A stretch of 64,000 nucleotides of DNA from Pyrococcus kukulkanii (GTDB lineage: Archaea > Methanobacteriota_B > Thermococci > Thermococcales > Thermococcaceae): positions 992,001 through 1,056,000 of the forward strand of contig NZ_CP010835.1 in NCBI RefSeq assembly GCF_001577775.1. The letters run 5' to 3'. Shown piece after piece: positions 1 to 64,000 of this stretch. Both the position numbers and the translations under genes were made by a program. Numbering within the stretch: the stretch's first letter is position 1; each line of letters starts with the position of its first letter. A model generated the notes under the pieces. It was given only the letters and a program-made list of their open reading frames with translations. It did not search any database and had not been told where the DNA came from.

Positions 1-1068
1 TTTGACGACTGTTGAGGATACTACAAGTAACTGAGAGTCGGCCGTTGATAAAATAGCTGCGAAAATGCCACCCATAAGTATTCCATAGAGTAGGGGACCG
101 AAGAACTGGGCACTTAGGTAAGGATATATCATCTCCTCGCTCTCATTTGGTAGCATTCCGACTTCCGGAACTAGTGCCCTTCCAGCTAAACCCACGAATA
201 TTGCACCCCAAGCTAGGACAACGTTCCAGAACGTTCCTATAACCGTGGACTGCCTAAGCCTATCGGGGTCGTTTATCGACATGTACCTAACTATGATGTG
301 GGGTTGCCCTGGGGATCCTAGGCCAATCCCTAGGAAGCCTATTACAACTCCAGCTCCAAATGCCCAAGGATCAACATACTTCGGGTTTAATTGATGTAAA
401 ACTTCAAGAACCGCGTTAACGCCACCAACCTTAGCAACGGCAACGGCTGGAAGAACTGTGAGTCCTATGATCATTATGACTGCCCTTATGACATCATTAT
501 AAGCTACGGCTATGAATCCGCCAAGAACCATATAGACTACTATCATCAGAACTGCTATTATGAGGCCAGTGAATAAGCTTATTCCAAGTGCGGCACTTAA
601 CGTCTTTGCTCCCGCGTTGAACTGGGCACCGACGTAGGATGTGAGGAATATAACGATAATTATCGAAACTACGAGCCTAACAATCTTGCTTGTATCCCTA
701 AATCTTGCCTCGAAGTAGTCTGGAACAGTTATGGCATTGAACTTCTCAGAAAATCTCCTAAGCCTCATTCCCATGTAAACGAACTGGAGCATTTCCACGG
801 TTATATAACCAACTGCTGCCCATACCGCAGTTACTCCCATTTTGTATGCCATTCCGCTCAGTCCAAGAACTAGCCAACTAGACCTTCCTGAAGAGACAGC
901 TGATAGGGCAACTGTGATTTTGTCCATGGCCCTTCCGCCAACGAAGAAGTCTTCCTCCGTCTTTGTTCTTTTCATAACCAAGAATCCTACGAATATTGGG
1001 AGCAACAGGGTAAATAGGAACGCTGCAAATGCTACTGGATTCTTTAGCATCTCGTATGCTGAGCTCAT
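1..1068 (-). CDS. Sodium/solute symporter, SSS (PutP-like) family, 3' part missing
   Basis: This is a multi-pass membrane protein of the sodium:solute symporter family. It imports a solute with Na+; the substrate (proline, pantothenate or another) cannot be told from the sequence. The frame is open for 356 codons from ATG at 1068 to the window edge. The N-terminus starts MSSAYEMLKNPVAFAA, followed by a helix and the motif TEEDFFVGGR. The last visible residues are AILSTADSQLLVVSS, which is the conserved SSS segment containing Na+-site residues. A GGAGGTG ribosome binding site precedes the start, inside the end of the small upstream gene, with which it overlaps by ATGA. The C-terminus lies beyond the window. 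Confidence 0.93.
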   Translation of the reverse strand, partial: MSSAYEMLKNPVAFAAFLFTLLLPIFVGFLVMKRTKTEEDFFVGGRAMDKITVALSAVSSGRSSWLVLGLSGMAYKMGVTAVWAAVGYITVEMLQFVYMGMRLRRFSEKFNAITVPDYFEARFRDTSKIVRLVVSIIIVIFLTSYVGAQFNAGAKTLSAALGISLFTGLIIAVLMIVVYMVLGGFIAVAYNDVIRAVIMIIGLTVLPAVAVAKVGGVNAVLEVLHQLNPKYVDPWAFGAGVVIGFLGIGLGSPGQPHIIVRYMSINDPDRLRQSTVIGTFWNVVLAWGAIFVGLAGRALVPEVGMLPNESEEMIYPYLSAQFFGPLLYGILMGGIFAAILSTADSQLLVVSSTVVK

Positions 1069-1166
1069 ACTTTCACCTCCTTGCCACTAATGTAATAAAC
1101 GAGTATTGATGCCATAATTATCAACATTGGTAGCACAAATAATACAAATTTTGCCCAACCGTACAT
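1065..1166 (-). CDS. Single-helix small accessory protein of the symporter (33 aa)
   Basis: A 33-residue open frame, MYGWAKFVLFVLPMLIIM onward, consists of one hydrophobic helix of about 20 residues and a short basic/acidic tail ending GKEVKV. It has a GGAGGTGA ribosome binding site directly upstream of ATG 1166, and its TGA overlaps the ATG of the symporter (ATGA). Translational coupling to an SSS symporter and the single helix match the small symporter accessory proteins known next to SSS carriers in several prokaryotes. A role in stability or assembly of the carrier is inference. Confidence 0.75.
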   Translation of the reverse strand: MYGWAKFVLFVLPMLIIMASILVYYISGKEVKV

Positions 1167-1210
1167 CAGTTCACCTCCATGTCCATTGAGCATCTTAATT
1201 GGGGAGTTTA

Positions 1211-1220
1211 CATATATAAA
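1211..1220 (-). promoter_or_regulatory. TATA box of the symporter operon
   Basis: On the minus strand TTTATATATG lies about 45 bases upstream of the small accessory ORF. This predicts a transcription start near 1189 and a leader long enough to contain the GGAGGTGA site. Confidence 0.6.
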
Positions 1221-1272
1221 CTTTACGAATGTAAACGATAGACCTAAAATTATTAGAATCTCCTAATCAGAT

Positions 1273-1411
1273 CGTCAAATATTTAAATGGTGAGACATAA
1301 GTCGAAATTGTGGTCTATATGAAGGCCATTAGAGCAATTTTCTTAATGAAGAAAGAGAATAAGCAGACCTTAACTCTAGGAGCCATAATTATGAGGAGTT
1401 GTCTTTTGTGA
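1273..1411 (+). pseudogene. Relic 30-codon ORF with its own promoter at the island edge
   Basis: A TATA-like AAATATTTAAATGG (about 1277-1290) is followed by ATG at 1319 and a 30-residue frame beginning MKAIRAIFLMKKENKQTLTL, ending at TGA 1409-1411. Its last 36 bases overlap the 3' end of the convergent kinase gene. The beginning looks like the basic N-terminus of a membrane protein, and the frame stops where the AT-rich island starts. I read it as the stump of a gene cut by arrival of the island. It could also be a spurious short frame. Confidence 0.35.
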
Positions 1412-2338
1412 AATATTGGTTGAAGTTTTTAAAGCAACTCTTGCTGCAGCTTCAGCGTTACTCATAATGGGTTCTTTTAGATCAACGATATCGCCAAATA
1501 CCCTCCCTAACTTCCAAAGAAGAATTGGTTTAAGTATATCCCTAGCTCCAAAGTAAAATCCCCCTGCTATTCCGAGCTTTCCTTGAATACTTTCAAATTT
1601 TAACCTCTGCACTGCAGCTAGATAAGATGAAACAATTTCTTCAGCAGCTCGTTCCAATATTAGCCTAGCTACTTGATCTCCCTCTCTTGCAGCTTTAACA
1701 ACATAAGGAGCAAACCCAGCAATAAGTGTCTTTTTATTCTCTGATGAGTATATTGCTCTTATAATACTGTCAGGACTATCGTTTTCTATCCCGAGATATT
1801 CCTTTAAATAATTATACAGGATTGTGGGTTGCCCTCTCCCATCATAAAATTTTAACCCCGCTCTTACTCCTTCCTGACCAACCCAGTATCCACTTCCTTC
1901 GTCTCCAACTAAATGGCCCCATCCTCCAACTCTTACTCTCTCACCTTTCTCATTAACTCCATATGCAATAGAACCGGTCCCAGCAATAAATACAACCCCT
2001 GGCTTAAAATTGAAGCATGCTATATGAGCGATTTCATAATCTCTTTTTATTATGATGCTAGTTTTAGGTAAGACTTCATTCAGAATCTCTCTTATTATCT
2101 TGGTATTTCCACCAAGCGTCCCGGCAATTGATATACAGGCGGATTTTATGTTATCCTTATTAGACTTTTCTGGTAAGGCTTCTACAATTGCTTTAATGAG
2201 GGAATTTCTTACGACCTGGAGAGGAGATGAATTTAAATTTGCCGGTCCGCCATATCCTACTCCAAGAATTCTTTCCTTTTTATCAATAATTACTGCCTCA
2301 GTTTTTGTAGCTCCAGCATCGATTCCTAGGAACATCAT
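1376..2338 (-). CDS. BadF/BadG-type amino-sugar kinase (GlcNAc/MurNAc kinase-like)
   Basis: This is an ASKHA-fold kinase of the BadF/BadG/BcrA family that includes human NAGK and clostridial MurK, which use N-acetylglucosamine or N-acetylmuramic acid. The phosphate-1 motif GIDAGATKTEA is at residues 5-15, a GTGS loop at 120-123 and GGWGHLVGDEGSG at 138-150, all typical of NAGK-like enzymes. The 320-residue length is normal. An AGGTGG ribosome binding site precedes the start; a second Met lies one codon on. It is the last gene of the ABC importer operon, 14 bases after the membrane protein gene. The position supports phosphorylation of the imported sugar before the NagA step. Substrate identity is inference. 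Confidence 0.85.
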   Translation of the reverse strand: MMFLGIDAGATKTEAVIIDKKERILGVGYGGPANLNSSPLQVVRNSLIKAIVEALPEKSNKDNIKSACISIAGTLGGNTKIIREILNEVLPKTSIIIKRDYEIAHIACFNFKPGVVFIAGTGSIAYGVNEKGERVRVGGWGHLVGDEGSGYWVGQEGVRAGLKFYDGRGQPTILYNYLKEYLGIENDSPDSIIRAIYSSENKKTLIAGFAPYVVKAAREGDQVARLILERAAEEIVSSYLAAVQRLKFESIQGKLGIAGGFYFGARDILKPILLWKLGRVFGDIVDLKEPIMSNAEAAARVALKTSTNISQKTTPHNYGS

Positions 2339-2352
2339 TTATACCACCTAAC

Positions 2353-3072
2353 TTATAATTTTTGTAATCCCATATACCAGGAAATCATAATACCACTGAT
2401 ATAAACTTGGACTAAAAGCAACACTTGAGATAATATAGCAAATGTTATATCCTTTATCGCAAGAGGTACTGTAAGTAGTGGGGGGAGGACAAAGCTTACA
2501 AAAAGTATATATCCGATATATCTACCCCGATACATAGAATATGCAGATCCCCAGGTTAACAATCCATATAAAAGTCCCATAGCTCTCCATGTTTTTACTT
2601 TAGTCTCTGCTGCAACTCCACGGATGGCATCTGGAGGCACTTGAAATTTAAGTCCAACATATATAAGTATAACTCCTAATATTAGTAAAAGAGTTAAGAG
2701 GGGATATGCTATGTATTTTAATTTCTCTGTTTCTTCTTCTTCCTTATATAAAATGCCAACTAAAGCAATTACCAAGTATAGAAACATTAAAAATTTCCAT
2801 GAGATTATTAAACCTCCAATATTTATTCCTCTAAAGGAGCGCATAAAAACTAAAGCTAACATAGACATTCCTCCATTTATTATGAGAAGGTTCCTGTACC
2901 CAAATTTTAGCCCTAAGATTAGTATCCCATTAATTACAAGGAGTCCGATCAGAGTTAGGGCAAGGATAAACGATGATTTAAAGTATATAGGCAACATATC
3001 TAGAAATATTACACTGAGAGTTCCAATAGCAATTATCCCAATTATAAACAACATCTTATCTTCTAACTTCAT
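2353..3072 (-). CDS. Polytopic membrane protein of unknown function in the importer operon
   Basis: This 239-residue protein is almost entirely hydrophobic. About seven or eight helices are visible, starting with MLFIIGIIAIGTLSVIFLD. A longer loop near residues 145-165 contains the only polar stretch. I do not recognise the family. It lies 6 bases after the DppC-like permease and 14 before the kinase, with a GAGGTG site, so it is expressed with the importer. It might be an auxiliary transport component or an exporter, but nothing in the sequence decides this. It does not resemble an ATPase, so it cannot replace the missing DppD/DppF subunits. Confidence 0.6.
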   Translation of the reverse strand: MKLEDKMLFIIGIIAIGTLSVIFLDMLPIYFKSSFILALTLIGLLVINGILILGLKFGYRNLLIINGGMSMLALVFMRSFRGINIGGLIISWKFLMFLYLVIALVGILYKEEEETEKLKYIAYPLLTLLLILGVILIYVGLKFQVPPDAIRGVAAETKVKTWRAMGLLYGLLTWGSAYSMYRGRYIGYILFVSFVLPPLLTVPLAIKDITFAILSQVLLLVQVYISGIMISWYMGLQKL

Positions 3073-3078
3073 TTATTA

Positions 3079-3975
3079 TCACCTCTCCCTAAGCTTTGGA
3101 TTTAGGTAATCTTCTAGGGCTTCTCCTATACAGACAAAGGCTATAACAGCGAGAGATATCATTATCCCCGGAACTATGATCCACTGCCACATTCCTTTCA
3201 TTACGATAATCATCATATTCTTATTAGCTGTGTACATTACATAACCCCAATCAGGATTATTTGGATCTCCCAGTCCCAAAAATGTTAAAGAAGCCACTGT
3301 TACAATGAATCCAGCTATTAAGATCGCTGCTCTAGCGAAGAGAAGTGGAACTATATTTGGTAATATATGTTTAAGGATAATCCTCTTATTACTAGCCCCT
3401 AAGGCTATAGCAGCCTGAACATAAAGTCTATGCTTAAGTTGAAGTGTTTGAGCCCTAACCATTCTTGCAGTTGATGGCCATGATATTAATGCTATCACAA
3501 TTATAGTATACCAAATGTTCCATATTGAAGAAAATAGAGAGGCTATGACTAACAAAAGTAGAAGGCTAGGGAGCATCATTATAGAATCTGAAATAAACAT
3601 TAAGAAATCATCTAGTACCCCTCCATAATATCCTGCAATAGTCCCTATGAGGGCTCCCAATAGAATCGTGAGTATCGCCGCAATGAATCCTACACTAAGA
3701 GAGATTCTTGTCCCATATACTATTTGCGTCCAAATGTCTTTACCCTGATGATCTAGGCCACAGGGGTGTTCCCAAGACGCGGGCTCAAATATCTCATTGG
3801 ATGTCCATTCTGGTGTGTATTTGGTAAATAGCTGAGGAAAGAGAGCCATTACTAGGAGAAAAGCTAGAATTATAATTCCTAATTTACCCATTTTGTGATT
3901 CCATGTAAATTTAAGTACGTTCCTTAAATTCCTAACTATTTCATTTATTTTTGCTGAGATCCTCATTTCTACCAT
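3079..3975 (-). CDS. Opp/Dpp-type ABC transporter permease, DppC-like
   Basis: This is an inner-membrane permease of the peptide/oligosaccharide (Opp/Dpp) ABC importer class. It has an N-terminal cytoplasmic stretch, a first helix near residues 30-50, the OppC-type segment EHPCGLDHQGKDIWTQ, and the cytoplasmic EAA loop ALGASNKRIILKHILPN that contacts the ATPase. The length of 298 residues is normal. The DppB gene ends 3 bases upstream. A GGGGGG stretch serves as ribosome binding site for ATG 3975; an internal ATG (3966) is an alternative. In this family several members import chito- or cello-oligosaccharides rather than peptides, which fits the neighbouring genes. Confidence 0.92.
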   Translation of the reverse strand: MVEMRISAKINEIVRNLRNVLKFTWNHKMGKLGIIILAFLLVMALFPQLFTKYTPEWTSNEIFEPASWEHPCGLDHQGKDIWTQIVYGTRISLSVGFIAAILTILLGALIGTIAGYYGGVLDDFLMFISDSIMMLPSLLLLLVIASLFSSIWNIWYTIIVIALISWPSTARMVRAQTLQLKHRLYVQAAIALGASNKRIILKHILPNIVPLLFARAAILIAGFIVTVASLTFLGLGDPNNPDWGYVMYTANKNMMIIVMKGMWQWIIVPGIMISLAVIAFVCIGEALEDYLNPKLRER

Positions 3976-3978
3976 TAT

Positions 3979-4959
3979 TTATTCCCCCCTTATTCTAGGA
4001 TCTAAGTATGCATATGTAACTTCAGCTATCGTAATTGCAACTATTACAGCAATTGCGATGATATAGAATGAAGCCAACACAACTGGATAATCTTTAGTCC
4101 ACATTGCCTGGTAAATAAGGGTACCCATTCCAGGATAATTGAACACCGTCTCAGTAACGACTGCTCCCCCAAATAAAAATCCAATATCTATAGCCATCAT
4201 TGTAATAACTGGAGGCATTATGTTCCTTAGTACATGCCTCTCGAGAATATAGTTCTCCTTTAATCCAATAGCCCTAAGAGCAGTGACATAATCACTTGTA
4301 TACTCCTCTGTAGTCATATTTCTTATGGTAAGCAAGTATGAAACAGCATATATCTTGGAGAGTACAATTATGGGCAATAAGCTATGCCACAACCAATCAA
4401 CCATGTAGTGAAATATATTTTGGGGCTTTAATTCTGATGTAGTTAGATATGGGAACAATCCTGCTTTAAATGCCAAGAAATACAATAGAACCATGCCTAG
4501 CCAGAATACAGGCAATGCTCTAATTCCTAAGGTTAACCATAAAATTGCTGACTCCTTTAATGTTCCACGGTTTTTTGCACAATATAACCCAAGTAACATG
4601 CCCAACATTGCTCCAAAGAAATATGCAGCAGTTACGAGACCTAATGTGTAGGGAAGTCTAACCGAAATTAATTCAATTATGGGTTTATTATATACAGGAG
4701 ACTTCATTTTGAACAGGCTGAATGTAAACATACCATAAAGAACTTTAATGGCACCTGTGATGAAATTATCTTTATATCCCCATTTCTCTAAAAGCCTTTC
4801 ATACTGTTCTTCGGTTATTTTACCTTGATATAAGTATTGATCAAAAGGTGTTCCAGGAGCAAGTCTAAGGAGGATATATATGAGCAATATTACAAATATT
4901 AGAGTTATAACCTTATGTAACAATTTAACTGCTATGTATGAGAAAACGCTCCTCCCCAT
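3979..4959 (-). CDS. Opp/Dpp-type ABC transporter permease, DppB-like
   Basis: A 326-residue permease with the N-terminal helix and RLAPGTPFD motif typical of DppB/OppB, about six helices, and an EAA loop at ALRAIGLKENYILERHVLRN. It pairs with the DppC-like protein to form the transmembrane channel of the importer. The start ATG 4959 follows a GGGTGG site about 8 bases upstream. It is the second gene after the solute-binding protein. No gene for an ABC ATPase follows, so the nucleotide-binding subunits must come from elsewhere in the genome. Confidence 0.93.
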   Translation of the reverse strand: MGRSVFSYIAVKLLHKVITLIFVILLIYILLRLAPGTPFDQYLYQGKITEEQYERLLEKWGYKDNFITGAIKVLYGMFTFSLFKMKSPVYNKPIIELISVRLPYTLGLVTAAYFFGAMLGMLLGLYCAKNRGTLKESAILWLTLGIRALPVFWLGMVLLYFLAFKAGLFPYLTTSELKPQNIFHYMVDWLWHSLLPIIVLSKIYAVSYLLTIRNMTTEEYTSDYVTALRAIGLKENYILERHVLRNIMPPVITMMAIDIGFLFGGAVVTETVFNYPGMGTLIYQAMWTKDYPVVLASFYIIAIAVIVAITIAEVTYAYLDPRIRGE

Positions 4960-5014
4960 ATTTATTGCACCACCCTTCCCCTTTATTTAAAATAAAAAAT
5001 TAGGAAGTAGAAAT

Positions 5015-6844
5015 TTATCTTCTCCTTCTCCTCAGAATTAATGGTAATGACGTTAGAGCAACTAAGATTGCTGGTCCACAGACCCCCTTTTCTACTGTTT
5101 CAGTTTTTGTTACAGTTTCTTTCTTCTCTATTGTCTGAGTCTTTTCAATTACTGATGTGGTTACTGAAGTTGTTGTCATAATTTTTGTTTCGGTCTCTTT
5201 TATTATCTTTGTTGGACTTCCTATTAGTGACCAGTACCCAACTGTATAATATCTTGGGTTGGGCTTCCATCCCCTGTAGTGGTCAATTCTGTAAGGAGTA
5301 GCTACAATTGGATGATATAAGGCTATAAATGGTATATCCTTTGCTAGTATTTCTTCAAGTTGGTAAGCTATTTTTGGATCACCGATCCTCTGAAATTCAT
5401 TAAATAATTCATCGAATTTTGGATTCGAGTATCCTATTCTATTTCCAGGATTGTCCGTAGTGAACCATGCCAAATCAGTTGGCTTTGAGGGTACATATCC
5501 AACTATTGCAAGATCCCAGGAACCTGCTCCCCACTTGTCCCAATAATCACCGGCTTTATCTACCTTTACTTTCAATCCAACTTCCTTCAGGTACCTTGCA
5601 ATATCATCTCCAATGGCATCCCTGAAGAATGAGTCTCCCGGAGCCCTGGTAAGGAGGTAAATCTCAAACGGCTTACCATCTGGTGTTTCTCTGTATCCAT
5701 CTCCGTTAATATCTTTGAATCCTAACTTGTCAAGTATTTCCTTTGCCTTTTCAGGATTGTATGGATAAAGCTTTTCTTTTGGAAGGTACTTTGCAAAATC
5801 TCCAAAGAATGGTCCTAAGAATCCCATACTCCCTAGCACCGCCCCATCGGTGCCGTAATACTTTTCCACAATCTTATCAACTGGAATCGCATAGGCTATT
5901 GCTTTTCTGAATTCTAAGTTATTGTAGGGGAACCCTTTCTTGAAGTTAAAAGCTAATAAGTGAATTGATTTCGAGGCAGTCCTGTATATCTGGACATTTG
6001 GATCTCCTGCAATCATCTTCTTGAATTCCTCTAAATACTTTCCAAAGAAGTAATGATATCCCGCGTCTACCTCTCCTGCAGCAACCATCATTGCAAATTG
6101 GTTCCTATCATTGATTATCTTGAAAATTATCCTGTCTACTTCAGGCTTTCCGAGATAGTGTCCTGGAAATGCTTCTAACTTTACGTATTCGTCTGGCTTT
6201 ATCTCTACAACTTTAAATGGACCACATCCAATGAGTTGCTGAGGCTTGTCTAGGGAAGCCGTTGGATCTGGAATTATATTCTTGTTCTCCCATATGTGCT
6301 TTGGAACTATGAAGAGAGTTGTAAATGCCATTTCAAGGAAGGAATTTGCAGGAGCTTTATTTGCATCATATATTAGCTGGATTGTATACTTATCTAGGAC
6401 TTTAATATCTTCAAGCCCCTGAAGAATTAACGAATCTGGATTAACGAATGTTGCAGGGTCTTTCTTAAATAACTCTATTGTATATTTAACGTCATCTGCC
6501 GTTACTTCCTGATCATCATGCCATTTAACGCCTTTTCTCAAATAAAACGTCAAAATTTTCTTGTCTCCACTAGTTTTGAACTCCCACTTTTCTGCTAATG
6601 CTCCTGTAAGTTTAAATCCACTGTCATCCCACCTAATTAGGGGTTCGTAAATCTTGTCAAGGACTACATTTGCGTATACTGTGCTAGAAGTAAGAGGATT
6701 GAAGTTTTTCCATTGCCTTGTTGCAAGGACTAATTCGATCTCTGGTTTTCCAAGGACTTGTGGAAAGGCTCCTATGCTTAATACGATAACTCCAACTATG
6801 GCCGCAACTAGTAACTTTGGCGCTTTCACAGCGCCCCACCTCAT
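5015..6844 (-). CDS. Extracellular solute-binding protein, Dpp/Opp family 5, CGP-CTERM anchored
   Basis: This is the binding protein of the importer (SBP_bac_5 family). The start is placed at ATG 6844 (609 aa), which begins MRWGAVKAPKLLVAA, a signal peptide, and lies about 25 bases after a TATA box, so the mRNA is nearly leaderless; longer in-frame starts lie too close to the TATA box. The mature part shows the family pattern, for example KWHDDQEVTADDVKYTIEL and YNPEKAKEILDKLGFKD. The C-terminus has a Thr/Ser/Glu-rich linker, then GVCGP, a hydrophobic helix and five Arg residues. This is the Thermococcales CGP-CTERM type of sorting and anchoring tail. Oligosaccharides or muropeptide-like compounds are likely ligands by context. 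Confidence 0.93.
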   Translation of the reverse strand: MRWGAVKAPKLLVAAIVGVIVLSIGAFPQVLGKPEIELVLATRQWKNFNPLTSSTVYANVVLDKIYEPLIRWDDSGFKLTGALAEKWEFKTSGDKKILTFYLRKGVKWHDDQEVTADDVKYTIELFKKDPATFVNPDSLILQGLEDIKVLDKYTIQLIYDANKAPANSFLEMAFTTLFIVPKHIWENKNIIPDPTASLDKPQQLIGCGPFKVVEIKPDEYVKLEAFPGHYLGKPEVDRIIFKIINDRNQFAMMVAAGEVDAGYHYFFGKYLEEFKKMIAGDPNVQIYRTASKSIHLLAFNFKKGFPYNNLEFRKAIAYAIPVDKIVEKYYGTDGAVLGSMGFLGPFFGDFAKYLPKEKLYPYNPEKAKEILDKLGFKDINGDGYRETPDGKPFEIYLLTRAPGDSFFRDAIGDDIARYLKEVGLKVKVDKAGDYWDKWGAGSWDLAIVGYVPSKPTDLAWFTTDNPGNRIGYSNPKFDELFNEFQRIGDPKIAYQLEEILAKDIPFIALYHPIVATPYRIDHYRGWKPNPRYYTVGYWSLIGSPTKIIKETETKIMTTTSVTTSVIEKTQTIEKKETVTKTETVEKGVCGPAILVALTSLPLILRRRRR

Positions 6845-6860
6845 ATAATCTTTGTCATTT

Positions 6861-6873
6861 AGTATATAAATTT
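6861..6873 (-). promoter_or_regulatory. TATA box of the importer operon
   Basis: AAATTTATATACT on the minus strand is centred about 25 bases before ATG 6844. It supports a leaderless or near-leaderless transcript and the chosen start of the binding protein. Confidence 0.65.
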
Positions 6874-6937
6874 TTTCGCTATATTGGGTCAATGTTTCAT
6901 GTTTTTCTCAATTAGATAATAAAAAACAAAAATGATG

Positions 6938-7984
6938 TCAGAAGTTAGAAACATACTTGGCTAATCCACTAGGATTATCTGGGTCATGTCCAAGGGAAAT
7001 ACTTAGATAATAGGCCATAATCTGGTAAGGGATTACAAACGGGATTATGCTTAATACCTCGCTTCCAGACCATGGAACTAGATATGTGTTATCACTAAAC
7101 TCAGATAATTCAGGGTTATTTGTAATTATTATTGGCTTCAAATCGTTAATCTCGAGAATAAATCTTCTTATATTCTCTTCATATTCTTTACAGGTTTTGT
7201 GAAGAACTAAGAAAGTCGCTATCTTGTCCTTATGAACCTTTAGTGCTATCGGTCCATGTCTGAATTCAAACATCGGAAAGACCTCGTTTGCAATATATGA
7301 CGTTTCCCTAAATTTCAAAGCTCCTTCAAGGGTTACTATGCATGTTGCTCCAGAGCCAAGGTGGACAAATAAGCTCTTATTTGCCAATGTCCTGTCACTT
7401 ATCTTCATAAACTCTTTTTCATCTTCGATAATCTTTTTCGCTACTTTTGGAATTTTAGATATATCTTTTTCAAGAGATTCAATGGCTTCTGTATCATTTA
7501 ACAAAGATATTGCAATTTTTTGGAGAATTAAAGTTATCGCTGAAAACGATTTAGTTGCAGGTATGTTTGGTTCTTCTCCATCACGTATAATGTAAAATGC
7601 ATCTGAAACTTTTGTTAAAGTGGAGCTTTCATTACAGGTAATCCCTATAACTTTTCCCCCCTGTTGTTTCACGATTTTCGCTGCAGTTATGATTTCTTTG
7701 GTCTCCCCTGAACGAGATGATAGAAACACTAGGCTGTCTTTAGAGAGGTTTGAATAGGTAAGGATAAATTCGGAGGCTGGAAATGCAACGGCCTTTATCT
7801 CTGAAGATAACCTAAGAAATGTATACGCTCCCGCTAAAGATGAGTAATAGGAACTGCCACATCCAATAAAGAGTATTCTCTTGTACCTCTTAAAATCCTC
7901 TGGAATGTCAATTGGAGTCTTTACAACATCTTTTAAAATTTTAGGAGTTTCTCTTATTGATCTAATCATCCAATATTCCATCAT
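6938..7984 (-). CDS. SIS-domain amino-sugar isomerase/deaminase (GlmS C-terminal-like, GlmD type)
   Basis: This 348-residue protein contains two SIS domains and matches the isomerase half of GlmS without the glutamine amidotransferase half. Visible motifs are FIGCGSSYYSS (about 40-50), SSRSGETKE (about 88-96) and FEFRHGPIAL in the second half, the loop that carries the catalytic His in GlmS, plus a C-terminal GLAKYV similar to the GlmS tail Lys. Stand-alone forms such as Thermococcus GlmD act as glucosamine-6-phosphate deaminases giving fructose 6-phosphate. A GAGGTGG site precedes ATG 7984. It lies 49 bases after the secreted glycosidase gene and is probably cotranscribed with it. Confidence 0.85.
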   Translation of the reverse strand: MMEYWMIRSIRETPKILKDVVKTPIDIPEDFKRYKRILFIGCGSSYYSSLAGAYTFLRLSSEIKAVAFPASEFILTYSNLSKDSLVFLSSRSGETKEIITAAKIVKQQGGKVIGITCNESSTLTKVSDAFYIIRDGEEPNIPATKSFSAITLILQKIAISLLNDTEAIESLEKDISKIPKVAKKIIEDEKEFMKISDRTLANKSLFVHLGSGATCIVTLEGALKFRETSYIANEVFPMFEFRHGPIALKVHKDKIATFLVLHKTCKEYEENIRRFILEINDLKPIIITNNPELSEFSDNTYLVPWSGSEVLSIIPFVIPYQIMAYYLSISLGHDPDNPSGLAKYVSNF

Positions 7985-8033
7985 AGGCCACCTCTTTTAT
8001 CCTGGGTATTAATAAAGGGGAAATAATCAAAAA

Positions 8034-10766
8034 TCATGAAGGAACAAAAAGAACTATTGGAGTTTGAGGAAATACCATGATAAGGTATTCTTTTTCAACC
8101 TTGTTATTGCTTATAGTCAAAGAGACTTCGTTTTCAGCTTTTACACTGGCAGTCACTTTAATCTTGTGTAATCCTATTCTTGAGGTTAATAAAGATGGTC
8201 CCAGGATTATGGTCTCATATTTAACTTCTCCTGGGGATAATGTCTCTAATGCTCTAGAAACCTCTAAGACCTTTTCAGTATTATTGAGAGTAAGAACTAT
8301 ATCTACTGTCACGTTCTTTGCTTCTACATTTCCATAATTTATAACTTTCACAGTTAATATAGCTCCTTGGGCGTGGACTTTTATACTGACATCCGGACTG
8401 TTCAATCTACTCTTGTATGTTGCCCACCTAAAGTATATGATTCCTTTTCCGGGTTCAAGCGTTATCTCCCCACTCTTTCTAGAGACAAAATACACCGCGT
8501 TGAATAGTAACCTATAGTTGTACCTGCTATCTAGAATACTATTTAGTGCATACTCTGTATCTCCACTTGTTAATTCTGGGTGGAAACTGAATAAGAGTAT
8601 TTTTCCTTCACCATATTTTGAGAATATCACTGCAGGCGCATTTTTCATAATGCTATCTACATATGTTTTATTAAAGTCTCCCCATCCATAGCTAAAGGCT
8701 CCTTCTGTATCCTCTGTTGATATATATTTAACAAGCTCAACGTAGGGAGCAACATCCAATCCAAGTGTTGTATTAGCTTTTAGATCATAGGGTTCAAATA
8801 CTGGGCCATTCCAGTATATAGCTCTGAAACTATCTTTAAATCCAAAAGTTACTGGATTGCTCTGGTTTATTACTTTAACATTTACAATTCCTACTCCCAA
8901 CCACCACTTTGGCCAGTTTTTAAGTCTTGCATCAACAAGTTGTATTTCAGACGTTGGTTCATTATATCCTTTTATTACAGCGTACCCTCCAGCACAAATA
9001 CCTATCAAGCCTCCCCCACCGGCAATGAACTCGGAAACTTTTACTGATCCTTCTTTTCCTAGTAATTTAGCTTCCCAAGTTCCACTCCCGGGGGGTAGTA
9101 CTAGGATATCATATTTTTTCAATTCTCCCTCTTTTATTTTTTCTGCTGGGATAATGTCGTACTGGAATCCAAGTTCTTTTAATACTTCATGTATGGTGTA
9201 CTCTGATCCAACATCTAATATTGCAATTTTTGGAGGAATTAAAGGAATTACCTGTATCTTGGGGAGTTTGTTGATCTCAATGGTCTTCATAGGTATCTGA
9301 AGGAGAATATTATCTAGTATGGCTTTCTCTCCAACTATTATGAGAGAACCTTTTGGAATAGTTGTTCCATTTATATCCAGGATTTCAAGAGTCATGTACC
9401 CTTCAATGTTCCTCTTATATAACTCTTTGTTAATTATAGTGAGGGTGTCTATTACCTTTTCAGCGATATTTGGATCTGAAGGTATGTCATCAGGAAGAGG
9501 TATTATCACAGCTTTTTTATCACCAAGTTCAGAGAATACATATCTTTCCTCGTTGAGAATGTCTTCCCAAGATACACTATATGTTTGAACGCCGACTAAG
9601 GGCACGCTTACATTTCCTGCTGCATTTATTACATGGCTCTTAACAATCCCTACCCACTTAACTGGTTCCCCATAGTCCCTGTAGTAGGCCATAGGAATTA
9701 GCCAATCTACCCCTAACTTCACAAAATCGGACCATACTTGGCCATAGTGCAATAGTTGGAATTCCTTTGGATAAAGAATGTTATCCCTTGTCAGGTCTGG
9801 CATCAATGCGGCAGAGACTATTGGGACTTTATTATTCCAAGTCTTCAGTGAGTGAACAAATTTTGTAATATTCCCTACATATGAGTCGACATCTTTTCTC
9901 CTAAGCTCAAACCACTTTACTATGTCCGGATCTCTTTTCAGGTATAACTTGAAGATGTAATAGGGGTCCCTTGGACCGGCAACACTCCCATTTTGCAATG
10001 GAACATCATCATAAAATGTGTGTCTAACGGCAAATATTACCTTTGTAACATTAATCCCATATTCCTGAGCTCTTTTTATATCAGCTGGGGAAAAACTGTA
10101 TACCATATGTGGATATCTTATATAGTCTAGATGTATTCCATCGAATCCCATGGAGATTAATTCCTTTGATATTTGCTCGAGGACTTTTAGGTATTCCTTA
10201 TTCGCTAATCTTACCCTGCCGGGGATTGGAGTCGGCTTCCAGTTATACTTTGCTTTTCCAACATGCCATATTGGATCTATTTTACCAAAGAAGTCTTTAT
10301 CATAATGGACAATTATCCAGGCATGTACCCTAATTCCATTCTTGTGAGCCTCCTTCAGGAGAGGGATGAGAATATTAGTATCATTGTATGGATAGCTCGG
10401 ATATGTTCTTTCTGGATAGGCCTTACTTGGGTATATTAGGTATCCTGTAGTTAATTTAACTTCTAAGAATATATCCGTTATACCAGCATTCTTTAATTCT
10501 TGGATAAGTTGTTTTGCAGCCATATTTAGTGCTTTTTCTCTTATCTCCTTTGGAATATTTGGGTATACTGTAACATTAAAAGGATCCCTGTATCCAAAGC
10601 TTTCAAGGGCTCTTTCATAATATCCTCTATAGGTACTGGGCCACATCCATACTCCGACTATCTTCTCTTCATTACCTTTATTCTCTGCTAACACATAGTG
10701 TGGCTGAAGTATTGAAAGGCCAAATATTAAGACTATTAATACTCCCAATACTTTTCTTGTGCTCAT
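8034..10766 (-). CDS. Secreted GHL10 (DUF187) glycoside hydrolase-like protein with amidotransferase-like domain
   Basis: The start ATG 10766 (910 aa) is chosen because GAGGTG lies 9 bases upstream and MSTRKVLGVLIVLIFGLS begins a signal peptide. Residues about 40-400 form a GHL10/DUF187 TIM barrel with GFDGIHLDYIRYP. This family includes E. coli DigH (YddW), which cuts denuded peptidoglycan glycan strands. Residues about 510-780 resemble a class I amidotransferase / BPL-N fold, with a nucleophile elbow LIGICAGGYAVIKG and a later LFSFHPELTSGD carrying a His. The C-terminal 120 residues are a beta-rich CARDB/Ig-like domain. It is likely extracellular and makes the oligosaccharides taken up by the importer. 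The exact linkage cut is unknown. Confidence 0.85.
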   Translation of the reverse strand: MSTRKVLGVLIVLIFGLSILQPHYVLAENKGNEEKIVGVWMWPSTYRGYYERALESFGYRDPFNVTVYPNIPKEIREKALNMAAKQLIQELKNAGITDIFLEVKLTTGYLIYPSKAYPERTYPSYPYNDTNILIPLLKEAHKNGIRVHAWIIVHYDKDFFGKIDPIWHVGKAKYNWKPTPIPGRVRLANKEYLKVLEQISKELISMGFDGIHLDYIRYPHMVYSFSPADIKRAQEYGINVTKVIFAVRHTFYDDVPLQNGSVAGPRDPYYIFKLYLKRDPDIVKWFELRRKDVDSYVGNITKFVHSLKTWNNKVPIVSAALMPDLTRDNILYPKEFQLLHYGQVWSDFVKLGVDWLIPMAYYRDYGEPVKWVGIVKSHVINAAGNVSVPLVGVQTYSVSWEDILNEERYVFSELGDKKAVIIPLPDDIPSDPNIAEKVIDTLTIINKELYKRNIEGYMTLEILDINGTTIPKGSLIIVGEKAILDNILLQIPMKTIEINKLPKIQVIPLIPPKIAILDVGSEYTIHEVLKELGFQYDIIPAEKIKEGELKKYDILVLPPGSGTWEAKLLGKEGSVKVSEFIAGGGGLIGICAGGYAVIKGYNEPTSEIQLVDARLKNWPKWWLGVGIVNVKVINQSNPVTFGFKDSFRAIYWNGPVFEPYDLKANTTLGLDVAPYVELVKYISTEDTEGAFSYGWGDFNKTYVDSIMKNAPAVIFSKYGEGKILLFSFHPELTSGDTEYALNSILDSRYNYRLLFNAVYFVSRKSGEITLEPGKGIIYFRWATYKSRLNSPDVSIKVHAQGAILTVKVINYGNVEAKNVTVDIVLTLNNTEKVLEVSRALETLSPGEVKYETIILGPSLLTSRIGLHKIKVTASVKAENEVSLTISNNKVEKEYLIMVFPQTPIVLFVPS

Positions 10767-10833
10767 GCTACTACACCTCATCATCCTTAATGTTTAAAAA
10801 ATAATAAACTTTTCGATTAATTTTGTCATGATA

Positions 10834-10847
10834 ACACTAATTAGTGT
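10834..10847. promoter_or_regulatory. 14-bp perfect palindrome upstream of the GHL10 promoter
   Basis: ACACTAATTAGTGT is a perfect inverted repeat. It lies about 25 bases upstream of the minus-strand TATA-like GTTTATTAT (10802-10811) of the GHL10 gene and just after the end of the ceramidase-family gene. The position upstream of TATA would suit an activator. I did not find a clear second copy in the island. Confidence 0.4.
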
Positions 10848-10871
10848 GAAATATGTTTATAATTAAGACAA

Positions 10872-12146
10872 TCATTCAAAAATGAAATTGAGGATCTCCT
10901 CTCTGAATTTAGTGTATTCAGAAGGATCGATAATGGAGTTATATACTTCATAAGTATCAAGCTGAGTTCCAGGGTATGGGAAGTATCCAAAATAGCCATT
11001 TGAATATCCAATGACCATAGTATATTCATAAGGTGAATTTCTCTTAATTTCTAACTGATACTCTACAAAAGGCTCCCCTGGAATAAATACTGCAAGAAGT
11101 TTGTTACCTATAACTAATTTTGCAATTTTTATTTTTATTTTCCGAATCCTCTTTAGTTTATTTATCCTCTTTTTTAAAATTCTTAATCCTAGGTAGTTAC
11201 TTTCAAGTATCCTAATTTTTGGTGAAGAACGTTTCTCTGCTTTTAGCCTTTTTAATTTTCCATAAATTTCCTTCTCCTTCTCTTCGAGTTCATCAAGTTC
11301 CTCTTTTTTAATTCTTCTAGCCTTTAATTTTATTGTCTTCCAATCGATAATAATATCTTCTTTAAGTTTAGTAGTTATTGAAAGCCCTTTTGTAAATTGG
11401 GAATAAAATAATGTTGCAAGCCTCTTAACTTCTTCGTAACTTTGGGATCTCCTAGTAAACCTAGTGCTAACATTTCCAGCAGCTCCATTGAGATACAGGG
11501 CTACGTTAAAATTGAGAGAATTCTCGAGCATAGAGGAAATCATTCCTGCAAGATCTCCAGAAAATTTTTTATTCGTTGCGGGTAGGACTGTTGGATGACA
11601 GGAGTAATTTATGACTAAAAAACAGTTTTTTGACGCTAAGAACGTACATTCTGTATCAATGGGTCCTTCTTTGTGTATTCTATTACTCGCAATCCCATGA
11701 ATAGGAACTTTGCCTGCAAGTACACCCTCAACTTCTTTTACCTCAATATTTTCCATAGCCCTAAGTATAGACTTAATTAAGGATTCTCTATATTCCCTGA
11801 TTAGTTTTACGTCTTCAGGCCCTAATTCTATGCTATTCCAAAAATGGATCGAAATTTCAGGACCTGAATGAGTATGGGTTGCAGTGACAATTATATTATC
11901 TTTGTTTATTCCAATATTATCCGAGATCTTAGCGACGATTTCTTGATATAACTCATTATCAACCCTGATAAGATCCAGAGATATTATAACAATTGGATCT
12001 TCTAAGTTAGAATTAAGGGTAAGAATCCTAGCATAAAGGGGATCCAATATTCCTTCACTTTTACCTACTCTAAGGGCATATCCAGCCATAGGCATTGGAA
12101 TGTTTGGAGTTATCTCTATTTTATTTATTCCAGCTAAAATGCTCAT
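10872..12146 (-). CDS. Neutral/alkaline ceramidase-family amidohydrolase, cytosolic
   Basis: This 424-residue protein belongs to the neutral/alkaline non-lysosomal ceramidase N-terminal family (PF04734), Zn enzymes that hydrolyse N-acyl amide bonds. Recognisable are the opening INKIEITPNIPMPMAGY, the Zn site ATHTHSGPE, the NYSCHPTVLP His motif, GDLAGM and LNGAAGNVS. It has no signal peptide and lacks the long C-terminal half of secreted ceramidases, so a lipid substrate is unlikely. In this locus it could deacylate an amino sugar or split an amide-linked substituent; this is inference. ATG 12146 has AGGTGG seven bases upstream; a GTG four codons earlier is less likely. Confidence 0.8.
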   Translation of the reverse strand: MSILAGINKIEITPNIPMPMAGYALRVGKSEGILDPLYARILTLNSNLEDPIVIISLDLIRVDNELYQEIVAKISDNIGINKDNIIVTATHTHSGPEISIHFWNSIELGPEDVKLIREYRESLIKSILRAMENIEVKEVEGVLAGKVPIHGIASNRIHKEGPIDTECTFLASKNCFLVINYSCHPTVLPATNKKFSGDLAGMISSMLENSLNFNVALYLNGAAGNVSTRFTRRSQSYEEVKRLATLFYSQFTKGLSITTKLKEDIIIDWKTIKLKARRIKKEELDELEEKEKEIYGKLKRLKAEKRSSPKIRILESNYLGLRILKKRINKLKRIRKIKIKIAKLVIGNKLLAVFIPGEPFVEYQLEIKRNSPYEYTMVIGYSNGYFGYFPYPGTQLDTYEVYNSIIDPSEYTKFREEILNFIFE

Positions 12147-12189
12147 ATTATCAACCACCTAGTTAAATTATGTTCATCATCCTGTAAAT

Positions 12190-12210
12190 ACCTTTAAATT
12201 TTTAAATCTT
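12190..12210 (+). promoter_or_regulatory. TATA region of the M14-GNAT-SIS-NagA operon
   Basis: The A/T stretch CTTTAAATTTTTAAAT (about 12192-12207) is placed about 25 bases before 12228. It lies in the 80-base divergent gap shared with the ceramidase-family gene, so both units may be co-regulated. Confidence 0.45.
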
Positions 12211-12227
12211 AATGCTAAAGATTTGAT

Positions 12228-13415
12228 ATGGTGGGGGAAATGGCAAATCCCTTGTTCCACATGATTTCATATGAAGACGTTGAAAAGATTGTAAGGGCTT
12301 CGGGATGGGAATATAAAGTTGTTGGAAAAACCCTTCTAGGTAGAGATATATTCCATATAAAGGTTGGAAATGGGAATGTAAGAATCCTAATAGTTGCTGG
12401 TATTCATGGAACTGAGCCTGCTCCTGTAAATGCCTCCCTGCTGTTATTAAAATTATTAAAAGAAGAATATCCAATGAATTACAATTTTAAAACTCTCGAA
12501 AATGTTGAACTTCACATAATCCCATTAGCAAATCCAGATGGCTTTCAAAGGAATTATGAGTTGTTTAAAGCTAAAGATTTCACTCCCCATTGGAGCCATG
12601 TATGGGAAGAAGCAAGAAGAAATGCAAACGGTGAAGACTTAAATAGAGATTTTATGTATCTGCGTCAGCCCGAAACAAGAGCTATTCATGATGTTTTTAA
12701 TAAGGTTGATCCTCACCTTGTTTTAGACCTCCATGAGTTTTATGCAAAGGGAGGTTGTCCTCCCAAATGGGCAGATGAAACAGAAGGATTTCTCTCAACA
12801 ATTACGGACACGCCCTATAACTGGGTAAACGAGAGTATTAGGATTATCTCAGAAAAAATTGCAAAAGAGATAGGAAGAGCGTTGCCGTGGAAACCAAAAA
12901 TGAGGCACTTTATGGCTGAGGCTCAGGAGTTTCCTGTGGTTCCCAACAATGTTCTAGGCACCCATTTCCCATTTGAAGGGGCAGCTAAGGTACTAATAGA
13001 GACCTGGGGGGTAGGCTTGGCAAATTATTTAATGACAGATAGAGTTTCAGTTCATCTCCATGCAATTCTTACAGCAATCGAATTTGCGGAGAAAAATCCA
13101 GAGAAATTCATCAAAATGAAAGAGGACTGGGAAAAAGAAGAGATTAAAGCATGTAGGGAGTACCAGGGATTCATAATTAGGGGAAATAAAGAGGAGTTAA
13201 ATAAAGTGGAAAACTTATTAACCCTACACGGAATTGAAATGACAAGAAAAGAGAAGGATCTTATCTTTGTCCCTATGCCCCAAAAACGGGGAAAGATTAG
13301 CATACTTCTTCTTGATAGGTATCATTGGTATAATCAAGAGTTAGAAAAAAGGAGGAGAGGGCCGTTTACAATTGACAAAATCTTCGACGTTAGCATTGAA
13401 GTTTCTAAAGGGTGA
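12228..13415 (+). CDS. M14-family zinc carboxypeptidase, intracellular
   Basis: This 395-residue protein is an M14 metallocarboxypeptidase. It shows the Zn motif GIHGTEPA (HxxE), the substrate-binding region with LANPDGF and GEDLNRDF, the third Zn ligand in VLDLHEF, and the catalytic Glu in LIETWG. There is no signal peptide, so it acts inside the cell on imported material. M14 enzymes include peptidoglycan stem-peptide hydrolases as well as general carboxypeptidases. The extra 100 C-terminal residues have no recognisable domain. Start ATG 12228 fits the TATA distance; ATG 12240, after GGTGGGGG, is an equally good alternative. It is the first gene of the plus-strand operon. Confidence 0.87.
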   Translation: MVGEMANPLFHMISYEDVEKIVRASGWEYKVVGKTLLGRDIFHIKVGNGNVRILIVAGIHGTEPAPVNASLLLLKLLKEEYPMNYNFKTLENVELHIIPLANPDGFQRNYELFKAKDFTPHWSHVWEEARRNANGEDLNRDFMYLRQPETRAIHDVFNKVDPHLVLDLHEFYAKGGCPPKWADETEGFLSTITDTPYNWVNESIRIISEKIAKEIGRALPWKPKMRHFMAEAQEFPVVPNNVLGTHFPFEGAAKVLIETWGVGLANYLMTDRVSVHLHAILTAIEFAEKNPEKFIKMKEDWEKEEIKACREYQGFIIRGNKEELNKVENLLTLHGIEMTRKEKDLIFVPMPQKRGKISILLLDRYHWYNQELEKRRRGPFTIDKIFDVSIEVSKG

Positions 13416-13421
13416 TATGGA

Positions 13422-14351
13422 ATGATAGTTAGAGGAGATGAAATTGAAATACAGGATATTGTTAGTTTCATGAATAGTTGCTTTAGAACATATAGAGAAT
13501 GGAACTTGACTGTAGAAAAGTTTAAGGTGTGGTTAGAGAGTGATGAAGGTATAAAACAGGAAAATATGTTCTTTTACTTATGTGATAACAAAATAGCAGG
13601 AATGATTCAAATTGTAGAAAGATTTGTTAAGATTGGAGATTCATTTAAATCATGTGCAGGAATTGCAAATGTATGTACAAAGCAAGAATTCAGAGGTAGA
13701 GGAATTGCAAAAAAATTATTAGAAGAGGTTCTTAACTACGCTAAGGAAAATTATGAGATATGCGCTCTATTAGCAGGATATGGAGAATTAGCCCATGCAA
13801 TATATAGGAAATATGGATTTAAGGATTCTTACTTCACAGAATATGGGATAATGCTGAGGGATGACTTAAATAGTACAAGTATTGAGTGCCCATACATTAG
13901 GAAGGCAAATGAAAAAGATGTGAAGGGGATTGTCAATCTCTATAATAATTACATTTTACTAACCGGCTTATCAGGGGTAATTAAAAGAAATGAAAGGTAT
14001 ATCTTAGAGAAATTCATTAAAAGAACATTCTGGCACACATTCTTTTATTCCCCAGAACAAGGAAACGTTATAGTTTTTGATGATGGAAAACTCCAAGGAT
14101 ATGCTTCCACTTTAGAGGGCCCAAGGATTGGAACTGTGATAGTCAGAGAAATAGTTGGGAAGGATAGGGACATTGTTAGGGACATGCTTGGATATATATT
14201 TGAAAAATATAATGCAAAAAGCCTTACTATTTATGCCCCTCCTCAAGAGCTAAAATTGTTGAATCTAGAAACATTCCGTGTTCCTGAAAGTTACATGTTT
14301 AAGGATTTTCATGTTAAAAATGCGTATATATTTTATTCTGATAGGTGGTAA
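13422..14351 (+). CDS. GNAT acetyltransferase, probably tandem-domain
   Basis: Residues about 1-145 form a GNAT domain with the acetyl-CoA loop CTKQEFRGRGIAKKLLEEV and the C-terminal strand AIYRKYGF. The second half (about 150-309) starts IRKANEKDVKGIVNLYNNY and looks like a degenerate second GNAT domain. The overall layout resembles Eis-type or mycothiol-synthase-type tandem proteins. The gene follows the M14 peptidase by 6 bases and ends just before the SIS gene, whose AGGTGG site overlaps its last codons. N-acetylation of an amino sugar or of a released amino group would fit, but the acceptor is not known. Confidence 0.8.
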   Translation: MIVRGDEIEIQDIVSFMNSCFRTYREWNLTVEKFKVWLESDEGIKQENMFFYLCDNKIAGMIQIVERFVKIGDSFKSCAGIANVCTKQEFRGRGIAKKLLEEVLNYAKENYEICALLAGYGELAHAIYRKYGFKDSYFTEYGIMLRDDLNSTSIECPYIRKANEKDVKGIVNLYNNYILLTGLSGVIKRNERYILEKFIKRTFWHTFFYSPEQGNVIVFDDGKLQGYASTLEGPRIGTVIVREIVGKDRDIVRDMLGYIFEKYNAKSLTIYAPPQELKLLNLETFRVPESYMFKDFHVKNAYIFYSDRW

Positions 14352-14353
14352 AA

Positions 14354-15085
14354 ATGATGGAGGAATACTACACGAAGGTTAGAAACCTTCTCGAAAAAAT
14401 TCTTATAGAAGAGAAGCAGGCTATTGAAGAAGCTGCAGACCTTATTGTAGCCAGTATCAAAGAAGGAGGGATACTCCATGTAATAGGTGCTGGGCACTCT
14501 GCAATGGCTGGGGAAGAATTATTTTACCGAGCAGGAGGTTTGGCCAGTGTTAACCCTATATTGGACAGTGATATAAATATATCCCATGGTGCCCAAAAAT
14601 CAACAGCTATGGAAAAAATTCCTGGATATGCAAGAGTTCTACTGGAATCAGCAGGCATAAGGGAGAATGATGCTCTTTTAGTTGTTTCAACATCTGGAGT
14701 AAATCAATTTCCAGTGGAAGCTGCCATGGTTGGAAAAGAGAAAAAATTAAAGACGATCGGAATTACTTCAGTGTCTTATTCTAAGACCCTAGAGCCCAAG
14801 AATGAGTACGGAAAGAGACTTTTCGAGGTCGTAGATGTTGTAATAGATAATAAAGTTCCTCCTGGAGATGCAGTAATAAAAATTGGTGATTTAACGACAA
14901 AAGTAGCTCCTGTTTCTACAATAACGAACTGTTTTATCGTTAATTCCTTAGTTATAAAAGTTGTAGAAAAGCTACTAAATGAAAATATAACTCCCCCCAT
15001 ATGGATTAGTGCTCATTTACCTGAGGCAAAATTGCATAATAGTCGTCTTTTTAAGGAATATAGAGAAAGAATAAAACTATTATGA
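14354..15085 (+). CDS. SIS-domain phosphosugar-binding protein, COG4821/UPF0309 type
   Basis: This 243-residue single SIS-domain protein has the motif ILHVIGAGHSAMAGEELFYR (about 40-60), then LLVVSTSGVNQFPVEAA, the sugar-phosphate site of this family. It differs clearly from the GlmS-like SIS protein at 6938. COG4821 proteins are frequently encoded next to nagA, and their reactions are poorly characterised. MurQ etherases have a related SIS fold, so lactyl-ether cleavage is one possibility, but no MurQ-specific region is visible. The start ATG 14354 is chosen because AGGTGG lies six bases upstream; an earlier GTG overlaps that site. It is coupled to the GNAT gene and followed 13 bases later by nagA. 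Confidence 0.85.
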   Translation: MMEEYYTKVRNLLEKILIEEKQAIEEAADLIVASIKEGGILHVIGAGHSAMAGEELFYRAGGLASVNPILDSDINISHGAQKSTAMEKIPGYARVLLESAGIRENDALLVVSTSGVNQFPVEAAMVGKEKKLKTIGITSVSYSKTLEPKNEYGKRLFEVVDVVIDNKVPPGDAVIKIGDLTTKVAPVSTITNCFIVNSLVIKVVEKLLNENITPPIWISAHLPEAKLHNSRLFKEYRERIKLL

Positions 15086-15098
15086 GGAGGAAAGCAAA

Positions 15099-16247
15099 AT
15101 GGAATTGATTTTAACAAATGCGAAAATATATACCCCTACAGAGATCATCGAGCCGGGAACAATTGTTATTGAAGATGGCATTATCAAGCAAATAATGAAG
15201 GGAAAAGTAAAGGATGGCATTGATTTAGAGGGGAAAATAGTGGCTCCTGGGTTTATAGATACCCACATACATGGATGTTACGGCTTTGACGCAAATGATG
15301 GGGAAAGTTCAAGATTTCAAATGATGGGCAAAATGCTAGTAAGGCATGGTGTTACAAGTTTTATTCCTACAACTGTCACAGATTCTCATGAAAATCTTCT
15401 CAGGATTTCAAGAGAAGTAGGTAAAATTATTGAGAAGTATAAAGAAGATAAAGGGGCCAGGATTTTAGGATTGCACCTAGAAGGTCCTTATATTAACCCG
15501 AAAAAGAAAGGAGCTCAAAATCCTGGATATATAAGAAAGCCTGATTTTGGAGAGTTTATGGAATATTGGAAAGCTTCAAATGGGAGTATAAGAGAAATTA
15601 CAATAGCACCAGAGGTTGAAGGAGCCATAGAGTTCATAGAAAATGTTACAAGACTTGGAGTTATCGTTCAATTAGGTCATACAGACGCCACATATGAAGA
15701 AGCAAAAAGGGCTATAATAGCGGGAGCAACTAAGGCAACCCATTTATTCAACGCGATGAGAGGTATTCACCATAGAGAGGTTGGTGTAGTAGGTGCATGC
15801 CTTGAGAGTGAGAGTGTATATCTTGAAATGATATGTGACTTAATTCATCTCTCCCCTCAAATAATTAAACTTGTATATAAATTAGTAGGACCATATAGAA
15901 TAGCTCTGGTTACTGATGCCATCAGTGCTACAGGTTTACCAGATGGCAGGTACACATTAGGGGGATTAGATGTTATTGTTCAAGGAGGTATATGTAGACT
16001 ATTAGATGGCACTTTGGCAGGAAGCACGTTAACTATGGACAAAGCGATAAAGAACTTAGTTAGTATAGGCATTCCTCTTCGAGACGCATTAATAATGGCT
16101 TCTTATGTTCCAGCTAAGGCCATTGGAGAACGTGACATAGGGATTTTAAGACCAGGATGTAAGGCAGATTTTGTTGTTTTAGATGATAACCTTATCGTGG
16201 TGCAGACATATATAAACGGGAGATTAGTGTTTGAGAGGAATACTTAA
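15099..16247 (+). CDS. nagA: N-acetylglucosamine-6-phosphate deacetylase
   Basis: This amidohydrolase-superfamily enzyme removes acetate from GlcNAc-6-phosphate to give GlcN-6-phosphate. The motifs are complete: DTHIHGCYGFD, LEGPYINPKKKGAQ (metal Glu), LGHTDATYEEA, THLFNAMRGIHHREVG, the catalytic Asp in VTDAISATGLPDG and LAGSTLTMD. The length of 382 residues is standard. A GAGGAGG site lies 8 bases before ATG 15099. It is the last gene of the plus-strand operon and ends one base before the convergent Lrp-like gene. With the kinase upstream and the GlmS-like SIS protein downstream it gives a full GlcNAc to fructose 6-phosphate route. Confidence 0.95.
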   Translation: MELILTNAKIYTPTEIIEPGTIVIEDGIIKQIMKGKVKDGIDLEGKIVAPGFIDTHIHGCYGFDANDGESSRFQMMGKMLVRHGVTSFIPTTVTDSHENLLRISREVGKIIEKYKEDKGARILGLHLEGPYINPKKKGAQNPGYIRKPDFGEFMEYWKASNGSIREITIAPEVEGAIEFIENVTRLGVIVQLGHTDATYEEAKRAIIAGATKATHLFNAMRGIHHREVGVVGACLESESVYLEMICDLIHLSPQIIKLVYKLVGPYRIALVTDAISATGLPDGRYTLGGLDVIVQGGICRLLDGTLAGSTLTMDKAIKNLVSIGIPLRDALIMASYVPAKAIGERDIGILRPGCKADFVVLDDNLIVVQTYINGRLVFERNT

Positions 16248-16248
16248 G

Positions 16249-16785
16249 TTATTCCCTTTCATTTTCTTGCTCAATTAATTCTGAAAATAACTTTGGAGTA
16301 TGTATGTTTGCAAGTATGGTGTAATGGTCAACAACATCACTCTCTAACATGAATTCTTCAATCTTTTCCTTTAAAGTTTTGAAGTCCTTCTCGAAAAACC
16401 TAAATAAGAAGTCATATTCCCCTATGTATTCACTAATTTCATATATTCTAGGCTCTTCCAAGGCTTTGTTAATGAAATCTCTCACTGCTTCAGCAGAACA
16501 TCCAGGTTTCAGTTTAATGAGAACATCTGCAGACGCTAGTTTTAGTTTGTCAAATCTAAGAAATCCTCTAACTTTAATTATTCCTTTCTCTTCAAGTGCT
16601 ATTCTTCTCCTTCTGGCAGTGGGAATAGACACATTGGCTATTTTTGCTAGATCTGTGTCAGACACCCTTCCATCGTCCCTTAGAGCGAGCCAAATTAAAA
16701 TATCAATATCATCAAGATAATCTTTTAATATCTCTTTAAAGAATTCTAATTCCCTCTTATATTTAGCCTCGTCTTTAGTTATCAA
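16249..16785 (-). CDS. Lrp/AsnC-family transcription regulator
   Basis: This 178-residue protein has an N-terminal winged helix (about 20-70: DIDILIWLALRDDGRVS, then DTDLAKIANVSIPTARRR) and a C-terminal RAM-like ligand domain. The start is TTG 16785, eight bases after a strong AGGAGGTG; no ATG upstream fits. It is the last gene of the minus-strand unit with the oxidoreductase, 72 bases after it, and probably also has its own promoter, since an A/T-rich TATA-like stretch lies near 16840-16850. It is the only regulator in the island and therefore the probable local sensor of the substrate or an intermediate. Confidence 0.85.
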   Translation of the reverse strand: MITKDEAKYKRELEFFKEILKDYLDDIDILIWLALRDDGRVSDTDLAKIANVSIPTARRRRIALEEKGIIKVRGFLRFDKLKLASADVLIKLKPGCSAEAVRDFINKALEEPRIYEISEYIGEYDFLFRFFEKDFKTLKEKIEEFMLESDVVDHYTILANIHTPKLFSELIEQENERE

Positions 16786-16857
16786 AATTTTTCACCTCCT
16801 TGGGTATTCCTCTCCATACTAGAATTATTGAGCTTAAAAAATTTAAATAAAAATGCC

Positions 16858-17820
16858 TCAACGTAGAGTTATTACTCTTCCACACTCTGAGGATCTGTAT
16901 AGGGCATTGACAACCTTATGAACTTTTAACCCATCAACTTCATTGACAATTGGTTTTTCATTACTTTCTATTGAATATATAAAGTGTCTAAGTTGTCTTG
17001 CATACATTTTCTCTACAGGCTCACTAAAATTACCTTTTTCAAGAATCTGAAACTCTTTCTTTGAAATTGTATACTCTCCCTCTAGGTATCCATCGACAGT
17101 TACAGTTCCCTGGGTAGCCTGTAGACCCCATTTCCTCCATCTATGTTGAGCGGTCCAAGTTTGCATTATTGTAGAAACCGCGCCATTTTTATGAATAAAC
17201 GTTGCAACAGCGTTGTCCTCTATGTCCACGCTTTCATTGAGTGTCCAACATTTTCCAATGACCTTCTTTATATCTCCAGCATACCACAAGAAGTAGTAGA
17301 TTATGTGAACTGCATTTTCATTTATCATGCCTCCACTTTTGTCCTTGCTTCCAATCCATTCATTATAAGGTAGCCTTCCTAGAGCTATGTGCCACTGGAA
17401 TAAGATATCGCCTAGATCTTTTTCTAAGTATTCCTTTACTTTTAAAAATAGTCCGTGAAATCTAAGACTAAATGCAACCATGAGTCTATTTGTTCTCTTG
17501 GCTTTTTTGTATATCGCTATAGCATCGTTTAAATTGGCTCCCATAGGTTTCTCTAGTAATACGTAGAAGCCCTTTTTAAGTGCGTAAATTGCCTGTTCCC
17601 TGTGAAGATGAGGAGGAGTAGCTATTATTACTCCATCAGGACTCTCTTTTTCTAGCATTTCTTGATAATTAGTATATACTGGAACTTTGTATTCTTTTTT
17701 TACTTTTTCAAGGATATCAGGTTTAATGTCACAAACTCCGGCAACTTCCACTCCAATCATTTTCATTACCCTAAGGTGAATTTGTCCCATATTTCCAGCA
17801 CCAATTAAGCCTATTCTCAT
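16858..17820 (-). CDS. Gfo/Idh/MocA-family NAD(P)-dependent oxidoreductase
   Basis: This 320-residue protein has an N-terminal Rossmann fold with GLIGAGNMGQIH and the family's EKPMG motif (about residue 93), then the mixed C-terminal domain with GGMINENAVHIIYY, where the His is the usual active-site residue. ATG 17820 is chosen with GGGTGATC upstream; a GTG three codons earlier is possible. The ribosome binding site overlaps the stop of the TIM-barrel gene. Members oxidise or epimerise sugars, inositols, anhydro-sugars or N-acetylhexosamine glycosides; the pairing with an AP-endonuclease-2-type isomerase is common in sugar catabolic clusters. Confidence 0.87.
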   Translation of the reverse strand: MRIGLIGAGNMGQIHLRVMKMIGVEVAGVCDIKPDILEKVKKEYKVPVYTNYQEMLEKESPDGVIIATPPHLHREQAIYALKKGFYVLLEKPMGANLNDAIAIYKKAKRTNRLMVAFSLRFHGLFLKVKEYLEKDLGDILFQWHIALGRLPYNEWIGSKDKSGGMINENAVHIIYYFLWYAGDIKKVIGKCWTLNESVDIEDNAVATFIHKNGAVSTIMQTWTAQHRWRKWGLQATQGTVTVDGYLEGEYTISKKEFQILEKGNFSEPVEKMYARQLRHFIYSIESNEKPIVNEVDGLKVHKVVNALYRSSECGRVITLR

Positions 17821-17825
17821 TTTGA

Positions 17826-18629
17826 TCACCCAAATATTTTCTTGAGTGAGGTAAATGAGTCCTCAGCGGCCTTTATAGGATCACCTAAATATGGAGGAAC
17901 TTCTGGTAGTACGTACCCTCTATAGCCTACTTTTTCCAAGGAGCGCCTTACAGCTTCCCAATTTATGCTTCCACTCAGTGGAATTCCGAATTTCAGTTCA
18001 CCCAAGTTGAAGTCTTTGACGTGAACTTGGAATATCTTCTTCCCAAGAACTTCTATCCAGTGTTCTGGAAGGGAGTGAGGGAGTGTGTTGCCAACGTCAA
18101 AGTACACCCCAACATTATCCTTATTTACCTTATCAAGAAGCATCTTGAACTCTAAAGGGCCTGCAAAAACTCTATTCCATACATTCTCAAGTCCTATAAT
18201 AACTCCATAGTCTTCTGCTATGATAGAGGCTCTTTGAATAAAATTAGTTGCCTTTTCAAAATGTTCTTCATAGGATAAAGTGGATACCCCACTCCCAGGG
18301 ACTACGAGAATTATTTTTGCATCAAGTAAAGATGCCACCTCACATTCGGCCTTTATAACTTTTAGAGCATCCTCACTATTCGTTATTGGGTTGTATCTCC
18401 AGAACAAACCAGTAGCAACACTGGGAATTTTAATGCCGAGACTTTCTGATATTTCTTTAATACGTTTAAATTTAACTTTAAATTCATCTTTTCCAAATTT
18501 TTCAAAATCCTCTAGCCCTATTCCTACCTCATATCCACAGTACCCGATTCCTTTTGCGGCCTTAAGGGCACTTTCAATTGGGAACGTTTTTGGAAAACTC
18601 CAACAGTTTATGCCAAATTTAATTTTCAT
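17826..18629 (-). CDS. TIM-barrel sugar-phosphate isomerase/epimerase (AP-endonuclease-2 family)
   Basis: A 267-residue TIM barrel of the xylose-isomerase-like family. The metal-ligand positions are visible: Glu in IGLENVWNR, Asp in VYFDVGN, His in FQVHVKDFN and the terminal Glu in VLPEVPP. The length is typical of IolE/Hyi/UxaE-like enzymes. Its ATG overlaps the stop of the GHL gene (ATGA), with GGAGGTG upstream. It probably works with the adjacent Gfo/Idh/MocA oxidoreductase on the sugar released by the GHL protein. The substrate cannot be predicted from sequence. Confidence 0.85.
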   Translation of the reverse strand: MKIKFGINCWSFPKTFPIESALKAAKGIGYCGYEVGIGLEDFEKFGKDEFKVKFKRIKEISESLGIKIPSVATGLFWRYNPITNSEDALKVIKAECEVASLLDAKIILVVPGSGVSTLSYEEHFEKATNFIQRASIIAEDYGVIIGLENVWNRVFAGPLEFKMLLDKVNKDNVGVYFDVGNTLPHSLPEHWIEVLGKKIFQVHVKDFNLGELKFGIPLSGSINWEAVRRSLEKVGYRGYVLPEVPPYLGDPIKAAEDSFTSLKKIFG

Positions 18630-19843
18630 ACTTTCACCTCCTTAAACAACTTCCCTATTTTTAGGAGATTTACCTTGGGAGTCCATCCATACGAGTAGAA
18701 ACTTATTCCATCTATAGGAAGTTTTAATGCTAATTTGAACTGACGTTCAATATCCTCGGGAGTCGTGGGTGGCCAAGAAGCAAGTCCGAGGACTATCTCC
18801 ACGTTATTTTTAACGAGTTTCCTGGCTAACATTGCCTCATATGGTATCCTGCATATTGATCTTTTGAATGGTTTAACGTATATCATTACTTTAATCCTGT
18901 CGACGATTTTTGACAGTTCTTTGTAGTCCTGTCCCAGTAACCAGGAACCTGAAGGAGGATATAAGTCAGCACTTATTTCTGCTTTTGGATTATTTTTCCT
19001 TATAATCTTGGAAAGCTGAAGAAGCAATTTATTTATTTGATTTTCTCTAAATTTCAACCACCTTCTGATTATATCATTATCTAGCAGTTCCTTAGTGAAA
19101 TCCAAATGCATAGCTTCACAATAATCTAAATCAGTACAGTACTCTTGAAGCTTTGAAAAATATTGAACATGCCATTCAACTATATCCTTTAAAACTTTCC
19201 TAACTTCTTCAAGATTAATTCCATAATCTATTGCTGCATCTTTACAATATTTACAAAAACATGGGGAAAGTGCAAGATCCAAAAGGGGAGTACTATATGT
19301 TGTTGGAACTTCTGGATACCTTATAAAATCAAATTCAAATTCATTAAATTCATATTTCTCAGAAAGTTCCTCAACCATTATCGAAAGAGCTTTTTTTACA
19401 TCTGGGTTTGAAGGACAAAGAAACATCCTCTTATAACTAGGGTGGGAACCATAGATATCAACAACTCCAATGAATGGATTGTCTCTCACGGCTTTTTCCC
19501 ACCTTAATGTAGGGAACCAAAGGACACTCTTAATAGAATTCTCTTCACAAGCCTTTACAAATTTCTCTACAATATCGCCCTTAATTTCTTGGGATTGAAT
19601 TGGTCTGAGGTATGAGGGGATATTCAAGTATTTATTCTTTTCAATACTCCAGTATACGGCATTTTCTTCTGAGGTATAAGTTCTTTGTTGAAGATTTTGG
19701 AAAATTATATTAGGTCCAGGCCAATTTTGTCTCTCTTCAATATATCGGACAGCTAGACTTACATGGGTAAATCCAAATTTTGAGAGTTCTGCTATTGCAT
19801 TTCTATTAAAATCCCAAGGATGCATCCATATTCCCCTATACAT
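18626..19843 (-). CDS. Cytosolic GHL-type putative glycoside hydrolase
   Basis: This 405-residue TIM-barrel protein has no signal peptide. It resembles the GHL6/COG1649-type hypothetical glycosidases: it opens MYRGIWMHPWDF, contains FLCPSNPDVKKAL, then FEFDFIRYPEVPT, where the acidic pair lies at the end of a barrel strand as in the GHL10 protein, and a Cys cluster CFCKYC. The start ATG 19843 has GGGGAG five bases upstream. It is the first gene of the unit GHL - TIM isomerase - oxidoreductase - Lrp. It may split oligosaccharides after import. The bond and substrate are unknown. Confidence 0.75.
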   Translation of the reverse strand: MYRGIWMHPWDFNRNAIAELSKFGFTHVSLAVRYIEERQNWPGPNIIFQNLQQRTYTSEENAVYWSIEKNKYLNIPSYLRPIQSQEIKGDIVEKFVKACEENSIKSVLWFPTLRWEKAVRDNPFIGVVDIYGSHPSYKRMFLCPSNPDVKKALSIMVEELSEKYEFNEFEFDFIRYPEVPTTYSTPLLDLALSPCFCKYCKDAAIDYGINLEEVRKVLKDIVEWHVQYFSKLQEYCTDLDYCEAMHLDFTKELLDNDIIRRWLKFRENQINKLLLQLSKIIRKNNPKAEISADLYPPSGSWLLGQDYKELSKIVDRIKVMIYVKPFKRSICRIPYEAMLARKLVKNNVEIVLGLASWPPTTPEDIERQFKLALKLPIDGISFYSYGWTPKVNLLKIGKLFKEVKV

Positions 19844-19967
19844 CAAGCTCCCCAAAATTTAATGGTTTATTAAACTTTTAAAATTTTACTGTAATATGTT
19901 AAATTTTTATATGTTGTCGGGGATTAGAGATAATTGAATTAATGTATTGCACAAATATTAACGACCA

Positions 19968-21083
19968 TTATCTTTTGGCAATGATATAGACCTCCCTCAC
20001 TATCTTATGCTTATCATCCCTATCCAAAACGGAAGCTATAACCTCAAATCCAAGCTCATCAAGCCAAGGTCTGTTCCTTCTGTAAATCCCACCCTCAGCC
20101 AAATTGAAGGCTGGAAACACAAAAACAACTTTCGCATTTCTCTTTAAAACATCACCAAAGCTCTCAAAGGCCTGATAATAGAGCCTGTCGAGCTCTCTAG
20201 CAATCTTTACAGCTTCGCTTCTTGTCGGTTTAACTTTAAGGGCCTTGCCCATGTAGGGCTCGGTAATTATGGCATCAAACCTCGTCCTAAAGCACTTCTT
20301 TAACTTCCTCACATCGCAAACCCTTAAACTTGCTGAATGTTTTACCTTGAACTCCCTTCTAAGCCACTCAACGTTTTTCCTAGTATCCTTGATTCTCTCT
20401 TCGCTGATATCGCTCCCGTAAGCTACCAATCCTTGGAGAAGGAGCTCCATTACTATAGTCCCAGTTCCACAGAATGGATCAAGGACGTTTCCTCTCCTAA
20501 CCTCAGAAAGGTTAACCATTATTCTTGCAAGTCTTGGTGGGATGGAGATAGTGGGTCTTACAATAGGCCTCTCAACGTCGAGCTTCTTCAGCTCAAAAGG
20601 ATTAGTAATTCTAATGGTTTCGCCGACAAGCACCTCCCCATTCCTAAAAAAGAATACAATATCCTTGGTCTCTGGAAAACCCTTCAGTATGAGCTCACTT
20701 GGCATAGCGTAGACTTTTGCTGGTTTGAAGAATTTTGCAGGATCTTTCTCTTTAAAGACCTTCTTGACCATCGAGCCAAGCCTTCTCCACAGCCTCCAAT
20801 CATCCCTCCCATACATACTTATCGTGAACAGTCTCGCGTATTCTAGGGATCTTATGGTCTCAAATCCTTCGCCTATTATTCTAACAAGTTTAATCGACCC
20901 TCCGATGAATCTGAAGTATCTCTCTATATCTTCTTTAGCTTTTATTATGGCATATGAAGCATTTGGAGGCCCAGAATGCTCTTCAAGGATTCTAACTCCT
21001 AATCTAAATCTTCTTGAAAAAGCTTTCAACTCAAGCAGGCTCAATTCGTGATTTTTCCCAAATATAATTCCGTACTTTTTCAT
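19968..21083 (-). CDS. Trm11/Trm-G10-like RNA methyltransferase with atypical motif IV
   Basis: This 371-residue protein has an N-terminal THUMP-like region (to about residue 165) and a C-terminal Rossmann methyltransferase with the SAM loop VLDPFCGTGTIVMELLLQG and the acidic loop AYGSDISEERIKDTRKN. It belongs to COG1041, whose studied members make m2G/m22G10 in tRNA. Where these have D/NPPY, this protein has ITEPYMGKA, so the catalytic Asp/Asn-Pro pair is replaced by Glu-Pro. The length and remaining motifs are intact. ATG 21083 has GGAGGGAG directly upstream. It marks the return to core genes at the right side of the island. Confidence 0.8.
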   Translation of the reverse strand: MKKYGIIFGKNHELSLLELKAFSRRFRLGVRILEEHSGPPNASYAIIKAKEDIERYFRFIGGSIKLVRIIGEGFETIRSLEYARLFTISMYGRDDWRLWRRLGSMVKKVFKEKDPAKFFKPAKVYAMPSELILKGFPETKDIVFFFRNGEVLVGETIRITNPFELKKLDVERPIVRPTISIPPRLARIMVNLSEVRRGNVLDPFCGTGTIVMELLLQGLVAYGSDISEERIKDTRKNVEWLRREFKVKHSASLRVCDVRKLKKCFRTRFDAIITEPYMGKALKVKPTRSEAVKIARELDRLYYQAFESFGDVLKRNAKVVFVFPAFNLAEGGIYRRNRPWLDELGFEVIASVLDRDDKHKIVREVYIIAKR

Positions 21084-21162
21084 CTCTCTCCCTCCAATCC
21101 CAGTTTCGAAACCTTTTAAGGCATTCGATAATAAACGATCAGATAAGTACAGGTGATTTCAT

Positions 21163-22107
21163 ATGCATAGGGAAGTATTTGTAATAGCGATCTTATTCCT
21201 TTTAATATCACATTCATTGGCACTGAACCAAGGATATGATTGGGATGGGTTAATTAAAATTACAAAAAAAGGTTGCGAGGTAATAAAGTCGAGAGACCCT
21301 ACTTCGGCTGAAAAAGTATCTGAGATCCTTAAATCTGCCAACGATCCAGAATCAATAGTGTTCGCATCAAATAAGGCAAACATTATTATTGTTAGAAAGC
21401 TTTCGGCTATTAAACCTGTGAAAGATGTGAACACACTTGAAGGGGAGATAAAAAGACTTGAGTACTATGCAGAAATATTAAATGATAGTGGTCTTAGAAA
21501 GATACTGAACTCCTCAAAAGAGTACTTAAGAGAAGGAAATTATAAAGCAGCCAAAGAAAGCTTAAAGTTTGCCCATAACTCATTGCAGTCCAAGATAGAA
21601 AGTATAAGTCTCAAAAGTTCTCCTGGTCCCCAGGAAGAACTCACAATATTACTACAAAAGTATAATAGCACAATTAAATATGCAATCCAAGTCGCAGTGG
21701 CTTTGCCAGATAATGAGAGTAGGGATATATTAATCAAGAAGGTTTCAATATATGAGGGAATAGTTAAAGAAGCTGAGAACTTGAGAAGTCAGGGAAGGGA
21801 TATAGAGGCATTATCCATACTTGTCGAAAATCTCGATTCGTTAATATCTTTTCAGCACTTGTTAGAAGAAATGCATATCAGGCTCATGAAGACACTACTT
21901 AGAGATGAGGGAAAAGTGCTGATATTAAAGCTTAAAATTGCAGCAAAAAAGGAGAGGGAGAGTGAACTAAGGAATATGGCGATCACTGAATTAGAGCTTG
22001 CAGGCGAGGATATAAGCCTTGGAAGGATGGGAATAGCAACTTTGAGAGTTACAAGAGCTTCACGGATAATAAATTACTTAACAAGAGTGGGAGGGACCAA
22101 TGAGTGA
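21163..22107 (+). CDS. Secreted/anchored helical protein, partner of membrane HTH regulator (copy 1)
   Basis: This 314-residue protein has a signal peptide (MHREVFVIAILFLLISHS, cleavage around LA-LN), followed by a long, mostly alpha-helical region rich in Lys, Glu and Ser with repeated heptad-like stretches, such as YAEILNDSGLRKILNSSKEY. No transmembrane helix or catalytic motif is seen. It resembles in length, layout and gene order the protein at 30032-31135. It overlaps the next gene by GTGA. The likely place is outside the membrane, where it could sense or bind something for the membrane regulator. No function is known to me. Confidence 0.7.
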   Translation: MHREVFVIAILFLLISHSLALNQGYDWDGLIKITKKGCEVIKSRDPTSAEKVSEILKSANDPESIVFASNKANIIIVRKLSAIKPVKDVNTLEGEIKRLEYYAEILNDSGLRKILNSSKEYLREGNYKAAKESLKFAHNSLQSKIESISLKSSPGPQEELTILLQKYNSTIKYAIQVAVALPDNESRDILIKKVSIYEGIVKEAENLRSQGRDIEALSILVENLDSLISFQHLLEEMHIRLMKTLLRDEGKVLILKLKIAAKKERESELRNMAITELELAGEDISLGRMGIATLRVTRASRIINYLTRVGGTNE

Positions 22108-22961
22108 AAAGGCTTTTGGTATTTATTATACTGACCATGATACTATTTCTCCCAAAGTCCTATGGGTACATAGTAGGTGAGTTGAGAGTGTTTGTTTGGG
22201 AAGATGGAAATGTTACAATTGATGAAGTCATATATCCAGAAGATTATGAAATCTTAATTCAAGTACCACTTATGGGAGATAATGTCCGTGATATTTTGGT
22301 CATGTGTGAAGGCAATTATAGACTCCCCTATACTTTTCAGAATAACTCCTTACTCATTGAGACTCGCAATTCGACTCGCATCAGGATCATTTATACGGTA
22401 AATGGTCTTGTGTTCAATGAGGGTAGTCTATGGACGATTACCCTAAACTTACCTAGAAGCCCCGCCGAAGTAGTACTCCCCCAAGGCGCAGAGATAGTAG
22501 GGCTGTCAGATATTCCAATAAAGGTAGTTGGGAATAATACAATCTTGATAGGACCCGGAAACGTGACCATATATTATACATTCCCAGGTTTATTTGAAGG
22601 GGAGAAATCTCCATTAAGGAAAGTTGTAATGGTGCTAATGACTATAACTTTGGTCCTCATTGCTACCACAGCTTTCCTGAGGAAAAGAAAATCAAAAAGA
22701 AACACTTCTTACTTTGAAGATAAGGTGAGGAAAATTGCGAAACAATATAACCTAAACGACGATGAAATAAGGGCAATTAAATACCTGCTGGAAGTTGGGG
22801 GGAAAAGTAGTCAAGCAGACCTTCGAAAAGCCTTAGATTTACCGAAGACTACGGCATGGAGGATGGTGCGTAGATTGGAGCAGATGGGATTAATAAAAGT
22901 TTACAAGGTAGGAAGAGAGAATTGGGTCGAGTTGAATATTGATATGCATAAACTTACATAA
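22104..22961 (+). CDS. Membrane-anchored winged-helix regulator, COG2512-like (copy 1)
   Basis: A 285-residue protein starting at GTG 22104: signal peptide/helix (MKRLLVFIILTMILFLP), an extracytoplasmic beta-rich domain (about 20-165), a transmembrane helix (about 173-192), a basic stop-transfer RKRKSKR, and a cytoplasmic winged helix with SSQADLRKALDLPKTTAWR and MVRRLEQMGLIKVYK. This matches predicted membrane-associated transcription regulators (COG2512). The start is fixed by the GTGA overlap with the preceding gene and the upstream GGGAGGG site. Copy 2 at 29232 has the same architecture and the same GTGA coupling. It probably transmits an external signal directly to DNA. Confidence 0.82.
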   Translation: MKRLLVFIILTMILFLPKSYGYIVGELRVFVWEDGNVTIDEVIYPEDYEILIQVPLMGDNVRDILVMCEGNYRLPYTFQNNSLLIETRNSTRIRIIYTVNGLVFNEGSLWTITLNLPRSPAEVVLPQGAEIVGLSDIPIKVVGNNTILIGPGNVTIYYTFPGLFEGEKSPLRKVVMVLMTITLVLIATTAFLRKRKSKRNTSYFEDKVRKIAKQYNLNDDEIRAIKYLLEVGGKSSQADLRKALDLPKTTAWRMVRRLEQMGLIKVYKVGRENWVELNIDMHKLT

Positions 22962-23041
22962 TAAGGTGCTTAACAAATAACCCTCCGTAATGTTTAAATT
23001 GAAGAGAAAGTTTAATGCCCACACAACAGGAGGTGGATAAA

Positions 23042-25216
23042 ATGGTTCGCTACATGGTCACCTCAGCTCTTCCCTATGCTAACGGGCCGATACATGCAGG
23101 ACACTTAGCTGGGGCCTATTTACCGGCTGACATATTCGTGAGGTACCTCAGGCTCAAAGGAGAGGATGTTGTGTTTATCTGTGGAACCGATGAGCACGGC
23201 ACTCCAATATCATTCAGGGCGATAAAAGAGGGAAGAAGCCCCAGGGAGATAGTTGATGAGTATCACGAGCATATAAAGATAACGTTTCAGAGGGCTAAGA
23301 TAAGCTTTGACTTCTTTGGGAGGACGGAGTTGCCAGTTCACTACAAGCTGAGCCAAGAATTCTTCCTTAAGGCACTAGAGAATGGGCATCTGGTTAAGAA
23401 AGTCACAAAGCAGGCCTACTGTGAGCATGATAAGATGTTCCTCCCGGACAGATTCGTTATAGGAACTTGCCCCTATTGTGGGGCTGAGAACCAGAGGGGG
23501 GATCAGTGTGAAGTTTGTGGAAGGCCCCTCACTCCAGAGATCCTGATAAACCCGAGGTGCAACCTCTGTGGAAATCCAATAACGTTCAGGGAATCAGCCC
23601 ACTACTACATAAAGATGAAGGACTTCGAGGAGAGGCTTAAGAAATGGATAGAGGAGAAGCACTGGAAGCCCAACGTTAAGAATATGGTTCTGGGGTGGAT
23701 CGAAGAAGGACTGGAGGAGAGGGCCATAACAAGGGACTTGGATTGGGGAATTCCGGTTCCCTTGGATGAGGAGGATATGAAGGGTAAAGTCCTCTACGTG
23801 TGGTTTGAGGCTCCGATAGGCTATATTTCGATAACCAAGGAGTACTTCAAGAGAATCGGGAGGCCAGATGAGTGGAAGAAGTACTGGCTTAATCTCGATG
23901 GGCAAACTAGGGTGATCCACTTCATCGGCAAGGACAACATACCCTTCCACGCGATATTCTGGCCAGCATTCCTGATGGCCTATGGAAAGTACAAGGATGA
24001 GGAAGTTGAGGCCGAGTGGAACCTTCCCTATGACATCCCAGCAAACGAGTACCTAAACCTAGAGGGCAAGAAGTTCTCAACGAGCAGGAACTGGGCCATC
24101 TGGCTTCACGAGTTCCTGGATGTCTTCCCCGCCGACTACTTGAGGTATTATTTAACCACCATAATGCCTGAAACGAGGGATTCAGACTTCAGCTTCGCAG
24201 AGTTCAAGACGAGGATTAACGAGGAGCTCGTTAATAACCTGGGCAACTTCGTTCATAGAGCGATGACCTTCGTCAACAGGTACTTTGACGGCATAGTCCC
24301 TGAGAGGGGAGAGCTGGATGAACTGGATAAGCAGGCGTTTGAGGAGATAGAGAAAGCATTCAAGGAAGTTGGAGAGCTTATAATGGAATACAAGTTCAAG
24401 GACGCACTAAAGAGGGTTATGGCCCTAGCATCTTTTGGTAACAAGTATTTTGACCATAAACAGCCGTGGAAGACCGCGAAGACCGATAGGGAGAGAACCG
24501 CAACCACAGTAAATATATCACTCCAGATAGTTAAGGCCCTAGGAATACTTATCGAACCGTTCCTTCCAGATACCGGAGAGAAGATATGGCACCTCCTGAA
24601 CCTTGATGAAGTTAAAGAATGGAAGTTTAAGGAGATTCCCGCAGGACACCGAGTGAGGAAGCCTGAGATACTGTTCAAGAAGGTCACGGACGAGCAGATA
24701 ATCTACTTCATACTGAAGTATATGGCAAAGGGTAATCCTGAGGGGGCTAAGCTACTCCTCGACAAGTACTACAAGAAGGAGCTCGTTGTCAAAGTCGCAA
24801 AGGAGAAGCTTGGCGAAGAAGGGGAGGTAATTCTGAGGAAGTTGGGGTATGAAGAGAAAAAGGAGAAAAAGAAGAAGGGGGGAGGAAAAGTGGGTTACAT
24901 AAGCTTTGATGACTTTGCAAAGCTCGAATTAAGGGTTGGAAAGATAATCGAAGTTAAAGATCATCCAAACGCTGACAAGCTCTACGTCGTCAAGGTCGAT
25001 CTCGGAGGAGAAGTTAGAACTTTAGTTGCGGGCCTCAAGAAGTACTACAAGCCCGAAGAGTTGCTCAACAAGTACGTGGTCGTCGTTGCCAATCTGGAAC
25101 CCAAGAAGCTCAGGGGCATTGAGAGCCAGGGAATGCTACTAGCTGCAGATGACGGCAAAAACGTTGCCCTCCTGATGCCCGACAAAGAAGTTAAGCTCGG
25201 AGCTAGGATTAGGTGA
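23042..25216 (+). CDS. metG: Methionyl-tRNA synthetase
   Basis: This class I synthetase charges tRNA-Met. The start ATG 23042 (724 aa) follows GGAGGTGG by six bases and gives MVRYMVTSALPYANG. The HIGH motif appears as HAGH (residues 18-21) and the KMSKS equivalent as KKFSTSR near residue 345. Two zinc knuckles lie at about 142-176 (CPYCG, CEVCG, CNLCG). Residues about 618-724, after a Lys-rich linker, are an EMAPII-type tRNA-binding domain (FAKLELRVGKIIEVKDHPNA). This fused form is the standard one in Pyrococcus. It is monocistronic with a TATA-like GTTTAAATTG near 22990. Codon use is typical of the core genome. Confidence 0.97.
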   Translation: MVRYMVTSALPYANGPIHAGHLAGAYLPADIFVRYLRLKGEDVVFICGTDEHGTPISFRAIKEGRSPREIVDEYHEHIKITFQRAKISFDFFGRTELPVHYKLSQEFFLKALENGHLVKKVTKQAYCEHDKMFLPDRFVIGTCPYCGAENQRGDQCEVCGRPLTPEILINPRCNLCGNPITFRESAHYYIKMKDFEERLKKWIEEKHWKPNVKNMVLGWIEEGLEERAITRDLDWGIPVPLDEEDMKGKVLYVWFEAPIGYISITKEYFKRIGRPDEWKKYWLNLDGQTRVIHFIGKDNIPFHAIFWPAFLMAYGKYKDEEVEAEWNLPYDIPANEYLNLEGKKFSTSRNWAIWLHEFLDVFPADYLRYYLTTIMPETRDSDFSFAEFKTRINEELVNNLGNFVHRAMTFVNRYFDGIVPERGELDELDKQAFEEIEKAFKEVGELIMEYKFKDALKRVMALASFGNKYFDHKQPWKTAKTDRERTATTVNISLQIVKALGILIEPFLPDTGEKIWHLLNLDEVKEWKFKEIPAGHRVRKPEILFKKVTDEQIIYFILKYMAKGNPEGAKLLLDKYYKKELVVKVAKEKLGEEGEVILRKLGYEEKKEKKKKGGGKVGYISFDDFAKLELRVGKIIEVKDHPNADKLYVVKVDLGGEVRTLVAGLKKYYKPEELLNKYVVVVANLEPKKLRGIESQGMLLAADDGKNVALLMPDKEVKLGARIR

Positions 25217-25302
25217 TCGATAATTATCTATTTTGTTATCTCTTTTCTAAAAATTTTAACTCCTCACACTTGACTTTATTGGTATTTTTGGAAAGAAAAA
25301 CG

Positions 25303-25351
25303 GTTCTAAACTTTCGGTTTTAGAAATGCGTATAAACTTTTGGTTGCGAAC
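25303..25351 (+). promoter_or_regulatory. SurR-type operator and promoter of the nfn operon
   Basis: GTTCTAAACTTTCGGTT (25303-25319) fits exactly the extended SurR consensus GTTn3AACn5GTT. A second core GTTGCGAAC (25343-25351) fits GTTn3AAC. Between them lies TATAAA (25331-25336). A further 12-base palindrome GTTCGTACGAAC is at 25369-25380, just before the GGAGGTG site. SurR is the sulfur-responsive redox regulator of Pyrococcus; one site upstream of the BRE/TATA and one over the start region would allow activation and repression. The assignment rests on motif match only. Confidence 0.65.
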
Positions 25352-25393
25352 TTTTAGTGAACATAATTGTTCGTACGAACGGAGGTGTTCATC

Positions 25394-26245
25394 ATGGGAT
25401 ACAAGATTACAGCCAAAAGAGATCTCAATCCCATTGATTACATGGTAGAGGTAGAGGCACCCCACGTTGCTAGAGCATGGAAGCCAGGACAGTTCGTTGT
25501 TTTCATACTCCATGAGAAGGGAGAGAGAGTTCCAATGTCCGTTTTCAAGGCCGAGAACGGGAAGGTAACAATGTTCATAAGAAAGTTAGGAAAAACTAGC
25601 TTGCAACTGTATTATGAGTTTAACGTAGGAGACGAGCTCTACAGCTTCCTGGGGCCACTGGGAAAGCCAATAAGAATTAAAGAGTATGGAAACGTTGTAT
25701 TTGCTTCAGACGCTGTTTGTGGCCATGCTGAGAACTACGCCCTACTTAGGGCCATGAAAGAGGCCGGGAACTACACTATTTCAGTCCAGACATTTGAGGA
25801 CAAGAACCATGTGTATCCGGAAGAATTCTTGGCAAAATCCGTTGCCGATGAGCATTATCTTACAACGTTAGATGGTTCTGCAGGGATTAGAGGGCATTAC
25901 CTTGATGTAGTTAAAGAGTTAATTGAGAAAGACAAAGTGGATATAATTTTTGCAGGCGGAGGACTGAATAACTTAGCAAAGCTCGCAGAACTCACAAGGC
26001 CATATGGAATTCCAACCTACGCAACGGTTAGACAGATAATGGTTGATGGGACGGGAATGTGTGGTTCTTGTAGGGTTCTCTACGACGGCAAAGTTAAGTT
26101 CGCGTGTAGAGATGGCCCGGTTTTCGATGCACACAAGATAGACTGGGAGGATGCAATTAACAGAAACCACAACAGATTTGTCGAGCAAGAGAAGCTCGCA
26201 AAGGAGCTCTACCTTAAGTACTTGAAGGAGAAGGGGGTGATCTGA
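25394..26245 (+). CDS. nfnA: NADH-dependent ferredoxin:NADP+ oxidoreductase, small subunit (sulfide dehydrogenase beta)
   Basis: This 283-residue subunit carries an FAD-binding ferredoxin-reductase fold (FVVFILHEKGERVPMSV near residue 35) and an NAD-binding domain ending in the [2Fe-2S] loop GTGMCGSCRVLYDGKVKFAC (about 219-238), where Asp and three Cys are the ligands in homologues. It corresponds to P. furiosus SudB/NfnI small subunit. With the large subunit it bifurcates electrons between ferredoxin, NADH and NADPH. ATG 25394 follows GGAGGTG; the large-subunit gene starts directly after its stop. SurR-type sites upstream suggest control by elemental sulfur. Confidence 0.92.
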   Translation: MGYKITAKRDLNPIDYMVEVEAPHVARAWKPGQFVVFILHEKGERVPMSVFKAENGKVTMFIRKLGKTSLQLYYEFNVGDELYSFLGPLGKPIRIKEYGNVVFASDAVCGHAENYALLRAMKEAGNYTISVQTFEDKNHVYPEEFLAKSVADEHYLTTLDGSAGIRGHYLDVVKELIEKDKVDIIFAGGGLNNLAKLAELTRPYGIPTYATVRQIMVDGTGMCGSCRVLYDGKVKFACRDGPVFDAHKIDWEDAINRNHNRFVEQEKLAKELYLKYLKEKGVI

Positions 26246-27671
<1,426 letters not shown>

Positions 27672-27673
<2 letters not shown>

Positions 27674-27728
27674 TCAGCCTTGGGAGAAACGTCATCACCA
27701 CTCAGGTGGCCCCGTACTCCTCATTTCA
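27672..27728 (-). ncRNA. C/D box guide sRNA between nfnB and cutA
   Basis: Read on the minus strand the order is C box ATGAGGA (27718-27724), 12-base guide GTACGGGGCCAC, D' box CTGA (27702-27705), a 3-base spacer, C' box GTGATGA (27692-27698), 14-base guide CGTTTCTCCCAAGG, and D box CTGA (27674-27677). Box order, the 12-base C-D' spacing and total length of about 55 bases match archaeal 2'-O-methylation guide sRNAs, which are numerous in Pyrococcus. The C box has one change from RTGATGA. The element fills the gap between the two convergent genes, and its 5' end overlaps the cutA stop. rRNA or tRNA targets were not identified. Confidence 0.75.
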
Positions 27729-28031
27729 CTTAGTCTCTTCAACCAACCACTTCAGGTACTCCTCGTTTACGTCCTCCACTTTTATCTTTATTATCGCTGG
27801 AACCGTGTAGGGGTGTAACTCCTTAAGCCTTCTCCTCAATTCATCCCAGAGTTCGTCCTTTGTCTTCAGGATTGCTCCCACCTCTTTGTCCTCCTCTATC
27901 TTCCCTTGCCACCAGTAGAGGGCCTTGTGCTCCCTCAAGTTGGCGCAGGCAATCAGCCTCTCCTCAAGCAGTGTCTTTACGGCTTTTTCAGCGCTATCCC
28001 AATCTGGAAAGGTCGTGTAGACTATTATCAT
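27726..28031 (-). CDS. cutA: Divalent-cation tolerance protein CutA
   Basis: This 101-residue protein is CutA1, a trimeric copper-tolerance-related protein. It is recognised by MIIVYTTFPDWDSAEKAVKT at the N-terminus and the conserved core ERLIACANL, then ALYWWQGKIEEDKEVGAILK and LHPYTVPAI. The ATG overlaps the nmd3 stop (ATGA), so it is translated from the nmd3 mRNA. The protein is extremely rich in charged residues, as known for the very heat-stable Pyrococcus CutA. Confidence 0.95.
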   Translation of the reverse strand: MIIVYTTFPDWDSAEKAVKTLLEERLIACANLREHKALYWWQGKIEEDKEVGAILKTKDELWDELRRRLKELHPYTVPAIIKIKVEDVNEEYLKWLVEETK

Positions 28032-29191
28032 TCCCTACCCTCCTTCTCCTTTATGTATAGCTTACCCTTAACCCTCACTATCTTATACACCTCCCCATCT
28101 TCAAGCTTTTCCTTGGGCTTCCTAACCTCGAAGGTCTCGTAAGTCTCCATGTCCATGAACTGAGCTTCGGTTGGAGTTTGGCCCATAAGCAGTGCCTTCC
28201 TCTCCTCGTGCTCCACTAAGTCAATCTTCTCCCTCTTTATAGTCTTCCAGTCGAAGTGGTCGCTCTCCCAAGTTTCGAGGTTCTTGAGCCTCATGCCCTT
28301 TCCATCAACGCTTTCCACCCTATACACCCTTCCATGCCTGTCCTCAACTATATCGCCCTTCCTGAACTTGGGTAGCCTGATGGTAACGCTCGTTCTGTAC
28401 ACTTCTTTGCTCGTCTGTCTATCCAATCCTACCAGCTCGTAGGCCTCGCTTATAACTCCCCCATACCTCTCTCTTATCGCATTAGCGAGCTTCCTTGCAG
28501 CACTTGTTGAGCCCATGTAGAAGTCTATCCCCTCTTCCTTCTCTATGGTGTCCTGTATGAAGCCCATCCTGTCCCTCTGCATTATCTCGTCAACCTTCTC
28601 CTGAACGAGCTTCGTTATCTCCTCCCTCTCCTCTTTCGTGAATTCCCTGTCCTCGACCCTAACCTGCAGAATGGCCTCATAGTAGCCGGCGAGGAACTTC
28701 TGGCACCTTGGACAGACGGTTTGCCTAACGTAGACCGTCGTTGTCACCGTTTCATCGTGGGGTTCAACCTGAAGCTCGTGTATCCTAGCTTTGGCCCTTA
28801 CCTCGTACACTATTATTGCGGGAAAGTGCTCTATGTGGTAGTCGAGAACCCTAAAGGCCACAAGGGCCTTTCCCACAGGTATCTCCTCTACTTTCTCAAG
28901 CTCCTCCCACTCAACAACTTCAAATTCCTTAACCTTATCTAGAGAATCCTCTATGGTCTCAATAAGGGCATTTTCAGCGACTTCGAATATCAAGGCCTCA
29001 AGTTCATAATTCTGAGGATCTACCCAAACTCCCCTCTTCCTGTAACTTCCACAGTTTTGGCAGAGCTCCGTGTTTATCTCGCTGGGCAATAGCAGGATTG
29101 GATTCTCCTTTCTAAAGCATACCTGACAGAGACCATTAATGAGAGGGCCTCCTTCTTCCTCGCTTATCCCGCAACGGTAGCAGAACCTCAT
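28028..29191 (-). CDS. nmd3: NMD3-family 60S/50S ribosome export/assembly protein
   Basis: This 387-residue archaeal homologue of eukaryotic NMD3 associates with the large ribosomal subunit. The N-terminus has CxxC zinc motifs typical of the family: MRFCYRCGISEEEGG, GLCQVCFRK, LCQNCGSYRKRG, and later VCPRCQKFLAGYYEA. A C-terminal beta-rich part contains FRKGDIVEDRHGRVYRVESV. The start ATG 29191 is preferred over a GTG three codons earlier because GGGTG lies at proper distance. It is followed by cutA with ATGA coupling. Confidence 0.93.
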   Translation of the reverse strand: MRFCYRCGISEEEGGPLINGLCQVCFRKENPILLLPSEINTELCQNCGSYRKRGVWVDPQNYELEALIFEVAENALIETIEDSLDKVKEFEVVEWEELEKVEEIPVGKALVAFRVLDYHIEHFPAIIVYEVRAKARIHELQVEPHDETVTTTVYVRQTVCPRCQKFLAGYYEAILQVRVEDREFTKEEREEITKLVQEKVDEIMQRDRMGFIQDTIEKEEGIDFYMGSTSAARKLANAIRERYGGVISEAYELVGLDRQTSKEVYRTSVTIRLPKFRKGDIVEDRHGRVYRVESVDGKGMRLKNLETWESDHFDWKTIKREKIDLVEHEERKALLMGQTPTEAQFMDMETYETFEVRKPKEKLEDGEVYKIVRVKGKLYIKEKEGRE

Positions 29192-29231
29192 CTCTCGCAC
29201 CCATTGAGGAATTCTGTGTAAGATTAAAAGG

Positions 29232-30035
29232 TTATCTTCCCAACTTAAGCTCTACCCAGTTCTCCTTCTTTCCTTTGAGTATCCTAACTAAGCCTTTCCT
29301 CTCGAGCCTCTTGAACATTCTCCACGCTGTAGTCTTTGGAATGCCTATGGCCTCCCTAACTTCCGCCTGACTGCATCTTCCGCCCCTGTCGAAGATGTAG
29401 ACCAGGGCCTTCTTCTCTTCGTCTGTTAAATCTAGCCCATTAAGCATTTTCTCGAATTCTTCTCTCGTGATAGATTTGCCCCTCCCCTTCATGAAATGCG
29501 CTCCCAGGACAATTGCCAGGATCACTGAAGCTAGTAAAAGGTAGACCCATCGATTCTCCTTGGCTTCCTCATGGGGTAAAGTATAGGAGATGCTCTGGTT
29601 CCCTGGGGGCATTTCTATGGTATTTTCGGCTATCTTGAGAGGAATATCACTTAGATCAACTATTATTGAGTCCTTCGGAAGGACGACCGTAAAGGGGGAA
29701 CTAAGGGAGACGTTTAAAGTCCACACAACCCCCTTTTTACTAGTTAGGTCAGGAGTATAGTAAGAGGCAACAACCAGCTTAGCATTCCCGGGATAGATAA
29801 GTATGGAAGAATTGGAAACAATAAACTGGAGGGGATTTCCATTTTCATCCTCCACAACTAAATCTTCATAATGCTCTCCAAGTATTGGAACTATAACTTG
29901 GGTAGAATAGTTAGAGGGAGTTATCTCGTACTCAACCTTAACGTATCCATCGGGGTAAACGGTTAGAGTGATAAGCTGAGCGCTAACCGGTGGGAGAAGG
30001 AGTGAAAAGACAAAGAGGGCAAGGAGCTTTTTCAC
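29232..30035 (-). CDS. Membrane-anchored winged-helix regulator, COG2512-like (copy 2)
   Basis: A 267-residue paralogue of the protein at 22104. It has a signal peptide (MKKLLALFVFSLLLPPVSA), an extracytoplasmic domain (about 20-160, with LSDIPLKIAENTIEMPPGNQ, clearly similar to LSDIPIKVVGNNTILIGPGN of copy 1), a transmembrane helix near 168-185, and a cytoplasmic winged helix CSQAEVREAIGIPKTTAWRM with FKRLERKGLVRILKGK. The GTG start at 30035 overlaps the stop of the preceding gene by GTGA, exactly as in copy 1; GGAGGG lies upstream. Its possible target is the divergent promoter of the ABC exporter. Confidence 0.85.
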   Translation of the reverse strand: MKKLLALFVFSLLLPPVSAQLITLTVYPDGYVKVEYEITPSNYSTQVIVPILGEHYEDLVVEDENGNPLQFIVSNSSILIYPGNAKLVVASYYTPDLTSKKGVVWTLNVSLSSPFTVVLPKDSIIVDLSDIPLKIAENTIEMPPGNQSISYTLPHEEAKENRWVYLLLASVILAIVLGAHFMKGRGKSITREEFEKMLNGLDLTDEEKKALVYIFDRGGRCSQAEVREAIGIPKTTAWRMFKRLERKGLVRILKGKKENWVELKLGR

Positions 30036-31135
30036 CTGTTCATCCCTCCATGCTTGGCTATGAACTTCTCAACTCTGCTTAGGAGATCTTGAGCTACCAT
30101 GAAGTGGGCTCTTGCTTCCATTGGCTTACCCTTCTTGAGCAACCTTAAGCCCACCATGACCTCCTGGGTTGCAACCTTAAGCTGAACCTCTGGAATCCTC
30201 GTGTCGATGTCCTTCTCCCTCAGCCTCTGTAGGGCTTTGTAACACCACTCTATCCTCTCCCTGAGGCTCCTTAAGCTGACCTTTCCATGAATGATAATTC
30301 TCACGGTTCTCTGGAACTTCTCTATAGTTTCTCTGTTTTCCTCGATGACCTTTAGGGCATCCTGCCACTTGTCCTGATCAGCCAAGCTCTTAACTTCCTC
30401 GTACACCTCCTTAAAGGCAGTCAACGTGGCGTTCAGCTCTGGATGGCCACTATTTATCACTCTCTCAACGATCTCAATACTTTTCTCCCCCCTGTCCAAG
30501 AATATCCTAACAATCTTATCTGCATTAGCATAGGTCAATTCCCTCCTGATCTTCCTCAACTCCTCATCCAGTTGAACCTTCTTCTCCCTCGCAACCTTCA
30601 AGTCCTCCCTAGCCTTCTCATAGTCCCTGGCCTTTATGTCCTCAAGCACAGCCTTGTAGGCTTCCTTGGTCTCGTTGAAGAGCTTAGTTAGATTTGACAC
30701 ATCTATCCCCTCTTCTTGGGCAAGGGCGATTGCCCTGTTAACGAACCTGAAGTACTCCAGCGTCCTCTCAACCTCAAGCCTTAAGTCCTGATACCTTGAC
30801 TTTGCCTCCCTTAGGGAGGAGAGAACGGCCTTATAGTGGCGCATTGCCAGCAGGGAGTAAGTTACAGCCTTTTCATAGTCCCCAGCATCGTACGCATTAA
30901 TTGCTTCCTCCTTGTAATTTTCAGCTATTTCATAGTTCTCAAGGGTAGCATTGTTCAGCTTATCCTTTATCGGCTCTACTTTGTCTTTGACGAACTTGCT
31001 CAGCCTCTCAAGGTTCTTAATTAGGGAAGTGGCCAGTTCCTGTTCCTCACTGTTAGTCTGGGCTATGGTTAAAGGTACTGCACTTGCAAGCAAGAGCAGG
31101 CCTATGAGTAGGGGGAGCACCTTCCTCATGCCCAT
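30032..31135 (-). CDS. Secreted/anchored helical protein, partner of membrane HTH regulator (copy 2)
   Basis: This 367-residue protein starts at ATG 31135, which lies about 26 bases after the TATA box AAATATATGAG, giving a leaderless mRNA. The signal peptide (MGMRKVLPLLIGLLLLASAV) precedes a long helical region with many Glu/Lys heptads, for example ENYKEEAINAYDAGDYEKAV and KAREDLKVAREKKVQLDEE, and tetratricopeptide-like spacing. There is no C-terminal membrane helix. It pairs with the COG2512-like regulator as in copy 1. A sensing or scaffolding role outside the membrane is plausible but not shown. Confidence 0.72.
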   Translation of the reverse strand: MGMRKVLPLLIGLLLLASAVPLTIAQTNSEEQELATSLIKNLERLSKFVKDKVEPIKDKLNNATLENYEIAENYKEEAINAYDAGDYEKAVTYSLLAMRHYKAVLSSLREAKSRYQDLRLEVERTLEYFRFVNRAIALAQEEGIDVSNLTKLFNETKEAYKAVLEDIKARDYEKAREDLKVAREKKVQLDEELRKIRRELTYANADKIVRIFLDRGEKSIEIVERVINSGHPELNATLTAFKEVYEEVKSLADQDKWQDALKVIEENRETIEKFQRTVRIIIHGKVSLRSLRERIEWCYKALQRLREKDIDTRIPEVQLKVATQEVMVGLRLLKKGKPMEARAHFMVAQDLLSRVEKFIAKHGGMNR

Positions 31136-31175
31136 CACTATACTATGGATTGCCACTCATATATTTGAGGATCCC

Positions 31176-31195
31176 CATGGAACGTTCGTTCCATG
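31176..31195. promoter_or_regulatory. 20-bp inverted repeat in divergent promoter region
   Basis: CATGGAACGTTCGTTCCATG has 9-base arms around a TT centre. It lies upstream of the TATA box of the regulator pair (minus) and 48 bases before the ABC ATPase start (plus). This is a likely operator, possibly for the winged-helix protein encoded at 29232. Confidence 0.55.
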
Positions 31196-31242
31196 TGGTT
31201 CCTTCCAAAAAGGAGATTAACATCAAGCGAGAACTAAGGGAT

Positions 31243-32088
31243 ATGAAGGTTATAGATGTCAAAAATGTGAGGAAGTACTATGGAGGCGTTAGAGGGGTTG
31301 ACGGATTAACGTTCTCGGTGGAGAAGGGCGAGATCTACGGTCTCCTTGGGCCCAACGGGGCCGGAAAAACCACGACAATAAAGATCCTGGTTAAGATAAT
31401 CAAGGATTATGATGGGAAAGTGAATGTTCTTGGGAGAGATCTAAAGGAGTGGGATGAGGGTTATTACAACAAAATCGGAGTATCATTCGAATTTCCAGCC
31501 CTCTACTCCAAGCTCACGGTTTTGGAGAACCTTGAGTTCTTCGCGAGCTTTTACAAGAGACATCTCGAGCCCAGGGAAGTTCTAAAGCTCGTCGGTTTGA
31601 ATGAGTCTAATATGCTGGTTTTAAAGCTGTCTAAAGGCATGGGGAGAAAGCTTGACTTGGCTAGGGCCCTCCTGCCGGATCCGGACATTTTGTTCTTAGA
31701 TGAGCCTCTAGAGGGTCTAGACCCAGAGAGCGCGAGGAGGATAAAGGATCTTCTCCTTGAAATGCGAGATAACGGTAAAACGATATTCCTAACCACCCAC
31801 AACATGTACGTTGCCGATGAGCTCTGCGACAGGGTTGCATTCATAGTTGAGGGAAAAATAAGGCTCGTCGGAAATCCAAAGGAACTGAAGGTCAGGATGG
31901 GAAAGAGGGCCGTTAGGATCGAGTACTTGGATGAGGGGAAAGTTAAGATAGCCGAGTTTCCCCTTGAAAACCTGGGCAAGAACAGAGAATTCCTGGATAT
32001 CTTGAGGAAGGAGATAATGAGGATAGAGACGGTTGAGCCAAGCTTGGAAGAGATATTCCTTAAGGTTACCGGGAGGAGGCTCATATGA
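31243..32088 (+). CDS. ABC-2 type transporter, ATP-binding subunit
   Basis: This 281-residue ATPase has Walker A GLLGPNGAGKTTTIKIL, a Q-loop region VSFEFPALYSKLT, the signature LSKGMGRKLDLARALL, Walker B DILFLDEPLEGLDP and the switch LTTHNM. The C-terminal extension is typical of ABC-2 exporters. The start ATG 31243 follows AAGGGAT; longer in-frame starts run into the operator region and lack conserved sequence. It overlaps the first permease gene by ATGA. It is divergently oriented to the membrane-anchored regulator pair, which may control it. Substrate unknown. Confidence 0.92.
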   Translation: MKVIDVKNVRKYYGGVRGVDGLTFSVEKGEIYGLLGPNGAGKTTTIKILVKIIKDYDGKVNVLGRDLKEWDEGYYNKIGVSFEFPALYSKLTVLENLEFFASFYKRHLEPREVLKLVGLNESNMLVLKLSKGMGRKLDLARALLPDPDILFLDEPLEGLDPESARRIKDLLLEMRDNGKTIFLTTHNMYVADELCDRVAFIVEGKIRLVGNPKELKVRMGKRAVRIEYLDEGKVKIAEFPLENLGKNREFLDILRKEIMRIETVEPSLEEIFLKVTGRRLI

Positions 32089-32750
32089 ATGGACTGCTGA
32101 AGGTCGAGCTGAAAGTTGGAGTTAGAAGCTGGGTCTATCCCCTCTATTTAGGCCTAGCTCTTGCGTACGCTCTCATGATTAGAGCGTTTCCCCAGGAATA
32201 TCGTCATCTGATAGTCCCGATATTCCTCTTAATGGAGCCAGGGATAGTTGGATTTACGTTCGTGGGGGCAATATTATTTATGGAGAAGAGGGACAATGTA
32301 ATTTCAGCCTTAGCTGTATCACCACTCAAGTGGAGGGACTATGTCCTGTCTAAAGCTTTGATTATGGCACTAGTTTCCCTGGTCGCCTCCTTCGTAATCT
32401 TAGGAGTTGGAGCCGGAATTTATAGTGAACTTCCTCTCCTCGGAGCATTCCTCACATCTCTAGTTTACACCCTTTTGGGGATTGCGGTTGCTTCAAGGTA
32501 CAGGAGCCTAGATGAATACTTCGTTCCAATCTTAGTCGTGTCAGGGATTTCTTTCCTGCCCTTTCTGTACTCTGTCTGGCCCCTTAAGTTGCTTCCAAGT
32601 TATCCTGCCCTAGTTCTCTTCAAAGCCCCATTCCAGAGAACATCCATGGAAACAGTTCTATTGTCCGTGACTGGGCTTATGGTGTGGGCTATCTTTTCCT
32701 ATAACCTCGCTTTAAGGAGGTGTCAAAGTGAGATTAACCATGGAACTTAA
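32085..32750 (+). CDS. ABC-2 type transporter permease, first
   Basis: This 221-residue protein has about six transmembrane helices. The segment MEKRDNVISALAVSPLKWRDYVLSK contains the coupling-helix pattern of ABC-2 permeases after the second helix. It is translationally coupled to the ATPase (ATGA) and overlaps the second permease. The short length means it is half-sized and probably forms a heterodimer with the next gene product. Confidence 0.85.
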   Translation: MNGLLKVELKVGVRSWVYPLYLGLALAYALMIRAFPQEYRHLIVPIFLLMEPGIVGFTFVGAILFMEKRDNVISALAVSPLKWRDYVLSKALIMALVSLVASFVILGVGAGIYSELPLLGAFLTSLVYTLLGIAVASRYRSLDEYFVPILVVSGISFLPFLYSVWPLKLLPSYPALVLFKAPFQRTSMETVLLSVTGLMVWAIFSYNLALRRCQSEINHGT

Positions 32751-33375
32751 GCTCCTTAGGAGAGACCCAATAGTCGTTTACACCTTGATTGCAATGCTAG
32801 CCATCATGCTCTTAACGAGATACTCCAGACCCCGTTTAGAACCGCTGTATCAAGAAGTTGCCTTTCTTTCCATGGTTTTCATACCTTTGGTGTTTGGCAT
32901 GATCCCTGGGTTAATATCGGCCGATGAAAAGGAAGAAGGGACGTGCCAAGCCCTTATGGTTTTGCCAATTAAAAACTGGTTTTTCCTCCTCTACAGATTT
33001 CTCTGGGTTTCCCTAGCAACACTCCTACTTGTCCTGATATCTCCCAAAATCCTAGGGATTAAAGTGCCAAGAATTCTTCCAGTGTTGCTGGTCATGGAAG
33101 CCTGGATTTATGGGCTGATGCTCATGAAGTTCTCAAACTCGAGGATGCAGGCCATGACCTTAGCGAAGGTCTTTGGATGGTTGCTACTCCTCCCAGTTGC
33201 CGTTAAGTTGGTCGTTGAATGGAGGAACTTATCCTTCGACTGGAGCAGGCTTTTCGCGTTTGTTCCCACTTATTGGACTTATGAGATGTTCCTAAATCAA
33301 GGAAATCTGTTAATAGCATTGGTCGTTCACGTGTTATGGGTATTTGCCCTCGTGTTCATTAGCAGGACTAGTTAA
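32728..33375 (+). CDS. ABC-2 type transporter permease, second
   Basis: A 215-residue protein with about six helices and an internal segment ADEKEEGTCQALMVLPIKNW that parallels the coupling region of the first permease. The GTG start at 32728 lies six bases after AAGGAGGTG, inside the last 23 bases of the preceding gene. It ends the exporter operon; an A/T-rich stretch follows. Partner of the first permease in a heteromeric channel. Confidence 0.82.
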   Translation: MRLTMELKLLRRDPIVVYTLIAMLAIMLLTRYSRPRLEPLYQEVAFLSMVFIPLVFGMIPGLISADEKEEGTCQALMVLPIKNWFFLLYRFLWVSLATLLLVLISPKILGIKVPRILPVLLVMEAWIYGLMLMKFSNSRMQAMTLAKVFGWLLLLPVAVKLVVEWRNLSFDWSRLFAFVPTYWTYEMFLNQGNLLIALVVHVLWVFALVFISRTS

Positions 33376-33487
33376 TTTAAGTTAACTAAAATGGTAAAAG
33401 TTCAGTGAACCACAATTGACTAAAGACGAACTAGAAAAGCGCGGGAAAATTTCACTAATGCTTTAAATGAGTGAAAGAAAAAGGAAG

Positions 33488-34138
33488 TCAGTCAAGCTTC
33501 TTGTAGCAGAACCACCAATCGTAGCATTCGATTTCGCCCTTGGCCTTGGCCTCTTCCCTCTGCTTCTTCTCCTCCACTGTGCTGGCTGGCGGGATGATTG
33601 CCTTGTCCCCGATGAGCTCGTTGTTCGGCCACTTGTGTGGAAGTGCAACTCCCTTCTCCGTGCTTATCTTGAGGGCCTTAACCAGTCTGAGTATCTCGTC
33701 CCAGTCCCTGCCGACTTCGGCCGGGTAGTAGACTATGGCCCTTATTACTCCCTTATCATCAACGACAAAGACTGCTCTAGCTGTAATCGTTGCACCGCTC
33801 GGTATCATGCCGAGCTTCTCGGCGAGCTCTCCCCTGTCATCAGCTATAACTGGGAAGTCAATCTCAACGCCGAGGTTGTCCTTTATCCACTCCATCCACT
33901 TGATGTGGGCGAAAACTTGGTCAACGCTAAGCCCTATTGGCTCAACGCCAAGCTTCCTGAACTCCTCAACCCTCTTCTGCATTGCATAGAACTCGGTCGT
34001 ACAGACGGGGGTGAAATCAGCCGGGTGGCTGAAGAGAATGAACCACTTGCCCTGCTTCGCGAAGTAGTCGGGCAGCTTAATTACCCCATGGGTGGTCTTT
34101 ACCTCAACTTCTGGGAACTTTTCTCCTATCACTACCAT
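33488..34138 (-). CDS. Peroxiredoxin, Prx6-type, with C-terminal Cys pair
   Basis: This 216-residue thiol peroxidase reduces H2O2 and organic peroxides. The peroxidatic Cys46 is in [12 protein letters not shown], and the C-terminal extension has Cys205 and Cys211 (ECYDWWFC), as in the decameric Aeropyrum and P. horikoshii enzymes. A strong TAAGGAGGAG site precedes ATG 34138. A TATA box TTTATATAT lies near 34186-34196. It is monocistronic. The GC-rich coding pattern leaves long open frames on the opposite strand, which are not genes. Confidence 0.96.
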
Positions 34139-34264
34139 TTCGATCTCCTCCTTATTTTTGTTCTCGATACGAACTAATGAGGTTCGGATATATAAACTTT
34201 TCGGATTGATATAAGCCTAGGAAATCTTTATATTGTTGTCTGTCTATTGTCTTACGGTGTAATT

Positions 34265-34531
34265 ATGGAGGCTACTGAAAAGATAACCGTTAGATTTCCA
34301 AAAGGCCTTGTAAGGGAAATGGACAGGTTAATCCAGGAGGGTGAGTTCTCAAGTAGGAGTGAGCTAATCAAAGAGGCGGTGAGATTGTTCCTTCTGTACT
34401 ACAGATCTCCTGAGGAACTTTGGGAAATTTACAAAATAATAGCAACAAAAAGGAAGATACCATCAGAAAAGGAGATAGAAAGGATATTGGAGGAAGTGGA
34501 TGAGGAATGGAAAAGATCAAGACAGTCATAG
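34265..34531 (+). CDS. Ribbon-helix-helix antitoxin (CopG-like)
   Basis: This 88-residue protein has an N-terminal RHH fold: EKITVRFPKGLVREMDRLI, then SSRSELIKEAVRLFLLYY. The C-terminal half is acidic and basic helical and would wrap the toxin. ATG 34265 follows GGTG; a TATA box CTTTATATTG near 34225 fits. It overlaps the PIN gene by 25 bases. It is the DNA-binding antitoxin and autorepressor of a type II pair. Confidence 0.88.
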   Translation: MEATEKITVRFPKGLVREMDRLIQEGEFSSRSELIKEAVRLFLLYYRSPEELWEIYKIIATKRKIPSEKEIERILEEVDEEWKRSRQS

Positions 34532-34971
34532 ATACCAGCGTGATAGTTGCAGGGGCAATAAATCCTTTTGGGAGCTCTGGAAAAGTCATTGATATGGCAA
34601 TAAGAAATAGGATAACCTCCTATACCAGCAGTGAAATACTAGACGAACTTCGGTTCAAATTAACTAGTGAAAAAGTTACAAAGTTCTTAGAAAGTAGAAT
34701 CTACGGATTGTGGGTTTATAAGGTATTCAAGGAGTCATCAATACTTGTGAAGCCAAACAAACATTTTCATTTTAACGTGTCTCCTGATCTCGATGATAAC
34801 AAATTCTTTGACGTTGTTTATGTAGCCAAGGCCAAATTTCTAATAACGCTTGACAAGAGACATATGCTGAAGCTTAGGGGGAAGGATAAATCATTCTCCT
34901 TAATGGATCACAAATTCCTCATATTAACTCCAAGGGAATTTCTTGAACACCTAAAGGTTTCGAAGGATTAA
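34507..34971 (+). CDS. PIN-domain toxin (COG1569-type)
   Basis: This 154-residue predicted ribonuclease has the PIN acidic residues in VIDTSVIVAG (Asp8), SSEILDELR (Glu) and SPDLDDNKFFDV (Asp pair). The strand KFLITLDKRHMLKL follows. It overlaps the RHH antitoxin gene by 25 bases, with GAGGAAGTGGATGAGG upstream of ATG 34507. The A/T-rich composition of the pair differs from the neighbouring operon, as is common for mobile toxin-antitoxin modules. Confidence 0.87.
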   Translation: MEKIKTVIDTSVIVAGAINPFGSSGKVIDMAIRNRITSYTSSEILDELRFKLTSEKVTKFLESRIYGLWVYKVFKESSILVKPNKHFHFNVSPDLDDNKFFDVVYVAKAKFLITLDKRHMLKLRGKDKSFSLMDHKFLILTPREFLEHLKVSKD

Positions 34972-35010
34972 GGCCTAACACTTATGAACTACTAACATGT
35001 TTATCTAAGA

Positions 35011-35085
35011 TGGGCGATGAAGAGTTTAACCCCTCCTGACGGCCTCGCTCCCCGGATGAGGAGGCGGTCCCCCCTGGAGCCCTCT
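35011..35085 (+). ncRNA. Candidate C/D box-like sRNA or structured leader
   Basis: After a TATA-like GTTTATCTAAG (about 34999-35009) the sequence has GCGATGA (35014-35020, C-like), CTGA (35036-35039, D'-like), CGGATGA (35053-35059, C'-like) and CTGG (35074-35077, imperfect D). The ends GGGC (35012) and GCCC (35079) could form a terminal stem. The GC content is high compared with the gene before it. It may be a degenerate C/D sRNA or a structured leader of the next gene. Confidence 0.35.
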
Positions 35086-35100
35086 TCTGGAGGTGAGAAC

Positions 35101-35373
35101 GTGGAAGAGCTGATAAAAGAGGTTCAGGAGAAGTTCGGAATTGAGGTTAAAGGGATGGACGATGCATGGAGGCTAGTTGAGTGGCTTGAGGAGAGGGGAT
35201 GGGTGGTTTACATAATCACCGCTAGGGGAAGGAAGCAGGTAGATGCCTGGCACTCGAGCTATGGAACTCTCTTTGCCCAGTTTGGCGAAACTCCCACCTT
35301 CTCGAGCATACTTGAGGGTATACTGAGGGTCGCCCTACTGGCGAAGAAGCTCGAGGAGGAAGGCGTTGTATGA
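35101..35373 (+). CDS. Conserved small protein of unknown function
   Basis: A 90-residue alpha/beta protein starting at GTG 35101, seven bases after GGAGGTGA. It contains GMDDAWRLVEWLEERGWVVY and a C-terminal helix VALLAKKLEEEGVV. An ATG 28 codons earlier would place the GC-rich structured stretch in the coding region and lacks a ribosome binding site. It overlaps the MBL hydrolase gene by four bases (ATGA), so it is the first gene of the four-gene operon. No family is recognised. Confidence 0.65.
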   Translation: MEELIKEVQEKFGIEVKGMDDAWRLVEWLEERGWVVYIITARGRKQVDAWHSSYGTLFAQFGETPTFSSILEGILRVALLAKKLEEEGVV

Positions 35374-36047
35374 TACCCATCGAGATAAAGCCAAACATCC
35401 TGATGCTGAAGGGGGTTCACCTAGACTCAAACGTCTACTTCCTCAAGAGTCGTGATGAGGCCTTGATAGTCGATACGGGAACTGGAGTTTACTGGAACAG
35501 GTACATCGGCGTAGCGGAGAGGGAGGGCTATCTGGACGTCGAGAGGGTGTACATCTTCAACACCCACGAGCACTTCGATCACGTTGGAGGCAATGAAGCT
35601 TTCGGGAGGTACTTCAACGAGAAGGGGGTTGAGGTAGTGTTCGTTGCCCATGAGCTTACTGCCAAAACCTTAGAAGAAGGAGACGATTACGTAATTCTGT
35701 CCTTCTACTACGGGAGGAGGTTTAAGCCTCAGAAGGTTCAAATAAAGTTGAAGGATAACGATTACCTAAGAGTAGGTGATGTTGAGCTCAGGTTAATCCA
35801 CACCCCGGGCCACACCCAGGGGAGTTCCTGCCTGTACTATGAAGAAGAGGAGGTAATGTTCACCGGAGACACCGTCTTCCTGGGAACCTACGGGAGAACC
35901 GATCTTCCCACCGGCAACTTTGAGGAATTGACAAGATCCCTAGAGGAGCTGAGGGAGTTCAGGGTTAGGCTTGGCCTCCCGGGGCACGGAGGGATAATAA
36001 AGGACTGGAGGGGAAACCTTGAGGAGATCCTGGGGGAGCTCCTATGA
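35370..36047 (+). CDS. Metallo-beta-lactamase-fold hydrolase (glyoxalase II-like)
   Basis: This 225-residue protein has the di-metal motifs FNTHEHFDHVGG, HTPGHTQGSSC, MFTGDTVF and a terminal GLPGHGGI. It opens with an IEIKPNILMLKG strand pair. It overlaps the upstream and downstream genes by ATGA. The short length and lack of a C-terminal domain place it among the general MBL hydrolases, so a thioesterase or similar activity is possible but not assignable. Confidence 0.9.
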   Translation: MIPIEIKPNILMLKGVHLDSNVYFLKSRDEALIVDTGTGVYWNRYIGVAEREGYLDVERVYIFNTHEHFDHVGGNEAFGRYFNEKGVEVVFVAHELTAKTLEEGDDYVILSFYYGRRFKPQKVQIKLKDNDYLRVGDVELRLIHTPGHTQGSSCLYYEEEEVMFTGDTVFLGTYGRTDLPTGNFEELTRSLEELREFRVRLGLPGHGGIIKDWRGNLEEILGELL

Positions 36048-36292
36048 GGAAGGGAACCGTTAAGGAAGTCCTAGCTAAGATAAAGTACGACCCCAGGGAG
36101 AATGAAGATGACTATTATATCGTCATAGAGCACAGGGGAGCCTACGGTAACGTGAGGAGAATTCCCGTTAAGCTGATCGAGCTTGGCCATGGCTACTTCT
36201 TCGTTGGAGAGACCCAGATACCCTACCACAGAATACTGAAGGTGGTAAGGAAGGATGGCAGGGTCGTATGGGAAACTAGGAAGAATAGGTAG
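36044..36292 (+). CDS. DUF504/UPF0248 protein (MJ1316-type RNA-end domain)
   Basis: This 82-residue protein is recognised by MRKGTVKEVLAKIKYDPREN and IPYHRILKVVRKDGRVVWE. The family (PF04457) has been proposed to recognise RNA cyclic-phosphate ends in RNA repair. The length equals that of the Pyrococcus homologues I recall. It overlaps both neighbours; the nuclease gene starts within its last 38 bases. Confidence 0.88.
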   Translation: MRKGTVKEVLAKIKYDPRENEDDYYIVIEHRGAYGNVRRIPVKLIELGHGYFFVGETQIPYHRILKVVRKDGRVVWETRKNR

Positions 36293-36782
36293 CTTAATTC
36301 TGGTGTTCTTGATCCTTGGATGCCTGTCTTCTCAGCCCCAGGTTTTACACGGGAAAGTAGTTAGGGTAGTTGATGGGGATACGCTCTACGTGAAGCTCGA
36401 CAGCGGGGAAGTAGTGAAGGTCAGGCTCGTTGGAATAGATGCCCCAGAACTTGAACCAGAGCTCATGAGGCCGGGCGAGTACAGGGGAGTTCACAATATT
36501 ACCTGCCTAGTTAAGTACGCCCATATAGCGAAGGAGTTCCTAGCCAACGTTACCTTGGGCAGGGAGGTGACCTTGGAGTTCGACTCGAAGCAGGGGAGGA
36601 AGGATAAATACGGAAGGCTTCTCGCTTATATATACGTGAACGGAACAGATGTGAACGAGCTGATACTCGAGAAGGGGTTGGCTAGGGTATTTTACGAGAA
36701 GAGGTTCGACAAGATGGGTGAGTACTTGAGAATTGAGGAGGAAGCGAGGAAGAAAAAGCTAGGCCTGTGGAGTTGTAACTAA
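36255..36782 (+). CDS. Thermonuclease (staphylococcal nuclease-like) lipoprotein
   Basis: This 175-residue protein has a short N-terminus, a hydrophobic segment IGSLILVFLILGC with a lipobox-like LGCLSS, and the SNase fold: VVRVVDGDTLYVKL, VRLVGIDAPE, KDKYGRLLAYIYVNG and GLARVFY. The catalytic Asp, Arg and Glu positions are present. It is probably exported and lipid-anchored, where it degrades nucleic acids outside the cell. The start at ATG 36255 lies inside the preceding gene; an internal start nearer the hydrophobic segment is possible. Confidence 0.88.
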   Translation: MAGSYGKLGRIGSLILVFLILGCLSSQPQVLHGKVVRVVDGDTLYVKLDSGEVVKVRLVGIDAPELEPELMRPGEYRGVHNITCLVKYAHIAKEFLANVTLGREVTLEFDSKQGRKDKYGRLLAYIYVNGTDVNELILEKGLARVFYEKRFDKMGEYLRIEEEARKKKLGLWSCN

Positions 36783-36842
36783 TCTTATAGGAAAGGAGTG
36801 AGTCATCTTTTATCGATGATAATTGACTAGGATGGTTCATCA

Positions 36843-36875
36843 CCACGGCCCGGCCCCCAAGGGGGCCTGCCGTGG
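36843..36875. ncRNA. GC-rich two-stage hairpin, structured RNA candidate or terminator
   Basis: CCACGGC (36843-36849) pairs with GCCGTGG (36869-36875), and inside GGCCCCC (36852-36858) pairs with GGGGGCC (36861-36867), leaving a CC/T internal loop and a tight AA loop. The surroundings are AT-rich. In AT-rich hyperthermophiles such GC islands often mark structured RNAs. On the minus strand GTGATGA (C box-like) directly follows the hairpin. No poly-U run follows on either strand, which argues against a simple terminator. Confidence 0.4.
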
Positions 36876-36939
36876 CTCTATCTCTTGATATCAGGTGTTA
36901 TATAGGATTTCATCTAGGAGAGGGAAAAGAATTAGGTGT

Positions 36940-37002
36940 CTTTATAAAGATGTTTCCCAGTAGGAAACAATGCTTATAAATATATGTTTCCTAGTAGGAA
37001 AC
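36940..37002 (+). promoter_or_regulatory. Tandem TATA-palindrome modules before the ATPase
   Basis: Two near-identical 17-base palindromes, GTTTCCCAGTAGGAAAC (36952-36968) and GTTTCCTAGTAGGAAAC (36986-37002), each lie just after a TATA box (CTTTATAAAG about 36940; CTTATAAATATA about 36974). The second ends directly before ATG 37003, so it covers the start of a leaderless transcript. This arrangement suits an autorepressor. Confidence 0.65.
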
Positions 37003-38224
37003 ATGCTTAAAGAAATAACTGAGGAGTACCTTGGAGCGCTCAACAGGATAAGCATAATCGAGAGGGAAGCAAAGCTCCCCTCTGGACCAGACATAAAGGC
37101 TATTATAGGGGTTAGAAGGGTTGGTAAGACTGTATTAATGCTCCAAAGGGTCGGAGAGCTTTTAGAGAAAGGAGAAAATGCCGTCTACGTATCTTTCGAC
37201 GAACCTGAGATCAGAAAACTGAACCACAGAGAACTTGCAGAGGAAGTTAGGAGAGAATTTCCAAGCGGCAACGTTTACCTGTTTTTAGACGAAGTGCAGG
37301 AGTGGGAGGAATGGGATGCGAGGATTAGATGGCTCCATGAGGTTGGCGATTTTGATATCTATATCTCGGGATCCTCTTCAACATTGCTTTCCTCCAAGAT
37401 ACCTTCAAGGCTCAGAGGAAGGTACATCTCACGCGTAATACTCCCATTTTCCTTTAGGGAAGTCTCTTCCCAAGACACTAGGACGTTTAGGAATAGGGGG
37501 AAGATTAGGAAAGTCCTCGATGATTACCTCAGATGGGGGAGGCTTTCCCGAAGTCTGGACGTTCAAGTCTAGGGAAAAGATAATCTCAATAGTGGAGACG
37601 GTTTTCTATAGGGATATAATTGAGAGGTTCAAAATTCGAGAGATTAAGGAGTTTGAAGACTTCTTTTATTACGTCCTTTCCCTCTATTCCTCCTATTTCA
37701 CTTACAGGTCGCTCCAAAGGGCCCTAGCGAGTTGGATTAAGCTCAGCGTTAAAACCGTCATGAACTACTTGAAGTACATGGAGAGCTCGATGTTGATCTA
37801 CACCCTTCCCACGTTTTCTCCCTCTCAAAGGGAGATAATCAGGAGACCCAAGAAGCTCTACATAGTCGACCACGGACTTGCAAACCTCTTCTTTAGGGGG
37901 ATGGACATGGGAAGGAGGATTGAGAATGTTGTTTTCTTGGAATTGCTGAGGAGGAAGCTATACAGAAATCCCCTCCTGAAGATATTCTACTATTCAGGTT
38001 CTGAGGGTGAAGTTGATTTCGTGCTCATGGAGGGGAATAAAGTAATTGAGCTAATTCAAGTTACGGTTGAGGTGACGCCCGCAAACTACAGGAGAGAGGT
38101 TGAGGGCCTGATAAAGGTTGGAAAGAAGCTTAAGTGCAACAATCTAACGCTCGTGACCCTAGAGAGGAGTGAGGTTGATGGTGTTAAGGTAATTCCCCTA
38201 TGGGAGTTTTTGCTTAGCTCTTAA
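37003..38224 (+). pseudogene. AAA_14/DUF4143-type ATPase, frameshifted
   Basis: The N-terminal part from ATG 37003 has the P-loop IIGVRRVGKTVLML and Walker B VYLFLDEVQEWEEWD. It runs out of frame near 37540 and ends at 37572. The other frame continues from about 37530 as GGFPEVWTFKS to the natural end 38224, with a DUF4143-like nuclease-fold C-terminus (FYYSGSEGEVDFVLMEGNKV). The expected join is LRWGGFPEVW; one extra G in the run GGGGG at 37535-37539 explains the shift. Restored length is about 406 residues. It could be a real pseudogene, programmed slippage or a sequence error. The second half is highly intact, so decay is recent at most. Confidence 0.8.
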
Positions 38225-38399
38225 GAATCTCTTTTAGGGAAGCTATAAAACTCTCAAAAGACTTGCTCCTCAGCCCTTTCCCTTCCAGCATAGCTTTGAG
38301 GTTTATCATTTTCTCGAAGAACATGTCAAGCAATGAACTAAAGCGTTTCTGTCCATTACATTTTTCTTTTGAAAGCCTCGCCCTTCAGGGCGGAGGAGG
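38225..38399. repeat. Remnant region with IS200/605-like terminal hairpin
   Basis: The stretch holds no intact gene. CGCCCTTCAGGGCG (38379-38392) forms a strong hairpin, followed by GAGGAGGTCAGACC. This combination resembles the right end of Thermococcales IS200/IS605 (TnpB) elements as I remember them. On the minus strand a stop-limited fragment about 46 codons long (LLDMFFEKMINLKAMLEGKG in part) ends near 38222. Its family is not recognised, and it may be a gene remnant. No tnpA or tnpB frame is present. Confidence 0.4.
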
Positions 38400-38660
38400 T
38401 CAGACCAACATGCTCTCTATCAGCCTGTAGTCTTCCTCGGGAACTTCCCTCATGGCTTTGCCCATTAGGTGCCCGCTCCACTTCTTCTTGTTCTTTATGA
38501 ACTTCAGCCTAGGAATTAGGGGTTTGAACTTTACCTCCCCAACCTTTAGGGGCTTTATCTTCACCCTTATTGGGTAAGTTTCTCTTGGGGTGTGGGCCTT
38601 GAAGATCCTAGTTGAATCCGTGTAGGGCTCGCTTACGACCTCAAATACCCCGACTATCAT
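38400..38660 (-). pseudogene. EVE-domain protein, N-terminally truncated
   Basis: These 86 residues ([20 protein letters not shown] ... [16 protein letters not shown]) match the C-terminal 60% of EVE-domain proteins (PUA/YTH-like superfamily), which in Pyrococcus are about 145 residues and bind modified bases. The N-terminal strand-helix part with the start of the binding pocket is missing, and no trace of it is found upstream. A TATA-like TTTATATA lies only about 9 bases before the ATG, too close for this start. The IS-like hairpin abuts the 3' end. It is probably a non-functional fragment, although a short protein may still be made. Confidence 0.65.
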
Positions 38661-38734
38661 GGCTCTCAGTATATAAATACTAACCCAAACTATCCCTAAC
38701 CAAATCTTTTTAATTCCCTCAACTCAGCTCGCTG

Positions 38735-39151
38735 ATGATGGAAATGTTCGAGGAAGTTCAAGTTGAAGCGTACGTTTTTCCCACCGAGGATATAGAGAAG
38801 GTCAAGAAGGCAATGCTCAACCTAGTCCCTGGGCTAAAGTTTGAGGCATTCGACAGGGGAGATTACATGCTCCTCGTCGGCAAGACTACAGACAAGAGAG
38901 CCTTACAAAGGCTATACGAGCTCTTCAGGGGCCAACAAATTTTAGATACAGCGAGGATGATGCTCGAAGAGGGCTACTTCGGAGAGGAGATAATAATCAA
39001 AGTTCACAAGCAGGTTGCTTACGTGGGCAAGGTCAACTTCAACGAAGAATCACCCCTGGGTCCAATAACGATAATAATCAGGACTAAGGAACCAAAGAGG
39101 CTCATGAAGTGGCTCGCTCCTAGGACTAAGAACGGAATACCGATAGAGTAA
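38735..39151 (+). CDS. UPF0201 family protein
   Basis: This 138-residue conserved archaeal protein is recognised from [40 protein letters not shown] and [24 protein letters not shown]. The two-layer alpha/beta fold has been related to RNA-binding domains; the function is unknown. A TATA-like CTTTTTAATTCC near 38705 predicts a transcript starting at or next to ATG 38735, so the mRNA is probably leaderless. In P. horikoshii the homologue is numbered next to the TBP gene, which here lies about 5 kb away. Confidence 0.9.
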
Positions 39152-39287
39152 AATCTTAAATTTTCCTAAATTAGTGGAATTTTATTCAACAATTTAACTT
39201 TTATTTACAAAAACTGTTTTAAGAGGCCTAGCGTATTCTACTTCGCATATAATATTATATTTGGATAAAAGGCAGGAGGGCTATATT

Positions 39288-41171
39288 ATGGAAGAGTTCA
39301 AACCATATGTTCCCCCGGAAAAGTCCCTACCAGAGTACACCGTTAAGGCCCTAATCCTCGGTATCGTTCTGGCGATAATAATGGGTGCGGCAAATGCGTA
39401 CCTTGGGATGTACGCTGGGATGACGGTAAGTGCAAGCATTCCCGCAGCCGTTATCTCGATGGCAATTCTCATGGCTTTTAGAGATAAAAACATCTTAGAG
39501 AACAACATGGTTCAGACTGCAGCCTCAGCCGGCGAAGCCCTTGCGGCGGGAGTAATATTCACATTCCCAGCCCTAGTGGTTCTCAACTACTACACTACGT
39601 TCCCGTACTACATAGTTACAATAATTGCAGCCCTGGGTGGCTCCCTAGGTGCACTCTTCACAATCGTCTTGAGGAGGGCCTTCATAGTTGAAGAGAAGCT
39701 TCCATACCCAGAAGGTACGGCCTGTGCCGAAGTTTTAATTGCCGGAGACAAAGGCGGAAGCCATGCAAGGCCAATTCTCTATGGTGGCCTCTTAGGTGCG
39801 CTATACAAGTTCCTGGGTAGCATTGGAGTTTGGAAAGGGACGCTTGAAGCCGCTAAAATGGCTGGGAGGAGAGTCCTGTACTTCGGAAGCGACCTTTCAG
39901 CCGCTTTAATAAGCGTCGGCTACATTGTTGGCCTTAATATAGCATTCTTAGTATTCCTTGGTGGAGCAATAGCTTGGTTCATAGCGATCCCAATTTATGC
40001 CGCAAAGATGGGCAATCCCCAAGGTTTGAGCGCCCTCGACCTTGCCTGGACGATATGGAGCACGAAGATAAGGTACATGGGAGTAGGAGCGATGGTAGTT
40101 GGTGGTCTTTGGAGCCTAGTAAAGCTTAGAGGCCCAATAATAAGGGGAATAAAGAGGGGACTTGAGGCAGCAAAGAGGAGGCAGGCAGGTGAAGCAGTAC
40201 TGAGAACTGAAGAAGATCTACCTCTCAATTACGTTATAGCCCTCATAATAGCGTTTGTGATCCCGATGTTCCTGCTCTACGCCCACGTCCTCCACTCGGT
40301 AGGAATGGCAGCCGTTATGGCGATAATAATGCTCATCCTTGGATTCTTTGGAAGTGCAATTGCCGGCTACTTGGCAGGTATCGTTGGTTCATCAAACAAC
40401 CCAGTCTCAGGAATAACCATTATGAGCCTACTATTTACAGCCCTAATTCTCAAAGCTTTGGGTCTCTCAGGAATGGAGGGAATGGCAGCAACTATCTTGG
40501 TGGCCGCGGTCATCTGTACCGCTGCAGCAATAGCTGGAGATACGATGCAGGATCTCGCTACAGGTTATCTCGTTGGTGCAACGCCAAAGAGGCAGCAAGT
40601 GTTCGAGATAATAGGAACGTTCTTTGCAGCACTAGTAATGGCCCCCGTGCTAAACCTACTGATTCAGGCTTATGGAATAGCTGGAACCCCAACGGCTAAG
40701 GGAGAGAACGCACTGCCCGCTCCACAAGCATTCCTAATGGCCAAAGTTACGGAGGGAGTCTTCAAGGGTACCTTAGAGTGGAAGATGATCTACATTGGAG
40801 CGGCAATTGCAATAATCCTAATAATAATAGATGAGATACTTGCCAGGATGAACTCGAAGTTCAGGACACCCGTGATGCCAGTAGCTGTTGGAATTTATCT
40901 CCCACTAAGTCTTGGCGTGCCAATACTCCTTGGAGGAATTGCAAGGTATCTAGCTGAGAAGGCTAGCGGAAGGGAGGAGGGAATGGCGAGCCCAGGAGTG
41001 CTTGGGGCTGCAGGTTTAATAGCTGGAGAGGCCCTCACGGGAATACTCTTTGCAGGCCTAATAGTTGCCGGAATTGCTCCCTCAGTGAAAACCACAGCTG
41101 TAGGAAACGTAATTGGAGTACTCTTCCTCCTAGCCCTGCTTGGATGGCTCTACAAGCTGGGTAAGGAGTGA
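39288..41171 (+). CDS. OPT-family oligopeptide transporter
   Basis: A 627-residue polytopic membrane protein (about 15 helices) of the oligopeptide transporter family. The first helix carries ALILGIVLAIIMGAANAYLG, and the motifs MVQTAASAGEALAAGVIFT, GTACAEVLIAG and SSNNPVSGITIMSLLFTAL are family hallmarks. The start ATG 39288 follows GGAGGG; nine upstream codons are excluded. TATA-like ATATAATATTATATTT lies near 39247. The next two genes are a PqqD-like protein and an M20 peptidase, so peptide uptake followed by hydrolysis is likely. Confidence 0.93.
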   Translation: MEEFKPYVPPEKSLPEYTVKALILGIVLAIIMGAANAYLGMYAGMTVSASIPAAVISMAILMAFRDKNILENNMVQTAASAGEALAAGVIFTFPALVVLNYYTTFPYYIVTIIAALGGSLGALFTIVLRRAFIVEEKLPYPEGTACAEVLIAGDKGGSHARPILYGGLLGALYKFLGSIGVWKGTLEAAKMAGRRVLYFGSDLSAALISVGYIVGLNIAFLVFLGGAIAWFIAIPIYAAKMGNPQGLSALDLAWTIWSTKIRYMGVGAMVVGGLWSLVKLRGPIIRGIKRGLEAAKRRQAGEAVLRTEEDLPLNYVIALIIAFVIPMFLLYAHVLHSVGMAAVMAIIMLILGFFGSAIAGYLAGIVGSSNNPVSGITIMSLLFTALILKALGLSGMEGMAATILVAAVICTAAAIAGDTMQDLATGYLVGATPKRQQVFEIIGTFFAALVMAPVLNLLIQAYGIAGTPTAKGENALPAPQAFLMAKVTEGVFKGTLEWKMIYIGAAIAIILIIIDEILARMNSKFRTPVMPVAVGIYLPLSLGVPILLGGIARYLAEKASGREEGMASPGVLGAAGLIAGEALTGILFAGLIVAGIAPSVKTTAVGNVIGVLFLLALLGWLYKLGKE

Positions 41172-41207
41172 TCCTTTTTCTTCTATTTTTATTTTGGAGG
41201 CGGAATC

Positions 41208-41537
41208 ATGGAAGAGCTCCTCGATGCAATCCCCAGGAGAAATGAGAAGGTGCAGTTAAAGAAAATTAATGGAAAATATTATCTCCTAATTCCGATGGAG
41301 TCCCCCTTAGACTTCTTAGCTAGGCTAATTCACGGAAAGTATCGGAGGATCGAGCTTGATGAGATAGGTGCCGAAGTCTGGATGCTGTGCGATGGGAAGA
41401 GAAAGGTTAGGGAGATCGGAGAGATACTTGAGAGAAAGTTTGGTGAGAGGGTTAAACCAACTAACGAAAGGTTAGTAACTTTCCTCCTATCATTATACAG
41501 GAGGGGACTAATAAGCTTCTGGAGGGAGAAAGAATGA
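41208..41537 (+). CDS. PqqD-like winged-helix peptide-binding protein
   Basis: This 109-residue protein resembles the PqqD/RRE fold: strands KVQLKKINGKYYLLIPM, then RRIELDEIGAEVWMLCDGKR and VREIGEILERKFGE. GGAGGCGG precedes ATG 41208, and the gene overlaps the M20 peptidase by ATGA. PqqD-type domains bind peptides for radical-SAM modification, but no such enzyme is nearby. Here it could present or sense peptides for the peptidase or transporter. That role is inference. Confidence 0.75.
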   Translation: MEELLDAIPRRNEKVQLKKINGKYYLLIPMESPLDFLARLIHGKYRRIELDEIGAEVWMLCDGKRKVREIGEILERKFGERVKPTNERLVTFLLSLYRRGLISFWREKE

Positions 41538-42769
41538 TTGAAGAAGTCAACAAGGAAATTGAGAGGCTTAGGGATGAGATGGTTCAGACCTTAGTGGAGC
41601 TTATAAAAATTCCCGCGTTGAGCCCGGACTACGGAGGAGAGGGAGAGTACGACAAGGCCCAGAAGTTGCTTGAAATTATAAAAGACTGGCCCTTTGACAA
41701 GGTTGAGGTCTATGAGGCACCAGATCCAAGGGCCAAGAATGGAGTCAGGCCAAGCATTATAGCCTACTACTATGGTCAGGAGAGGGACAAGAGACTGTGG
41801 ATAATAACCCATTTAGACGTAGTCCCTCCAGGGGAAGGTTGGACGGTGACCGAACCCTTCAAGCCAATAGTTAAGGAGGGGAAAGTCTACGGGAGGGGAA
41901 GCGAGGATAATGGGCAGAGCTTGGTTGCCTCACTCTACGCGGTAAAGGCCATGATGAACCTTGGGATAAGGCCGAAGAGAACTGTAATCTTGGCCTTCGT
42001 CAGCGATGAGGAAACCGGAAGTAAGTACGGAGTTGAGTGGCTGATAAAGAACCACCCCGAGCTCTTCAAGAAGGATGATCTAATCCTAGTTCCCGATGGA
42101 GGAAACTCAGAGGGAACCTTCATAGAGGTCGCCGAGAAGAGCATCCTTTGGTTCAAGCTGAAGGTCAAGGGGAAGCAAGTCCACGCCAGCATGCCAGATA
42201 AAGGTTTGAACGCCCACAGGGTTGCCCTGGATTTAGCGTACCATCTAGATAAGTTCCTACACGAGAAGTACGACAAGAGGGATGAACTCTTTGACCCACC
42301 GGAGAGTACCTTTGAGCCGACAATGGTCAAGAATCCCGCAAGCTCTCCAAACATAGCTCCGGGAGAGCATGAGCTGGTATTTGACTGCAGGGTTCTTCCA
42401 GAATACAACTTGGACGAGGTTCTAGAGGACGTTAAGAGGATTGCGGATGAAGTGAAGGAGAGGTACAGGAAGGATGACCTCCCCAGGATCGAGGTTGAGA
42501 TTCTCCAAAGGTTAGATGCTCCCAAGCCTACGGATCCCAACAGCGAGATAGTTAAACTACTCAAGGAGGCCATAAAGAGGCTTAGGGGCAAGGAAGCTAA
42601 GGTGGGCGGTATCGGTGGAGGAACCTTTGCGGCGTTCTTCAGGAAGCTCGGGATTCCAGCGGTAGTGTGGGCCACTCTGGATGAGATGGCCCACCAGCCA
42701 AACGAGTACGCAAAGATAGATAATATGGTAGAGGACGCTAAGGTAATGGCGGCCCTTGCCCTTCTCTGA
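41534..42769 (+). CDS. M20-family metallopeptidase (ArgE/DapE/carnosinase-like)
   Basis: This 411-residue di-zinc aminoacylase/dipeptidase shows WIITHLDVVPPGEGW, GRGSEDNGQSLVASLYA, the catalytic Glu pair FVSDEETGSKYG, PDGGNSEG, the dimerisation-domain HASMPDKG and the terminal DEMAHQPNEY. It is translationally coupled to the PqqD-like gene and follows the OPT transporter, which suggests it hydrolyses imported di- or oligopeptides. Its 3' end overlaps the convergent ATPase gene by 32 bases. Confidence 0.94.
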   Translation: MIEEVNKEIERLRDEMVQTLVELIKIPALSPDYGGEGEYDKAQKLLEIIKDWPFDKVEVYEAPDPRAKNGVRPSIIAYYYGQERDKRLWIITHLDVVPPGEGWTVTEPFKPIVKEGKVYGRGSEDNGQSLVASLYAVKAMMNLGIRPKRTVILAFVSDEETGSKYGVEWLIKNHPELFKKDDLILVPDGGNSEGTFIEVAEKSILWFKLKVKGKQVHASMPDKGLNAHRVALDLAYHLDKFLHEKYDKRDELFDPPESTFEPTMVKNPASSPNIAPGEHELVFDCRVLPEYNLDEVLEDVKRIADEVKERYRKDDLPRIEVEILQRLDAPKPTDPNSEIVKLLKEAIKRLRGKEAKVGGIGGGTFAAFFRKLGIPAVVWATLDEMAHQPNEYAKIDNMVEDAKVMAALALL

Positions 42770-43898
42770 TTTTCTCCAATTTTATCAAGAACTCGGGAAT
42801 CTCATCCTTTTCTAAGACTATAACCCCACGTGGATACCTTCTGTGAGCTCTCCCAGATTTCACCCCAACTTTCAGACTATCGGCTATTGCATCAACTTCG
42901 TAGGAGTTCTTATAATAGTATATCTCGCCAAAGACCCTGTACATATGCTCCTGAACGACCCATTCGTAAAGGGCCTCCTCTTTAACGTCAACCCCGTAGA
43001 GCATGGCAAAAGCTCTGGCAATTGCCGTATCCCTCAGAAAAAACTTCTTCTCCTTCTTGAAGTTAATCCGGCTCCCCTCCCTATGGTAGACTATTTTGAG
43101 TATGAACATGTCCTCCAATAGCTCCGCGTACTCTCTCGCGGTGACGTGGTTCAGGCCTGTATCCTTTCCAAGGGCCGAGAAAGAGAGTGGAGATGGTGCC
43201 TTTCTAAGTATCTCGTGGATTATCGCCCTCATAATCTTGGGGCTCCTCTCAATTCTAGCTATCTCCCTGTCGAGGGAAAGTATTAGCTCTTCCGAGAACC
43301 GTTCATCCCCGTTTATGCTCCTGGGAAAACCTCCAAGCGTTAGATAGTCTTGGAAGTCCTTTCCGGTTATCCTGTGGAATTCTGGGAATGAGAGGGGCAG
43401 AACTTCAACGTCCTTCCCCTTTCCCCTCCTCCCTATGAACGATTCAGAGTACTTGAGCAACCTGAAGGTTGAGGAGCCCGAAACTATCACCGAAAACTTC
43501 CTTAAAATTCCCGAATCTATCAGGCCCTTAACTACCTTCCACCACCCTTCCACGGAAGTTACTTCATCGAGGATTAAGATTCCTTCCCTGTCCTTTATGG
43601 CCAGGAGAATTCTCCTCAGCTCTGCAGAATCAACCAGAAGGTCACAGTTAACATAGGTTACGTTCCTGGGTTCAAACCCTGAATTTATGAGCTCCCTGAT
43701 GAGTAGCTTAATCCCGGTGGTTTTTCCAACTTGCCTCGGCCCCACAATAAAGTTTAGAGAGAAAGGAGTAACGCTTATCTCCTTTATCCACCCGGGGATC
43801 CACTTATATTTCTGTCCCTTCCACTCCCTAAGTTGGGGATCATCCCTCTCCCAATTATCGGAGAACCACCAGGGATTGGTGAGCGATAATATCTCCAT
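42738..43898 (-). CDS. AAA_14/DUF4143-type ATPase, intact
   Basis: This 386-residue protein has Walker A FIVGPRQVGKTTGIKLL, Walker B GILILDEVTSVEGWW, sensor VIVSGSSTFRLL and a C-terminal part with winged helix (LNHVTAREYAELLEDM) plus nuclease-fold KNSYEVDAIADSLKVGVK. It is the same class as the frameshifted gene at 37003. ATG 43898 lies directly after an 18-base palindrome. No clear ribosome binding site is present, so it is probably leaderless. The cellular role of this abundant archaeal ATPase family is not established. Confidence 0.87.
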   Translation of the reverse strand: MEILSLTNPWWFSDNWERDDPQLREWKGQKYKWIPGWIKEISVTPFSLNFIVGPRQVGKTTGIKLLIRELINSGFEPRNVTYVNCDLLVDSAELRRILLAIKDREGILILDEVTSVEGWWKVVKGLIDSGILRKFSVIVSGSSTFRLLKYSESFIGRRGKGKDVEVLPLSFPEFHRITGKDFQDYLTLGGFPRSINGDERFSEELILSLDREIARIERSPKIMRAIIHEILRKAPSPLSFSALGKDTGLNHVTAREYAELLEDMFILKIVYHREGSRINFKKEKKFFLRDTAIARAFAMLYGVDVKEEALYEWVVQEHMYRVFGEIYYYKNSYEVDAIADSLKVGVKSGRAHRRYPRGVIVLEKDEIPEFLIKLEKIREGQGPPLP

Positions 43899-43900
43899 AG

Positions 43901-43930
43901 TTGAAAGTTAACTTTCAATAATTTATAAAA
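43901..43930 (-). promoter_or_regulatory. Promoter with 18-bp perfect palindrome over the start region
   Basis: TTGAAAGTTAACTTTCAA (43901-43918) is a perfect palindrome placed between the TATA-like TTTATAAATT (about 43921-43930) and ATG 43898 on the minus strand. It probably blocks initiation when bound by an autorepressor. Confidence 0.65.
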
Positions 43931-43939
43931 GTAGCGAGG

Positions 43940-44515
43940 TTAAAGCTCCTCCTCTTCTTCCTCCATAAGCCCGTACTTCTCCAGCTCCCTGAGGAGCTTC
44001 CTCACCGCCTCCCATGCGTCAGCTTCGCTCTTCGCTCCAGAACATACGATCTTACCAGAGGAGAACAGTAGAATTACCGCTCTCGGCTCTTTAACCCTAT
44101 AAATAACTCCGGGGAACTGTTCCGGCTCATATTCACAGTTTGGAAGTGTTAGAGCAACGTTATCTAAGTTGAACTCCCTACCGATGTCACCGCTAAACAC
44201 CATGTTCTGGATATCAATCTGGGGAGCCCTCTTGAACTTGACCCCTATTCCTTTAAGCTTCTGAACGAGCTTTGCAACTGCCCTTTCAATGTCCTGAACG
44301 CTCTTAGCACCGGTAACAACAAGCTTACCGGAGCTGAATATTAGCAGGGCAACCTTCGGATCATCGAAGCGACAGATAATACCGGGGAACTCCTCAGGAT
44401 TGTACTTAGAATTGGGGCATATATCGAGAACCTTCTCCAAATCGAGCTGAGCGAAGAGATCTACGGAAGCGACGATATTCTCTATTCTCAGCTTGACCTT
44501 GCTCATGTCCACCAT
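43940..44515 (-). CDS. tbp: TATA-binding protein
   Basis: This general transcription factor of 191 residues begins [20 protein letters not shown]. The two direct repeats (about 10-95 and 100-180) are visible as [12 protein letters not shown] ... [15 protein letters not shown] and [12 protein letters not shown] ... [15 protein letters not shown]. The acidic tail EEEEEEL is typical of Pyrococcus. ATG 44515 follows GGGAGGTG. TATA-like CTTTTTAAAG and TATTTATAAAG lie at 44528-44553. Confidence 0.98.
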
Positions 44516-44619
44516 GTTAACACCTCCCTTTAAAAAGCCCTTTATAAATACAAAGCCCACTCTTTTTAAACCTTATCTAGGCCTAAGGATACAAGAAGTA
44601 ACCACCAAAAGTAGAAAAT

Positions 44620-45177
44620 TCAAATCTGCGAGATTATTTTCGAAACAATTTCTTGGATTTTGGTCTGGAATTCGTCAAAACTGCAATCGTTGACTATCAT
44701 GTAGTCCGCCAGAGCTATAACCTCCCCAATTCCGAACTTCAACTCTTTCCTATCCCTGTCGACGAACTCCTCCCAGGTCTTTGGATCGTCGCTCCTCCCC
44801 CTTTTCCTGAGCCTCTCGAACCTCATCCTGGGGGGAGAGTGGACTGCGAGGATTATGGTTTCCTCCTCGCTGAACTTCCTCCTAAACTCTTCAACTTCGT
44901 ATGGACTCCTGACGCCCTCTATGACCACTATTGGTTCAGTCTCGAGCAACTTTTCCACCTTGGGAATAGTCAGGATGGCAACTGCTCCTGGCCCCAACTC
45001 CTCCCTGACCTTGAGGCTTACCTCTTTGAGACCTTCTGGAGTCCTGGGGATTCCCCTTCTATCGGCTTCCTCCCTAATGGCGTCACCCATGGAAACAACT
45101 GGGATGCCCCTCTTCTGGAAGGCCTTGGCAACTTCACCCTTCCCAGAGCCAGGCATCCCAGTTAAAAGAATGATCAT
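44620..45177 (-). CDS. UPF0200 P-loop kinase-like protein (dephospho-CoA kinase-related)
   Basis: This 185-residue protein has the P-loop LTGMPGSGKGEVAKAFQ at the N-terminus, VVSMGDAIREEADRRG and VIEGVRSPYEVEEFRR, then a lid-like RLRKRGRSDDP. It belongs to UPF0200, archaeal proteins related to dephospho-CoA kinases and adenylate kinases. The substrate is not fixed by the sequence. It follows proS by 10 bases, with GAGGG upstream of ATG 45177, so both share an mRNA. Confidence 0.85.
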   Translation of the reverse strand: MIILLTGMPGSGKGEVAKAFQKRGIPVVSMGDAIREEADRRGIPRTPEGLKEVSLKVREELGPGAVAILTIPKVEKLLETEPIVVIEGVRSPYEVEEFRRKFSEEETIILAVHSPPRMRFERLRKRGRSDDPKTWEEFVDRDRKELKFGIGEVIALADYMIVNDCSFDEFQTKIQEIVSKIISQI

Positions 45178-45187
45178 GGGGAAGCCC

Positions 45188-46636
45188 TCAGTAAGTTCTT
45201 GCGAACCTCGCTATAAACTTAGCCTCCCTGCCGCATACTGGACACTTCTTACCCTCTGGAGCCTCGGGATTTGGATAGGGAGTTCCAAGCATCTTCGCCT
45301 CAAGCTCCTCCTCCATCTTAAGCCCACACTCCTCGTTGCCACACCACGGGATCTCGACTACTCCCCTCCTGTCTTCAAAGGCTTCCTTTGCCTCCTCCAG
45401 AGTGTCGACCCTCTTTATGTGGCTCTCGAGCCACTCCCTCGACCTTTCAGCTAAGTACTTCATTATATCGTCGAACAGCTCCCTAACCTTATCAACGAGC
45501 TCCTCCCTGCTTATCGTGATCTTCTCGAGCTTATCCCTTCTCGCGATAACTACCGTCATGTTTTCAGCGTCCCTCGGCCCGACCTCTATTCTCACTGGAA
45601 CTCCCTTAAGCTCCCAGTCGTAGAACTTCCATCCTGGCCTCTTGTCCCTCAGGTCGAGGTGAACCCTTATTCCAGCGGTTTTTAACTCTTCCTCAATTTC
45701 CTTGGCGTAGGAATAAACTTTCTCCTCCTCGCCCTTCTTTGGTATCGGGACTATAACTACCTGAATCGGGGCTATCGTTGGGGGCAAAACCATCCCCCTG
45801 TCGTCCCCGTGTATTGCTATGACGGCAGCGAGGAGCCTCTCGCTCATTCCGAACGTCGTCTGGTGGACATAGGCGTGAGTTCCATCCTCTTTCTCGTAAA
45901 TTATGTTGTAGGCCCTAGCGAAGTTGTCCTTGTAGTGGTGCATAGTTCCTATCTGGAGCGTCCTTCCATCGGGCATCACAACCTCTGCTCCCAGGGAGTA
46001 ATAGGCCCCAGGGAACTTGTCCCACTCGGGCCTCTTCGAGATTATGTAGGCTATGGCAAGCTTCTTCATGAGGTTGTCGAATATCTCCAAATCTTCCTTT
46101 ATTTGCCTCTCCGCATCCTCGAAGTCTACGTGTGCTGTATGGGCCTCGAAGAACCTGCTTATCTCTCTAACCCTGATTAAGGGCCTCGTGTGCTTGGTCT
46201 CGTAGCGGTAGACGTTGACTATCTGGTATATCTTGAAGGGCAAATCAGCATGAGACCTAATCCAGCCTCCCCTGTCCTTGGAGAACATGGGATAGATAGC
46301 GGTCTCGCTCGTGGGCCTCAGAATTAGCTTAACGTCGAGCTCGTCATGACCGGCATGAGTTATCCAGAAGACCTCCCCCTCAAAACCCGCTATATGCTCG
46401 GCCTCCTTCTTGAACTCGGTCTCGGGGATTAAAGCTGGGAACAGGACTTCCTGATGACCAGTCCTCTCCATCTCCTCGTGAATGAACTTTTCAATGTTCC
46501 TCATTATTTTAAGCCCATATGGAAGCCAAACGTTCATCCCCTTGACGGGGTACCTCTTATCTAGAATTCCAGCCTCCTCTATTACATCGTTGAACCACTC
46601 GCTGAAGTTCTCGCTCCACTTCTTCCTCTCCACCAT
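45188..46636 (-). CDS. proS: Prolyl-tRNA synthetase, archaeal/eukaryotic type
   Basis: This 482-residue class II synthetase shows motif 1 region [15 protein letters not shown], motif 2 [12 protein letters not shown] and [15 protein letters not shown], and motif 3-like [15 protein letters not shown]. An anticodon domain follows, then a C-terminal Zn-binding region ([23 protein letters not shown]) ending in ARTY; the terminal Tyr is characteristic of archaeal-type ProRS. AGGTGG precedes ATG 46636. Confidence 0.97.
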
Positions 46637-46727
46637 AAGACCACCTAAAGTTAGCCGGGTTAAGTAATTTTTAATCTTTCGTTTTGTCTTTGAAAAGCTT
46701 TTAATTTACGAAATAAAAGCTACGTGC

Positions 46728-48020
46728 ATGGACAAGAGGAGGGTTATAATAAGGCACTCGCTCGCGAGCATCATAGCTTTAGCTGTCTTTGGGGGGAGCA
46801 GGTTCCTCTACAACATCGTTGTGGCGAGGAGGTATGGGGTAGAGGTTCTTGGGGAAGTAAACTCTCTAATCTCCCAGGCCTTCCTTCTCGCTGGCTTCCT
46901 AGCCTTTTTCTCTGTAGGTCTGGGAAAATTCACGGCGGAGTTCCTGGGAAGGGGAGAGGAGGAGAAGATAAAGTCGATAACCGGCGTCTCCTATGCCTTT
47001 CCCCTCTTGGGGCTCCTCCTTGTTCCCCTAAATTTTCAGCTCGCTGTTCTCTCTGTACTGAGGGCATTACAGCTCACGTTCCGCTCTTTCATCTACGGCC
47101 TTCACAGGGGAGAGATCTACGCTTACGCGGTTCTCTTGGGCTTCCTGGGCTTCCTTGTGGGTTTTCTTGATGGAGTTTTGATGCCTTACTATCTCCTCTT
47201 GGGTGTAATTTCAGGGTTTGGGCTTGCTTATTCAATGAAATTCCTGGGGAAGCCCAGGGTAGAGGAAGTTAAGGGGCTCGTTAAGTACTCGAGCTGGGCC
47301 TTCCTAGGCGGTATAGCTGGTATATTCCTAATTCAGGCCCCATACTTTCTTACGGAAAAGCTTGCAGGTTCGAGGGTGGCTGGAGCTGTGTCGGCAATGC
47401 TCTCAACTTCGTTCATGCTTTCGTACATGCCCCAGGTGCTCCAATCCGCAATCGTTCCCCTTTACGCCTTTGACCATGGTCGGGGCAGAAGGGAGGAAGT
47501 TAGAGCTTTAGCCGAGGAGGCAACGACTCTGCTTTCCCTGCTGACCGCTTTAGCAGTATTCTTGATGCTCCTCCTATCAAACCTCCTGGGGAATATCTTT
47601 AGAATAGAGTTTGAGTGGCCCTTCCTCCTCTCCCTTCTAGCCGTTGAAGTCTATGTGGTCTTTAACCCCCTAATAAACGTCCTGAGCGCTACGGAGTACA
47701 TAAAGAGATCTGCCATATACTCCCTCATCGGTGCTCTTGTTTCCCTTCTTTTGTGGCTCCCTCTAATTCCGAGGATTCATGAGACGGGAACATTCCTGGG
47801 GCTTTTGGCTGGATACTCAATTATCTTTCTGCTCGTTCTAGCCGAGACGAGAAGAAGGTTCGGAGTAAAAATAGCATCCATAAGGCCCTTTGTATTGGCG
47901 GTGCCCCTTCAGGCTATCTCAATAAAACTCCCCGTTTTGGGTTTAATTGCATACTTGCTCATAGAATATAAAGATTTGAGAAGAGCGGTCAGGCTTTTCC
48001 TCCGTGGTATAAGATCCTGA
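46728..48020 (+). CDS. MOP-superfamily flippase (polysaccharide/lipid-linked glycan exporter)
   Basis: A 430-residue membrane protein with about 12 helices, opening RHSLASIIALAVFGGSRFLY, then VVARRYGVEVLGEVNSLISQ, the conserved Wzx/RfbX start. It should flip lipid-linked sugars across the membrane, for example for S-layer or protein glycosylation. A TATA-like CTTTTAATTTACG (about 46699) about 25 bases upstream makes the ATG at 46728 nearly leaderless. The 3' end overlaps the convergent phosphoesterase-like gene by 32 bases. Confidence 0.85.
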   Translation: MDKRRVIIRHSLASIIALAVFGGSRFLYNIVVARRYGVEVLGEVNSLISQAFLLAGFLAFFSVGLGKFTAEFLGRGEEEKIKSITGVSYAFPLLGLLLVPLNFQLAVLSVLRALQLTFRSFIYGLHRGEIYAYAVLLGFLGFLVGFLDGVLMPYYLLLGVISGFGLAYSMKFLGKPRVEEVKGLVKYSSWAFLGGIAGIFLIQAPYFLTEKLAGSRVAGAVSAMLSTSFMLSYMPQVLQSAIVPLYAFDHGRGRREEVRALAEEATTLLSLLTALAVFLMLLLSNLLGNIFRIEFEWPFLLSLLAVEVYVVFNPLINVLSATEYIKRSAIYSLIGALVSLLLWLPLIPRIHETGTFLGLLAGYSIIFLLVLAETRRRFGVKIASIRPFVLAVPLQAISIKLPVLGLIAYLLIEYKDLRRAVRLFLRGIRS

Positions 48021-48747
48021 TGATATCATCTGGAAGCCTCTCGTTCTTTATCCTCTCCTCGATTATCTTTTTGTCGTAGTCGACCTCGACGAACTTCACC
48101 CTCAGGGTTTCGGCATCTATCAGGGCGAAGGTTGCCTTGTGCTCCCTTGCCGGTGGGAAGCCCACGCTTCCGGGGCAGACGACCCTTCCGTACCTTGTCA
48201 TTGCATCTACGGGATACCTCGGGCTCGCCACTATGAGCATCTCGTACTCCTTAACTGGCCTCATTATTGCCTCGTAATAGCTCGTTGGCTGGTCTGGGAG
48301 CACTTCCCCATCAAAGGGGTTTATTGGGCTGCCGTAAACTCCGAATATCTCGTTGTCTCCTATCTTGTCCACGAGGTAAACCGGGAGATCCCTCAGGAAC
48401 TCCCTACCCTCATGACCAAGTTTCTCCCATGTATATTTGAGTGAAGCCTTAAGGTGCTTCGGTATCTCAAGCTTATCTATGTAGTCAGGCCCTTCTGCGT
48501 GGGGATCACTCATGGCTATAAGCTGGTCGTACTTACCCCTGATTACCTTCACCCTCTCGCCCTTCGCGAGGTCCTTGATGGCATCTATAACCTCCCTGGG
48601 ATATGGGAACAGGCCAACTATGTTGCCCAAGATGTAGTACTTCTCGATCTCGTATCCTTTCTCCTTCATCTCTTCTATTTTTCCTAGGGCCGCCGTTAGG
48701 GCCGGGAGGTTTCCGGCTATGTTAGCGAGAACAGCCACGTACACCAT
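47989..48747 (-). CDS. Metallophosphoesterase-like protein lacking all metal ligands
   Basis: This 252-residue protein keeps the calcineurin-like phosphoesterase fold and spacing of the YfcE/MJ0936 class, including LGNIVGLFPYPREVIDAI and CPGSVGFP. The catalytic motifs are changed: DxHGN reads NIAGN (residues 9-13), GD reads GN (41-42), GNHD reads GKYD (71-74), HGSP reads YGSP (about 138-141) and GHTH reads ASPR (174-177). The frame is otherwise intact and typical in codon use, so it is probably a maintained non-enzymatic relative with a binding or regulatory role. Start ATG 48747 has GGGGGGTGG upstream. Confidence 0.85.
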   Translation of the reverse strand: MVYVAVLANIAGNLPALTAALGKIEEMKEKGYEIEKYYILGNIVGLFPYPREVIDAIKDLAKGERVKVIRGKYDQLIAMSDPHAEGPDYIDKLEIPKHLKASLKYTWEKLGHEGREFLRDLPVYLVDKIGDNEIFGVYGSPINPFDGEVLPDQPTSYYEAIMRPVKEYEMLIVASPRYPVDAMTRYGRVVCPGSVGFPPAREHKATFALIDAETLRVKFVEVDYDKKIIEERIKNERLPDDIIRILYHGGKA

Positions 48748-48802
48748 CTTACCACCCCCCAGAACTTTTCTTTACCCAAATTAACTAAAATCTTTGAGGT
48801 AT

Positions 48803-51424
48803 TTAAACCTTTTGATTAAGAACCTTCCCCCATATTTTGATCGCCATCCACTTGTCCAAGAATTCGTTGAAGGTTCCGCACTTAGGCGAATATATACAGG
48901 CAGGACACCCGTCCTTGCATGGGCACTTGGCTATGTGCTCCTTACTCCTCACCATCAGCTTTTCAATGTTCTCGTAGATCGGCCCTATTATTCCGGAGCC
49001 TCCCTCATTCCCATCGTAGATGAACACCACCGGAAGTCCGTGGTAGTCGTCGTAGCTATAGCCCCCAAGCTCCCTCGAGTCAACGTGCGTTACAACTGGG
49101 GATATCTTTATCAGGTTGTGCTCTATCGCGTGGAGGCCCGAGCCTATTCCGTCCTTGCTATCTATCATCTTCTTTACGGCGAAGACGAATTCTGGATCTG
49201 CTATCCCAGAGTCTTTTGAGTGCTTGGCTATGATGCTCCTTATGTAATGGGTAGTTGCACCCAAGAGCGTTGGGAAGAGCATCTTTCTCGATAGCCTGTT
49301 GTAGAGGAACATGGCCAATTCGGGATCAACTTCCGAGGCCTTTGCGAAGAACTCCCTAAATTCCTCCCCGGGAACTGATTCTATCTCTTTGGGGAACACG
49401 AGCCAGATTCCCTCGGTTTCGAACTCCCTAACGTAGGGAGAGTCGAAAGTCACCCTCGCGAACTTCCACCAGTCCTCGAAGTAGGTAACGGAGTACTCGA
49501 CTTCTCCCTTCAGTACTCCCTCTTCCCTTAACTTCTCAAGCCTCTCCACGTGCCTCTCAACGTCCCTCCCCTTGACGGCGTAGCCGGTGTACTCGTGCCT
49601 AACCCTAAGCCTCCCCATGAACACCTTAACGGGCCCTACAGACTTCTCCCTGTAGGTTTCAAGGATATCTATGCTTTCAGTCTTGCTTACATTTGTCTCG
49701 AGATCTTCCTGCATAGGGATCTCGCGGGCAAAGACGAAGTGGAACTTCCCCCTCCTCACCTTATCAATGGCCATGTAGAGCCTGCCCCTCGAAGGGTAAA
49801 CCATCCCTGGGAGGAGACTCCTGTGGAACTCGAGCTCGTCAACTTCCTCAACTATCATCTTCCTCTTCTTCAGGTAGTTTATGAACCTGAGAAGCTCAGT
49901 CCCGCTCCTCCTCATAAGCCCGGCCCTAACCCAGGGCTCGTCCAAGACCAAGAAGAAGCTCTCATCGCTCGTCGTCCTTATCGAGGAGTAGTTAGCTGGC
50001 TTCCTTATCCTGACCTCATCCTTCCCAGTTATCGGGTTCTTCTGAACATCAACTGCCCCCTCGCTCCTCAGTTCTTTCAAGGCCTTAAGCCAGTAATCGG
50101 GAATCTCCTCAACTCCAACGACGCCGAGCTCGGCCAGAAGGTAGTGGAGGTGCTTTTTGGCTATCCTCTGGTTGTTGAGATTTACCGGAATCCTCTCAAC
50201 GAGCCCCTTCTCTATCCCCTCGACGAGCTCATCGAAGTGCTCTTTGTAGTAGTAATCGAGGCCGTTCCTTCTCAGTATTATGGCATTTATCGCCATCCTG
50301 TTTGGATCCCTCCCAGCCCTTCCGAACCTCTGGATTAAGGAGAATAGACCATCTGACGGAATTCCGTAGTTTACCACTGCATCAAGATCGCCTATATCTA
50401 TACCGAGCTCAAGGGCATTAGTAGTTAGGAGAACCTTGAGGTGGCCCTCCTTAAAGTCCCTCTCTATCATCCACCTCTCTTCCTTGGTGAGGGTGCCTTT
50501 GTATGTGGTTATGCTGTCGAACAAGTCGGAGAAGAGAAACATCCTCATTACCCTCTCAGTCCCCCTCCTTGAGTCGAAGAAGACCAGGGTTTTGATACCC
50601 CTCCTCACTAGCCTTTCAACTATCTGCCTTATTAATTGTTCACCGGTGAACCTCCTGGGCTCGAACATCACTATGTACCTCTTTGGACTAGGGCTTCCGG
50701 ACTTAGTTACCTCCTCGAACTCCACCCCAAAGAATTCCCTGGCGAACTCTCCTGGGTTCCTCAGAGTTGCGGATAAAACCAGAATCCGAGGATTTGAGCT
50801 TAGTCTCTTGAGCCTGAAGAACAGCCTTCTGAAGACGAAGGCCACGTTCGTCCCAAAAACTCCCCTATATACGTGGAGCTCGTCAACGACCAATAGTTTG
50901 AGGTTCTTGAGCAACCACCTGTACTCCATCCACCTCGGCAAGATGTTGTGGTGGAGCATGTCTGGGGTTGTGAAGAGGACGTTAGGCTTCTCCCTGAGTA
51001 TCCTCCTCCTTTCGTTCCACTCCACGTCCCCGGTTAGTATTTCGGCCTTTACTGACCTGCCGGATATTTCCTTAAAGATAGCATTTTCCTGCCTAAACTT
51101 CTCCATTTGGTTGTTTATCAAGGCTCGAGTCGGGTAGATCAGGAGAAAGGTTGAGGAAGGATCCTCGAGAAACTGATCAAAGATAAAGAGCCTAAATACC
51201 TCACTTTTCCCGCTCGCGGTTGGGGTTGAAACCACAACATTTTTCCCAGCGTACAGCCTTTTGAGGGCTTCCACTTGGTGAGAGTAAAGCCTAAACCCTA
51301 ACCTCCCAACTAACTCATTTACCTCTTTATGCCTGAACTTGAACTCCCCGTACTCACCAAAGCGGGGAGGAATCTCATAGACGTGGACTATCTCGCTCTC
51401 TAAGCCCTTGAACACTTCTATCAT
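48803..51424 (-). CDS. Superfamily 2 DNA helicase, COG1205 (Hrq1/MrfA-like) with C-terminal Cys cluster
   Basis: This 873-residue helicase has motif I STPTASGKSE (about 66-75), Ia YPTRALINNQ, II VVDELHVYRG (DELH, 181-184), III VLSATLRNP, and in RecA2 FFDSRRGTERV, LLTTNALELGIDIG and LIQRFGRAGRDP. The C-terminal DUF1998-type domain ends with CPCKDGCPACIYSPKCG, a four-Cys metal or Fe-S site as in MrfA/Hrq1. These enzymes act in DNA repair of crosslinks or damage. The ATG overlaps the stop of the MBL gene (ATGA). Confidence 0.9.
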   Translation of the reverse strand: MIEVFKGLESEIVHVYEIPPRFGEYGEFKFRHKEVNELVGRLGFRLYSHQVEALKRLYAGKNVVVSTPTASGKSEVFRLFIFDQFLEDPSSTFLLIYPTRALINNQMEKFRQENAIFKEISGRSVKAEILTGDVEWNERRRILREKPNVLFTTPDMLHHNILPRWMEYRWLLKNLKLLVVDELHVYRGVFGTNVAFVFRRLFFRLKRLSSNPRILVLSATLRNPGEFAREFFGVEFEEVTKSGSPSPKRYIVMFEPRRFTGEQLIRQIVERLVRRGIKTLVFFDSRRGTERVMRMFLFSDLFDSITTYKGTLTKEERWMIERDFKEGHLKVLLTTNALELGIDIGDLDAVVNYGIPSDGLFSLIQRFGRAGRDPNRMAINAIILRRNGLDYYYKEHFDELVEGIEKGLVERIPVNLNNQRIAKKHLHYLLAELGVVGVEEIPDYWLKALKELRSEGAVDVQKNPITGKDEVRIRKPANYSSIRTTSDESFFLVLDEPWVRAGLMRRSGTELLRFINYLKKRKMIVEEVDELEFHRSLLPGMVYPSRGRLYMAIDKVRRGKFHFVFAREIPMQEDLETNVSKTESIDILETYREKSVGPVKVFMGRLRVRHEYTGYAVKGRDVERHVERLEKLREEGVLKGEVEYSVTYFEDWWKFARVTFDSPYVREFETEGIWLVFPKEIESVPGEEFREFFAKASEVDPELAMFLYNRLSRKMLFPTLLGATTHYIRSIIAKHSKDSGIADPEFVFAVKKMIDSKDGIGSGLHAIEHNLIKISPVVTHVDSRELGGYSYDDYHGLPVVFIYDGNEGGSGIIGPIYENIEKLMVRSKEHIAKCPCKDGCPACIYSPKCGTFNEFLDKWMAIKIWGKVLNQKV

Positions 51425-52344
51425 TTCAGCTCCTTCAGGAATTTTTGAACGCCCTTAGGCAGTTCAACATCTTCTCCCTTTTCAAGCTTATGCAACTCCT
51501 TTCTATAGGCCTCAAGGGGGGCGCTTTCCTTCCCCAAGAACTCGGCGAAGGTCAGCGGCCTCTTATCGAGCTCTTCGAAGAACTTCTCGTAATCCTTATC
51601 CCTAACCACGTGGTGGTCTATTATCAGCTCAGCGTTGGTTTCGGCTATTATCCTGTTTATGTTCCTAATTCCTATGTCCCTGACGTTGCCCACCCTGTGC
51701 GTTAGGTACGTTGGAGGGCCTCCCGCGAATATAACATCAGGGTTCTTCTCGATAATCCATTCAATGGCCTTATCGTTTATAAGCTGAGTATCGCTCGCGT
51801 GCAGAACTGACTTTCTCCCGTCATCCACCAGCGTCATAAGCACGAAACCTAGCTTCGACCCTTCCCTTCCATGAGGCACCGGAGGTGAGAACTCTACGGT
51901 AAAACTACCGAAGTCAAAGGCTCTTGAGTCGGCGAACTCTATTTTCTTTGCGATTGGATTTGCGTTCTTCAAGAATTCGTGGGCCCTCTTCCTCTGGCTG
52001 TTGTTTATGTTTTCGGTCGGATGCTTTATCAGCAGGATCTTCCCCGTGTAGATTTCCTTAGCCTTTTCAACGGATGAGCTCTCGTAGAGGCCCTCAAAGA
52101 AGGGGGTGTGGTGATCGTAGTGGTAGTGGGATATCGTTATTATCTCAGCCTTTTTCGCGTACTCTTGAATCTTCTCCCTAGCTAATGCCAAGGCCTTCAT
52201 CTCGGAATTCGCCGGTGGAAGGGAGTATCTCTTTGGCCCCAGGGCAACCCCAGGATCTATCAAAATTCCAGTTTTACCTACCTTGAGATAAAGGGCAAGG
52301 CTCCTAACTCCGAGGCTTTCCGATGCCAGAGGAATTATCTTCAT
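51421..52344 (-). CDS. UPF0282 metallo-beta-lactamase-fold protein
   Basis: This 307-residue protein starts MKIIPLASESLGVRSLALYL and has the metal motif TISHYHYDHHTPF, then HASDTQLI and IIDHHVVRD. This is the UPF0282/COG2248 family of predicted metal-dependent hydrolases found widely in archaea, function unknown. It is translationally coupled to the COG1205 helicase downstream (ATGA overlap), so a nucleic-acid-related role is possible. It begins 46 bases downstream of the tRNA-Tyr 3' end. Confidence 0.88.
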   Translation of the reverse strand: MKIIPLASESLGVRSLALYLKVGKTGILIDPGVALGPKRYSLPPANSEMKALALAREKIQEYAKKAEIITISHYHYDHHTPFFEGLYESSSVEKAKEIYTGKILLIKHPTENINNSQRKRAHEFLKNANPIAKKIEFADSRAFDFGSFTVEFSPPVPHGREGSKLGFVLMTLVDDGRKSVLHASDTQLINDKAIEWIIEKNPDVIFAGGPPTYLTHRVGNVRDIGIRNINRIIAETNAELIIDHHVVRDKDYEKFFEELDKRPLTFAEFLGKESAPLEAYRKELHKLEKGEDVELPKGVQKFLKELK

Positions 52345-52389
52345 ACTTTACCCTCCCGCCAGAATAAGACCAGAAGAATAGAATTCTGG

Positions 52390-52467
52390 TGGTCCCGCGG
52401 CCCGGATTTGAACCGGGGACCTGCGGATCTACAGTCCGCCGCCACTACCAGGCTAGGCTACCGCGGG
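52390..52467 (-). tRNA. tRNA-Tyr (GTA)
   Basis: The minus-strand cloverleaf has acceptor CCCGCGG/CCGCGGG, D arm with GCCTAGCCTGGTAGTGGC, anticodon stem GCGGA/TCCGC with loop CTGTAGA (anticodon GTA), T arm CCCGG-TTCAAAT-CCGGG, discriminator A and an encoded CCA. The C1-G72 pair is the archaeal tyrosine identity element. No intron is present. A TATA box TTTATAAAC lies about 40 bases upstream on the same strand. Confidence 0.97.
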
Positions 52468-52558
52468 ACCCTACTGCAAGCCCCAAATTGATCTCACCAA
52501 AAGTGGGTTTATAAACTTTTCGTGGAGCGACTTATAAACCCAGCTGAGAACTAGATTT

Positions 52559-53014
52559 ATGCAGTGCCCTTTCTGCACTCCAGAGCCGAGAAACCTCCTG
52601 TACGAGAACGGGCTGATAAGGATACTCGTTGACAGCTATCCCGCAAACAGGGGGCACCTGCTCGTAGTCCCAAAGAGGCATGTTACCAGAGTTGAGGATC
52701 TAACCTGGGAAGAGAAGCTCGCAATAATGAAAGGCGTGGAAAAGGCTATGGAAGCTTTGAAGAAAGTACTATCACCAGATGGCTTTAACGTTGGAATAAA
52801 CATTGGGAAGGCAGCAGGCCAGACCGTAGAGCACCTGCACGTTCACGTAATTCCTAGGTACCGAGGTGACTGCAACTTTCCAAGGGGAGGGGTGAGGAAG
52901 GCCGTGCTCGACATCGAGGACGAAAATTTATCAAACAAGGAGAGATGGGTAAGGAACAGGCTTAGTGAGCAGGAGATAGAAATGCTGCAGGTGGCGATAA
53001 ATGAACTTGAATAA
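52559..53014 (+). CDS. HIT-family nucleotide hydrolase/transferase
   Basis: This 151-residue protein has the histidine triad HLHVHVIPR near residue 93 and the N-terminal CPFC zinc motif, as in Fhit/HINT-like and galactose-1-phosphate uridylyltransferase-like HIT proteins. It hydrolyses or transfers nucleoside monophosphate moieties; the natural substrate is not known. A TATA box CTTATAAACC about 25 bases upstream makes the ATG at 52559 leaderless. The next gene begins within its last 14 bases. Confidence 0.93.
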   Translation: MQCPFCTPEPRNLLYENGLIRILVDSYPANRGHLLVVPKRHVTRVEDLTWEEKLAIMKGVEKAMEALKKVLSPDGFNVGINIGKAAGQTVEHLHVHVIPRYRGDCNFPRGGVRKAVLDIEDENLSNKERWVRNRLSEQEIEMLQVAINELE

Positions 53015-53963
53015 GGTAGTACTTGGTGTTGTGGCTGTAATCATAGTGTACCTTGCAATATTGACGATTACTCCATTCTTCTCGGCCTTATTCTTTGCAT
53101 TTGTAACGGCTTATGCCCTTGAGCCATTCCACGTTAGGCTGTCCAAGAGGATTGGGGTTAGAAAGTCAGCTATTACACTTACACTCCTGATACTCCTTCT
53201 TGCCATCGGAATGTTGCTTCTCCTTGCGTACACGCTAACCCCTGTCATAAACCAAGCGTACCTATATCTCTCCGACGTAGAAGAATTCATAAAAACGGTA
53301 CAGCTTCCAATAGGTTCTCTTGAAGATTTGACAACTCAGGCAATAGAAAAAGGTAAGGAATTCCTTGTAAGCCTCACGTTCTCGATTCCAAAGTACCTTC
53401 TTCAGACCGTAGTTTACTTGGCGTTCGTATACTTCTTCCTGATAAAGAGGAACGCAATTAGAGAGCTGCTCGTGTTTGAAGATGAGAGACTCAACAGAAT
53501 AGTCGAGCGAGGAAATTTAACCCTTCAAGCACTCATAAGGGCATGGCTCCTCCTCAACATAGCGAAGGGCTTCCTAATGACACTTGGTTTTATAATATTC
53601 AGGGTTTCAAACCTGCCAACGGCAATACTCGCTGGAATACTCACCATCCTCTTCTCCTTCGTTCCGCTGTTTGAGGGGTGGATGATATGGGTGGCTGGTA
53701 GCTTCTACCTCTTCAAACAGGGCCACCTGCTCTCAGCCTTAGGCTTGGCAATCTATGGGGCCATCTTGGTCTCACCAACCCCTGACTTCACAATAAGACC
53801 GAAGCTAGTCGCTAGGGAAGCTAACTTCGATGAAACGATAGTTTTAATAGGGATGATAGGGGGAACATGGGGTATGGGACTTAAAGGGCTCATCATAGGA
53901 CCAATAGTCCTCAATGTTGCAATAGAAATGCTGAAAGAGTGGAAAAAATCACAAGCTCTCTAA
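53001..53963 (+). CDS. AI-2E family membrane transporter
   Basis: A 320-residue membrane protein with two N-terminal helices, a soluble helical segment (about 95-130), and further helices including LRAWLLLNIAKGFLMTLGFI and PTPDFTIRPKLVAREANFDE, which contains the family's conserved proline-rich loop. The family includes exporters and Na+/H+ antiporters as well as TqsA. It starts inside the HIT gene with GGTGGCG upstream, and its end overlaps the convergent nicotinamidase gene by 15 bases. Confidence 0.88.
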   Translation: MNLNKVVLGVVAVIIVYLAILTITPFFSALFFAFVTAYALEPFHVRLSKRIGVRKSAITLTLLILLLAIGMLLLLAYTLTPVINQAYLYLSDVEEFIKTVQLPIGSLEDLTTQAIEKGKEFLVSLTFSIPKYLLQTVVYLAFVYFFLIKRNAIRELLVFEDERLNRIVERGNLTLQALIRAWLLLNIAKGFLMTLGFIIFRVSNLPTAILAGILTILFSFVPLFEGWMIWVAGSFYLFKQGHLLSALGLAIYGAILVSPTPDFTIRPKLVAREANFDETIVLIGMIGGTWGMGLKGLIIGPIVLNVAIEMLKEWKKSQAL

Positions 53964-54494
53964 GATCTTGACCCCCCTCTCCTTCATCTCTCTCAACGCT
54001 TTCTCCTCACCTTCCAGGGTTATCCCCTTGATGGCATCCTTGAGCAAGTAGACCTCGAAGCCGTGCTTAACAGCATCGAGGGCCGTGGCCCTTACACAGT
54101 ACTCAGTTGCAACTCCACAGATGTAAACCTTCTTTACACCCTTCTCCTTTAGTATCTCTGCCAAGTTAGTTCCCTCAAATCCCGAATAAGCCTCCTTGTC
54201 AGGGTCAGTGGCCTTGGATATTATCACTGCATCCTCAGGTAAATCAACTACAAATTCGGCCCCTGGAGTGTTCTGGACGCAGTGCTTGGGCCAAGGACCC
54301 CCTCTTTCCTTAAAGCTGATATGGTTCTCTGGGTGCCAGTCCCTAGTTGCGACTATAAGTGCGCCCTTTTCCTTGAACTTCTTTATATACTCGTTCACCC
54401 TAGGTATTATCTTGTCCCCATCGGGAACCGGTAAAGCCCCTCCGGGCATGAAGTCCCTCTGCATGTCAACAACTATGAGGGCCTCCTCGGGCAT
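53949..54494 (-). CDS. pncA: Nicotinamidase
   Basis: This 181-residue isochorismatase-fold amidase hydrolyses nicotinamide to nicotinate. The triad is visible as Asp in IVVDMQRDF, Lys in IISKATDPD and Cys in ICGVATEYCVRATAL; the metal-binding DWHPENH is present. The start ATG 54494 follows GGTGAT and gives MPEEALIVVDMQRDFMPGG, which has the same length class as the P. horikoshii PH999 structure. Upstream in-frame codons are not conserved-looking. Confidence 0.95.
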   Translation of the reverse strand: MPEEALIVVDMQRDFMPGGALPVPDGDKIIPRVNEYIKKFKEKGALIVATRDWHPENHISFKERGGPWPKHCVQNTPGAEFVVDLPEDAVIISKATDPDKEAYSGFEGTNLAEILKEKGVKKVYICGVATEYCVRATALDAVKHGFEVYLLKDAIKGITLEGEEKALREMKERGVKILESL

Positions 54495-54603
54495 GTTGAT
54501 CACCATGGTATAGATTAGCTGGAGAAAAGTTAAGGTTTTGGTCGACAGTATGGCCTCCAAACAGGCATCAACTTTTTAATTTTTATCCACAAATCCTTAG
54601 TCC

Positions 54604-55566
54604 ATGAGAGAGGTTAAAGTATCTATTTTTGGGTTTGGCACTGTCGGCAGGGCTTTAGTCGAGATAATATCCGAGAGGCCAAGAGTTGCTGGCGTTGAAA
54701 TAAGGGTAGAGTCAATAACGGACAGGAGCGGGACAGTCTGGGGCGACTTCGACCCTCTCGAGGCTAAGGAGGTCAAGGAGAATATTGGGAGAATAAGCGC
54801 CCTCGGAGACTATGATGTTTACTCTTTCAAGCCCCAGGAATTAGTAGAGGAAATTAAGCCGGACATACTCGTCGACGTGAGTAGCTGGGATGGAGCGTTC
54901 AGCATGTACGAGGTGGCTCTAAGGGAGGGAGTTAGCGTCGTTACAAGCAACAAACCCCCAATAGCTGAGCACTATGACAAGCTTAAAGAGCTCGCTGAAG
55001 AGTCAAAAGCGGGAATATACTTTGAGTCAACAGTGATGGCTGGAACGCCGATAATAGGCCTACTGAGGGAAAACCTCCTGGGAGAGAATATCGAGGAGAT
55101 ACTGGCCGTTCTCAATGCAAGCACAACCTTCATACTTACAAGAATGGAGAGCGGTAAAAGCTTTGATGAGGCATTTAAAGAGGCAAAGTCCCTGGGAATT
55201 CTTGAGGAGGATCCATCAAAGGATATAGATGGCATAGATGCATTTTACAAAGCAAAAATCCTCCACTGGGTCGCCTACGGAGAACCTCCCGAGAAAACCG
55301 AGAGAGTTGGAATAAGGGAAGTCAAGGATGCTAAGAACGTGAGGTTAGTTGCCAGAGTTTCAAAGGGCGAAATAAACGTTAAGCCAAGGAAGCTCAAAGA
55401 GAACAGCCCTCTCCTTGTTTCGGGAGTCTACAATGCCGCAATAATAAGGATGAATAACCTTGGAGAGCTCGTCCTCAAGGGGAAAGGCGGAGGAGGAAGA
55501 GTCACTGCTAGTGGCGTGTTCACGGACATAGTAAAAGCCGCCCTAAAGTTCCCGAGCCCCCGCTAG
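54604..55566 (+). CDS. hom: Homoserine dehydrogenase
   Basis: This 320-residue enzyme of threonine/methionine synthesis has an N-terminal Rossmann motif [14 protein letters not shown], the substrate region [28 protein letters not shown] and the catalytic Lys segment [14 protein letters not shown]. There is no ACT domain, as usual for the short archaeal form. A TATA-like CTTTTTAATTTTT about 30 bases upstream predicts a nearly leaderless mRNA. The stop overlaps the convergent NAD kinase by 4 bases. Confidence 0.93.
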
Positions 55567-56396
55567 TGCCTTTCCTTTATCCTCATCGTGTACTTTGGAT
55601 AAATTTCCTTCGTGAACCTCACGAACTTCGTCTTCCTTGGGCTCTTCTTGATGCTTATCTCAACGTCGGGAGGAAGGTACTCATAATACTGGCCGTCTAT
55701 GGCCATTACTATCTCCCTGTCAGTCACTAGCCTTATATCAACGGTAGAATTGCCGGGAATTATCATCGGAACTGAAGTTCTGGGAAGGGGGAGGAGAGGA
55801 ACTATGATTATTGTGTCAAGCCTAGGATCGACGAAAGGTCCGCCTGCAGACATGGCGTAGCCCGTAGATCCCGTGGGGGTCGATACAACTAGTCCATCAG
55901 CTCTTACATCATCAGCAAGCCCACCATCTATATAATACCGAAGATGAATTATTTTCCCAGGAACACCCGTGAGTATTGCAACTTCATTTAGGGCATCTGG
56001 AACCTTGTTCTCCCCGTTTATGTACGCTCTAAGCTTTATTCTCTCATCAATGTAGTAATCACCTTCAAGTATCCTGTTTATAGCAAAGAAAGTCTCTGAA
56101 GGTTCAACTTCTGTTAGAAAGCCAAGAGTACCCATATTTATACTTAAAATTGGGATATCTTTCTTGGTCTTATGTTCTATCCTCAGAATTGTCCCATCCC
56201 CACCTATCGCTATTATGAAGTCCACGTCGAAGTTTTCCAAAGGTGCCACATCCTCCATCTTAAAGTGGGGGAAGTTTTCGTATGTTTCGGAATCAACCAC
56301 GACTTCATAACCGCTAACCTTGAGAAAATCATACACCCTGTAAGCGAGCTTCAGGGCCTCTTCCTTGTCTCTCCTGGCAACTATCCCAAACTTCAT
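55563..56396 (-). CDS. nadK: NAD kinase
   Basis: This 277-residue enzyme phosphorylates NAD to NADP. The GGDGT motif is in [13 protein letters not shown] (about residue 65-77), [11 protein letters not shown] follows and [16 protein letters not shown] is the second hallmark. ATG 56396 ([13 protein letters not shown]) gives the usual Pyrococcus length; an ATG three codons upstream is possible. Confidence 0.95.
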
Positions 56397-56443
56397 AGAA
56401 ATCAAAAGTTTTCCGAGATTTGCATTTTTAACTTTAGTGTCTA

Positions 56444-57064
56444 TCAGTTGGAATAAACTACAACAAACTCCACGTTGCTGAGGAAAATTACCACGAGACC
56501 TATTAGTCCAACTTTCAATGCAATTGAAACTATCCTGGGGTAGGGCCTTGGGAAGTCATGGGTTGAAACCATAACCGTCCCTTCGTCCCAGACTAGAGCG
56601 TCCTTGGGCATTCCCATTAGGGTCAGTGCAACCATTATATCCCCAACTAAGCCCGCGGTATTAAGCACAAATAGGAAGGCCCAGAAAAATGAAGTGAATA
56701 GCTTGGCCAAAATCAGGAAGATGGGAGATAGAAGAGCAGGAGCGAGGCTAACTTTGATATAGTCTCCGGCCTTAACCTTCGTATCCGTTGCTATGTACGG
56801 AGCTATATCGATTCTCGTCACCGTCGTTATCCCAAACTTAACATTAGCCCCAAGGAGCTTGAGAGCCAAGGCATGCATACCCTCATGGAGAATAATCATG
56901 ACAACGATTGGGAAGATAATGTGCCTAAGGAAGTCTAAGGTGGAGTAAATATGAACGCTGACATCACCAACAACAAGCTGAGCTAGCTTTGCAGCTACGA
57001 AAAAGAGAAGGAGATATAGGGAAACAATGTCCCATGTGTACTCCTTTAAGCTGAACTTCTCCAT
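56444..57064 (-). CDS. Membrane zinc protease-like protein (DUF3267/M50-type)
   Basis: A 206-residue protein with about five helices. The HExxH motif appears in [16 protein letters not shown] (about residue 60-72), and the third-ligand region [17 protein letters not shown] matches the NxxGxxGD pattern of site-2-protease relatives. This places it in the DUF3267 group of putative intramembrane or membrane metalloproteases. Its ATG overlaps the idsA stop (ATGA), so it is cotranscribed with the isoprenoid gene. Confidence 0.85.
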
Positions 57065-58092
57065 CAGTATTCCCTCTCTACTATGAACCTAGCCAATAAC
57101 TCTAAGTCCTTTCTAGCAGTGCTGTTCGGGAGGGCCTTTAGGGCCTCATTGGCTTTATTAACGAGATCCTTTGCAACTCTCGAGGCATAGTCTATGCTAC
57201 CATACTCCTTTAATAAATCAATGGCCTCCATGACTTCAGCCTTCATGTCCTCCTCTATGATGCCTTTTCCCTTAACATCTCCAGCGTACCTTCCAAATAC
57301 CTTCATGAACTTCTCCTTGGCCTTTTCATCGGCGTTCTCAAAGAAGTGGGCCACTATGAGAGTTTTCTTGCCCTTCCTTATGTCACTGCCAACGGGCTTA
57401 CCTAGCTTTTCCTCATCTGCAATTAAATCGAGAACATCATCCCATATCTGGAAGGCTATACCAACGTTCCTCCCCCAGGTTGACAGGGCTTTGATGTACT
57501 CCTCATCGTCCGTGCCAACGATGCCTCCAACGGTGGCTGAAGCATCAAATAATGCCCCTGTCTTCCCGCTGATCATCTTCATGTACTCATCTATTGTCAC
57601 AGTTTCCCTCTTTTCGAACTCTAGATCCATGGCCTGCCCTTCGCACAACTCATTTGAAGCTTTAACTATCGTCTCCAGAATCCTAGCCTTCTTCTCCGAG
57701 CTTACCTCGGCCCTTGACACTGCTTCAAAGGCCTTGCTGAAGAGCAGGTCTCCAGCGAGGATCGCCATGTTTATTCCCCAAAGCTTGTGCACTGTAGGCT
57801 TACCCCTCCTCGTCTCGTCCATATCCATTATGTCATCGTGAACGAGGGAGTAGTTGTGGATTAGCTCTATGGCAACCGCCGGATAAACCGCGCTTAAGGG
57901 ATCGCCACCAACGGCCTCAGTTGCAGTTAAAACTACAAAGGGTCTGACCCTCTTGCCACCTGCCAATGGGTAGTGCCTCGCCGCATCATAGAGGACTTTT
58001 GGCTCCTTTTCAGGGATGAGCCCGAATAGCTTTTCGTCAACGAGTTTAGCCTTTTTCTTAATCCTTGCGAAGAGTTCGTCATATTCCCCCAT
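57064..58092 (-). CDS. idsA: Geranylgeranyl/farnesyl diphosphate synthase
   Basis: This 342-residue trans-prenyltransferase makes C15/C20 precursors of archaeal membrane lipids. The first Asp-rich motif is VHDDIMDMDETRRG, the second IWDDVLDLIAD. The FARM region and the KLFGLIPEKEP N-terminus fit archaeal bifunctional GGPP/FPP synthases. ATG 58092 is chosen because GGAGGG lies ten bases upstream; an open stretch to 58176 lacks conserved residues. A TATA-like CTTTAAAAAG is near 58193-58203. In related genomes idsA follows the RNase J gene closely; here 5.5 kb lie between them. Confidence 0.95.
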   Translation of the reverse strand: MGEYDELFARIKKKAKLVDEKLFGLIPEKEPKVLYDAARHYPLAGGKRVRPFVVLTATEAVGGDPLSAVYPAVAIELIHNYSLVHDDIMDMDETRRGKPTVHKLWGINMAILAGDLLFSKAFEAVSRAEVSSEKKARILETIVKASNELCEGQAMDLEFEKRETVTIDEYMKMISGKTGALFDASATVGGIVGTDDEEYIKALSTWGRNVGIAFQIWDDVLDLIADEEKLGKPVGSDIRKGKKTLIVAHFFENADEKAKEKFMKVFGRYAGDVKGKGIIEEDMKAEVMEAIDLLKEYGSIDYASRVAKDLVNKANEALKALPNSTARKDLELLARFIVEREY

Positions 58093-58192
58093 TGCTGTTC
58101 CCTCCGATGATGATAAGTAGCCAAGGATGAAAAAGGTGAAGTCTTTATGAGTTTTATCTTGAGATATGATGTGCATTACCTTAATTTTCCAA

Positions 58193-59180
58193 GCTTTTTA
58201 AAGTGGTATTAGTTATAAATTTCATCAGAAAGAAAAGTTTCAGTGAGGACTTAGGAAGGAATGAGTCTCGAAACTACTGCTTAAAAACTCCTCGCCCTAG
58301 TCACGACATAATAAGTAAGGGGATAAAAGAGTGCTTGTTGTGGAATCAACTCGCTTCCTCTGTGATCAAAACATTAAAATAAAAATGAAATACTGATAAT
58401 GAGTACGAGGGGGAACTGCTAGAGTTTTTAGAGGATTATAAGTAGTTTCGACCCGTTCTGTAGTTCCCTCGAAACAATGTTTTTCAAGATACAGGAAGAG
58501 ACATTCTGTAAGTTTTTAGGGCAATAATGAAGGAAAAATCTTAGAGATCCCAAATACAAAAAGATCTTAAACTTCTGCAAAGGTAAGGAACCTTCCCATA
58601 AAGCCCGTACACTAGTTGAAACCTTAACAATTCATGCCTAGAGAATATAAAGCTAAGGCCAAGTAGATAATAATACTTAGCCTATGAGTTCATTGACAAA
58701 CTCGAAATACTCTCTCCAAAAAGTGGAAGTTCTTATGAGTGATCTTCCAGATGAAAAACCTGATCTTAAGGGCTAAAAGGGCTTCGGAGAAGAAGCGGAT
58801 ATCCTAAAGCTAGTATCTTTATAATGATCAACGTCCCTCAAGAGCCCAACAAGATTTATCAAAGTCCAATGAAGACAGAGATCTTTGTAGCCTAAAACTG
58901 AAGAATGCAGATATCTCGACGAAGCTATCAGAAACTTTGCATAGTGATATAAGTTACATTCTCTCTAGGTAGTGTTCAAGGGGCTCGTCTAGGTAAGCTC
59001 AAATCAGGCTACGCTCTGGATCCCTTTCTACTAAAAGAGCTAGCTAAGATGGAGGATTTGTTATTAAATTTAAATATGACGTCCTCCCAAACCGAGGTTG
59101 ATTATTCTGTTAAATTTTTAATTTTTCAAGAAAAATTTATATCCAGAAGGGTTTTTACAATAACTTCGGTGATTTTGAAA
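58193..59180. other. Gene desert with decayed coding traces
   Basis: About 1 kb without an intact gene. Stop-interrupted protein-like pieces occur on the plus strand, for example GELLEFLEDYK followed by FRPV near 58410-58455, YEFIDKLEILSPKSG near 58685-58730 and KLVSL/IIMINVPQEP-like pieces around 58815-58850, in shifting frames. This looks like one or more old pseudogenes; I cannot name the family. The final 50 bases contain the TATA box of the next gene. Confidence 0.45.
59136..59142 (+). promoter_or_regulatory. TATA box of the CARDB surface protein gene
   Basis: AAAAATTTATATCC places TTTATAT at 59136-59142. The predicted transcription start, near 59165, lies just before ATG 59181 and after the in-frame ATG 59049, which excludes the longer reading. 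Confidence 0.6.
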
Positions 59181-62100
59181 ATGGTTGTAATGCGGGGAAA
59201 GTTGTTTGCCTATTTGATTGCGGTTTTGTTGACACTAAGTTTAGCAGGGAACGTAATGGCAATGGTGGGGTACAATGTCAACGAAGGAGGCATTCAACTA
59301 TGGGGTGGGACTTTTAGGGACGTTATTGCCAAGGGAGATAGCATTCCAGCATTCGCAATTCTCTGGAAAATGGGGGAGGGTCCTCTTCCTAATGAAACAG
59401 TAATCTTCAAGATATATGATGAAAATTGGAATCTAGTGTTTGAGAAGGAAGTGAAAACGAATGAGGATGGCTTTGCCCGGGTAGACTATGTTCCCAAGCG
59501 TGAGGGGCTTTATAGGGTCATTGTCTCCTATGGTGACACGTCTGTAAATTCTAACCCAATATTAATCATAGATCCCCTAAGCCAGTATGCCCCCGCCATA
59601 ATACCACGTACAGACTGGATTTTTGTCAATATTAAGAATGTAACACCAATTAACCTCCTGTACGGCTTAATGGACACGTATACCCGTACTCCCTACTCAG
59701 GCCAAGTCAATCTGACACTTAAATATGGAGAGAAAACAGTTTCTGTCCCAGTTAATGTCACTGACGGCATCATGAAATACACCCTTGATATTAGGGACGT
59801 TTTCCCAGAGATAATCGAAACTGGAGGCGGGAACATAGAAGTCTACATAAATAATATCCCAATCCAGACAATCCATGTCGCGGATCCTGAGGGGATTGGG
59901 ATATTCCATGATAGCTTTCTTTACGAAGGTGAAAATACGACAGTCCTGATTTACGCAAGAGATGTTTCAACGACTCCCTATACGCTCCTCCCCTTAAATG
60001 AAACGATAAAACTTGTGTATTACTTAAAGAATGGGAGTATTGTTGAGAATGTAACGAGGGTATATTCAAATGCTGGATACTACTTACTGAACATTACCGA
60101 CACTCAAGGAGTAAGTAGAATCGATATTCACATCGGTGACTCATACTATAAGACAATCTTTGTGGCCCCAAGACTAGTCAAGGGGATTCCAGATGTCAAG
60201 TTTGAAATAAGTCCAAAGGTCCTAATCGCACAGCCCAACCAGACTGTTGAGTTTGAAGTAAGGGCTATTCCAGTATTATCTAAAACTGTAAATGGCTCTT
60301 ATCAGGGGTATGTGGAGTTCTGGAAGTGGGATGGGACACCATGGTTTAGAAGAGTACCACCCTCCCTAACTGAAGCAGTGAGCATTACTTTCAACGGTTC
60401 AACAAATGCCCTATTAACTATCAAAGTTCCAAGTTGGGCGCATTATGGGCGGATAACCTTAGGGAGTACTGAGGCCTTTATCTTAGTTCCAAGGCCAAAA
60501 CTTGATGTATGGGGAGTTATTCCGTACTCTTATGATCCCATTAACAATACCTTCATAGTTCCTAGTAATATCCCTGTATCTGTTGTCCTTAGGGAGGCTC
60601 CACTCTTTTGGTTTAAGTCACTCTTGGGATCATTTTCCTACGAGTACTACTCACACCCTCTACCAAACGAAACCGTTGTTATATTCTCTGAGGACGGCAT
60701 ACTAAGAGTGGCTACAGATGAGAATGGGATTGGAGATTCAAGCATGAAGATACAACTTCACAAGGATTTACCACTAGTTGCAGGCGTTCATGCCGAGAAA
60801 TATTATGATTATCTTGGCTCTCTATATTATTTTGACCCCGCCTTTAAAGATGTCCAGTCAAGGTGGATTGTAGGAGTTCACGCGTCAGGGGCTAACACGA
60901 TAAATTACATCTACACTCCAAGAAACACAATAGCATTTGAAATCAATGGAACAACAGTCCATTTCAAGAAGTATGCATGGAATGAGTGGTGGGATAGAAC
61001 TGAAACAGACATACCAGTTCTTCTAGCAATTGTAAGAGAAGGGAGCTTAGTTCCAGTCTTCGTGAACTACTGGAATACATCTGAGCTTACGGTTGACTTA
61101 AGCCCTGGAGTGTATAGGGTGGTGGTATTTCCAAACGAAAGGCTTTCTTGGAGCCACAACATATACAATTACGCCTACCATCCATATGAAACAAGCAGGA
61201 CAATAGTAGTGCTGCCTAGTGTGGGCTCAATGTTTGAGAAACCATACTATAAAGTAACCCCAGGTTATGTAAAAGTCCCAGTCAAGCTACCTCCTGAAAG
61301 CATGATATGCGTACTAACGGATAGTTACATTGATAGGGTCTACTGTACGAGAGCTGATGAGACTGGCTCAGCAACAATTCAGATATATGTGCCCCCAGTC
61401 TATGGACTAATTTCTGACAATGTGAATTATGTCGTAATAACAAAGGATGGGCAGGCATTTTTGGGAGACTATCCACTCCTCCTAAACATTACTGGGGACG
61501 TTACACCACCAACAATCTCAGCTAAGATTGAGCCGGAAATCCAAGAAGTTGGAAAAAACGTGACCATAAAAGTTGAGATTGTAGATTATAGTGGAATTGA
61601 CTCCGTTTCGATCCAGATTTTAGATCTGGCCAAGAACGTATACTTCACTTACAATGAACTAGAAAACGGTGCAAGAAATGTTAACCTGAAATTCAGCTTT
61701 CAGATTCCAAAACTCTCTGATTACATTCTGTTCATTAGAGCAAATGACACCAATGGCAACTCTGGAGTTTACATGGTAAGGTTCTTTAGCAAAATAACTA
61801 GGACTGTAAAAGTCTTACTTGAAGAAAATTCAACAGCTGAAATAGACACAGGTAACAATGTTACACTAGCGGTAGCTGGTAGTGGTGGCGAAGTTGACAT
61901 GAACGTTACCGTAGCGTCTACAGTCGACGAGAATGAAAGTAGGATTAAATTGCAAGAATCAGGAGTAGAGGATCTTATAGCTCTAGATGTTAAAACTTCA
62001 GGTCAAGTAAGGTACAACTGGGTCATTCTGAACGTCACTTACGATGAAGATATGTTGGAAAGGCTTGGAATAAAAGAAAGCGACCTAACTATAACGTACT

Positions 62101-62882
62101 GGAATGGTTCGGAGTGGATTGATTTGAAGAAGCATGTTGGAGAAACAATCCCAGATAACTCTCCATACTCTAACATAACGATATATGGCTTTGGAATAGA
62201 TACAGAACACAACTATGTCTGGGCAAACGTCAGCCACTTAAGCCTATACTCAGTGGCCTTCAAGCTCCCAGACTTAAAAGTTGAAGACGTCTCTGGACCT
62301 AGTGAAGTTCCAGTAAATTCAACAGCATACATCTACGTGACCATAAAGAACGATGGAGGGGCAGTTGATAAGAGCTTTAACGTCTCACTATATGTCAATG
62401 GAAGTCTTTATGAGGCAAAGATTATTGAAGGCCTTGGGAGTGGAGAAGAAACAACTGTAATGTTTAAACTTAGAGTTGAAACTTTAGGTGACAAAATACT
62501 TAAGGTCGTTGTAGATGATGGTGATAGAGTGTATGAAAGCAATGAAGACAACAATGAGATGGAGACCTTCATAACTGTCGTGCAACAAGCAACTACTAAG
62601 ACAACATTTGACAGGAAAACGGCAATATTGGCGTTAATTTACTACTATTGGGTAAACAACATGTTTGAAGAGTTCGAGAAGCTGTACAAGGAGGCCATTA
62701 AAGCTAATGTTTCAGAAGACATTATAGAAGTGGCACTTAAATATAGAGATGAAGCATTTAAGTACTATGAAAAAGCCATAAAGGCTGGAAAATTCAACTA
62801 CTGGACAATGGTTAACTTAAGACATGCTTACATCAAAATAGAGAAGGCTATAGAGATTTTAGAGAAGGCAAAAGGACATTAG
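59181..62882 (+). CDS. Large secreted surface protein with CARDB domain
   Basis: A 1233-residue exported protein starting at ATG 59181 (alternative ATG 59190) with signal peptide MRGKLFAYLIAVLLTLSLAG. It is made of beta-rich modules with many N-glycosylation sequons. An Ig/carboxypeptidase-regulatory-like segment (VFKIYDENWNLVFEK, GFARVDYVPKREGLYRV) is near the N-terminus, an Ig-like segment with DVTPPTISAKIEP near residue 775, and a CARDB domain at about 1028-1133 (DLKVEDVSGPSEVPVNSTAY, DDGDRVYESNEDNNE). The last 95 residues are helical (AFKYYEKAIKAGKFNYW). No C-terminal anchor and no enzyme motif is seen. It could be an adhesin or an S-layer-associated protein. It is flanked by deserts and read opposite to idsA and rnj. 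Confidence 0.8.
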   Translation: MVVMRGKLFAYLIAVLLTLSLAGNVMAMVGYNVNEGGIQLWGGTFRDVIAKGDSIPAFAILWKMGEGPLPNETVIFKIYDENWNLVFEKEVKTNEDGFARVDYVPKREGLYRVIVSYGDTSVNSNPILIIDPLSQYAPAIIPRTDWIFVNIKNVTPINLLYGLMDTYTRTPYSGQVNLTLKYGEKTVSVPVNVTDGIMKYTLDIRDVFPEIIETGGGNIEVYINNIPIQTIHVADPEGIGIFHDSFLYEGENTTVLIYARDVSTTPYTLLPLNETIKLVYYLKNGSIVENVTRVYSNAGYYLLNITDTQGVSRIDIHIGDSYYKTIFVAPRLVKGIPDVKFEISPKVLIAQPNQTVEFEVRAIPVLSKTVNGSYQGYVEFWKWDGTPWFRRVPPSLTEAVSITFNGSTNALLTIKVPSWAHYGRITLGSTEAFILVPRPKLDVWGVIPYSYDPINNTFIVPSNIPVSVVLREAPLFWFKSLLGSFSYEYYSHPLPNETVVIFSEDGILRVATDENGIGDSSMKIQLHKDLPLVAGVHAEKYYDYLGSLYYFDPAFKDVQSRWIVGVHASGANTINYIYTPRNTIAFEINGTTVHFKKYAWNEWWDRTETDIPVLLAIVREGSLVPVFVNYWNTSELTVDLSPGVYRVVVFPNERLSWSHNIYNYAYHPYETSRTIVVLPSVGSMFEKPYYKVTPGYVKVPVKLPPESMICVLTDSYIDRVYCTRADETGSATIQIYVPPVYGLISDNVNYVVITKDGQAFLGDYPLLLNITGDVTPPTISAKIEPEIQEVGKNVTIKVEIVDYSGIDSVSIQILDLAKNVYFTYNELENGARNVNLKFSFQIPKLSDYILFIRANDTNGNSGVYMVRFFSKITRTVKVLLEENSTAEIDTGNNVTLAVAGSGGEVDMNVTVASTVDENESRIKLQESGVEDLIALDVKTSGQVRYNWVILNVTYDEDMLERLGIKESDLTITYWNGSEWIDLKKHVGETIPDNSPYSNITIYGFGIDTEHNYVWANVSHLSLYSVAFKLPDLKVEDVSGPSEVPVNSTAYIYVTIKNDGGAVDKSFNVSLYVNGSLYEAKIIEGLGSGEETTVMFKLRVETLGDKILKVVVDDGDRVYESNEDNNEMETFITVVQQATTKTTFDRKTAILALIYYYWVNNMFEEFEKLYKEAIKANVSEDIIEVALKYRDEAFKYYEKAIKAGKFNYWTMVNLRHAYIKIEKAIEILEKAKGH

Positions 62883-63598
62883 ACCCCCTCCTTATTTACA
62901 TTTTAGACACTTCAAATAGTTGAGCGTTTCTTTGAGTCTATACGCTTATAGGCATAATTATCTAAGGGATTCTTGGGAGAGTTTTCGCTCTCTTGCCCTT
63001 AAAGTAGTTAACAATTTAGGCTAGTTGTTAAATTAGGACGCGTTCTAGAGATCTGTCAAAAAAAAGGCCGGAGCAAACTAATAATGAGGAAAGCCAGGCT
63101 TAGATAACCAAACTATTCCTAATGAAAGTAAGAGGCATCGTTAGGAGGACATTAAGGCTTGAGGTGATCCTCATATATGAACGTATGGAGAAATTTCGTC
63201 TATCATCAATATAAAGGGCAATCCTCGAGCCCTTTGAAGTCGGCATGACTACGGTTTCACAACTTTGAAGGAGGTTGAGTAAATTGAGGGAGTTGAGGAG
63301 CTGAAGATAGGGCTAATGATGTTAGGGGCTGAGAAGCTTCATTATGATGAAATTGTGGAAGAGCTGAAAGAGGGTCTGAAGGCTTAGATAGAGAGTAACT
63401 GATAAGACAAAGCCTCTAACAGGTGGGGAGTTAAAGAAGCTCTTATAGGAGAAGATTGCTTTTATAGGCCCTAGAATTAGTCATATGTTGCCTTCTTTTT
63501 TCAGTTTACACAATACGAGTTTTGAGTTAGCACGAGGGAAGAATTGAGTAAGGCTTACAAAGCTGAATCCAGTAGAAAAGGGTAAAAGATTAAGATCT
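62883..63598. pseudogene. Gene desert with a decayed ORF
   Basis: No intact gene is seen in 716 bases. From ATG 63122 a plus-strand trace reads MKVRGIVRRTLRLEVILIYE and on to a TAA, then RAILEPFEVGMTTVSQL, shifts frame into LKEVE, a stop, IEGVEELKIGLMMLGAEK and EIVEELKEGLKA with a final TAG near 63387. A further trace EKIAFIGPRISHMLPSFF lies near 63450-63500. The piece-wise coherence suggests a protein gene broken by at least one frameshift and two stops. The family is not recognised. Confidence 0.45.
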
Positions 63599-64000
63599 CT
63601 AAGGAATCTCGACCACGTGTCCGTTTCTTGAGATAAATACATCCTTACCGATCATGTATCCCTCTTCCTCGGCAAGCTCAGCGTAGTGGGTGAGCATCCT
63701 AAACTCTCCATGGGCAGGAACTATGTACTCGGGGTTGAGCATCCTGATGAGGTAGCGGTGATCCTCCCTGCTTGCATGCCCCGAAACATGAAGGTTCTTT
63801 ATCATCCTAACTCCCTTCATCCTTAGCTTGGTCTCTAGGGCGTACCTCTGGGCTATATTCAGAGGGTTAGGAATCACTCCAGCTGAGAAAACCACTGTGT
63901 CTCTTTTTCCTATGTCGTAAAGCTCTCCGTTGGCCATTCTAGTTAGGATTGCCCCAGGTTCACCCTGATGCCCGGTAACTATCAGGAGATAATTCTCCCG
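63599..64000 (-). CDS. RNase J-like beta-CASP ribonuclease, C-terminal part
   Basis: The visible 133 residues are the C-terminal end of an archaeal RNase J: IVTGHQGEPGAILTRMANGE, then VFSAGVIPNPLNIAQRYALE, the KNLHVSGHASREDHRYLIRM motif and NPEYIVPAHGEFRMLTHYAE, where His residues complete the MBL/beta-CASP active site. The enzyme is a 5'-3' exoribonuclease in euryarchaea. The frame stays open to the window edge; the N-terminal MBL part lies outside. Confidence 0.93.
   Translation of the reverse strand, partial: RENYLLIVTGHQGEPGAILTRMANGELYDIGKRDTVVFSAGVIPNPLNIAQRYALETKLRMKGVRMIKNLHVSGHASREDHRYLIRMLNPEYIVPAHGEFRMLTHYAELAEEEGYMIGKDVFISRNGHVVEIP

Follow-up and report, generated by a model that had tools for sequence, protein, structure and literature searches.

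A candidate catabolic island for an N-acetylhexosamine-containing glycan, apparently spread horizontally among Thermococcaceae

The described systems closest to the locus reported here are the Thermococcales chitin route, the bacterial GlcNAc pathway in which NagK or a PTS precedes NagA and NagB, the MurK/MurQ muramic-acid pathway, the Streptomyces GlcNAc-6-P dehydratase NagS (SCO4393), and the 3-keto-glycoside cleavage systems, in which an oxidoreductase works with a Mn-dependent eliminase. Such cleavage by oxidation and elimination has precedent (PMC10628242). The locus lies on the chromosome of Pyrococcus kukulkanii (Thermococcaceae), and we put at about 0.7 the probability that it is a horizontally spread catabolic island, found in some members of the family, for a glycan containing N-acetylhexosamine, both the substrate and the activities being predicted from sequence and gene context. 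No paper was found on a NagA island in Thermococcales, nor one linking a ceramidase-like gene with NagA and a sugar isomerase.

The window analysed is a stretch of 64,000 nucleotides, and the island occupies positions 1376-19855 as one block of 16 ORFs. A previous sequence-only reading had located it correctly but with slightly wider bounds, 1319-19950. Profile searches against Pfam and NCBIfam recovered all of the families named in that reading across the ORFs, and the GC content is 36.5% (0.365) compared to 0.466-0.470 in the flanks, confirming a single AT-rich block. One gene had been overlooked. It encodes a membrane protein (2353..3072, minus strand) that matches no Pfam family, is kept in all six islands and is 38-79% identical in the other five. 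Both strands are coding and there are several promoter-like regions. When the upstream regions were compared by eye, BRE/TATA-like promoters were seen upstream of the genes for both GHL-type proteins, and no defensible common operator for the Lrp/AsnC-type regulator (16249..16785, minus strand; PF13412 and PF13404; 73-98% identical in the other islands) was apparent.

The use of both strands, the several promoter-like regions and the inversion of sub-blocks in two genomes (G018 and G020) would fit a collection of small operons with unrelated jobs, travelling together by chance. We consider this the least probable of the readings discussed here, because the full set of 16 has stayed together in five further Thermococcaceae genomes (G005, G089, G090, G018 and G020; three genera), with sub-block order preserved, mostly at differing chromosomal sites, and many of the genes also occur together in a bacterium. 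The co-inheritance of the gene set supports the earlier reading in so far as it saw one amino-sugar catabolic island. The M14 gene is present in 6/94 genomes of the family, and since full-length matches were confined to the six islands and the bacterial MAG JdFR-47, it is diagnostic of the island. In the sister species G010 (MetRS 96% identical) and G008 the corresponding site is empty. Recurrence of 16/16 genes in five genomes, the GC contrast and the absence from sister species together indicate that the grouping is more than chance. The best reading of the distribution is that the island has spread horizontally, being present or absent between sister species.

JdFR-47 carries a matching block comprising GHL10, M14, GNAT, SIS2, NagA, GHLb, AP2 and Gfo genes, which indicates that the island has crossed between domains. 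Identity to the core enzymes of the island is about 54-66%, compared to about 39% for MetRS. The GC content is 66% in the contig bearing the block and 62% in a second contig from JdFR-47; the GHL10 gene is placed beside M14 across an exact contig overlap of 182 bases. No ceramidase-like gene was found in JdFR-47, a MAG which may be incomplete. Relatives of single island genes from haloarchaea, Rhizobium, Listeria, Enterococcus and Agrobacterium occur in different contexts.

The core of the predicted pathway is formed by three genes. The BadF/BcrA-type sugar kinase, similar to NAGK and MurK (1376..2338, minus strand), scores 118 bits against PF01869 (cut-off 31.5) and 128 against the NagK_SO3507 equivalog, for which the cut-off is 370. 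NagA, the N-acetylhexosamine-6-phosphate deacetylase (15099..16247, plus strand), is above its equivalog cut-off (TIGR00221, 358 vs 225.7) and keeps E131, H195, H216, R227, H251 and D273. The third is a GlmS-isomerase-type SIS protein without a glutaminase domain (6938..7984, minus strand; PF01380, 108 bits), a predicted GlcN-6-P deaminase which keeps the GlmS residues S303, S347, S349, T352, E488, H504 and K603. Its score against the GlmD equivalog (113.7) is far under the cut-off of 580, so deamination of GlcN-6-P is proposed from residues and context. The genome G073 has a PTS, is missing the island kinase and Opp importer, and retains the ceramidase-like, NagA, SIS2 and SIS genes, as would be expected if these four act on a 6-phosphate. 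The phosphorylate-then-deacetylate logic proposed previously is supported by the co-inheritance of the genes and by the catalytic residues kept in NagA, SIS and the ceramidase-like enzyme. Compared to the bacterial NagK/PTS-NagA-NagB pathway, which it resembles in having a kinase or PTS, NagA and a predicted deaminase, the archaeal mobile island has a SIS-type protein instead of NagB, and adds SIS2, ceramidase-like, M14, GNAT, GHL10/GHLb and Gfo/AP2 genes.

The Opp/Dpp-type importer consists of permease C (3079..3975; PF00528, 98 bits), permease B (3979..4959; PF00528, 138 bits) and a family-5 solute-binding protein with a CGP-CTERM anchor (5015..6892; PF00496 (SBP_bac_5), 232 bits; TIGR04288 CGP_CTERM, 22.4 vs 21), all on the minus strand. 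The first codons of the listed binding-protein ORF contain a TATA-like stretch, and the true start is probably 16 codons 3' of the listed TTG. The importer had been recognised from the sequence, but it has no ATPase gene in the island; eight oligo_HPY ATPases are encoded elsewhere in the genome. The same genome contains a canonical chitin cluster (G000:C1:298-311 kb) with a full Opp importer, GlmD, GlmA and a deacetylase, the last assigned by its PIG-L family only. Both loci have an Opp-type importer and a GlmS-type SIS protein, the island versions being 28-31% identical to their counterparts, whereas the island uses NagA, and profile searches found no deacetylase, GlmA or GlmD among its 16 genes. 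The earlier claim that phosphorylation with NagA replaces the deacetylase route finds no support in that form, since with a full chitin cluster elsewhere in the genome the NagA route is an addition. As that cluster also has an Opp-type importer, the one in the island is no argument for peptides.

The sequence-only reading had proposed that sugar-peptide fragments, possibly peptidoglycan-like debris, are the food. Were it bacterial peptidoglycan, GHL10 would cut wall glycan, Opp would import muropeptides, M14 and the ceramidase-like enzyme would strip the peptide, the kinase would phosphorylate MurNAc and GlcNAc, and SIS2 would remove lactate before NagA acts. The nearest PDB sequence to the kinase is indeed MurK (8zo3, 136 bits), followed by S. 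tokodaii hexokinase (114) and human NAGK (72), M14 keeps carboxypeptidase-type residues, and SIS2 belongs to the SIS family of MurQ. However, Arg replaces the MurQ Glu83 in every SIS2 member examined, and the identification of SIS2 as MurQ was rejected on that ground. SIS2 adjoins NagA also in small loci that have a PTS but neither an M14 nor a ceramidase-like gene, and related clusters import through CUT1 sugar transporters or a PTS (sugar-type ABC systems in JdFR-47 and alphaproteobacteria, a PTS in G073). Peptidoglycan is therefore not favoured and we regard it as an unlikely food, although the least unlikely of the alternatives. Thermococci are not mentioned in a 2025 paper that deals with peptidoglycan hydrolases of archaea.

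SIS2 itself (14345..15085, plus strand) is a NagS-type phosphosugar SIS protein (COG4821/UPF0309; NF002805, 301 vs 135), with 3cvj and 9eol (SCO4393 NagS) as relatives in the PDB. It is 33% identical to NagS and keeps the essential residues H53, R64, E94 and D179, but S91 is Thr, and N228, which contributes to catalysis in NagS, is His in all the island, G073 and JdFR-47 sequences. Relatives of SIS2 that are 26-36% identical to NagS gave nil or negligible GlcNAc-6-P dehydration, and NagS activity was likewise nil or negligible in the COG4821 SIS proteins tested outside Streptomycetaceae (PMC12680351). Its neighbour is constant: SIS2 adjoins NagA in 11/11 Thermococcaceae that have it.

The genes for two putative amidases lie between the secreted GHL gene and SIS2. 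The cytoplasmic neutral-ceramidase-like metallo-amidase (10872..12158, minus strand; PF04734, 55 vs 32.1) has H95, H97, H188, E362 and Y392 invariant from archaea to bacteria, the zinc-ligand assignment being taken from family structures to which the alignment here covers the THTHSGP motif only. In the M14-type metallo-carboxypeptidase/amidase (12228..13415, plus strand; PF00246, 65 vs 21.6) H60, E63, H169 and E258 are invariant. A GNAT acetyltransferase follows (13422..14351, plus strand; PF13527, 64 vs 25). On plasmids of the alphaproteobacteria Devosia, Martelella, Ponticoccus and Nitratireductor, NagB-like, SIS2, NagA and ceramidase-like genes are consecutive and accompanied by a sugar ABC (CUT1) importer. 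These operons share with the island the adjacent SIS2, NagA and ceramidase-like genes and a deaminase-like gene, but identity is about 22-36%, the importer is CUT1 and no kinase is listed. Taken with the constant SIS2-NagA adjacency, they suggest what is new here, namely that SIS2 and the ceramidase-like enzyme are linked members of a cross-domain amino-sugar module. The alphaproteobacterial SIS2 is without two of the phosphate-binding serines, so the substrate of the module may differ between organisms.

If the food were glycoprotein debris, ie GlcNAc-Asn glycopeptides such as those from archaeal S-layer N-glycans, M14 would trim amino acids and the ceramidase-like amidase would split the GlcNAc-Asn amide; a single scheme would then cover the Opp importer, M14 and an amidase acting inside the cell before NagA. 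This is improbable, as the same amidase family stands beside sugar-type ABC importers in bacteria and beside the PTS in G073, and the glycosylasparaginase family is not present among the island genes.

The substrate was also approached through the glycosidase-like proteins. The larger is secreted, with a DUF4015/GHL10/GHL6 superfamily domain and a BPL_N amidotransferase-like domain (8034..10784, minus strand; DUF4015, 37.9 vs 27; BPL_N, 38.8 vs 24.2). The earlier reading called it a GHL10 enzyme, but its score against the GHL10 profile (23.6) falls below the cut-off of 27.9. Its homologue in JdFR-47 is 32% identical, and its AlphaFold model (pLDDT 43.5) was too poor for use. The second, GHLb (18626..19855, minus strand), is a cytoplasmic TIM-barrel protein whose GHL10 score of 30.4 exceeds that cut-off. 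No significant match was found to its sequence in the PDB; its AlphaFold model, of medium confidence (pLDDT 63), most resembles the peptidoglycan lytic transglycosylase Cwp19 (PMC6016235), and the glycosyl hydrolase DigH acts on denuded wall glycan (PMC12288456). Both points would suit peptidoglycan, but the Cwp19 fold is common to GH156 sialidases, which do not share its active-site residues (PMC6811678), and GH42 is next in the list, so the likeness does not fix the substrate of GHLb. An N-terminal stretch of the JdFR-47 GHL10 resembles a pseudomurein-binding repeat (PF09373, 20.8 bits, E 4e-4), which brings to mind pseudomurein, an amino-sugar polymer of hyperthermophilic methanogens that carries peptides in amide linkage. 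The repeat is under its cut-off of 24.9 and was seen only in the bacterial homologue, and none of the island genes was recognised as one for uronic-acid catabolism, making this food very improbable.

Adjoining GHLb are a Gfo/Idh/MocA sugar oxidoreductase (16858..17829; PF01408, 94 bits) and a xylose-isomerase-like TIM barrel (AP_endonuc_2, AP2; 17826..18629; PF01261, 112 bits), both on the minus strand. The best NCBIfam match of the former is UDP-GlcNAc 3-dehydrogenase (136 bits, below cut-off), and in the latter E148, D178, H203 and E243 are invariant, as expected of a metal site. The pairing recalls the 3-keto-glycoside cleavage systems, a likeness of reaction logic and broad family only.

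In the scheme we favour, the secreted GHL-type enzyme would cut the polymer outside the cell, and the Opp-type permeases and their binding protein would import the oligosaccharides with energy from ATPases that have their genes elsewhere. Inside, the sugars would be released by GHLb together with the xylose-isomerase-like enzyme and the Gfo dehydrogenase, perhaps through 3-keto chemistry, and the two amidases, M14 and ceramidase-like, would act with the GNAT to remove or exchange an amide-linked group. The kinase would then produce N-acetylhexosamine-6-P, which NagA would deacetylate, the SIS protein deaminating and isomerising the product to fructose-6-P. SIS2 may act on the same 6-phosphate pool by C2/C3 dehydration, epimerisation or a similar reaction, and Lrp is the likely local regulator. 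We offer only tentatively the wider proposal that a widespread archaeal and bacterial amino-sugar-6-phosphate module includes two steps not yet described, carried out by SIS2 and the ceramidase-like metallo-amidase. In the island these would act on a modified N-acylhexosamine polymer of a kind not recognised before, with its glycosidic bonds opened by the 3-keto Gfo/AP2 route; this would be a new catabolic pathway exchanged between archaea and bacteria in hot environments.

The island gives strong context to two orphan families, the COG4821 SIS proteins and the prokaryotic PF04734 ceramidase-like proteins, which cannot all act on ceramide. The enzymes are the same whether the importer beside them is Opp, CUT1 or a PTS; this exchange limits the substrate to a sugar, and its identity becomes testable with a few purified proteins. 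For the Thermococcaceae, the island would mean that a second, phosphorylating amino-sugar pathway exists in organisms already possessing the chitin route.

Sixteen ORFs fill 1376-19855 of the window, which covers 992001-1056000 of a chromosome of 1.98 Mb. The island described in the sequence-only reading is real, and profile searches bore out the families named for it there. The GC content is 36.5%, against 46.6-47% in the flanks, and the set includes a conserved membrane protein of no known family (2353-3072). The Opp-type importer genes are present as described, but without their ATPase genes; eight oligo_HPY ATPases are encoded at other places in the genome. The secreted enzyme, described as GHL10, scored under the cut-off for that family and is therefore better named a DUF4015 protein with a BPL_N domain. 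Within 6845-6892, the TTG listed as the first codon of the binding protein stands upstream of a TATA-like stretch; translation probably begins 16 codons further on, at an ATG that directly precedes a signal-peptide-like segment. In the stretch 10785-10871, upstream of the GHL10 gene, TGACAAAATTAATCGAAAA is conserved in the carrier genomes G005, G089 and G090; the copies in G018 and G020 match it more loosely. A BRE-like element forms part of this sequence, and an operator might lie in it as well. Just outside the island, 21163-22961 encodes a predicted secreted protein and a membrane protein with a winged helix, both fast-evolving (50-62% identity even in G005, compared to 78-98% for island genes).

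Neighbourhood comparison across 94 Thermococcaceae genomes confirmed that the families co-occur. All 16 genes form one cluster in six genomes, P. kukulkanii among them, with the sub-blocks in conserved order and, in G018 and G020, an inversion of part of the block; the M14 gene is found in 6/94 and the ceramidase-like (PF04734) gene in 7/94. The surroundings differ among carriers, except that G005 has the same right-hand neighbours as P. kukulkanii. In the close sister G010 (MetRS 96% identical) the border methyltransferase gene adjoins the upstream-flank genes with no island between, likewise in G008. An amidohydrolase gene that has 384 codons in G008 survives in G005 only as a remnant of 179 codons at the island edge. 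The island therefore behaves as a presence-absence unit. Its GC tracks the host in G018 and G020 (0.53-0.54), and does not in P. kukulkanii. An S-Me-THD family gene lies in or beside three other islands (L023:1783-2901 in G089, L026:4508-5635 in G018, and a G090 candidate at 21839-22924 of the joined L024 and L025 stretch, judged by size and place only); the window has none.

The Candidatus Acetothermia MAG JdFR-47 carries M14, GNAT, SIS2 (the COG4821 protein, 14345-15085 in the window), NagA, Gfo, AP2 and GHLb (18626-19855 in the window) on a single 7.3 kb contig, the GHLb and AP2 frames being broken, perhaps by sequencing error. Identities to the island are about 54-66%, compared to about 39% for MetRS, excepting GNAT (32%) and the short GHLb and AP2 fragments. 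This contig has 66% GC and another from that genome 62%. A second contig overlaps the 7.3 kb one exactly by 182 bases (L032:2-583 and L097:2198-3502) and goes on to encode a GHL10-type enzyme, a CUT1-type binding protein and a permease; in the protein that spans the junction, a pseudomurein-binding-like repeat precedes the GHL10 domain. Full-length M14 relatives were found in no further genome among 100 of that phylum, and transfer between domains is the simplest reading.

Alignment to E. coli NagA showed that the island NagA retains E131, H195, H216, R227, H251 and D273, that the SIS protein (6938-7984) retains the GlmS isomerase residues, and that H95, H97, H188, E362 and Y392 are kept in the ceramidase-like protein of archaea and bacteria. 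A homologue of SIS2 is the Streptomyces GlcNAc-6-P dehydratase NagS (PDB 9eol; PMC12680351). The four residues shown to be essential there, H53, R64, E94 and D179 (PMC12680351), are all present in SIS2, which differs at N228, where it has His, and at S91, where it has Thr; NagS homologues about as distant have no or negligible dehydratase activity (PMC12680351). Where MurQ has Glu83, every SIS2 has Arg. For SIS2, the ceramidase-like enzyme, M14/GNAT and Gfo/AP2/GHLb we infer the chemistry throughout.

Among 115 genomes searched in the archaeal phylum, 11 have SIS2, always adjoining NagA, and the neighbouring importers vary. Four loci are associated with PTS components of mannose/sorbose or GAT type beside SIS, SIS2 and NagA: G073 (L031:910-6406 and L030:14955-16661), G079 (L093:2003-10009), G087 (L094:2285-10067) and G093 (L095:12865-13146). 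In G073 the PTS is of mannose/sorbose type and comprises EIIA, EIIB, HPr, EIIC-D and EI; SIS, SIS2, NagA and the ceramidase-like gene accompany it. In the other three HPr stands beside SIS, SIS2 and NagA only, with EI also in G079 and G087. Next to the locus, G073 and G079 have a Cdc6/AAA-like gene that may be its regulator, and G087 has an ORF of similar size and place. The neighbour in G085 is a CUT1 importer. On alphaproteobacterial plasmids (L051-L054; Devosia, Martelella, Ponticoccus and Nitratireductor) four consecutive genes, for a deaminase-like protein, SIS2, NagA and the ceramidase-like protein, precede a CUT1 importer. Because Asn and Tyr replace two phosphate-binding serines of NagS in these SIS2 proteins, and no kinase is listed in the clusters, their substrate may be unphosphorylated.

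This exchange of importers points to sugar, not peptide, as the food. The Opp type is no argument for peptides, since the chitin cluster of P. kukulkanii, at 298-311 kb of the chromosome, has a full Opp importer beside GlmD (score 648, cut-off 580), GlmA (1574, cut-off 1500) and a PIG-L deacetylase. The NagA route was thus wrongly thought to replace the deacetylase route; SIS proteins that match GlmS and GlmD in size occur in island-free sisters too, and judged by gene content the island is an addition to the chitin route. The amino-sugar reading was right in outline. The sugar may bear an amide-linked group, as the presence of M14, GNAT and the ceramidase-like amidase suggests. That the food is peptidoglycan is not favoured, given the importers and the Arg in place of MurQ Glu83. 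The nearest solved relative of the BadF kinase is MurK, with an archaeal hexokinase not far behind, and the predicted GHLb model is closest to Cwp19, a fold shared with GH156 sialidases without common active-site residues (PMC6811678). These likenesses leave peptidoglycan as an improbable substrate, though one to be kept in mind.

In Planococcus and Priestia, SIS2 is the last gene of a nagE/nagA/nagB/GntR cluster. Considered together, the archaeal and bacterial loci place SIS2 in the catabolism of amino-sugar 6-phosphates, in archaea as in bacteria; the ceramidase-like protein goes with part of this catabolism.
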